Shown here piece after piece: positions 1 to 32,115 of a DNA stretch of 32,115 nucleotides. The stretch's first letter is position 1; each line of letters starts with the position of its first letter. This DNA comes from Rickettsiales bacterium (GTDB lineage Bacteria > Bacteroidota > Bacteroidia > Cytophagales > Cyclobacteriaceae): contig PBTY01000022.1 of NCBI GenBank assembly GCA_002729235.1, forward strand, positions 132,259 to 164,373, given 5' to 3'. The position numbers and the translations under genes are program-made. The notes under the pieces were generated by a model. That model was not told the origin of the DNA. It ran no database searches and saw only the letters and a program-made list of their open reading frames with translations.

Positions 1-558
1 AAAAATGGCAAAGGAATGATGCCTGGATTTACCACCTTATCCGCTAGTGATGTTCAGGCCCTTGTTGCTTACTTGTTTGGGGATGAAAAGCAAGAAGTAG
101 GTCAGTCGAAAATTTCCAAACAGACCTGGTTGCCATACAGAAGTGAGGGGTATAACAAGTTTCTGGATCAAAATGGATTGCCTGCCATTGGTCCTCCATG
201 GGGAACTTTGAGTGCCATTGATTTGAATACGGGAGAATATGTCTGGCAGATTCCATTAGGGCATGAACCAACATTGAAGAAAAAGGGCATCGATAACACA
301 GGAGTTGAAAACTATGGTGGACCTGTTGTGACCGCAAGTGGATTGCTCTTTATTGCTGCAACTAAGGATGGATACTTCAGGGCGTTTGAAAAGACAAGCG
401 GAAAACTGCTTTGGGAAACCAAACTTCCGGCGGCGTCTTTTGCTACGCCAGCCACCTATATGGTCAACGGAAAGCAGTACATTGTCCTGGCGTGTGGAGG
501 TACCAAACTCGGGACACCTGAAGGAAACTATTATGTGGCTTATACTTTAGAGGATTGA
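1..558 (+). CDS. PQQ-dependent quinoprotein dehydrogenase, C-terminal part (5' end outside window)
   Basis: The reading frame is open to the first base of the window, so the true start lies upstream; the ATG at 16 is internal. The first residues (NGKGMMPGF) look like the methionine-ligand region of a c-type cytochrome. They are followed by beta-propeller blades of the PQQ dehydrogenase type: G-TLSAIDLNTGEYVWQIPLG, then GLLFIAATKDGYFRAFEKTSGKLLW, ending with a GGTKLGTP-type closing segment. Members of this family oxidise sugars or alcohols in the periplasm and pass electrons to the respiratory chain. The stop overlaps the ATG of the following START-domain gene. It lies outside the transposon, in host DNA. 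Substrate cannot be told from this fragment. Confidence 0.85.
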   Translation, partial: KNGKGMMPGFTTLSASDVQALVAYLFGDEKQEVGQSKISKQTWLPYRSEGYNKFLDQNGLPAIGPPWGTLSAIDLNTGEYVWQIPLGHEPTLKKKGIDNTGVENYGGPVVTASGLLFIAATKDGYFRAFEKTSGKLLWETKLPAASFATPATYMVNGKQYIVLACGGTKLGTPEGNYYVAYTLED

Positions 559-1193
559 TGAGTGCTATTATAGATATCGGACGTCTATTGAGATTTACAT
601 TTTCACTACTATTAATACTTCCAAATATTGCTGGATTCAATAATGATCTTGAATGGAAGTTGATAAAAGAGGAGGATAATATTCAGGTCTTTGCAAGAAT
701 TGCTGAAAACTCCTCTATCAAGGAAATTCGAATTACATGTAGTGTGAAAACTACCATGGAACGTATGGAGTCGTTTCTTTCTGATGTACCAAAATATGCA
801 GACTGGGTATATAAATGTGATACTTCAATCTTACTGAATAGAGTGTCTGATAAGGAGACTTACTACTATACGACCCTCAACTTTCCGTTTCCCATGACTG
901 ATCGAGATCTTGTTATTCACAGTATTCATGAAATTGATAGTTTAGGAGTATATCGATCACACTCAAAAGCTAGTGAAGCATATTATAAAGGGCAGGAAGA
1001 CTATGTTAGAATTGAATACTTTGAGTCTACCTGGGAGATTACACCTCAAAATGATGGTACTTTGTTCATTGATTACTTTGCTTATTCTGACCCAGGGGGA
1101 GATATTCCAGCCTGGTTAGTGAATTTAGCTATTGATCAGGGGCCTTATAGAACCATGAAACAATTCGTTGAGATGATTGAAAGAAATGAGTAG
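558..1193 (+). CDS. START-domain lipid-binding-like protein
   Basis: This 211-residue protein has an N-terminal hydrophobic segment (about residues 8-27, a signal peptide or membrane anchor) followed by a START/Bet v1-like domain. Recognisable pieces are the WKLIKEEDNIQVFAR opening strand, the central FPFPMTDRDLVIH motif and the closing GGDIPAWLVN...P helix typical of bacterial START proteins. Such proteins bind a hydrophobic ligand in a cavity; the ligand is unknown. The ATG at 558 overlaps the upstream TGA (TGATG) and is preferred over the TTG one codon earlier, which indicates translational coupling to the PQQ dehydrogenase gene. It is the last host gene before the transposon and would be convergent with glmS in an empty site. 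Confidence 0.85.
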   Translation: MSAIIDIGRLLRFTFSLLLILPNIAGFNNDLEWKLIKEEDNIQVFARIAENSSIKEIRITCSVKTTMERMESFLSDVPKYADWVYKCDTSILLNRVSDKETYYYTTLNFPFPMTDRDLVIHSIHEIDSLGVYRSHSKASEAYYKGQEDYVRIEYFESTWEITPQNDGTLFIDYFAYSDPGGDIPAWLVNLAIDQGPYRTMKQFVEMIERNE

Positions 1194-1197
1194 AAGT

Positions 1198-1222
1198 GCC
1201 CTTTTTGACACTCAAAAAGGCC
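1198..1222. terminator. Hairpin terminator after the START gene, probably once shared with glmS
   Basis: CCTTTTTG (1200-1207) pairs perfectly with CAAAAAGG (1213-1220) around the 5-nt loop ACACT, beginning 7 nt after the START-gene stop codon. The U/A runs lie inside the stem, so it could work in both directions. It lies directly beside the left target repeat, and glmS has no hairpin of its own in the 18 nt before the right target repeat. In the uninterrupted site it probably ended transcription of both convergent genes. Confidence 0.6.
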
Positions 1223-1228
1223 ACACTT
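1223..1228. repeat. Target-site repeat ACACTT, left copy
   Basis: ACACTT directly precedes the inverted terminal bases GTCGTTAACC and recurs at 29113-29118 directly after GGTTAATGAC. Tn7 elements make a 5-bp duplication. The sixth base is either a chance match or belongs to one transposon end, so the duplication is ACACT or CACTT. Confidence 0.8.
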
Positions 1229-1308
1229 GTCGTTAACCAAAAAAGATTGAACAAGTGACCAAAAATGTTTGAACGATTTTTATAAGAGTTGACCAAAAAA
1301 GTTTGAAC
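1229..1308. repeat. Left transposon end with three TnsB-site-like motifs
   Basis: The terminal GTCGTTAACC is followed by three same-orientation copies of an 18-bp motif: AACCAAAAAAGATTGAAC (1235-1252), GACCAAAAATGTTTGAAC (1257-1274) and GACCAAAAAAGTTTGAAC (1291-1308). Start-to-start spacing is 22 and 34 bp, looser than the right end, as in Tn7 where the left-end sites are dispersed. The remaining bases to 1501 (about 190) hold no gene; I see only a weak short inverted repeat at 1378-1395 there. Confidence 0.85.
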
Positions 1309-1501
1309 TAAAGAATTTAGCATAAATGACTTCATCGATGCCCAATTAATATCGTAAATGGTTTTTATTCATTCAGTTTAAGTGCGAAAACTTAATGTAA
1401 TTGAGATTTTGACCATAGTTAGTGAGACTGAGATGTCCAAAGCTTAAATGGTAATCATATATAACATTAACTATCATTAAAATAGGTTGTCAAATCCTAA
1501 A

Positions 1502-3832
1502 TCAATACATAACAGTGATTGTTCCCTTAAATTGGTGTTGAGTTAGTACTAGATCAACATATTTAATATAATAAAAGTAGACACCTGGGGGTACTTTATC
1601 TCCGTTCTTCAAATTACCTGTCCAACCAATTGATAAGTTATCTGTCTGATAAATTAATTCACCCGATCTGGTAAATATTCTAGTTTCCAATGCTTCTATA
1701 TTCTCACTTTTAATTGGTGTGAAGATATCATTTATCCCGTCTTGATTTGGTGTGAAAACGTTGGGCAAAATCAAATTAGGAGGACACGAATTTTTAGAAA
1801 GCGAAATTTCATCAAAAGTCCGGCATCCATTTACAGTAACTATCACAGAATAGTATCCCTCTATATCCGTGATATAAATAGGTTCTGTAGATCCATCCTG
1901 CCAAAAGTATGTGGCATCGGGAAATGTGGCATCGATAACATAGCCATTTTCTAAACAGGTTATTCTCTCTGCGCTAAATTCGAACTCTGGATTATGCCTA
2001 TAAGTCACCACCACAGTATCCGACTGTAGACCGCATTGGGGATCAGTTCTTTGCACCCAATATGTTCCAGCTTGCTCGACCAAGTAATGGGAAGAGGTAT
2101 TCCCGTTTTGCCATTGATAGGTTGCCCCATCAATATAAACCTCCAATAGTTGCTGATCACCATCACAAAGGTCCATATCAGAGCCTAAGTTCAATTGATT
2201 ATGATATTCTACCTTAAAGTAATCCAGAATTGAATTGCATGCATTGGTAACCCTTACTGTGTAGTTTCCTCTACTACTGACGTGGTAAAAAGGCGCTGTT
2301 GATCCATCTTGCCATTGATAGGTTGCATTATCATTGGAGGCATCCAGCACTAGAACCTCTCCAGGGCATAGAGTGGTATCATTTCCAAGGTCCAAAGAAA
2401 CCGGATTATCAAATTTAACATGTATCGAATCTCGACGCGTTCCACACAAGTCTGCAACCTCGGCCCAATACAATCCAGTAGATGTCACCTCTAAGCTCTT
2501 TCCGGTGGACCCATCTGACCATAAAAAAGTACCACCAGGTATATCAGGTTCAAGTAAAAACACCATGCCCTGGCACAAAGCCGTATCCTTTCCGAGATCT
2601 AAATCCTTGGTGAACTGAACGTAAATGGAGTCTATCACCGTTGCGCACTCATTGGTCACTTTTACCCAATAAACACCAGTCTCAGAAACAATATACAAAC
2701 TATCAGAAGATTGATCCTGCCATTCAAAAGTAGAATTATCGGAGTTCGCATTTAACGTCAACGTATTTCTTCTACACACGAGTGTATCTGGCCCCAGTGA
2801 AATCTCAGGAAAAGACAAGCAATTAATCTGGAATGTATCTGAAACCACCTCACAACCTCCATTTACAGTGGTTTCTACTATATACTCGCCGGGCTGGGGA
2901 TTGCTTAGAATGGAATCGGTCCCCACGGGAACACCATCTTTATACCATGTATATGAGTTATAAGTGTAGTTTAAGACCAATGAATTATCATAATGTGCAA
3001 TTTCCGGCTTACCTTGAAGCCGATCCATAAAGGCGATGGTATTGACCCAAAAGATATCCTGACCATTCTGGATAGAATCCCCCTGAGTTACGCCACCAAT
3101 ATCTGTGAACACATCAACATCCGCAATAATCAAATCTAAAGTATGGCAATCAAGGTATAGTGTAGGCTTAAAATCAAAATTAGTAGCCAACACTTTTGAA
3201 TGATCCGGTATACTTGAGAAATATCCCTGCAACAAACCGGATTGAAGAACTCCGGCTACAGCTCCAAAAGGTCCATCAAAAAGAGATGTTCCAGCACCTT
3301 CAGTTGTCGGGATTAAAGGACTTGGAACCATTCTAATGAATTCATATTCCCATTTTTCACGCAATATATCGTGATCCCATATCGCAGCTCCATCCTCATA
3401 CAGATAGCCACCAGAGGCAATAATCAATTTTCCACCCCGAAGAGACCAGTTATAAAGTGAATCTATCTCGCCTTGAGTAAAATCATTGATATTGGGATCT
3501 ATCGGACTGAAGGCTCCAAAAAAGAAGATATGATCAATAGGAATGTTGGTGGCTTGTTCCAAACTTCCTGACTCAGCATATTTTTCTATTAGTGCAACAC
3601 TTTTGGGATAGATTCCATTAATACCAAAATTGTCCGGACTCAACAATTTTAGTCGAGAAGTTTGAGCCATTCGAATTCCGTCCAGAGTATATCCATTATC
3701 CCCTGTTCCTATCTCTGCGATTTGACGATCATTTGCAATACTTTGAATATGAATCGATTGACACGCTACACGATAATGTATCAGTGAAAAACAAAAAAAA
3801 GTAAGTAAAAAAAATTCAGTAAAGCGACTCAT
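1502..3832 (-). CDS. Large secreted Ig-repeat protein with gliding-motility-associated (T9SS type B) C-terminal domain
   Basis: This 776-residue protein has a signal peptide (about residues 1-25, ending before QSIHIQ). Residues of about 26-280 form a domain I do not recognise, with Rossmann-like features (LIIASGG, HIFFFGAFSP). Next come five or six Ig/PKD-like repeats of about 65 residues, each opening with L-LG-DT-LC and containing a W-DGST-type strand. An 18-bp exact DNA repeat (2108-2125 and 2309-2326, 67 codons apart) reflects recent repeat duplication. The last about 85 residues (PNVFTPNQDGINDIF ... ending VMY) match the gliding-motility-associated C-terminal sorting domain (CHU_C/TIGR04131 type), which sends proteins through T9SS. 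It starts 16 nt after the O-antigen-ligase-like gene and is probably its operon partner. It is likely a surface adhesin or matrix protein; the ligand is unknown. Confidence 0.85.
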   Translation of the reverse strand: MSRFTEFFLLTFFCFSLIHYRVACQSIHIQSIANDRQIAEIGTGDNGYTLDGIRMAQTSRLKLLSPDNFGINGIYPKSVALIEKYAESGSLEQATNIPIDHIFFFGAFSPIDPNINDFTQGEIDSLYNWSLRGGKLIIASGGYLYEDGAAIWDHDILREKWEYEFIRMVPSPLIPTTEGAGTSLFDGPFGAVAGVLQSGLLQGYFSSIPDHSKVLATNFDFKPTLYLDCHTLDLIIADVDVFTDIGGVTQGDSIQNGQDIFWVNTIAFMDRLQGKPEIAHYDNSLVLNYTYNSYTWYKDGVPVGTDSILSNPQPGEYIVETTVNGGCEVVSDTFQINCLSFPEISLGPDTLVCRRNTLTLNANSDNSTFEWQDQSSDSLYIVSETGVYWVKVTNECATVIDSIYVQFTKDLDLGKDTALCQGMVFLLEPDIPGGTFLWSDGSTGKSLEVTSTGLYWAEVADLCGTRRDSIHVKFDNPVSLDLGNDTTLCPGEVLVLDASNDNATYQWQDGSTAPFYHVSSRGNYTVRVTNACNSILDYFKVEYHNQLNLGSDMDLCDGDQQLLEVYIDGATYQWQNGNTSSHYLVEQAGTYWVQRTDPQCGLQSDTVVVTYRHNPEFEFSAERITCLENGYVIDATFPDATYFWQDGSTEPIYITDIEGYYSVIVTVNGCRTFDEISLSKNSCPPNLILPNVFTPNQDGINDIFTPIKSENIEALETRIFTRSGELIYQTDNLSIGWTGNLKNGDKVPPGVYFYYIKYVDLVLTQHQFKGTITVMY

Positions 3833-3848
3833 TTCAGAAGTGAAAAGT

Positions 3849-5663
3849 TTATTCTACGACCAACTCCTTGCCTTCCAAAATCACAGTTTTTACTACATAT
3901 TTCATTCTATCGGCCTCTATACTCGATACTTTGGGTCTCATGTTTACGATGACATAAGCCATTTTCTTTGCCTTTTCCGTTTGCCCGGTCACATGATACA
4001 GAATCGCCAACCTGAATTTTGGATAGATTAAGTGTGGAATCATGTAAGTGGAAATTAAGAATGCTTTCTCTGCTTGATCAGGATCATTGATGCCCTCATA
4101 AGCTGCTCCCAAAAAATTGTACAGATCGTGATCATTTAGCCGTTGCTCGGTTTCCCTAAAAAGTTCAATACTTCTTGCATACTGGCCTTGTCTATCCAAT
4201 TCCACGGCATAGTTGAAAAGAAAATATTTATTCTGCTTCAATACTGAATATAGTTGGCCATAACCTTCAATTCCTATCTTTGCATTACCCGATCTCAATT
4301 CCAAGAAACTATCCTTCCACTTTCGTTCGGCCATCAGATAATTGCTTCTGTTGTAAATGAAAACACACGATCCAAATACTAGCAGAATCAGAATAAATTT
4401 ATACAGGAAGGTATCCGTTTTGAATTTGAAACGAAAACGGTTGATCTCAATATTTGATGCTATCACTGCTGCAAAAAAGAAATAATTTAATAACGTAGGT
4501 ATGTCATGTAGCGGATATGAAAACAGGCTGGCCACGAGTATTGAAACAAAACCACCCAAACCCGCAATTAATGGCCAATGCTTTTCTTTCAATGATTTTC
4601 GAATACCATGACTGATCAAGAGATAAAAAATGCCAGTAAACGTTAGAAATCCGATCAAGCCCAACTCTGCCCATGTTTGTAAGAACTCATTGAAAGCATA
4701 TTCCACATTGCCTGCTAAGTACCCCAGTTCTGTCTCGTGAGGGTTTTGTTGAAAGTATATCGCCTGATAATCATTGTGCGCTACAGCATATTGATCAAAA
4801 CCCACCCCTAAAAGGGGATGATCCTTGATAATATCCCATGAAATTCCCCAAATAAATAACCTTCCGTCTGCAGAGCCTTTTTTGTATTGATAAAGCTGTA
4901 TAGCTGTGAACACTATGAATATAATAACTGCAGAGGCAAGCGCTACTCGCTTGGTGAAGGTATTGAAAATGCCAAAAAACCATCTGCTGTCTAATCGCAA
5001 AACACACACCAACCCTCCACTTATCGCTGCACTGATCCACGAAGTTCTCGACTCAGTTAACCCTATGGCAACGACTATAATTAAACTAGCCATTACAGCT
5101 GCATATCTTGCCCAGTTAACCCTCGAAAAAAGCACAATAGATAGGGCACAGGGAAAAATAGATGCCAAATGAAAGGCGTACATACCAGGGTTGAGTGCAA
5201 ATCCACTGATTGGGAAAGAGGAATAGTCATTTACTGTCCATCCTCCGAATTGCAAAATACCAATGATAGCAAGTACGGAAGCTACTGCAACAAGGAAGCC
5301 TATTGGGATATTCGGTGCTTGTATAGTGAAATGGAACCTTAATATATAATAAAGTGCTGCGAGGCTAAACCATGTCACTACATAGGTCTCCCCAAATATG
5401 GATGCAGGATTTACTAATACTTTGGAAATCACCCATAGAATCCAAAATGTGATGAGCATATCTGTTGTATTTATGCACAGCTGGCTATGATCACTTTTAT
5501 TAGCGTAAGCCACTCCTAGGGATATTACAAACAATACCCCTATCAAAACCTGTACAAATAGGGCTTTAGGAGTGAGGAATGGATCGACGAATAAGTCAGT
5601 ACGGAGGAGTGAAACTAGAAAAATGCTGCAAGCAAAAAGCCCAACTATTATTTTTTTCATCAT
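3849..5663 (-). CDS. O-antigen ligase/polymerase-like membrane protein with C-terminal TPR region
   Basis: This 604-residue protein has about ten or more hydrophobic segments between residues 1 and 425. They include the Wzy_C-type core: RLFIWGISWDIIKDHPLLGVG, then an extracytoplasmic loop with HETELG, then NEFLQTWAELGLIG. The soluble tail (about 445-604) contains tetratricopeptide-like helices (LFNYAVELDRQGQYARSIELF, LYNFLGAAYEGINDPDQAEKAF). The family transfers or polymerises glycans on the periplasmic face of the inner membrane. Start could be 5663 or the next ATG at 5660. It precedes the Ig-repeat T9SS gene by 16 nt, so glycan attachment to, or co-display with, that secreted protein is a reasonable inference but is not shown. 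No sugar-synthesis genes are in the window. Confidence 0.75.
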   Translation of the reverse strand: MMKKIIVGLFACSIFLVSLLRTDLFVDPFLTPKALFVQVLIGVLFVISLGVAYANKSDHSQLCINTTDMLITFWILWVISKVLVNPASIFGETYVVTWFSLAALYYILRFHFTIQAPNIPIGFLVAVASVLAIIGILQFGGWTVNDYSSFPISGFALNPGMYAFHLASIFPCALSIVLFSRVNWARYAAVMASLIIVVAIGLTESRTSWISAAISGGLVCVLRLDSRWFFGIFNTFTKRVALASAVIIFIVFTAIQLYQYKKGSADGRLFIWGISWDIIKDHPLLGVGFDQYAVAHNDYQAIYFQQNPHETELGYLAGNVEYAFNEFLQTWAELGLIGFLTFTGIFYLLISHGIRKSLKEKHWPLIAGLGGFVSILVASLFSYPLHDIPTLLNYFFFAAVIASNIEINRFRFKFKTDTFLYKFILILLVFGSCVFIYNRSNYLMAERKWKDSFLELRSGNAKIGIEGYGQLYSVLKQNKYFLFNYAVELDRQGQYARSIELFRETEQRLNDHDLYNFLGAAYEGINDPDQAEKAFLISTYMIPHLIYPKFRLAILYHVTGQTEKAKKMAYVIVNMRPKVSSIEADRMKYVVKTVILEGKELVVE

Positions 5664-5725
5664 TGGGTATACAATAAATTATTGAAGTTATTTTTAATGT
5701 CTGTCCACTTACTTTGATTAAAAGC

Positions 5726-5742
5726 ATCCTATCAGATAGGAT
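5726..5742. promoter_or_regulatory. 17-bp inverted repeat upstream of the O-antigen-ligase-like gene
   Basis: ATCCTATC and GATAGGAT are perfect 8-bp arms around one A. It lies 63 bp upstream of the start at 5663 and 19 bp after the stop of the small lipoprotein gene. It could be an operator, or a terminator with a 6-bp stem and 5-nt loop; no clear U-run follows. Confidence 0.4.
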
Positions 5743-5760
5743 ATTACATCCAACTTATCA

Positions 5761-6255
5761 TTACTTATAGCAAGTTTCAATATGTAATTCAACTGTAGTG
5801 AAATGCTCTCTAGGCAATTCGATAAAATTAAAATTATAACCAATTTGCTTACACGCCCCTTCTCTAATCATGTATATGTAGTATATTAATGTTGAGTCCT
5901 TTCGCTCAACATATCGATCATATGTAATTGAACATCCAGAAACTGAGCCATATTTTCCTATATAATAGTAATCTATTAGATTAAACTCCGGTTTAGTATC
6001 GCAATCCCCAAAAATATTTTTGTAATCTGAGGAGTCTTTAATAATTAGAAGATCTTCGGTATTTATGGCATCACAATAAGGAATGTCAATGTAAGAGTAG
6101 TTTACCAAATTCTCTTCGTTGTGGTCAATTGCACATTTATTAAAAACCTGTTCGTCAGATTCACAAGAAATCATAAACACGAATAAAAAAATCAACCAAC
6201 GAAAACTTTTTAAGTCATCGGAATATTTTTCCAATTTTGGTGTTGTTTCCATCAT
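5761..6255 (-). CDS. Small lipoprotein of unknown function
   Basis: This 164-residue protein has a hydrophobic stretch WLIFLFVFMISC followed by acidic residues (ESDEQ), consistent with a lipobox (cysteine about residue 30) and outer-membrane lipidation. The rest contains five further cysteines and no family I recognise. The only in-frame ATGs ahead of the signal region are 6255 and 6252, so translation must begin inside the end of the upstream protease gene (41-nt overlap), unless a non-ATG start is used. The overlap indicates co-transcription and coupling with the serine protease. An inhibitor or chaperone role for the protease is a guess from position only. Confidence 0.6.
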   Translation of the reverse strand: MMETTPKLEKYSDDLKSFRWLIFLFVFMISCESDEQVFNKCAIDHNEENLVNYSYIDIPYCDAINTEDLLIIKDSSDYKNIFGDCDTKPEFNLIDYYYIGKYGSVSGCSITYDRYVERKDSTLIYYIYMIREGACKQIGYNFNFIELPREHFTTVELHIETCYK

Positions 6256-8080
6256 TGTAAGAGTAAATTAAAAGTTTTGAGTTTATCCCGATGTCATCAA
6301 TTTTCATTGTTTTCTCATAATTTCCCGGATCTAACAATTCATAATTGTATGGAGAAGCCAGAATATTGCCTAATTCGTCCAGAATAAGTAGGTTGATTTC
6401 TTTAGTGTCTTTTAATTCAAATTTGAATGTCACCTCTCCAGGTGTGGAAACACCAACTGAAACGTCTGTATCGAACTTCTCCAATCCTATATTGGATCTA
6501 TTTGCTTGTGTTGTTCGAAAGCCGGAGCCCACTGTGCAGGACGCCGTGGTCATTTTAAATGTACTCCCCAATTCAGCTTCAAACCCCGGATTCAGTATTG
6601 TAGTATTACTGCAATTGAAGGTAACGTTAGAGTTTCCAATAATTCTGGACGTAATTGTTAACAGATCGGACGCTTCATATACCCCATCGACATCATCGAT
6701 ATCGGCAGTCAAGTTTAATTCATATGGACAGAAGGACCCATCGAGGCCATTTAAGGTTGTGACAGTTGAACCTGGTGATAGGTAATTGTCTAATGACGAC
6801 CAGTTAAAAGCTAGCTTACCAAAATCGTCACTAACATTACAGCCAGTTGTACCTTGGCTCAATACACCAAGAATTCTTCCATACTCAGAAAATAACGGAG
6901 AACCAGAAGATCCTCCTTCTGTAGTTCCATCATCCCATGTTGTAACATACCACATAGGTGAACTCGGGTTAGGAGTAAAAGTAGCGGCATCATTTTTTGA
7001 AATTTTTTTTATGTCTCCCTTTGGGTGATGAATGCAATAAACTGGTCCTTCATCATAATTGTAGTAAAGTCCCGAACTGATATACTTATTCCTTATGTCC
7101 CACCCATTGTAGAAGGGATCGAAACTATTCGGTACCGGATTACTAAGCTTTAAAAGTAATACATCACCAATGCTATTGTTAAACATTTCCGTACACCCGA
7201 CAATGGATTGAAATGACGGGCTAGATGTTGGATTGCTGCATCCTGGAGCTTCATAATTAAAAATAAATACCCAAGCATCATAAATTGGGTTAGGATCTTG
7301 ACAATGATCTGCTGAAAGTAAATAAGGAGTTCGATCTTGATTAGTATTATTTACTAATGAACCACTACATAGATAACTTCCATCTGATTTCTCCACCAAT
7401 ATCTTAACTACACCTCTTTTATTATCCTGAAAATCATCGCCAATCGGGCTACAATTCACATTATTATTACAACTCAATGATGCTCCAAATGCCAAGGTGG
7501 ATTTGAAATGTGATATTGTGTCGTTAATTGATTCATTAAAGTCTGTCTCAATGGCTTTGTTAATTCTTAACAAACTAATTTTAGCTTCTTCATCAACCCA
7601 TGAAGGTTGAAAATACTCTAGAACAATAGAATTTCCCTCGATAATTCCAGTTGCAAACATTCCAGAGGATTTATTATTTGTGTGATCAAATGATCCAAGG
7701 TATTCAGATTTATTAATTGGATTGAAAACAAAAAATTCCGATCCGGGAGGAAGATAAAATTGGTCGTAGGTTAAATGAATAGACTTAGCTCCAGGAACTT
7801 TAATTCTCAGCTGCCAAATTTTAGATCCATCATCTAGCTCTGTCCATTTTCCAGAGTTATCAATATTCAGATCGACATAGATTGGGTAAGCGAAAAAGTT
7901 ATCCGGAAAATTCTCATCTTTTGAGTGGGTTCTATCTATTACGATTTCAGTTAGCTTATCAGATGAAATATTGTTCAAAACAAGCGATTTAGGTCTTCCT
8001 CCATGGCTAATTTGACTGAATCCATTTGTAATGCTTAATAATAGAATAAAAAGATAGATGACAGATTTAGAGTGAAGCAT
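6215..8080 (-). CDS. Secreted trypsin-like (S1/lysyl-endopeptidase-like) serine protease with C-terminal sorting-type domain
   Basis: This 621-residue protein has a signal peptide at about 1-22 (ending GFSQ). The catalytic triad of a chymotrypsin-fold protease is visible: H259 in LLSADHC, D306 in GDVLLLKL and S394 in GGSSGSPLF. The long prodomain (about 23-200) and the CNPT/CSP cysteine pattern resemble bacterial lysyl endopeptidases. Residues of about 455-520 (DGVYEASDLLTI ... PGFEAELGSTF) resemble the beta-strand stack domain found ahead of T9SS tails. The final about 80 residues (VTFKFELKDTKEINLLILD ... KIGKIFR) look like a divergent T9SS type A sorting domain. It overlaps the downstream lipoprotein gene. 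The role is probably extracellular protein degradation; substrate preference is not established. Confidence 0.85.
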   Translation of the reverse strand: MLHSKSVIYLFILLLSITNGFSQISHGGRPKSLVLNNISSDKLTEIVIDRTHSKDENFPDNFFAYPIYVDLNIDNSGKWTELDDGSKIWQLRIKVPGAKSIHLTYDQFYLPPGSEFFVFNPINKSEYLGSFDHTNNKSSGMFATGIIEGNSIVLEYFQPSWVDEEAKISLLRINKAIETDFNESINDTISHFKSTLAFGASLSCNNNVNCSPIGDDFQDNKRGVVKILVEKSDGSYLCSGSLVNNTNQDRTPYLLSADHCQDPNPIYDAWVFIFNYEAPGCSNPTSSPSFQSIVGCTEMFNNSIGDVLLLKLSNPVPNSFDPFYNGWDIRNKYISSGLYYNYDEGPVYCIHHPKGDIKKISKNDAATFTPNPSSPMWYVTTWDDGTTEGGSSGSPLFSEYGRILGVLSQGTTGCNVSDDFGKLAFNWSSLDNYLSPGSTVTTLNGLDGSFCPYELNLTADIDDVDGVYEASDLLTITSRIIGNSNVTFNCSNTTILNPGFEAELGSTFKMTTASCTVGSGFRTTQANRSNIGLEKFDTDVSVGVSTPGEVTFKFELKDTKEINLLILDELGNILASPYNYELLDPGNYEKTMKIDDIGINSKLLIYSYNDGNNTKIGKIFR

Positions 8081-8220
8081 TGCTATTTGTAATTAAAGTC
8101 AATTCAATAATTTTCATGAAAACAACATATTAAAGAAAGAGTCTCCTATGTCACTTTTTATTGTCACAACATCAATCTTATAAAGCAGCTAATGATTTGG
8201 AACATTATTGCATAGAATCA

Positions 8221-8289
8221 TTAATCTGTCAAAATCATTCTTTTTTGTCCTATTTCCTGCCTATCAGCAATCAAAATACGCAACGATTT
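8221..8289 (-). pseudogene. Relic of a T9SS type A sorting domain (last 22 codons of a lost gene)
   Basis: On the minus strand this supposedly empty stretch reads, in one frame ending at a TAA, LIADRQEIGQKRMILTD. The intact T9SS protein at 10477..11529 ends LIADGKEVGTKKMILTE. Eleven of these 17 residues are identical and most others are conservative changes, and the stop codon is at the equivalent position. The frame is closed upstream by a TAA at 8290-8292, so only the C-terminal tail survives. It lies between the beta-barrel gene and the serine protease gene. It is best explained as the remains of a deleted or rearranged paralogue of the S74/T9SS gene. DNA-level similarity (CTGTCAAAATCATT in both) supports this. 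Confidence 0.75.
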
Positions 8290-8298
8290 TTAGATTGA

Positions 8299-8928
8299 CT
8301 ATTGTCTGCCAATATCAAATAACAAACTGGCACTTAGCCCTAAGGATTTATTTGAGTAGTACTTAGGGTAAGGTGAAACAATCGCTAGGGAAAAAATGCC
8401 TAATAATCTGAATTCAATCTTTTTAGTAGGATATACACCCAAGCCGACGGACATATTTGAGTCAAGCGAGAAGTCCCTCTCATATCTACCGACCTGTTTG
8501 AATCTTGAGACAAGACCTAATCCTGTAATTGGTCTAATATTGCCGTCTGTCCATGATCGGAAAACCGAAATAGGGATTTCGACGTATTTCAATCTGATCT
8601 CTTCTTCGGCAGGATCGCAAACAGGACAGACATAAAGGGCATCAAATTTCTGTTTCGACACACCTAGGCCTGCTTGTAAATACACATTATTGTTAATATC
8701 ATGTTCAAATAGAATTCCTGATTTTGTTGTGTAAACTCTGTCCTCTACTACACGATATCCAGTGTTATATCGGGAAGATCTACTATGCACAATAAAGTTA
8801 TCCTGACCAAGAATTTGTTGAGAATAAGAGAAATATCCACCAATTTTTAAAAACGGCTCCATGCGCTCCTGAGAATAGCCTTTAAAAAAGGCTATTTGGA
8901 TCAAAAAAAGAGTTAGAAATCTCATCAT
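8299..8928 (-). CDS. Small outer-membrane beta-barrel-like protein
   Basis: This 209-residue protein has a signal peptide of about 20 residues (ending GYSQ). The rest alternates polar and hydrophobic residues in strand-length stretches (VYLQAGLGVSKQKF, IRPITGLGLVSRF, MSVGLGVYPTKKIEFRLLGIFSLAIV, SLGLSASLLFDIG), typical of small Bacteroidota outer-membrane barrels. A CPVCDP motif in the middle is a possible loop disulfide or metal site. The start is 8928, with an alternative ATG at 8925. It begins 4 nt after the stop of the metzincin gene, so it belongs to the same operon (11529 down to 8299). The function is unknown; the assignment rests on pattern rather than on a recognised family. Confidence 0.7.
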   Translation of the reverse strand: MMRFLTLFLIQIAFFKGYSQERMEPFLKIGGYFSYSQQILGQDNFIVHSRSSRYNTGYRVVEDRVYTTKSGILFEHDINNNVYLQAGLGVSKQKFDALYVCPVCDPAEEEIRLKYVEIPISVFRSWTDGNIRPITGLGLVSRFKQVGRYERDFSLDSNMSVGLGVYPTKKIEFRLLGIFSLAIVSPYPKYYSNKSLGLSASLLFDIGRQ

Positions 8929-8932
8929 AAAA

Positions 8933-10480
8933 TTAGGAGTCTGGAGAAATACTAAGTGTACAACCCACTTCTACCTCGAATTCACCAGTGATTTCTACAT
9001 TCCCACTGTAAAGAATATCAACATTAGCATTATTCTCAATGAGAATATTGGAAAGGTCAACATCGCATGCCTCAATTTCTGAATTTGCGGAAATCACATG
9101 ATCATCAATTACCAGATTGCATGAACAATTAGCAGTTGAAAGAACTGCCCGAATTACGTCTCCAGGCTCATTCCCGAAACCTAATGTAAAATCAACGCCA
9201 ACCGGACTACCGGACGGGTAACTATCACAATAGCTCATTATAGTTCCTCCATTTGACGGTGGATTACCTGGATCAGGAGAACAAGAAGTTCCTGGACAAC
9301 TATCTATTGCATCATCTCCAGATGACCCCCAAGCACAATCATGCGTATGGTATGAACCAAGGTTATGTCCCATTTCATGTGTTATAACCTTAACCTGTCT
9401 GGAGTAGGTAGGGAAATTTTCATAATCTAACTCCATTAAAACTGCAGAGTGATTTGAACATTGCCCATTGTAAGTTGTACAAGTGTTTCCGCATATTCCT
9501 CCCCACCCATTTGCTATTCCTCCTGCACCGGTGGAGCCGACAGTTGTCTTTCCTACCAAAAGTTGACCCAAATCAGAATTGGTTATTGAGGGTCTCTCAT
9601 CTATAAAATCACTTAATGCATCAGATGATGATCCTGAAGCATATCCGTCAGAGGTAGTCCAAATGAATAACTCATTTGGATAAAGAAAAATATCTTCTAA
9701 TGTGTAAATCGCTGTTACCTGGTTATAAAGGGCAATAATAAACTCAGCAACATTATTTACACTGCCTAACTCGTCGTAAAAGAAATAATTCGTTTCGACA
9801 TAGACACTTACATGGTTGCCTACCGAAATTGAATTTTGCAACTGATTACCTTCAACCAATGGCGCATTTAGATTGGCTCTGTTAATACTCTTATAAATCT
9901 TTTTTAATTCTTCACTTTGGGGAATACCATCTGGCATATCACATCCACTCCCCAATATAGGTTTGGAATTATTTTCAAGTAACTTATACTCGTCTTTATT
10001 AGAACCTTTACTCAATAATAGGGTTTCTTTTCCGCTGATTGCTATAAATCCAGATAGATTTCCATTTATCAAACTGATGCTAACCAAACTTTTACCCTCA
10101 AAACCCTCGACGAAACCTACATAATGAGTCCTACTCATAATTAAATCATCCGAGTATGAGTCTCCACTACTTGTTCGTATTTTTATGCTCTTACCATTTG
10201 AAGTCATTTTTCGCAAAAAAACTCGCAAATTATCCTCCGCATTGTCAGGGACTAAAACAGACAGGAATTCAGAATGACCGCTTAAAATTTCTCTCTTTAA
10301 ATCAGGGCTAACTCTAAAAGTCCTTTCCTTCTGATCATTGGAGTTAAGCAGTAAAAGGTGATCCTTATAAATCATCTTATTAGCCTCAACAGCTTCGATA
10401 ATGGTTTTAACAGACTTTTGCCCTTTTACTACATTAGAAAACGCAAACAAAACCAATGAGATATAAATTACAGCTCTCAT
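8933..10480 (-). CDS. Secreted metzincin zinc protease (reprolysin/M12B-like)
   Basis: This 515-residue protein has a signal peptide of about 20 residues, then a prodomain and a metzincin catalytic domain. The zinc motif HEMGHNLGSYH has ligands H368, H372 and H378 with catalytic E369, and the Met-turn is IMSYC about 40 residues later. Multiple cysteines (CGNTC, CPGTSC) probably form disulfides in the mature enzyme. The tail (about 455-515, ISANSEIEACDVDL ... FEVEVGCTLSIS) resembles a beta-stack domain found in other Bacteroidota exoproteins, but no typical KK-M-L T9SS tail follows it. The start overlaps the stop of the S74/T9SS gene by 4 nt and the barrel gene follows after 4 nt, so the three are one transcription unit. 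It is likely an extracellular endopeptidase. Confidence 0.87.
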   Translation of the reverse strand: MRAVIYISLVLFAFSNVVKGQKSVKTIIEAVEANKMIYKDHLLLLNSNDQKERTFRVSPDLKREILSGHSEFLSVLVPDNAEDNLRVFLRKMTSNGKSIKIRTSSGDSYSDDLIMSRTHYVGFVEGFEGKSLVSISLINGNLSGFIAISGKETLLLSKGSNKDEYKLLENNSKPILGSGCDMPDGIPQSEELKKIYKSINRANLNAPLVEGNQLQNSISVGNHVSVYVETNYFFYDELGSVNNVAEFIIALYNQVTAIYTLEDIFLYPNELFIWTTSDGYASGSSSDALSDFIDERPSITNSDLGQLLVGKTTVGSTGAGGIANGWGGICGNTCTTYNGQCSNHSAVLMELDYENFPTYSRQVKVITHEMGHNLGSYHTHDCAWGSSGDDAIDSCPGTSCSPDPGNPPSNGGTIMSYCDSYPSGSPVGVDFTLGFGNEPGDVIRAVLSTANCSCNLVIDDHVISANSEIEACDVDLSNILIENNANVDILYSGNVEITGEFEVEVGCTLSISPDS

Positions 10481-11529
10481 TCTGTCAAAATCATTTTTTT
10501 CGTCCCTACTTCTTTTCCATCTGCGATTAAGGTGTATAAATACCTGCCAGCGCTGAGTTCACCTGCTCTAATCATAATAAAAGAATTGCCTCGTTCACTC
10601 AAATCAATTCGCTTCACCTGTCTTCCTTGTAAATCATATATATAAATGGACGCTTGATTTACATTTTTTGGAATCGAAAAGTCTATTCGCGTTTCCTCAC
10701 TAGAAGGGTTAGGTACATTTTGCTGTAACGAAAAATCATTGGTAGTCTCATTACCCAGTCGTCCATTAACGGAAGCATCAGTTTTAGACAGTTCTGAAAT
10801 GAGTTCTTCCATTTCAGCAACTCTGTTCTTCAAATCAAGAATTTGGGTCTGTTGCTCTTTAATTGCTTCAATAAACACTGGAACAAAACCATTATAATCA
10901 ACATAGTACACACCACTTACTTCATCGTATTGAACTAATTCTGGAAATAACGGCTGTACATCTTGTGCAAGAATTCCTAAATGCTTTCCTTTAGAAAAAG
11001 AAAAAGCCTGTTCCTCTTCATCAATAATTCGTATTTCACCTGATTTTTCATCAAGCAATGTGTCCTTCTGATATTCATAGGTGCCTTTGATCCCAACATT
11101 CTTAATCTCAGAATACTCCTTATACTCATAACTTTTGCCACTCAGAAGCATAATCTTCTCAAGTGTGTTTTCAATTGGTTGGATATTCTTCTTGAGTCGC
11201 TCATCAGATGTAACAGCGACAGTACCACGTATTTTCCCATCACCGTATGCGATAAACGAATTATAATAAACTCCCTCCCAAGCACCTGCTATTTTGATTG
11301 TCGCATCAGTACTTCCAGGAACAGAAGTATATCCAGTAAAATAAGCTGTTTTAGACCTTAATTCTCCAGACACGTATGAATCACCCCCAACCCGTAGTCC
11401 ATAAGATGTGCTAGGAGTGATTCCAATCCCAACATCTCCTGTACCGTTCATCTCAATTTGAGCCAATCCAGGGGATAATAGGCCTAGAAAAAGGAATATA
11501 AAAATATGATGAGTAGCTTTTGTTTTCAT
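10477..11529 (-). CDS. S74-chaperone (tail-fibre type) surface protein with T9SS type A sorting domain
   Basis: This 350-residue protein has a signal peptide (about 1-23, ending GLAQ). A short head with GDVGIG and DATIKIAG repeats is typical of tail-fibre-like proteins. An intramolecular chaperone (peptidase S74-type) segment follows, starting at S108 in SDERLKKNIQ and including GILAQDVQPLFPELV. Then comes a coiled coil (about 230-255, QQTQILDLKNRVAEMEELISEL) and a T9SS type A domain (about 268-350, LQQNVPNPSSEETRIDFS ... KKMILTE). In phage proteins the S74 domain trimerises the fibre and cleaves itself off before the conserved serine; here cleavage would also remove the sorting domain, so it may be non-cleaving. 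It heads the operon with the metzincin and barrel genes. Confidence 0.85.
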   Translation of the reverse strand: MKTKATHHIFIFLFLGLLSPGLAQIEMNGTGDVGIGITPSTSYGLRVGGDSYVSGELRSKTAYFTGYTSVPGSTDATIKIAGAWEGVYYNSFIAYGDGKIRGTVAVTSDERLKKNIQPIENTLEKIMLLSGKSYEYKEYSEIKNVGIKGTYEYQKDTLLDEKSGEIRIIDEEEQAFSFSKGKHLGILAQDVQPLFPELVQYDEVSGVYYVDYNGFVPVFIEAIKEQQTQILDLKNRVAEMEELISELSKTDASVNGRLGNETTNDFSLQQNVPNPSSEETRIDFSIPKNVNQASIYIYDLQGRQVKRIDLSERGNSFIMIRAGELSAGRYLYTLIADGKEVGTKKMILTE

Positions 11530-11576
11530 TAGTTTAATTTGTTACGTATAACTTATCAATACTAAATGTAAGATAA

Positions 11577-11630
11577 AAAACAATTAAATGAAACTTTATG
11601 AAGATATAATGTTTCATTTAATTTTGTTTT
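11577..11630 (-). terminator. Long hairpin between the transglutaminase-like gene and the S74/T9SS gene
   Basis: AATTAAATGAAAC (11582-11594) and GTTTCATTTAATT (11611-11623) are perfect 13-bp arms around a 16-nt loop, extended by AAAAC/GTTTT with a 2-nt bulge. Read on the minus strand the stem is followed by GTTTTTT, fitting an intrinsic terminator about 60 nt after the transglutaminase-like gene. It also precedes the next start by about 50 nt, so an attenuator or operator role is possible. Confidence 0.6.
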
Positions 11631-11686
11631 AACACATAACGTATTAAAAATGCATAAACAGATAAACTTATAATACATTGATTTTA

Positions 11687-13627
11687 CTACCACCAGACCT
11701 GGGAATCGTCTGAATAGGAAAAGATCCTTTCCTCTTTGCCTTCTGTAAGGTTTCGAAGGAGCAGCAAGGCATTCTTGGGCACTTGGGGATAAATTAGTAC
11801 GTCTTTATTAGCAATTACTCTACCAAGTGATACCCAACTATTATCCCAATAGAGCAATTCATATTCATTCTTAGGATAGATTCCATTTAAGTCGTTTCTT
11901 GCCAAAAACCTGATTTTTCTTATCTGTTTTGAACTACCCAAATCCAACCCTACCCATGCACCCTCAGAAGCTTTCGCATCAAAATATGTGAGAGATTTAC
12001 CATCAAAGACCTTGCTCTTTGCTACACTGGTATCATTTTGATAGACTTCATCTGTACCAATCACTTTTCCTGACAAAGGACGGTCTGTTGTCAAATCCTC
12101 ATAGAACTCGAGTTCAGCAACATTACAATAACCTTTACTTGGGGAATGATACCTAACATAGCGGAATTTTCGGTTGGAGTTAAGTTTCACTTCATTATAA
12201 TGAACACCATCAAGAGTATCGATCATGTATAGATCAATGGCATCCCTGAAATCTTCATGATTGGAGCCTTGAAACCTTCCACCAACCATTCGGCTGATAT
12301 ATAGTTTTATTCTGGCTGTTAGTGGAAATTTCCGTGTTAATCGAACAGTATCTAGCTCACTAAGATCTGGTTTGAGAAATTGATGATCTCCGTTCTTATT
12401 AACCACAAACGGATAATCATATGGCTCCCTTTTTTCTTCTGTAAATACTTCAGGCAAATAGACAGCCTCTCTTCCCAAATTCTGAAATACAATTGAATTA
12501 TCGCTAGTTGATCCCCAGGCTATAGGAAACCAGTTTTTATTATCAAAAACCGACAAATAAATTATGGAATTCGATTCACCTTTTTTTCTTGGAATTTTAA
12601 TATCTGCCGTTTCGCAATACAAATGAGTTACATCTTCTATTCTAGGATCATTGAAGAAGTTTGGAAGATAGCTGACAAATCCCATCATACTTCTATGGTT
12701 ACTCTCAATTTGATGATATGTCCTTCTATAAACCTTTGCAAAACGAGTTTCTGGATCCCAAAACTCATTGTAACCCAAACTATCCACAGTCACATCAAAA
12801 CCCTGGCAACTGTCCGCGGAAAAGATAATTGAACACCATTCATGTCCTCCAGACCTATTGGCAAATTGAGGTGTAAAATCTACAGTAGTCGGAATTCCAA
12901 ATGCTCTCATCACTGTCACCCCATAATTGCACAACTCATGACAGGTTCCGACCATTAAAGCTTCTGTACATGAAAAAGGTAATTCAGGTAATCCTAGATT
13001 GATTATCTTAAAATCCTTTTTTCTCTCGTACATTGCGCCATGCAAAGCAGTAGCTGAACCAAGCATGGATTCATTCTTTATAATCTTATCAACTTGAAAA
13101 TCTTTATTTTCTAACAGTGCTTCTCGCCAATTTTCAGTTTGTTCTCGGTTAACTTTATATGGTAGTACGTACTTACAAAACAGATCAAAAGGAATACTTT
13201 CTTTCCAAGGTGACTTTCTGTATTTTTCTAAAGCCAGCTTTATATTATTAGCCAAAAATTCTGGTGAGACATAAGTGGTGTCATCAGGAAATATAAGAGA
13301 ATATTGCCTAGCTGATTGATTAATCATTTTTAAACTCTGCTCCATTTTTAAAGCATTGTCAAAGTGATACTTTATGCTATCTTCATAAGCAGTCACCAAT
13401 GTACCCCTAACTGAAAATTGGTAAGACATATTTTCAACAATGAATTTAGAGGCCTCTACTGCAAGTGAGTCAGTAGTATCCAGATGAAAAAGTACTTCCT
13501 TCAATAATTCATTGACTCGTTCCTTTTCTTTTCTTGAATGCTTCGAATGATTACATGAGGAAAGAATTACTAAAAGAATGAATAATTTGATGAGTTGACT
13601 AAAAAAAGATGTTTGAAGGAAAACCAT
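11687..13627 (-). CDS. Transglutaminase-like lipoprotein with C-terminal discoidin-like domain
   Basis: The chosen start gives 646 residues beginning MVFLQTSFF, a lipoprotein signal with lipobox ILSSC. The open frame extends 29 codons upstream (ATG at 13714), but that stretch precedes and disrupts a normal signal peptide. The middle carries a transglutaminase-like core: C229 in VGTCHELC, H262 in GGHEW and a probable third residue D278 in FDVTVDS. A beta-sandwich region follows, and residues of about 500-620 (YNEVKLNSNRKFRYVRYHSP ... GAWVGLDLGSSKQIRKIRFLARND) resemble an F5/8 type C (discoidin) carbohydrate-binding domain. Bacterial members act as proteases, amidases or crosslinkers at the cell surface; which one is unknown. 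It is the first gene of the cargo block and is divergent from the methylase gene. Confidence 0.75.
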   Translation of the reverse strand: MVFLQTSFFSQLIKLFILLVILSSCNHSKHSRKEKERVNELLKEVLFHLDTTDSLAVEASKFIVENMSYQFSVRGTLVTAYEDSIKYHFDNALKMEQSLKMINQSARQYSLIFPDDTTYVSPEFLANNIKLALEKYRKSPWKESIPFDLFCKYVLPYKVNREQTENWREALLENKDFQVDKIIKNESMLGSATALHGAMYERKKDFKIINLGLPELPFSCTEALMVGTCHELCNYGVTVMRAFGIPTTVDFTPQFANRSGGHEWCSIIFSADSCQGFDVTVDSLGYNEFWDPETRFAKVYRRTYHQIESNHRSMMGFVSYLPNFFNDPRIEDVTHLYCETADIKIPRKKGESNSIIYLSVFDNKNWFPIAWGSTSDNSIVFQNLGREAVYLPEVFTEEKREPYDYPFVVNKNGDHQFLKPDLSELDTVRLTRKFPLTARIKLYISRMVGGRFQGSNHEDFRDAIDLYMIDTLDGVHYNEVKLNSNRKFRYVRYHSPSKGYCNVAELEFYEDLTTDRPLSGKVIGTDEVYQNDTSVAKSKVFDGKSLTYFDAKASEGAWVGLDLGSSKQIRKIRFLARNDLNGIYPKNEYELLYWDNSWVSLGRVIANKDVLIYPQVPKNALLLLRNLTEGKEERIFSYSDDSQVWW

Positions 13628-14073
13628 TGTTAACGAAAGATTTATTAAATGAATGAGGGCAAATGCGATACCCTTCCCAAGAAGAGAATTTAGTGGAAGT
13701 TTCATCAGCGTCATACTTATTGGGATTTGTTAATGAGATGAATTCTTCTGAACAGGTTGATAAGAATTACAAATATTTGATCAGCTTCATACAGATCAGT
13801 ATTAATGACAGAGTAAATGAGATTGCCCAGATACTTATTATAGTTTGACAATATATAGTTTTGCGGGAAAACTTGAAATACCCAAAATTGGCAAAATGTT
13901 GCTGGATATATACCTAAAGTATTCATTGATTGAATAAATAGTACAAATTAGCAATCGTTATTAGTAATTTATGATGCCCTTTAAGCTTTATTGCTAATAA
14001 TATTAGTAATATTATTGATTTTTAGACATTTTTAGCAAATATTCCTAGACATCAGGTCTTTTTGCAAATAGAC
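13628..14073. promoter_or_regulatory. 446-bp divergent intergenic region with a repeated ATTAGYAAT motif
   Basis: Between the transglutaminase-like lipoprotein and the methylase lies a very AT-rich spacer. The motif ATTAGCAAT/ATTAGTAAT occurs at 13947-13955, 13960-13968, 13990-13998 (reverse complement) and 14002-14010, with a degenerate copy TTTAGCAAA at 14031-14039. A 21-bp inverted repeat with 10-bp arms (AATAATATTA, G, TAATATTATT) spans 13996-14016. AGACAT occurs three times (14024, 14047, 14070), the last overlapping the methylase ATG, and AGAC/GTCT at 14047-14059 form a small inverted repeat. This looks like the operator/promoter region of the methylase operon. Short open frames in the spacer look like chance. 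Confidence 0.5.
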
Positions 14074-17052
14074 ATGAGCAGAAACAACAACATATCATTA
14101 TTGGATGGTCTAAGAGCTTTGGGAATGAGTGAAGATTCTTATGGCTTTCGATGGGTTTCTGAAAAAGAACAGTATGATGAGCACGTTTATTTGGCATTGG
14201 AACAAGCCGAACGGTTTAATGCGAAAGCAGTCTATTTTAGGTTTTTTAATGAAGAATCAAAACCACCTCGACCTCAGGTATATATCTATGATCTTCTGGA
14301 AATTGGTAGTGAAGAGGATTCTTTAGCTCAAATACATCATCACTTATGGAATGCTGGAGAGGTGCCATTTTGTTTCATTTTCAGTGAAACAAGGATACTT
14401 GTGTTTAACTGTGGGATAAAGCCAGATTGGAACATGGACAGTGCCGAGTTTATCACCAAACCGCATGATGTAATTGATTTGTTGAGCGATGTTCAGTCAA
14501 AAATAAAATCATATCATGCTCGGCAATTCGATTCGGGACTGTTTTGGGATTCCGTGACGAGTAAAGATTTCAAATATGGACAAAGTGCATACGAGCAATT
14601 ATTACATCAGCTAAAGAATGTTAAATCTCACATCATCAGTGAGGTAGGCCAAGAAAAAGCTTCCTTAGTTAAACGGGTATTGATGATGCTGATCTTAATT
14701 AAGTATCTGGAAGAACGGAAAGATGAAGAAGGTAAAGGAGCTTTGGATCCTGTTGATTTTTACAAAGCCTATAATGTACAGAATTCTACATTAGAAGGGG
14801 TGTTGGAAAATGTAGAATCGTTTGCGAATATGTTAAGAGATCTCTCCAGTAAAGAGCATTTTAATGGAAGGATTTTTTATTTGAGCCAAAAAGAGCTTGA
14901 TGATCTCAAAGAAATAAATTTAACTGTATTCCAGCTTTTTGTAAGAGGAGATGCATCTATCTTTCCTTCTTCAAAATATGGTTTGGGGAGTCTTTCTTTA
15001 TGGAAGCTTTATCAATTTAACTATCTTCCCATTGAGCTAATTAGCCACATATATGAGGACTTTCTAGCCGATCAGAATGGCAATAAGAAGAAAGGAGTAG
15101 TTTATACTCCTCCATACCTTGTTCAATTTTTAATTGATCACTCAATGCCTTTGGGAAGTCCTAAGTATGGCTTTAAGGTATTAGATCCGGCATGTGGATC
15201 TGGGATTTTTTTGGTTGGTGCTTTTAAGAGAATGATTCAATGGTGGAGAGTTCAAAATAACTGGAAGAAGCCAACAAAAGATAACATTGATGAACTTAAA
15301 GGACTCTTGAGTAATATCTATGGATGTGATTTAGAGTCTGAAGCTGTCACACTTACTCATTTTAGTCTTGGTTTAGCTCTTTTAGATGCCTTATCTCCAA
15401 AGGAAATATGGAAAAATGTTCATTTTGATGATCTTATCGGTCAAAATTTAGTCTGTGGAGATTTCTTTAGAGTTCAATACAATGAGGAAATAACTGCTGA
15501 TTTTGACCTTGTAATTGGGAATCCACCTTTTGATTCTAGATTTACTCATTGGGCAACGAAAGTGGACAAGCAATTAACTAGAGAAAATAAAGACCGCCCA
15601 CCGGTACCTGACAATCAGATTGCTTTATTATTTCTTGAACAATCCTTAAAGTTACTGAAAAAGGGAGGGAATATCTGTTTAATTTTACCAGCGGGCCCTG
15701 TTCTTTACAATACAAAAGTTCACAATTTCAGAAGTTACCTGATTGAGAAAAGTTGTTTCAAAACGATTTTCGATTTCACTCCATTAAGGGCAAAGTTGTT
15801 TATTGGGAGTAGTTCAAGCGCAAAACCTCCTGTGGTAGCTCTTTTAGCTGAAAATTCTGATCATGATGATAGATCAATTCAGCATCTTATTTTTAGGAGG
15901 ACAAGAGCATCAAGTGAAAAGATAGAATTTGAAATTGATCACTATGACTTTCATTGGGTGTCTCATCAAAGAGCCATGAGTATTCCAAGGATTTGGCAGG
16001 CTAACTTTATGGGTGGAGGTCGACTTCACACTCTTTTAGAAAAAATTACTTCGCAGGAAACATTTGGGGATTTTCTAAAAAGGATGAAAAAAGAGGAGAA
16101 TTGGGTTTTCGGTGAAGGGTGGCAAGAATCACCGAATTCTAAGCCAATTTTAAGGTTGAAAATGTTGTCTCAGATTGAAGACAAATCTGATGAACAAAAG
16201 TCAGAGCTAGATTCACTTGAACATAAACATAAAGCAGACTGGATATATAATAAGAAAATGATGGAAACAGATGGAACAATATCTATCTGTAGAAAGAGAT
16301 TTTTTCAATGGCCAAGGACTAAAGAACTGTTTCAGCCACCTCTATTATTGGTAAAAGAAAGTGTTACTGGAAGTTCAATACCTGTATATTTTTTCAATGA
16401 GCCAATTTCATTTAAAGACAAATTTTTTGGAATTCATGTCCCATTCGAGCAAGTCGATGAATTAATCAAAATCAAAAGTCTTCTGGAGAACTCTTCAAAT
16501 ATTCCTTTAATGTGGTTGCTGAGTGGTCAAGTTTTAGCTTACCGAGAAGGGGTTCCACTTATGAAGGATATATTATCCTTACCAATAAAGAGAGAAGGGT
16601 TTAATTTTATTGAAGATATTCTTTTAGAGGATATCCTGTTGCATTATTCAGACTTTAGAAAGCAGGGTGAGAAGAGTGAAATACTAAATACTGTTAGTAA
16701 AAGAGAACTTGAACAATTCGGTAAAACCTATTGCGGAATACTTAATACAATTTATGACAGCTTCAGAGCTCTAAATCCAATTTTAGGTAATGATTTTATC
16801 GCATATCCATTCGTTTTGGGTGAAATGTCGGAATTAGAAATTCCAAAAAGCATCCAAGAGATAGAACGGAAGTTACACCAGCTTATAGATCATCAGGTTT
16901 CTCACAACTTATGGGTGAAGCGTATTCTGCGCGTTTATCATAATAATGTCATAATAATGTATAAGCCCAACCAAAAGCGATATTGGTTGAGATCTATTGC
17001 GGTAAGAGATGCCGATGAAACTTTTGTTGACTTATATAATCAGGGTAAATAG
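14074..17052 (+). CDS. Large N6-adenine DNA methylase (Eco57I/type IIG-like modification protein)
   Basis: This protein is 992 residues from the ATG at 14074 (an in-frame TTG at 14062 is less likely). Motif I of SAM-dependent methylases is clear (D371 in DPACGSGIF) and motif IV is NPPF (N483), the adenine-N6 type. Between them is the GCDLESEAVTLTHFSL segment (SAM adenine binding). About 360 N-terminal residues include RVLMMLILIKYLEERKD and a region common to large restriction-modification methylases. About 450 C-terminal residues follow and probably hold target recognition. I see no PD-(D/E)XK motif at the N-terminus as Eco57I-type fused enzymes have, which fits the separate nuclease candidate starting at its stop codon. 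It is likely the modification and specificity subunit of a restriction or defence system carried by the transposon. Confidence 0.85.
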   Translation: MSRNNNISLLDGLRALGMSEDSYGFRWVSEKEQYDEHVYLALEQAERFNAKAVYFRFFNEESKPPRPQVYIYDLLEIGSEEDSLAQIHHHLWNAGEVPFCFIFSETRILVFNCGIKPDWNMDSAEFITKPHDVIDLLSDVQSKIKSYHARQFDSGLFWDSVTSKDFKYGQSAYEQLLHQLKNVKSHIISEVGQEKASLVKRVLMMLILIKYLEERKDEEGKGALDPVDFYKAYNVQNSTLEGVLENVESFANMLRDLSSKEHFNGRIFYLSQKELDDLKEINLTVFQLFVRGDASIFPSSKYGLGSLSLWKLYQFNYLPIELISHIYEDFLADQNGNKKKGVVYTPPYLVQFLIDHSMPLGSPKYGFKVLDPACGSGIFLVGAFKRMIQWWRVQNNWKKPTKDNIDELKGLLSNIYGCDLESEAVTLTHFSLGLALLDALSPKEIWKNVHFDDLIGQNLVCGDFFRVQYNEEITADFDLVIGNPPFDSRFTHWATKVDKQLTRENKDRPPVPDNQIALLFLEQSLKLLKKGGNICLILPAGPVLYNTKVHNFRSYLIEKSCFKTIFDFTPLRAKLFIGSSSSAKPPVVALLAENSDHDDRSIQHLIFRRTRASSEKIEFEIDHYDFHWVSHQRAMSIPRIWQANFMGGGRLHTLLEKITSQETFGDFLKRMKKEENWVFGEGWQESPNSKPILRLKMLSQIEDKSDEQKSELDSLEHKHKADWIYNKKMMETDGTISICRKRFFQWPRTKELFQPPLLLVKESVTGSSIPVYFFNEPISFKDKFFGIHVPFEQVDELIKIKSLLENSSNIPLMWLLSGQVLAYREGVPLMKDILSLPIKREGFNFIEDILLEDILLHYSDFRKQGEKSEILNTVSKRELEQFGKTYCGILNTIYDSFRALNPILGNDFIAYPFVLGEMSELEIPKSIQEIERKLHQLIDHQVSHNLWVKRILRVYHNNVIIMYKPNQKRYWLRSIAVRDADETFVDLYNQGK

Positions 17053-17747
17053 TGGAGTTTCAAAATATTAACACTTTTGGTATTTTAAGTAGCGCACCTA
17101 ATGGTAGAATTGTAAGCAAAATTTATAGTCTAGTTACGGAGGTTTTAGAAGATTTAGAAGTAAAAAAAGACGATAATGAAAATCATCTAACTAACGAACT
17201 ATGCAAATCGTTGGGTTTCCTACTGCCCAGTGACTCTCCATTTTATTTCCATCATCAGAATATTGAGAGCAGTAGCGAAAATACTTCCACTGATTTTGCG
17301 GCGTTTGGGACATTCGCTTATGCTCATTTAACTCAACAAAAGGGTAAAAATTTTCCATTGGTTAAATTTGAAGCGAAGCGATTAAACTCTACCATGCCTA
17401 AAAAACGGGAAAAGGAGTATGTTTTGGGAGAGTATGTGGCTGGCAAATTAACGAAAAACTCTGGAGGTATTGAACGGTTTAAAAACCTTAGGCACGGAAA
17501 GAATGATTATAATGCATGTATTATTGGATATGTTCAAACCGATTCTTTTGAATATTGGGTAAACAAAATAAATTCATGGATTGCTGAAGAAATTAGTAAT
17601 CCACATGATTCGACCCTAATCTGGGATGATAGTGATATACTTCAGAGTGATCAAATAGGCAGGGTAAATGGTTATTTATCTACTCCCAAACGAAGAAATC
17701 GTCCTCCTTTAACTATGCGACATCTTTGGAAATTATTCAAATCGTAA
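17052..17747 (+). CDS. Candidate PD-(D/E)XK nuclease partner of the methylase
   Basis: This 231-residue protein belongs to no family I can name. The pattern fits a PD-(D/E)XK nuclease: E49 in a helix (HLTNELCKSL), D81 in STDFAAFG, then E107-A-K109 in LVKFEAKRL, at spacings seen in restriction nucleases. The GTG start shares its first base with the methylase stop (TAGTG), so translation is coupled and the two proteins are probably made in equal amounts. The next in-frame Met lies too far downstream to keep the conserved helix. The obvious reading is that it supplies the cleavage activity the methylase lacks. Alternatives are a specificity or inhibitor subunit. The nuclease call rests on motif reading alone. 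Confidence 0.6.
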   Translation: MEFQNINTFGILSSAPNGRIVSKIYSLVTEVLEDLEVKKDDNENHLTNELCKSLGFLLPSDSPFYFHHQNIESSSENTSTDFAAFGTFAYAHLTQQKGKNFPLVKFEAKRLNSTMPKKREKEYVLGEYVAGKLTKNSGGIERFKNLRHGKNDYNACIIGYVQTDSFEYWVNKINSWIAEEISNPHDSTLIWDDSDILQSDQIGRVNGYLSTPKRRNRPPLTMRHLWKLFKS

Positions 17748-17809
17748 TTAAAATGAGACCATTTGCATTTACACTAGACAATAAATTAACATAAGTCGTT
17801 TATTAGACA

Positions 17810-19375
17810 TTAAACCAATCCTATTGTTTCGGAAGCTAATAGTGTTCTGTATTTCTTGAAAAACTCCTGATGGAAATTATAATAATTCAATATACTTCCG
17901 TTACTTGATAGCAAGAAATGATTCTCACTCTTAACAATAGCCTCCTTAATCGGGATACGAACCAATCCAGAATCTTTGAAGCATAAAAGACTCATTTCCT
18001 CAGGTTTGCCCTGAGGCATCCAAACCTCAATAATTGGTGTTTCGAGATGGATTGATTTACGTGCTTGATCATCTAATTCATAAGAATCTCCAAATGCCCT
18101 TAATGTTATCCATTCAAATAATGATCCGTAAGTTGAAGTAAAGAAATCATTTGGAGTAATAGTTATTTTCTTACCTGACCACAATAGTATTGAAAATATT
18201 AACCTCGTTCCTTCAGCTTCTTTGCTAACAATTTCGAGTGATGGAGTATATCGAAAATCAGCAATAGACATTTTTGCCAGAGTGAATGCGATATCCGCTA
18301 GGTTGTAAATTTTCATAGAAACACGTGAATTACTATCATTTTCAGATATTTCATCAAGTAAATTTGGTATGAGTTCATGCCACTGACCGTTTCCTGTAAG
18401 CACTTCAATCAAATCATGCATTAGTTTGGTCCATTGTTGTTTCAGATTAGGAGAAGTTTGTTTACATAAATAGAAGGAAGCACCTCCTTCTTCAGCTGAG
18501 GCCATAACTAGCAAATCTTTATCAGTCATTACTTTTTCATTTGCTTTGAATCGACCAGCCCGTAAAACAATTTTTAAATCCCAACCTTCATGAGTTAATC
18601 GTTTCAGGTCTTCAGGAGATCCCATTTCTCCAGTCTCACGATTAATTTGATTAGATATTGCGGCCACAAAGTTTTCATCTTCCTGATCAATGCCTTCTTC
18701 CCAGTCAATTTTGCACTTAATTAAATTTGCTTGTTTTTCTGTAAGACCGTGTAGAGGTGAAGAAAAAACCAAATAAATACCAAATGGTGTTATGACATGT
18801 GGATTTGATCCACGATAATCACAACTAAATAAGAAATGATCGGTTACGTCAACAGAAGAAAGGGCATATGACACTTGCTCAATTGATTCATCTCTTTTTT
18901 CCTTAGAATTATAGAGATAAATAAATTGTACATGTGAAATTTTGATAGATCTATTTAATGGGATTTTATTTATCTCATCTACCTTAGTGATGTATCCGTC
19001 ATTATTGACATTGATATGTAATCCTTTAGTATGAACTGGGCTATGATACTGAAACTCAGAGAATGGAACTAACAGCTCATGCCACTCCGTAGAAACTAAA
19101 AGCGCTCTTAAGTTTGTATTGTCGACACCCAATTGGCGAGTTATTATGGATAAATATTTAAACAACTCATGTGTGGCTTGGCGTGCAGCTTGATTGCTTT
19201 TTTTTATCTCGATTACAACAAAGTTGCCAAACTCATCTCGAGCCAATATATCAACTTTTCCAGAAGCTCCGAAAAGGTTTTCAAGCTTGAATTCAGTTTT
19301 TATAAGTACTAATCCTGGCTCCAAAATGGAAAGATCTTTTGCTAGATTATCTCTAATAATATTTTCGGACACCAT
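17810..19375 (-). CDS. NucS/DUF91-like PD-(D/E)XK endonuclease domain with long unknown C-terminal region
   Basis: Residues 1-85 of this 521-residue protein match the NucS/DUF91 nuclease fold: GLVLIKTEFKLENLFGASGKVDILARDEFGNFVVIEIKK gives catalytic D42, E56 and K58, and the following ATHELFKYLS helix is typical. NucS proteins of archaea and actinobacteria act at mismatches, and related domains occur in many restriction and defence proteins. The remaining about 430 residues are unknown to me; they are mixed alpha/beta without membrane segments. The protein is more than twice the length of classical NucS. It is convergent with the methylase-nuclease pair (62 nt between stops), so it is a neighbour in a defence block rather than part of the same transcript. 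Confidence 0.75.
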   Translation of the reverse strand: MVSENIIRDNLAKDLSILEPGLVLIKTEFKLENLFGASGKVDILARDEFGNFVVIEIKKSNQAARQATHELFKYLSIITRQLGVDNTNLRALLVSTEWHELLVPFSEFQYHSPVHTKGLHINVNNDGYITKVDEINKIPLNRSIKISHVQFIYLYNSKEKRDESIEQVSYALSSVDVTDHFLFSCDYRGSNPHVITPFGIYLVFSSPLHGLTEKQANLIKCKIDWEEGIDQEDENFVAAISNQINRETGEMGSPEDLKRLTHEGWDLKIVLRAGRFKANEKVMTDKDLLVMASAEEGGASFYLCKQTSPNLKQQWTKLMHDLIEVLTGNGQWHELIPNLLDEISENDSNSRVSMKIYNLADIAFTLAKMSIADFRYTPSLEIVSKEAEGTRLIFSILLWSGKKITITPNDFFTSTYGSLFEWITLRAFGDSYELDDQARKSIHLETPIIEVWMPQGKPEEMSLLCFKDSGLVRIPIKEAIVKSENHFLLSSNGSILNYYNFHQEFFKKYRTLLASETIGLV

Positions 19376-19530
19376 AATTCATAATAAATTTAATACATTC
19401 ATTTATGAAGTATAGGTAGTAGAGTGCACCTGTGGTAGAAATGGTTCGGATAAGCAATGGTTCGGTCATAATACTATTAGGCCAAGAGATGATGTTGGTT
19501 GGATTTTATGGTTTTATTCTTGGCAGGAAC

Positions 19531-19758
19531 TTATAAGTTGTCGGACTCTTTTGTTTCAGGTTTATCTAGTTGCTCACGGTCACTGAATTGCACAAAATAA
19601 GGATCGAAATACCTAAGCTTTCCATTATCTAATTCTACCAAAACTTTAGTTTCACTATAGTTGCCATACATTTGATAAACGAACCTATGAAAGAATCCTT
19701 TTTGTTTATTTCCATCCTTGGAAATGGTGACTGGTCTTAAAGATTTGATATTGCTCAT
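19531..19758 (-). CDS. Small protein of unknown function, divergent from the XRE regulator
   Basis: This 75-residue, basic and beta-rich protein (KVLVELDNGKLRYFDPYFVQFSD) has an acidic tail. No family is recognised. The ATG at 19758 is preferred to the GTG one codon earlier. It shares its upstream region, including an 18-bp palindrome, with the XRE-family gene read in the opposite direction, so the two are probably co-regulated. Downstream lies 155 bp before the NucS-like gene; it holds AATGGTTCGG twice (19440-19449 and 19456-19465). Confidence 0.5.
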   Translation of the reverse strand: MSNIKSLRPVTISKDGNKQKGFFHRFVYQMYGNYSETKVLVELDNGKLRYFDPYFVQFSDREQLDKPETKESDNL

Positions 19759-19797
19759 CACAAAATTGAGTCAGATGAACTCCCAGGAATATTCAAA

Positions 19798-19815
19798 TAT
19801 AGCATATATGCTATA
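19798..19815. promoter_or_regulatory. Perfect 18-bp palindrome, probable operator of the XRE regulator
   Basis: TATAGCATATATGCTATA is identical to its reverse complement. It lies 33 bp before the XRE start and 39 bp before the divergent small gene, and it overlaps TATAAT-like promoter bases (CTATAATAAT). The size and position fit a dimeric helix-turn-helix repressor that regulates itself. Confidence 0.6.
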
Positions 19816-19848
19816 ATAATCCATTAAAGGATAACTGACTTTTGAAAT

Positions 19849-20085
19849 GTGCAAAACGTCAGAGATCAGGAGGTGCTAGATAGGTTCGCATTGCGACTGA
19901 AAGAGCTAAGAAGAGATGCTGAGCTTACGCAGGAGCAACTGTCTTATAAATCGGGTCTTACACTGTCACAGATTGCCAGAATTGAAACTGGTAAACTAAA
20001 TTCTACAATTTGCACAGTGGTTGTCCTTGCCAGAGCGCTAGATGTGGATCCTTCAGAGTTGATGAGGTTAGATCCTTCAAAATAA
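19849..20085 (+). CDS. XRE-family helix-turn-helix transcriptional regulator
   Basis: This 78-residue protein is one Cro/C1-type domain: RLKELRRDAELTQEQLSYKSGLTLSQIARIETGKLNSTICTVVVLARALDVDPSELM. The scaffold (LTQEQL, turn, SQIARIETGK as recognition helix) is complete, so it should bind DNA as a dimer. It starts with GTG; no in-frame ATG precedes the domain. Size and setting resemble the controller proteins of restriction-modification systems or antitoxin-like repressors. The palindrome just upstream is its most likely target. It is 4 kb from the methylase start, so direct control of that operon is only a possibility. Confidence 0.85.
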   Translation: MQNVRDQEVLDRFALRLKELRRDAELTQEQLSYKSGLTLSQIARIETGKLNSTICTVVVLARALDVDPSELMRLDPSK

Positions 20086-20397
20086 TCAACAAGCGTATAC
20101 TCACACCCTAAAATAGAGCCCACTTGCTGTTGGGTTGTTGTGACTTTATGAATCAGGTATTTGAGGATTACGTTTTTGATCAAGTTGTGTTTTCTGGACA
20201 GTCAAAAGCATAAATAGAAACCTTCATACTTGGATATCTATCAATTTTCATTACGATTAATAGTAGCACGAAGAATAGTGATAAAAAGACACTAGTCTCA
20301 TATCTGGGTTTAATGTTAAATTAATGCTCAATCATTTAATTTAGACCGGTTCAATTCGTAGGTAATAAATTCCTTCTTAAAAAAAACCTTGCACAAT
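20086..20397. other. 312-bp gap without a clear gene
   Basis: I see no convincing gene or RNA here. A 21-codon frame at 20148-20213 is too short to support. Confidence 0.5.
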
Positions 20398-20844
20398 ATG
20401 CTTGAGAAAATAGGTCAGATTGAAAGAAAAGGTATCTCCATTTGGTTATATGTGCCAATTTATATTGGAGCATTATCAGGATTAATTGCTAATGGTGTAG
20501 ATGATGAAGGCTTTTTAATGACTTTCGGAATTGGAATAGTGCTTTCTGCTGTTAGTTTTCTCTGCATTAAGGCATTCAAATTTGCAACTGCTTGTTTTTT
20601 TGCAGTTGTAACAATGCTTTTAGTAGATGAGTTATTACCTTGGGAATTTCATAATTCCATTGAAATTGGAGAGTTTAGTTTTATTTACGCATTGCCAGCT
20701 ATAGTTATAGCAGCGCTAGCTCATCCAATATTAATTCCATTTTTTTTGGATGAAAAAGCTGGAAGATATTTTAGGTTAGCTATACCAATTCTGATAATTC
20801 TTACTTTATTAACAGCACTAGTCTCTAGACTATTTCTTAACTAA
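20398..20844 (+). CDS. Small integral membrane protein of unknown function
   Basis: This 148-residue protein starts at the ATG at 20398 (a TTG three codons earlier is less likely). About four or five hydrophobic helices are visible: WLYVPIYIGALSGLIA, LMTFGIGIVLSAVSFLCI, FATACFFAVVTMLLV, FIYALPAIVIAALAHPILIPFFL and LAIPILIILTLLTALVSRLFL. Charged residues cluster at the N-terminus, suggesting a cytoplasmic N-terminus. No family is recognised. It lies between the regulator and the tns operon, so it belongs to the cargo. A membrane effector in a defence module is possible, but nothing in the sequence proves it. Confidence 0.6.
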   Translation: MLEKIGQIERKGISIWLYVPIYIGALSGLIANGVDDEGFLMTFGIGIVLSAVSFLCIKAFKFATACFFAVVTMLLVDELLPWEFHNSIEIGEFSFIYALPAIVIAALAHPILIPFFLDEKAGRYFRLAIPILIILTLLTALVSRLFLN

Positions 20845-21199
20845 TAGCCGACTAAGACAAAACCAATTTTATGTTAAGTGGGAGTGCTGTTCAAATAACA
20901 TTATAATCAATGAAAAACTCATTTTGAACTGGAATTTGATCAAAGTATCCTACTTGATATTTGAATCCAGAAAGTTGGTTCAACACTGAAGCTTCCTTTA
21001 ACTCAAAACATAGTGAGATTTGATGATAATGATTTGCTCGAGTGCTTCTTGCTTTTCCAACCTAGCAATTACTTGTAGGAATTCTGAAGTATAATACTTG
21101 AGATGTATTTCCTAGGAATATTCCTTGGTAATTATTTCTTGCCTCAAATTTGGATATGAAGCACAAAATGTTTGAGTGAAAAATTAAAAGTCAATTTCA
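20845..21199. other. 355-bp gap between cargo and the end of the tns operon
   Basis: No gene is seen. The only structure I notice is a 12-bp palindrome AGGAATATTCCT (21114-21125) within an imperfect 18-bp one, about 75 bp past the end of tnsE. It has no loop, so it is a poor terminator. Confidence 0.5.
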
Positions 21200-22765
21200 T
21201 TAAGTGAGTGCATTGATCAGGTTTTTTGCAATCCGAGTTTTACTAATATTAGAGAGAGATTTGGCATCTAACCCATCTACGTTTTGAAGATTTTTAGGAT
21301 GTCTAATAGTGTCAGCAGTACACGTGTGACTTAAAAATTCCTTGTTCCACTTTCCGCCACTTTTGGCAAGATCATTTAGTAGGATGTGAAAAAAGTCCTT
21401 CTGTTTAATTTTTAAATCTTTAAAAATGAGGGTCGACACGAACTTGTCATCTGAACTGTCGATTTCGATTAGATTTATTTCGGGGGTGGATTGAAAGGAT
21501 ACTAAAATTCCAAGTCGTTCTTGATCATTTATCTTTTTGAAGGTTGATTTCAAGTCTTTACTAAATGTGAGAACCTTATAAGAAAATCCTACATTCAGTA
21601 TTTTACTAACAAGAGTTATAGCATTACAGAAGTGTTGTAAGCCTTTAGGAATTTCTGTAAAATCAAATGAAGGTTCATCCTCAACATCTATAATTTTAAG
21701 TTCATGTGCATCGCCTGACTTATCCACTTTATCCATGGATAGACTTATATCATTCAACTTGAATTCAGTGTACACTTTATTTCCTCCCGGACTAGAGTCA
21801 GAACCATATTTTAATTTTTCTCTAATAATCTCGAATTGATCATTGATCCTAAATCCAGGCTTTTTACTGGTGATTGAAGCCTTCTTTTTATTCGATGGAT
21901 TCGATTCATAGTCAAATTTGATGTCCTTTGGGATGTCAACATCTCTTTTACCAGGTTTTGACTTTTTACCTTCGCTTATTGGACTTTCAATCAGTGAGGG
22001 ATGTTTGATGATAACTTGATCAAAAGGTAATTCCTTTTGAAAATTTATAGCACTAATGCTCGTAATCAAATCAAAGTTCAAATAGCTCAAAGTGTTGGCC
22101 TTTAAGTCTATAGAGTCGTAAGGGGGAGTGAGAAATTTGAAGTTATTGGTCTTATCTACCGTGTGAGCCTGGATCTCCTTCCAATACCTTCTTAAACTTT
22201 CATCATATAGTAAAGAAACCATACTTGAGATAAATTCATTGTCCTGAACAAGTCTGGAGTTTAGGAGATTGTTGAGTTCGATCGTTAAAGTTCTCTTGTT
22301 ATTCTCAGAAGTAATTGCTTGTCCATCAATGAAAATATCAAGCATATCATGCTCGAATACATAATGACAAATACCTTCATTATACCCAATAAACTGTCTA
22401 AACAGCTCATATAGGAAAATTACTGTTTCCCTTCCATTAACAGTAAAAGAATAAACAAGGGTCTCACTATGAAGTGCATGCCTATTATCAAGGTAATAGG
22501 TTTTTTCTGGTAACTGAATTAAAGTCTTTATAGTCCCAGATTTGAAATTGGTGATCTGGTACTCTGTGATCTTTGTATTTGTTGTTCCTTGAGTGATATC
22601 ATCACGAATTTCAATTGCAATGGGTAGTAGGGGGTTTTGTTTAATGGGGTAATCGTTAGACTGTACGAAGTAAGGCTTCTTGTCCAAATCAATTTCGAAA
22701 ACCTTGAGATACCAGCGTTTTGATTTTTTGTAAGCATATGGAACAGAAATGATCTCTTTTCTCAT
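21200..22765 (-). CDS. tnsE: TnsE-like target-selection protein
   Basis: This 521-residue protein is the fifth gene of the tns operon, 6 nt after tnsD; E. coli TnsE is 538 residues and has the same position. Similarity is weak but visible in the C-terminal half. An IEIDSSD strand (433-439) corresponds to a LEVDASD-like strand in TnsE, and a KWNKEF ... RHPKNL region (HPKN 489-492) corresponds to the NW ... NHPKGL region of Tn7 TnsE. The centre (about 265-345) is a low-complexity basic linker (KKSKPGKRD, KKKASITSKK). TnsE steers Tn7 to replicating DNA, preferentially conjugal plasmids, through the sliding clamp and 3' recessed ends. The homology call rests on position, length and remembered motifs, so a profile search is needed to confirm it. 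Confidence 0.78.
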   Translation of the reverse strand: MRKEIISVPYAYKKSKRWYLKVFEIDLDKKPYFVQSNDYPIKQNPLLPIAIEIRDDITQGTTNTKITEYQITNFKSGTIKTLIQLPEKTYYLDNRHALHSETLVYSFTVNGRETVIFLYELFRQFIGYNEGICHYVFEHDMLDIFIDGQAITSENNKRTLTIELNNLLNSRLVQDNEFISSMVSLLYDESLRRYWKEIQAHTVDKTNNFKFLTPPYDSIDLKANTLSYLNFDLITSISAINFQKELPFDQVIIKHPSLIESPISEGKKSKPGKRDVDIPKDIKFDYESNPSNKKKASITSKKPGFRINDQFEIIREKLKYGSDSSPGGNKVYTEFKLNDISLSMDKVDKSGDAHELKIIDVEDEPSFDFTEIPKGLQHFCNAITLVSKILNVGFSYKVLTFSKDLKSTFKKINDQERLGILVSFQSTPEINLIEIDSSDDKFVSTLIFKDLKIKQKDFFHILLNDLAKSGGKWNKEFLSHTCTADTIRHPKNLQNVDGLDAKSLSNISKTRIAKNLINALT

Positions 22766-22771
22766 GAATGA

Positions 22772-24595
22772 TTACGCGATTTCGATAGTTTGATTTTTTA
22801 TGGTGTCTAATCCACGGGTTAAAAGATGATTGACTAGACTTTCAATTTCAAAGTCAATATACTCCTTTCTTATTCCAGCATGTCGGAGAAGTTTCCATTG
22901 CTTTACCGGTACTTCTTGTTTGGAAAGTGTTTTAAATGAGAGTACAAGCCTTCTTTTTCTATGATTCTGTAATGATTCAGAGTAATCGTTTAAAAATGCC
23001 TTACATTTTGGCATTTTAGCCATATTCTGATTGAATAAGGTTTCCGATTTGCTGAGCCTAAGCAAGAGACTTTTGGATCTCCGCTTCTTCGGGAAATTCA
23101 ATTTTAAGTTGTTGTATGATTCTTTTAGTTTGAAAAGAATCTGGTGATCCCGGTTATTCCAGTCAACTTTAAATAATCTTGTCGGACTGTTTGGGGTGTA
23201 TTTTTGAGAGAGAAGCCACACTTTGTCGTGTCTATATAAGTACGCATATTCCGTAGGCTTTATTCGGCGGATTTGAGTTATAGAAAATTCCTGGTTGGCC
23301 TTAATAAGTTTAAGCCATTTTTGTTTTGCTTTGGAGATTTCTTTTTCGAGATTATTGTCTCTTGGATTTACCTTCCAATAATTCTTAATTGTTTTGGGAT
23401 CAGCGTTTAACTTATTGGCAATTGCTCTAAGACTTAGTTTTTGTTTTATAAGCACTTTAAGCTCATTCTCCCATTCTTTACCATAACTCTTAACTCTTAT
23501 AAAATATTGACCTTTTTCTTCTAAATAAGACAAAGTGTATTGATAACCACAGGTGCAGCTCACATATGCGACATCTCTTTTGGACTTTGGATCCTTCTTA
23601 ATCTTATGTGTTGTGTTAGCTTTCCCATAATTCATGCATACTGGATTTCTACATGGATAGTTTTTATATTGAGAGGGTATTGGTTTAGTTCGATTAGATC
23701 TTAAATACCCAAAGAAAGCCTCAATTAGCATATGCCTAACCGGATCAAACGCTTTACGATGTTTCCTCAAAATTGCCTTCAACCAGCAGTTTGAATCAAT
23801 AGAACTGACTTCTGATCTGAAATGTATCAGTGTTGATTTAGCATAGAAATTTTCGAATTCATTATATACTCTGGACCAGTCAATAGAATCTGGACCTTTA
23901 TTAAAGCCCAATTGCTTAATTTCCTTATTGTAAATGTAAGGCTCATCAAAAGGCCAGATACTGAGAGGTTTTAGAACAAGACTTTCCAATCTCGATGTGA
24001 GGCTGATTATTTCTTCATTGAGGAATGGAATAATTTTTTTGAAGCATAAACTTGATTGGTAGTCATGCAAATCAATGAACAAATGCTTGTTAATTGATTC
24101 ATAGTTGAACTCAACTTGATTAAGATGTATTTTATGTTTCGTGCAAATACTAACTGATGGAATCTGATGAGTCAATTTTAAGTAGGGTTCTTCATATAAT
24201 TCGATTTGTTCGTTCAGACAAATTGGACAAAACCTAGGTGTGGACAAGGGAGGAAAAGGTCCTGTGACAATTCCACACCTGGTATGAATATCTCCTGACT
24301 TGGTGAGCATTGAATTCCATACTTTTCTACGTCTATTTTCTGGGATGAATCGAGTATAATAATGGAACAGCGTATATCTATCAATTAAATCTACTGCAGT
24401 TTGATCTTTAATATTAATGTGTTTGGCCAGGTGATTTATTCCACTTGGAAGGTCAAGCGTTGAACAAATAGTAGTTCTTTCAAAAAATCTTTTGAGGAGC
24501 TGTTTTGGTCCTTTGGTGCCCAGGTAACTTATATTTCTAGCAATAGTGCTATAGAGAATTTCATCTGGAAAAGGTTTAGACCAATATGACTTCAT
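22772..24595 (-). CDS. tnsD: TnsD/TniQ-family attTn7 recognition protein
   Basis: This 607-residue protein has an N-terminal TniQ domain (PFPDEILYSTIARNISYLG) with the zinc finger C123-P-I-C126 ... HQIPSVSIC151TKH154, matching the CCCH finger of Tn7 TnsD almost residue for residue. A second zinc-ribbon-like set follows (C315, C320, C347, C349), then a helix-turn-helix (about 388-407, SLRAIANKLNADPKTIKNYW) and a long basic C-terminus. It is about 100 residues longer than E. coli TnsD. TnsD binds the end of the glmS coding sequence and recruits TnsC. The insertion found beside glmS in this same window is direct evidence that this protein, or a close ancestor, uses that site. One nucleotide separates it from tnsC. 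Confidence 0.92.
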   Translation of the reverse strand: MKSYWSKPFPDEILYSTIARNISYLGTKGPKQLLKRFFERTTICSTLDLPSGINHLAKHINIKDQTAVDLIDRYTLFHYYTRFIPENRRRKVWNSMLTKSGDIHTRCGIVTGPFPPLSTPRFCPICLNEQIELYEEPYLKLTHQIPSVSICTKHKIHLNQVEFNYESINKHLFIDLHDYQSSLCFKKIIPFLNEEIISLTSRLESLVLKPLSIWPFDEPYIYNKEIKQLGFNKGPDSIDWSRVYNEFENFYAKSTLIHFRSEVSSIDSNCWLKAILRKHRKAFDPVRHMLIEAFFGYLRSNRTKPIPSQYKNYPCRNPVCMNYGKANTTHKIKKDPKSKRDVAYVSCTCGYQYTLSYLEEKGQYFIRVKSYGKEWENELKVLIKQKLSLRAIANKLNADPKTIKNYWKVNPRDNNLEKEISKAKQKWLKLIKANQEFSITQIRRIKPTEYAYLYRHDKVWLLSQKYTPNSPTRLFKVDWNNRDHQILFKLKESYNNLKLNFPKKRRSKSLLLRLSKSETLFNQNMAKMPKCKAFLNDYSESLQNHRKRRLVLSFKTLSKQEVPVKQWKLLRHAGIRKEYIDFEIESLVNHLLTRGLDTIKNQTIEIA

Positions 24596-24596
24596 T

Positions 24597-26114
24597 CTAA
24601 TTCATGAATTCAGAAAGGTTAACGATATCTCCTTGTTCTAAAAGTTCTTTATGCAACTCTTCTTGATTAGATGCTTTTATTTTTCTCAAGTCGCCATCAA
24701 TGTAATTCGGGGTAAGTTTTCTCTTGACAGTTGACTCTGAGGAATTTGCAGGATTAGAGCGATACTTTTTAATTATCGAATAAGCAATTTCATTATCACT
24801 TAATGAGGGATTTTCTAAAATGGATGATTCTAGAAGTGGGAAGTAGAAGTTTTTGGGGATATTGAAATCGTCTAATTCATTCTGAATATTTACTTGCCTG
24901 TAGTTGCTTTTGAAATCACTAACATCATCAGGCAACAACATGTCACTGGCTTTACTAATGTTAAGATTCCTATCTCTTATGTTTTTAAACATCGGCTCAT
25001 CTAGCCACATCATTTCAGCAACAACTTTGTTAATGATTTCAATAGTTATTGATTTCTTATTAATCGAAAAAGCCCATTTTTGGGAAGAGACAAATAGTTT
25101 TATGGCTCGATCAATAATTCCTTGTGAGTGAAAATAGAAGATATCAGCCCAATTAATATTTGTGTTAGCTAATTCATCAGTGTATTGATACTTGAATAAA
25201 TGTTTGATGATCATTGACCATTCAACATCATGTGGTAGTTTATCCCACTTCAAGCCAGCGCCTGCAGTAAATCTTCTACGTAATCTCTGTTTTTCAGAAA
25301 ATAGCTCTAGTGCTTCGGGCGTCCCTACAATAAGTATTGGTATGTGCAAAGTATTGTCAAGGTGTAAAAAGAAGTTCAACATTGTATCTGAACCACCACT
25401 TTTGGTTTGGTTAAGGTGTTGAATTTCATCCACAATAAGAGTTCCTACACGGTGTGCAATCACGAGCTTTGACATTGCTATTACACGATCACTTGCATTA
25501 TCTCTTGGTATGCAATATTCTTGCTCATAGCATGTCCCCAAGATATTGTCTACTTCAATGAAGAAATATCTGCATAGATCTTTTAGAGATCCGTCTTTAG
25601 GGCATTCAATTTTGATGATTGGAATTTGAATAAATGTTTCTACAGTGGTAGTATGTCTGATCGCTTTTTTGAATAGTGCACAAGCTACGTTTATGCTGGT
25701 TGTTTTGCCAATCCCTGAGATACCGACCAAAAGAGAACTCTTAGAGAAGGTAGATTGGTAGTTGTCCTTGAAAAGGGTTTTGAAGTCCTGTCTTAGATTT
25801 GACTTTATTGGATTCTCTATTGGGTTTCGAAGCTTGTAGCTTGCGTTGATTGATGAATGGATTAGTTCATAAACCTGATATAATCGCCTATTAGGAACTA
25901 AAAATTTATCAATCATTTCATCCAGAAAATGAGGCCGAATATCTCTTTCTATTTCTAATATCTCGGCTCGAGTACGTGGTGTTTGATCAATTAATATTTT
26001 AAAGAACTCTTGTGGACTCAGAAAATCAAATAGGTTTTCTAATAAAGGGTTTCCGATATGAGATGGATCCTTTGGTGTCCTTTGAATCGCATCAACAATT
26101 TGATCACTATTCAT
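24597..26114 (-). CDS. tnsC: TnsC AAA+ ATPase, transposition regulator
   Basis: This 505-residue protein has Walker A at 131-139 (GISGIGKTT) and Walker B at 226-230 (LIVDE, followed by IQHL), then an arginine-rich sensor region (RLRRRFTAG). E. coli TnsC is 555 residues. TnsC forms ATP-dependent rings on target DNA, links the target selectors (TnsD or TnsE) to the TnsAB transposase and gives target immunity. The flanking N- and C-terminal extensions fit the TnsA/TnsB and TnsD contact regions. It overlaps the end of tnsB by 8 nt and is followed by tnsD after 1 nt, so the operon is tightly coupled. Confidence 0.93.
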   Translation of the reverse strand: MNSDQIVDAIQRTPKDPSHIGNPLLENLFDFLSPQEFFKILIDQTPRTRAEILEIERDIRPHFLDEMIDKFLVPNRRLYQVYELIHSSINASYKLRNPIENPIKSNLRQDFKTLFKDNYQSTFSKSSLLVGISGIGKTTSINVACALFKKAIRHTTTVETFIQIPIIKIECPKDGSLKDLCRYFFIEVDNILGTCYEQEYCIPRDNASDRVIAMSKLVIAHRVGTLIVDEIQHLNQTKSGGSDTMLNFFLHLDNTLHIPILIVGTPEALELFSEKQRLRRRFTAGAGLKWDKLPHDVEWSMIIKHLFKYQYTDELANTNINWADIFYFHSQGIIDRAIKLFVSSQKWAFSINKKSITIEIINKVVAEMMWLDEPMFKNIRDRNLNISKASDMLLPDDVSDFKSNYRQVNIQNELDDFNIPKNFYFPLLESSILENPSLSDNEIAYSIIKKYRSNPANSSESTVKRKLTPNYIDGDLRKIKASNQEELHKELLEQGDIVNLSEFMN

Positions 26115-28194
26115 CGCCCATCAATTGATCAATAAAATCTAAGAAATCAGGCTGGTCAAGATTAGTGGATGTCATCTTAATTACTTTGGTTTCTTTCTTG
26201 TCGTTGTCAGGGTTTGCAGCGTCCATCCTTCTTTGGCGTTCCAACTCTTTGTCTTGTTCTCTATTTTTCTTTACTGTTTTTGATTGAGGTGAAGAGCTGA
26301 TCTTCTTCGCCTTCTTTTTTCTAATATTTTCTGAGGACTCCAAGAAATGAATTGCTGCTAAGGTTTCAGAGTCTTTTGCCTCAGATATTTTAGATTTTTG
26401 AGTTGTAATAAATGACTTTATATCCCAAATGGTTTTGTTCTTGAATAAGCCGCTTTTCTCCAGATTTAAGTCACATGGGATAATCTCTTTTTCGTTAATA
26501 ATGAAGAGTTGATTAAGATTGTAGGGCTCGTATGAGGCATCTAACTTTGTGGTTTTCCTTTGGGTTTTTAGTTGAACATCTCTCAAAGGATGATCTTTTG
26601 GTAGTTTATACCACACATTGTTAAACTTAATCCCGTTCTTTGTAAGGTTCACGTTCTCTCTAGGAAGCATCAGAGTCCGCAAATTCCTGATTTTATTTGA
26701 TCTAAGTTTTCCAGATTTATTTAGTATTCCCCAATTGAATACTTCAGAGGGTGTCGGGACATATAAACCATCTTTTGGCATTTCATGGTCTAAAGGGTAG
26801 TTTTTTAATAATCTGCTGTTGTTATGTCTTACAATAGCCATTACAAGAATTGCAAGATATTCTCTCATGGTAAAGGTACCATAGGCTCGAGCTTTGGTGG
26901 CGCCTCTTCGACCGTCATCTTTATCCTTAATTCCAATATTTTCTTCTGACCCCCTAAGTTCTGTGTGGACTAAATCTATAAGTTTCTCAACCAACCCCTT
27001 TAATTCTGGTCTATACGACTCTTTATTCTCTATTTGGATCCCGAGACTTTGAACTAAGTTGTTTGAATTTCGGCTTATAAATTCTGGTCCTCTATCAGTA
27101 ACGATGCTATTAGGAATATATTCGCAAGGCCAGTCCTCAGATGATAGTTCGAAGCTTTCAATACTGTCAAGAAGAGATTTTTTGAAGAATTCGTCTTTAT
27201 TACTAAAACTACAATACAGAGCTTCCATTGCTTGCACGTAGGAAGGACTCTCAAGGGTGACATGAACGCCCAAGACCATTGCGCTATAAACATCACAAAC
27301 AAAATACACTGTTGGACAGCCAATAGGAGACTCATCTATTTCGGAGATTAATTCTACATCAGATGGAGTTGAATCAATTTGAGATATACCAGGGCCGTTA
27401 ACTGAACTGTAAGAGGAGCCTTCGTTAATTCTAAAGTCCTTATCAAAGTTAATATCTCCGTGTTTGGCTTTCAGTCTGGCTTCTGAACTAAGGTCTAATT
27501 CACCCCAGTAAATAAACTGTTTAAGAGAAGGCACCTTAGATAGATTTTTGCTTTTCCACTCTTTAGGGAAATTCTTTCTTATAAAATTGTTGTAAGCGGT
27601 CCTCTTTGAAGCTTGTTTGACTTTTAGGTACCATCTTTTATATCCTTTTTTTATCTTTAACTTGGTCGCATTATCAAGAATAATAGACTTTCGATTATCA
27701 GTTCTTTGTCTCCCGTTTATTAGAGTAAGTTGCTTTTGTTTTCCTTTACCACCGGAGTTATGGTAATTAGAAATCAAGCTCAATTTTGTCTTTCCGTTTA
27801 CCCAGTACTTAATTGCCAACCTTCTCACTGTTTGTCTTGAGCAATTATGTAGTTCTCCTAATTCTCTACACTTCTTATTAAAATGTTTTCTATCAAAAAC
27901 TATTGGCTCTTCGTTGATAAAATCAGTAATTAATGCCCAATCATTCTCAAGTTTGATTTTGGTTTTTGGTGTCAAATTATCAATTGGTACATAATCATCA
28001 GTATAGTTTAAATGGACTACTTCTGATCTTTTTAACAGAGCCCTAAATTCAGATAATTCCAATTCTTCGGGAAAACAGTTGTCATTGTACCTTGTTTCGA
28101 TCCATATTAGTAAATCAATTTCTTGATCGATGTAGAGGATCCGATAATGTTTATTGTTATGCGACCAAATTTGATTTATCAATATATCTAACAT
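26107..28194 (-). CDS. tnsB: TnsB DDE transposase
   Basis: This 695-residue protein is close to the 702 of E. coli TnsB. The retroviral-integrase-type core carries D274 (GISQIDST), D367 (IVTDRGPEF) and E403 (KGLVEKL), in line with D273/D361/E396 of Tn7. The N-terminal half holds the helical DNA-binding domains (HNCSRQTVRRLAIKYW), which should bind the repeated 18-bp sites at both ends. The C-terminus is lysine-rich (KKKAKKISSSPQSK) and ends with a short acidic tail (FLDFIDQLMGDE), comparable to the TnsC-contacting tail of TnsB. The start lies inside tnsA (38-nt overlap). Confidence 0.94.
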   Translation of the reverse strand: MLDILINQIWSHNNKHYRILYIDQEIDLLIWIETRYNDNCFPEELELSEFRALLKRSEVVHLNYTDDYVPIDNLTPKTKIKLENDWALITDFINEEPIVFDRKHFNKKCRELGELHNCSRQTVRRLAIKYWVNGKTKLSLISNYHNSGGKGKQKQLTLINGRQRTDNRKSIILDNATKLKIKKGYKRWYLKVKQASKRTAYNNFIRKNFPKEWKSKNLSKVPSLKQFIYWGELDLSSEARLKAKHGDINFDKDFRINEGSSYSSVNGPGISQIDSTPSDVELISEIDESPIGCPTVYFVCDVYSAMVLGVHVTLESPSYVQAMEALYCSFSNKDEFFKKSLLDSIESFELSSEDWPCEYIPNSIVTDRGPEFISRNSNNLVQSLGIQIENKESYRPELKGLVEKLIDLVHTELRGSEENIGIKDKDDGRRGATKARAYGTFTMREYLAILVMAIVRHNNSRLLKNYPLDHEMPKDGLYVPTPSEVFNWGILNKSGKLRSNKIRNLRTLMLPRENVNLTKNGIKFNNVWYKLPKDHPLRDVQLKTQRKTTKLDASYEPYNLNQLFIINEKEIIPCDLNLEKSGLFKNKTIWDIKSFITTQKSKISEAKDSETLAAIHFLESSENIRKKKAKKISSSPQSKTVKKNREQDKELERQRRMDAANPDNDKKETKVIKMTSTNLDQPDFLDFIDQLMGDE

Positions 28195-29005
28195 TATCAG
28201 ATAGTTTAATTGAACTTAACAGAACTTCATTTGAGAAAATATTCATTCTCAAATCAGCATTTATTATTCTCCGGGCTATTAATATTTTAAAGATTCTTAA
28301 AGACATACCTTCTTCAAAGTTCAGCTTTTTATCAGCGGTTTTCATAAATGAAACTATCCCTAATTGACCAAAATCTTGGAATGACGTGTGAAGGAAATTA
28401 TATAACAACTGAATAGGTTCTATTGAGATGTCACCACTCACGAATAAGTTAATCGATTCATAAATATCTCGGTAGTTTGATAACCAAATAGGTTCATGAG
28501 GAATGTCTAATTCAGTCATTATATGCCATTCTATACCTTTTCTTTGCCAATAGATTTTTTCTATTTGGAATAACTCAAGCTGGCGTGAATCAATATTGCC
28601 TAATGGCTTGAAAGTAACTATTCTAGATGAGCCTGATTTAAAATCAATCCAGAAATCGCTGGTAAGAATGTGCTGCGAGTTTTTAAATTTTGGGTATTTG
28701 ATTCCAAGTTCCTCGGAAATTGAGTGTGCAAGATCAGTATCTAAGAGTGGATACTGTTCTCGGATATCTGATATTTGAGGATTTAAGTCAAAAACGATAA
28801 ACAGAAGCTTCTCGTAGTTTGAAAGAAGGTGATGAGTTCTTTTGGTTTTGAGTCCTTTCAGTTTAAACCCATTACCTAGGCTTTTCTCTCTTCTTTTAGA
28901 GGAATCGTGACTTTCTCCAACTTTATACCAGGGGATATAGTCTTTGCCTGAACCTAACCCCCTTTTTTCTGTGATTTTTCGCTGATAACTGACGTGTCTT
29001 CCCAC
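28157..29005 (-). CDS. tnsA: TnsA endonuclease subunit of the transposase
   Basis: This protein has 282 residues (E. coli TnsA: 273). The restriction-enzyme-like core residues are E65 (SNYEKLLF), D117 (LTSDFWIDF) and K133 (VTFKPL), against E63/D114/K132 of Tn7. The QYPLLD segment and a GRHVSYQRK-type N-terminus also fit. TnsA cuts the 5' ends of the transposon, making cut-and-paste rather than replicative transposition possible. The GTG start is fixed because an in-frame TAA directly precedes it. It is the first gene of the tns operon, 107 nt from the transposon end nearest glmS. Confidence 0.93.
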   Translation of the reverse strand: MGRHVSYQRKITEKRGLGSGKDYIPWYKVGESHDSSKRREKSLGNGFKLKGLKTKRTHHLLSNYEKLLFIVFDLNPQISDIREQYPLLDTDLAHSISEELGIKYPKFKNSQHILTSDFWIDFKSGSSRIVTFKPLGNIDSRQLELFQIEKIYWQRKGIEWHIMTELDIPHEPIWLSNYRDIYESINLFVSGDISIEPIQLLYNFLHTSFQDFGQLGIVSFMKTADKKLNFEEGMSLRIFKILIARRIINADLRMNIFSNEVLLSSIKLSDNVRYIDKSNLVA

Positions 29006-29026
29006 TTATCCCGTAATAGTTTGTTT

Positions 29027-29054
29027 AATATAGGGATAAATTAATTCGGTTCAA
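29027..29054 (-). promoter_or_regulatory. Candidate tnsA promoter overlapping the innermost TnsB-site motif
   Basis: On the minus strand TTGAAC (29054-29049) and TATATT (29032-29027) are 16 nt apart, 22 nt before the tnsA GTG. The upstream box lies inside the innermost right-end repeat, so TnsB binding could repress its own operon. Bacteroidota promoters differ from the sigma-70 model, so the box assignment is tentative. Confidence 0.35.
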
Positions 29055-29112
29055 ACTTTTTTGGTCATGTTCAAATTTTTTTGGTCACGTTCAAACTTTT
29101 TTGGTTAATGAC
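29049..29112. repeat. Right transposon end with three evenly phased TnsB-site-like motifs
   Basis: Three direct copies of GTTCAAACTTTTTTGGTC (29049-29066, 29069-29086 with one change, 29089-29106) repeat exactly every 20 bp, followed by the terminal GGTTAATGAC. They are inverted relative to the left-end copies. The dense right end against the dispersed left end is the Tn7 arrangement. Confidence 0.9.
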
Positions 29113-29118
29113 ACACTT
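29113..29118. repeat. Target-site repeat ACACTT, right copy
   Basis: It directly follows GGTTAATGAC and matches 1223-1228. Eighteen nucleotides separate it from the last base of the glmS stop codon, close to the usual Tn7 insertion point. Confidence 0.8.
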
Positions 29119-29136
29119 TCTATCTAATACTGTATT

Positions 29137-29175
29137 TTATTCCACAGTAACAGATTTTGCTAGGTTACGTGGCTG
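29137..29175. other. Probable TnsD recognition region of attTn7 (end of glmS)
   Basis: The segment encodes the conserved GlmS end QPRNLAKSVTVE. In Tn7 the TnsD footprint lies in this part of glmS, a few helical turns from the insertion point. Assigned by analogy; the exact borders are not visible. Confidence 0.5.
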
Positions 29176-30975
29176 ATCTACGTTAGCTCCACGCATTACT
29201 GCAATATGATAGGAAAGCAATTGAAGTGGAATGACCGATACCAATGGCATTAATGCTTCATGAGTAGAAGGTACTTCTATGGTGAAGTCTGCCATCTTTG
29301 GTATTAACACATCACCTTCCGTTACTACGGCAATTACTTTTCCTTTTCTGGATTTTACTTCTTGTATGTTCGAGACAATCTTGTCATATGAGCTATCTCT
29401 AGTAGCGATAAATACCACAGGCATATTCTCATCTATCAAGGCTATTGGTCCGTGTTTCATTTCCGCTGCAGGATAACCTTCAGCATGTATGTAGGAGATT
29501 TCCTTCAGTTTCAGAGCTCCTTCCAAAGCAACAGGGAAGTTATATCCTCTACCCAGATATAAGAAGTTCTTAGCATCTTTGAAGAGCGCAGAAATCTCTT
29601 TTACGGTTTTGTCGGTTTCCAAGGCTTTGGCCACTTTACCCGGTATATTCTCCAGGTCAACCAAAAGCTCTCTGTATTTAGAGTCTGATAAAGTACCTTT
29701 CTTAGACGCAATTCTCAGTGCAATCATCGTCAGAACTGTCAACTGAGCAGTGAAAGCTTTGGTTGAGGCAACCCCAATTTCTGGCCCAGCATGCAAGTAA
29801 GCTCCTTCGTGAGTTACTCTGGAAATGGAAGAACCTACTGTGTTTACAACTCCAAAAACGAATGCACCTTTTGATTTAGCTAACTCGATGGCAGCAAGAG
29901 TATCCGCTGTTTCTCCGGATTGAGAAATCGCAAAAAGGATATCACCTTCGTTGATGATTGGGTTTCTATATCGGAATTCGGAAGCGTATTCTACTTCTAC
30001 AGGAATTCTACATAGATCTTCAAAAATATATTCAGCAACCAGTCCCGCATGCCATGAAGTTCCACAAGCTACAATAGTGATTTTCTTAGCGTTGGTGATC
30101 ATCTCCGCATATTCACGGATTCCACCAAGAGTTAATAATCCTTCGTTGGCATTCAACCTTCCACGCATACAGTCTGCAATGGAATTTGGCTGCTCCATGA
30201 TTTCTTTCAGCATAAAGTGATCATAACCACTTTTTTCTATTGCTTCTAGCTTAAGATCAAGCTTATGGATTTCAGCTTCTTGAGGAACGTCTTTGGTGTC
30301 AACTATTTCCAGGTTATCTCGGGTAATGATCGCTATTTGCTCATCGTTTAGATAAACCACCTCATTCGTATATTCTACAATTGGAGTAGCATCAGAAGCA
30401 ATGTAATACTCTCCTTGACCAAGTCCAATCACCATTGGGCTGCCTTTTCTGGCAGCAATTAACTTGTCTGGCTCATCCACTGACATGATCACAATAGCAT
30501 ACGCCCCTACGACTTTTGTTAGAGCCACCCGAACAGCATCCTCCAAACCCAGATTGAGTGTTTTTTTGATGTCTTCAATAAATGTAATGAAAACTTCAGT
30601 ATCCGTATCACTTCTGAACTCATAGCCTTTCTCGGTTAGTTCAGTTTTCAGAGCACCATAATTTTCAATAATCCCATTATGGATAATGGCTAATTTTTGA
30701 TCATGACTATAGTGTGGATGCGCATTGCGATCGTTTGGCTCGCCATGAGTAGCCCAACGAGTGTGCCCAATACCGATGGTTCCATTGAAAATGTTTGTCT
30801 CTGTGAATTTTTCTAACTCAGAGACTTTTCCTTTTTTTTTGAAAATATCAAGGTTGTCAGATTCAAGAAGTGCTACTCCCGCACTATCATATCCTCTATA
30901 TTCTAGTCTTTTGAGTCCTTTGATAAGAATTGGAAATGCAGGTTTATCTCCAATGTATCCAACGATTCCACACAT
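29137..30975 (-). CDS. glmS: Glutamine-fructose-6-phosphate aminotransferase (isomerising)
   Basis: This 612-residue protein is full length. Met is followed by the catalytic Cys2 (MCGIVGYIG) of the N-terminal glutaminase, with GIGHTRWATHG and the HNGIIENY motif further on. Two SIS isomerase domains follow (ISQSGETADT, GRGYNFPVALEGALKLKEISYIHAEGYPAAEMKHGP), then the invariant tail DQPRNLAKSVTVE. It makes glucosamine-6-phosphate in the cytoplasm, the first step towards UDP-GlcNAc for peptidoglycan and lipid A. It starts 6 nt after the DUF4270 gene and is probably co-transcribed with it. The transposon lies just past its stop and leaves the coding sequence intact. Confidence 0.97.
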   Translation of the reverse strand: MCGIVGYIGDKPAFPILIKGLKRLEYRGYDSAGVALLESDNLDIFKKKGKVSELEKFTETNIFNGTIGIGHTRWATHGEPNDRNAHPHYSHDQKLAIIHNGIIENYGALKTELTEKGYEFRSDTDTEVFITFIEDIKKTLNLGLEDAVRVALTKVVGAYAIVIMSVDEPDKLIAARKGSPMVIGLGQGEYYIASDATPIVEYTNEVVYLNDEQIAIITRDNLEIVDTKDVPQEAEIHKLDLKLEAIEKSGYDHFMLKEIMEQPNSIADCMRGRLNANEGLLTLGGIREYAEMITNAKKITIVACGTSWHAGLVAEYIFEDLCRIPVEVEYASEFRYRNPIINEGDILFAISQSGETADTLAAIELAKSKGAFVFGVVNTVGSSISRVTHEGAYLHAGPEIGVASTKAFTAQLTVLTMIALRIASKKGTLSDSKYRELLVDLENIPGKVAKALETDKTVKEISALFKDAKNFLYLGRGYNFPVALEGALKLKEISYIHAEGYPAAEMKHGPIALIDENMPVVFIATRDSSYDKIVSNIQEVKSRKGKVIAVVTEGDVLIPKMADFTIEVPSTHEALMPLVSVIPLQLLSYHIAVMRGANVDQPRNLAKSVTVE

Positions 30976-30981
30976 AAGATC

Positions 30982-32115
30982 TTATTCCTTTGGTATTGTG
31001 TAATACAATGTAAGTTTGGTTTCAGAACCAATCAGCTTCGTTTGATTTAAACTCGATGAAGCCCCACTAAAAATAACCACTTCCTCAGTTAAATAGTCCT
31101 CTTTATCCAGATAGTTATTAAGTAAACTTTCCGTGAACAAAGTGACATTGACAGGGGCGTAATCCAAAGAGTCGGAATAGATCGAAGTAGCACTTGTTGG
31201 AGTGAAATTCGGATTGTTGAAATTGGTGTATGATGCGTCGGATAAAATAATGTTATTAATTATATCGTTTCTGTCTAGCAATCCTGGTCCGTTAATTTTA
31301 CCATTATCCTTAATAAATAAGAACTGCAAAACATTAAATGGGTCTACGTAAGAAGGATCGTTTTCAGCACTCATATTACTTAGAACAGCACTATTAACAG
31401 TTATTTCCTCATTGCTTTCAATAAACTCAAGTAAAGGGGTCAAACCCACTTTGGCATAAACTCCTGACATCACATCAACGTACGCAAAACCTCCAGCATT
31501 AGAACTGACCTGATATTCTTCAGTCAGATCACTAAGAAGAGAAGAAGATCTATCTCGACTAATATGACTGTAATGTTTGGTGTCAAAGGTGAACTTATAA
31601 TAGTACGTAGTATCCAAATTATCATCAATCATTTCCAGATAGATACCTGTGGTGTCATTTTGGAGATCAATAGAGTATAAACCACTATTGTTGATTCCAG
31701 GTGAAAAGACCAGTGGTTTTCTGAAATAATCATTACCTGTCAGCGAATCTCGAGATTCTGAATCTTCATTGGAGCGAAGTAATAACTGGTAATGAAAATT
31801 TGTAAAATTCTCTCCTAAATCAAAACTAATAGTTGAATCAGGCTCACTTGAACTCACCTGAAACGTATAGGTATCAGTAGCCATTGGCTCTTGGGTAAAA
31901 GGAACCATTCTATCTGCTAGATAGATCGCATCAAAGAAAAGACTATCTTCTGCCTCATGAATATTCACTACGTCATCAATGACATTGTTGTCTTGTCTGA
32001 AATTATTTACACTAAGGACAACATACGCTCGCACCTGTAAGTTTTCGGACTCTGGTAGATGTCCTCCTGAAGCTCTGTATCTATTATAAGATGTGGCCGT
32101 CACTTTCCCAGTAAC
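30982..32115 (-). CDS. DUF4270-type envelope protein (5' end outside window)
   Basis: The frame is open to the window edge, so the N-terminus, including any lipoprotein signal, is missing; the GTG at 32103 is internal (VTGKV precedes TATSYNR). The visible 377 residues are beta-rich and fit the DUF4270 family of Bacteroidota: YRASGGHLPESENLQVRAYVVL, then FAYVDVMSGVYAKVGLTPLLEFI, ending KLIGSETKLTLYYTIPKE. Function is unknown; members are predicted outer-membrane lipoproteins often found beside glmS. The 6-nt gap to glmS suggests one operon. Confidence 0.75.
   Translation of the reverse strand, partial: VTGKVTATSYNRYRASGGHLPESENLQVRAYVVLSVNNFRQDNNVIDDVVNIHEAEDSLFFDAIYLADRMVPFTQEPMATDTYTFQVSSSEPDSTISFDLGENFTNFHYQLLLRSNEDSESRDSLTGNDYFRKPLVFSPGINNSGLYSIDLQNDTTGIYLEMIDDNLDTTYYYKFTFDTKHYSHISRDRSSSLLSDLTEEYQVSSNAGGFAYVDVMSGVYAKVGLTPLLEFIESNEEITVNSAVLSNMSAENDPSYVDPFNVLQFLFIKDNGKINGPGLLDRNDIINNIILSDASYTNFNNPNFTPTSATSIYSDSLDYAPVNVTLFTESLLNNYLDKEDYLTEEVVIFSGASSSLNQTKLIGSETKLTLYYTIPKE

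Follow-up and report, generated by a model that had tools for sequence, protein, structure and literature searches.

We found that the window, a stretch of 32,115 nucleotides from a Bacteroidota genome, contains a 27.9-kb Tn7 element (positions 1228 to 29113) that adjoins glmS, has three TnsB-type sites per end, and encodes a co-directional tnsA-E set. The element is intact-looking, with tnsA-E and both ends present, and we put the probability that it represents a complete, cut-and-paste Tn7 transposon at about 92%. Its predicted mode of working is that of Tn7, and the novelty lies in the host lineage, Bacteroidota. A preliminary description had proposed that a Tn7-type element, complete with both ends, lies beside glmS in a Bacteroidota genome, which the end sites, genes, and position confirmed. 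Its claim of a full co-directional tnsABCDE set was borne out as well, with all genes on the minus strand (Table 1) and with TnsE settled only with the help of relatives. It knew of no characterized five-gene element from this phylum, and our literature search, with most subscription journals and supplements outside its scope, found no published account of a Bacteroidota element with the complete tnsABCDE set. Of the two named records retrieved with the window's TnsD, one was a MAG of Marinoscillum sp., a genus of Cytophagales, Reichenbachiellaceae.

Table 1. Features of the element and its glmS-side flank (window coordinates).
Feature	Position	Strand	Remarks
Left ACACTT copy	1223-1228	.	duplication CACT (1224-1227) or ACACT (1223-1227); with symmetric tips, 1228 is the terminal T
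Left end	1228-1308	+	tip TGTCGTTAACC; TnsB-type sites 1236-1252, 1258-1274, 1292-1308; spacing 22, 34
Cargo block 1	1502-13714	-	eight ORFs
Cargo block 2	14062-17747	+	N6-adenine methylase / Eco57I-type, type IIG-like, 996 aa; overlapping 231-aa ORF
Cargo NucS_C nuclease-domain protein	17810-19375	-	
Cargo 151-aa ORF	20389-20844	+	without family match
tnsE	21200-22765	-	521 aa; putative second target selector; PF18623
tnsD	22772-24595	-	607 aa; TniQ domain, CCCH zinc motif, TnsD C-terminal domain
tnsC	24597-26114	-	505 aa; AAA+ ATPase, Walker A GISGIGKT
tnsB	26107-28194	-	695 aa; DDE transposase
tnsA	28157-29005	-	282 aa; endonuclease
Right end	29049-29113	-	three tandem TnsB-type sites (29049-29065, 29069-29085, 29089-29105), 20-bp spacing; tip GGTTAATGACA
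Right ACACTT copy	29113-29118	.	base 29113 is the terminal A if tips symmetric
glmS	29137-30975	-	
glmS 3' end	29137-29175	-	stop codon plus 36 bp that is the TnsD-binding site in E. coli

All five tns reading frames are open. TnsA matched PF08722 and PF08721 above cut-off and, when aligned with Tn7, kept the active-site residues E65, D117, and K133, which we take to correspond to Tn7 positions 63, 114, and 132; Q130 of Tn7 TnsA is T131 in the window. For TnsB, the Pfam rve match alone fell below cut-off, and a search of the PDB returned Tn7 TnsB (E = 6.3e-61), with the alignment to Tn7 yielding the DDE residues D274, D367, and E403 at what are presumably the Tn7 catalytic positions. TnsC matched Tn7 TnsC in the PDB (E = 8e-49), while TnsD matched PF06527 and PF15978 and displayed a zinc motif (C123, C126, C151, H154) at positions that we assume to be those of the Tn7 zinc motif. 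Beyond these genes, the element carries ~20 kb of cargo, consisting of secreted or surface-type proteins, a type IIG-like restriction-modification gene, and a NucS-like nuclease. The first cargo block includes a protein with a CHU_C (T9SS-type) tail, a Wzy_C O-antigen-ligase-like protein, an M12-type peptidase, an S74-chaperone protein, and an F5/8-type C protein, as well as a weak Trypsin_2 match below cut-off; the 231-aa ORF of the second block had no family match at E 0.001.

Another three complete tnsABCDE operons, as well as one divided between two contigs, occur in the same family, all at glmS (individual elements are denoted by their genome). These related elements reside in different genomes, with different neighbors and cargo; one of them, whose insertion at glmS splits the adjacent ridA, carries a ridA of its own. 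Trees of TnsB and TnsC, which had been suggested earlier along with TnsA, placed the five elements together in both cases, firmly for TnsB (100/99) and less so for TnsC (91/86). No further intact tnsE was found in phylum and class samples of 390 to 395 genomes, and a broken tnsE follows glmS in one other genome; the count from the Pfam TnsE_C search over 395 genomes is a lower bound, as this search missed the window's own genome. Both ends could be mapped at glmS for two of the five elements. The 74 kb read for G711 yielded no left end, and the pattern search in G004 gave only the right end. In G003, the right junction lies inside an unrelated gene, which is no more than a hint of TnsE-directed insertion.

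The ends of the element were recognized by a 17-mer, ACCAAAAAAGTTTGAAC, that occurs at six places in the window with 0 to 1 mismatches, three per end and in opposite orientation, with no further place in the window at up to 4 mismatches. In 10 Markov-generated sequences, such places numbered on average 0.2 at 3 mismatches and 2.3 at 4, with none at 2 or fewer. By analogy with Tn7, these sites would be bound by TnsB, and the left-end sites of G003 and G770 have the same 22-23/34 spacing. The 18-bp end motif of the preliminary description is exact at 1291-1308 and 29049-29066. Its borders, given "to the base," held in part: the ends were located, but they are fixed only to within one base because ACACTT overlaps the tips. 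Likewise, the flanking ACACTT repeats are present at both borders, but the hexamer takes in the terminal bases of the element itself. If the tips are symmetric (TGTC...GACA, 1228...29113), ACACT and CACTT remain as flanks, and the overlap of repeats and tips thus leaves a duplication of either 4 bp (CACT), with neither tip shortened, or 5 bp (ACACT), with one tip base lost. Since ACACTT occurs 21 times in the window versus 18 expected, it is weak by itself, and its value lies in its position. The TGT/ACA tips are present in the window element, and G770, with tips TGG/CCA, displays the same ambiguity (GTCA or AGTCA). Whole tips in these two elements favor a 4-bp duplication, whereas the G003 and G004 distances of 19 and 24 bp to the glmS stop, together with Tn7 itself, favor 5 bp.

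On the target side, the 36-bp glmS region is identical to that of E. coli at 29 of 36 positions, and all 7 differences fall at third codon positions. The TnsD-binding site of E. coli lies in this glmS 3' end (PMC2918618), which is by analogy a putative TnsD-binding site in the host. The right end faces glmS at 23 bp from its stop codon (24 bp if the tip lost a base). This distance varies among the elements (23, 23, 24, and 26 bp), being 23 bp in G770, 24 bp in G004, and 26 bp in G711, where the sequence was counted by eye; the left cut in G003 lies at 19 bp. Joining the window flanks restores a hairpin just past glmS that was equally stable in only 2 of 300 shuffles, and the joined G770 flanks restore one likewise (0 of 300 shuffles). 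The earlier proposal of a comparison with an empty site was carried out in part, and no genome among those examined had the same two flanks without the element. The glmS-side regions of six genomes (G001, G002, G003, G005, G008, and G013) contained no homologue of a left-flank gene in the stretches read; in G002, a homologue of one such gene is located ~10 kb away from glmS and is separated from it by other genes. A search for the left-flank gene of G770 in 10 genomes of its genus gave 13 loci, none of them with glmS.

The window's TnsE was marginal on its own, such that relatives were needed to settle the call. Its PF18623 score of 27.6 bits clears the cut-off of 26.7 by 0.9, relatives scored 33.4, 35.9, and 26.4 bits (G003 misses the cut-off by 0.3), and the single protein had no PDB match. 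One could suppose that the fifth gene encodes an accessory protein that has diverged and plays a different role, not a working TnsE, in line with its identity of only 14 to 16% to gammaproteobacterial TnsE, the near-cut-off score, the missing single-protein match, and a failed fold prediction (AlphaFold2 with three sequences; pLDDT 31, pTM 0.21). A first profile comparison was weak (31%). However, a five-sequence profile aligned end to end with gammaproteobacterial TnsE (hhalign; 98.1%, E = 1.2e-13), covering residues 14-496 in line with TnsE, and a PDB search with the profile returned three sequences, all of them TnsE. Residues common to TnsE proteins are found in a stretch around IEIDSSD..STL and in a later W...HP, and in each of the four complete operons tnsE comes after tnsD. 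We consider the accessory-protein alternative quite unlikely: on sequence grounds, the fifth gene is predicted to be a real tnsE. A plasmid collection yielded no TnsE match, and none of 44 pattern matches in viral contigs was confirmed.

Comparison with two relatives revealed that nucleotide identity jumps from <50% to ~90% near the tnsC/tnsD border, with the change point no more than about ten bases away from the tnsC stop. Such a jump indicates that selectors were exchanged between diverged cores. Strong selection on the first half of TnsD might mimic this pattern, as its TniQ domain makes contact with TnsC and is likely constrained, but selection accounts poorly for so abrupt a change, or for the four-fold degenerate sites, where the window and G003 are 37% identical in tnsABC (71/191), 77% in tnsD codons 1-275 (63/82), and 23% in codons 290-607 (10/43). 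This renders selection without DNA exchange very improbable. We rather favor, with some reservation, the view that the target-selection genes form a portable cassette: the first half of tnsD and tnsE would have moved at the tnsC/tnsD border between elements with TnsABC 45 to 48% identical, the DNA-binding half of TnsD would have been exchanged separately (codon ~275-290), and an element's own ridA may offset homing damage. If the cassette moved between such cores, then the same TniQ domain has to function with two different TnsCs.

Two further alternatives concern the element as a whole. It could be a Tn7 remnant, an old and immobile arrival that has stayed next to glmS as a genomic island, as might be suspected from flanks without a clean 5-bp duplication, from the single tnsD copy in the genome, and from the failure to find an empty site with both flanks among the genomes examined. 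Against this, the five frames are open with catalytic residues kept, both element ends are present, and related elements occur in different genomes with different neighbors and cargo, so that we regard a remnant as unlikely. A misassembly, with the window joined from two elements or two genomic places, seems barely credible. Its genome (G000) is a draft of 116 contigs, with contamination estimated at 4.64%, but the same sites recur at both ends in opposite orientation, the end distances are close to those of the relatives, and the flanks join into a terminator-like hairpin.

For a complete, mobile Tn7 transposon, Tn7 biochemistry suggests how DNA binding, excision, and the TnsE route would proceed. 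TnsB would bind the three sites at each end and join the 3' ends, TnsA would cut the 5' ends, and TnsC would relay the target choice. TnsD would bind the conserved glmS 3' end and direct insertion to a point ~19 to 24 bp beyond the stop codon, the right end facing glmS, whereas TnsE, as the second selector, should direct the element to DNA undergoing lagging-strand synthesis, e.g., an incoming plasmid. These data place a Tn7 that has all five genes and both target pathways in a Bacteroidota lineage; our searches found no description of such an element there. The data also supply five related elements that share one type of site and offer site-specific insertion machinery native to Bacteroidota. 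The sharp exchange border furthermore provides natural chimeras with which one can ask what surfaces of TnsC are required by a TniQ domain, which bears on the design of Tn7- and CAST-type insertion tools.

Among known systems, Type I-B1 CASTs share with the window TniQ/TnsD-type homing to glmS (PMC11406308), but the window has TnsE and no cas match. We rejected a CAST assignment, as no cas genes were found among the scanned ORFs and no repeat array was present: a Pfam scan of 20 window proteins (17 in the element; short antisense ORFs left out) gave no cas genes, the only CRISPR-related matches listed by PADLOC for 10 proteins were TniQ models hit by TnsD, and no direct repeats of ≥20 bp within 120 bp occurred in 1223-29118. 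The Tn6022 family, reported in PMC10293859 as the other TnsE-carrying group, is described there as having TniQ plus TnsF and a distant TnsE and as targeting comM via TnsF; its tnsE is located close to the left end, on the opposite strand. A Tn6022-like assignment was rejected, since the window's site is glmS and tnsE, not a TnsF gene, comes after tnsD. A Tn7 relative on the E. coli plasmid FAM21805 (NZ_KY416992) has a complete tnsABCDE like the window, with TnsA-C 26 to 30% identical, but its host is gammaproteobacterial and in the TnsB tree it clusters with Tn7 rather than with the window. Tn7 itself (tnsABCDE copy on plasmid R721, NC_002525) is separate from the window group, and the window's TnsA-C and TnsD pieces are 27 to 31% identical to it, with TnsE at 16%. 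The window TnsD is about 100 residues longer, and the element's flanking duplication is 4 or 5 bp, compared with the clean 5 bp of Tn7. Tn7 ends are multi-site, with three sites on the left and four on the right as given in PMC8649781, compared with the three right-end sites found here. Like the window element, Tn7 inserts downstream of glmS (PMC2918618), has its genes in A-B-C-D-E order on one strand, and combines a heteromeric TnsA+TnsB transposase with the selectors TnsD and TnsE.

The 6.55-Mb draft genome G000, in which the window is C23:132259-164373, carries, beside glmS, the five co-directional tns genes that the preliminary description had named, as seen by ORF, Pfam and NCBIfam scans. 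Neighbouring genes overlap or almost touch, a packing as in an operon. Among solved proteins, the best matches of TnsB and TnsC were Tn7's own, and in alignments with Tn7 the residues of the active site line up in both TnsA and TnsB, as do the zinc ligands in TnsD. The fifth gene, claimed earlier as tnsE, is marginal alone and firm by profile with its relatives. Its own score against PF18623 was 27.6 bits (cut-off 26.7), compared with 26.4 bits, under the cut-off, for the copy in G003 and 33.4 and 35.9 bits for those in G711 and G770, all three being genomes of the same family. The single protein had no match among PDB sequences, and an early profile comparison built on few sequences was weak (probability 31%). 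A profile of five TnsE sequences from Bacteroidota, of which one is truncated, matched three gammaproteobacterial TnsE sequences at 98.1% (E = 1.2e-13, 459 columns), and against the PDB (E up to 1) it gave three matches, all TnsE (5d17, 0.0012; 5d16, 0.0025; 9d5l, 0.0099). On these sequence comparisons, the gene is a predicted tnsE.

Features of the element and of related loci (positions are in the window unless a locus or genome is named)
Feature	Location	Strand	Remark
tnsA, tnsB, tnsC, tnsD, fifth gene	29005 down to 21200	minus	ORFs, Pfam, NCBIfam
glmS	29137-30975		adjoins tns genes
Cargo, eight ORFs	1502-13714		domains of secretion or surface type in several
Cargo, type IIG-like methylase gene			overlapping small ORF
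Cargo, NucS_C protein			
Tips	1228; 29113		TGT-N8-AAAAAA; reversed copy
ACACTT copies	1223-1228; 29113-29118		
Hairpin against left end	1196-1227		with glmS side, terminator-like structure at insertion point
Identity borders, near tnsC stop and at ~tnsD codon 275-290	23770-24600; L007 4648-5500; L006 1605-2450		window compared with two relatives' loci
G003, right flank of element	L007 1-116; L057; L063		in contig C62, ~92,432
G003, element ridA	L007 8552-8929	minus	complete
G003, host ridA	L037 (C72), from about base 340		split point after codon 6
G711, first cargo	L074 13958-16765		type I restriction R-like protein
G770, cargo between right end and tnsA	36788-45604	joined reverse strand	
G090, frame-broken tnsE	L066 10212-13502		immediately after glmS
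G021, distant Tn7-like operon	L050-L051		two tandem TnsD-type genes

Complete tnsABCDE operons were found in the window, G003, G711 and G770. In a further genome of the family, G004, the genes lie on two contigs, with tnsAB beside glmS and tnsCDE elsewhere (tnsE cut at the contig end), and these would form one operon. All five elements touch glmS, G003 via its left junction and the others via the right end. In trees of 14 rows each, TnsB groups the five elements with support of 100/99; the same grouping in TnsC (91/86) falls below the tool's starred level, and there the long-branched G021 protein joins the group at 97/97. G021, of the same family, carries the distant operon listed in the table, with no TnsE found in the profile searches of the samples. 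TnsC was present in 4 of 39 genomes (G000, G003, G004 and, as the distant form, G021). Our own TnsE profile matched the window genome itself in samples of the phylum (1/395), the class (1/395) and the order (3/390, with G711 and G770); these counts do not include every carrier, the known carriers G003 and G004 not being among the matches. The Pfam TnsE_C search of 395 phylum genomes, which missed the window's own genome, had two matches, G090 and G101, both of one genus; that in G101 covers 50 positions in a 59-aa frame. G090 (2.2 Mb, same GTDB phylum, presumably Chlorobia by its gene content) has no other tns genes around its broken tnsE in the 39 kb read, and this copy looks like the trace of an old Tn7. 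In named records, TnsD relatives occur in the MAGs Marinoscillum sp. MSM7 (79% identity; Bacteroidota, Cytophagales, Reichenbachiellaceae) and Bacteroidia bacterium (65%).

The genes of these operons do not share one degree of relatedness. TnsA, TnsB and TnsC of the window are 45-48% identical to those of G003 or G004 (TnsC, 47-48% to G003 and 27% to Tn7), whereas TnsD reaches 65% and 79%, and TnsE 71% and 77% (over 397 residues), respectively. Measured in 60-codon steps, nucleotide identity to the relatives rose from 0.44-0.47 over the last two steps of tnsC to 0.90-0.92 in the opening step of tnsD, the change falling within ~10 aligned bases of the tnsC stop. Four-fold degenerate sites identical with G003 numbered 18/37 in tnsA, 27/86 in tnsB, 26/68 in tnsC, 63/82 in tnsD codons 1-275, 10/43 in codons 290-607 and 60/105 in tnsE. 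TnsABC of G003 and G004 are 88-94% identical to each other, while the second half of TnsD in G004 resembles that of the window and not that of G003; accordingly, at least two exchanges are required. As to mechanism, we infer that elements which came together at glmS swapped their selectors through homologous exchange.

Both element ends are present, as described before: one 17-mer occurs six times, three at each end in opposite orientation, and at no further place in the window with up to four mismatches allowed. Its spacing at the left end is 22 and 34 bp, at the right end 20 and 20 bp, as in G003; G770 has 23 and 34, then 20 and 20, and the right-end spacing recurs in G004 and G711. The ACACTT flanks are likewise real, but the claim that they are the target repeat, with borders exact to the base, does not stand in full, since the last base of the left copy and the first base of the right copy overlap the tips if these are symmetric. 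The duplication then reads as CACT, of 4 bp; a 5-bp duplication as in Tn7 would be ACACT, with one base missing from the right tip. G770 shows the same ambiguity: whole tips, TGGGG/CCCCA, leave GTCA as its duplication, and a tip shortened by one base gives AGTCA. The distances from the glmS stop to the G004 right junction (24 bp) and to the G003 left cut (19 bp) fit a 5-bp duplication. In E. coli attTn7 (PMC2918618) the duplication spans -2 to +2, and TnsD's site, +23 to +58, is the final 36 bp of glmS; the 3′ end of the window glmS is identical to E. coli at 29 of these 36 bp, every difference being at a third codon position. When joined, the element's flanks in the window form a strong hairpin just past glmS (-28.5 kcal/mol; 2/300 shuffles as low), as do those of G770 (-24.5 kcal/mol; 0/300), one base short at the join. 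A true empty site carrying both flanks was not found in the genomes compared. G002 is the nearest species by glmS (protein 98% identical), and there ~10 kb that include other genes separate glmS from a homologue of the window's START-domain gene.

In G003, contig C95 (57,954 bp) consists of one whole element of 57,764 bp with flanks of 77 and 113 bp. The glmS/ridA site forms the left flank, and contig C72 is an assembly of this site without the element. The right flank falls within an open frame of 268 residues on contig C62, which likewise has no element there; by eye, the end of this frame resembles a secretion-type tail. These junctions would be explained by a mixed population with one copy of the element at each of the two sites, which would also fit TnsE-type insertion. 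A chimeric C95 in a low-coverage MAG (cov 1.9 in the record title) would explain them too. Because ridA begins one base past the glmS stop, an insertion 19 bp past the stop follows ridA codon 6. The ridA carried by the element (88% identical to the host's in protein, 79% in DNA) is possibly a replacement for the gene thus split; the window has no ridA, and there the joined flanks of the element give the hairpin instead.

Among the literature matches listed, none described an element of this sort from Bacteroidota. Benler 2021 (PMC8649781) names Bacteroidetes hosts in clade 3 and places tnsE in clades 1 and 3, with which some tnsE in Bacteroidetes would be compatible. Faure 2023 (PMC10293859) reports tnsE from Tn6022 as well as from elements closely related to E. 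coli Tn7, and a 2024 review (PMC11406308) calls TnsE almost universal in glmS-targeting elements. Given this distribution, a TnsE-bearing element at glmS is, as a kind, to be expected, and what is new to us is the host lineage together with the exchange of selectors.
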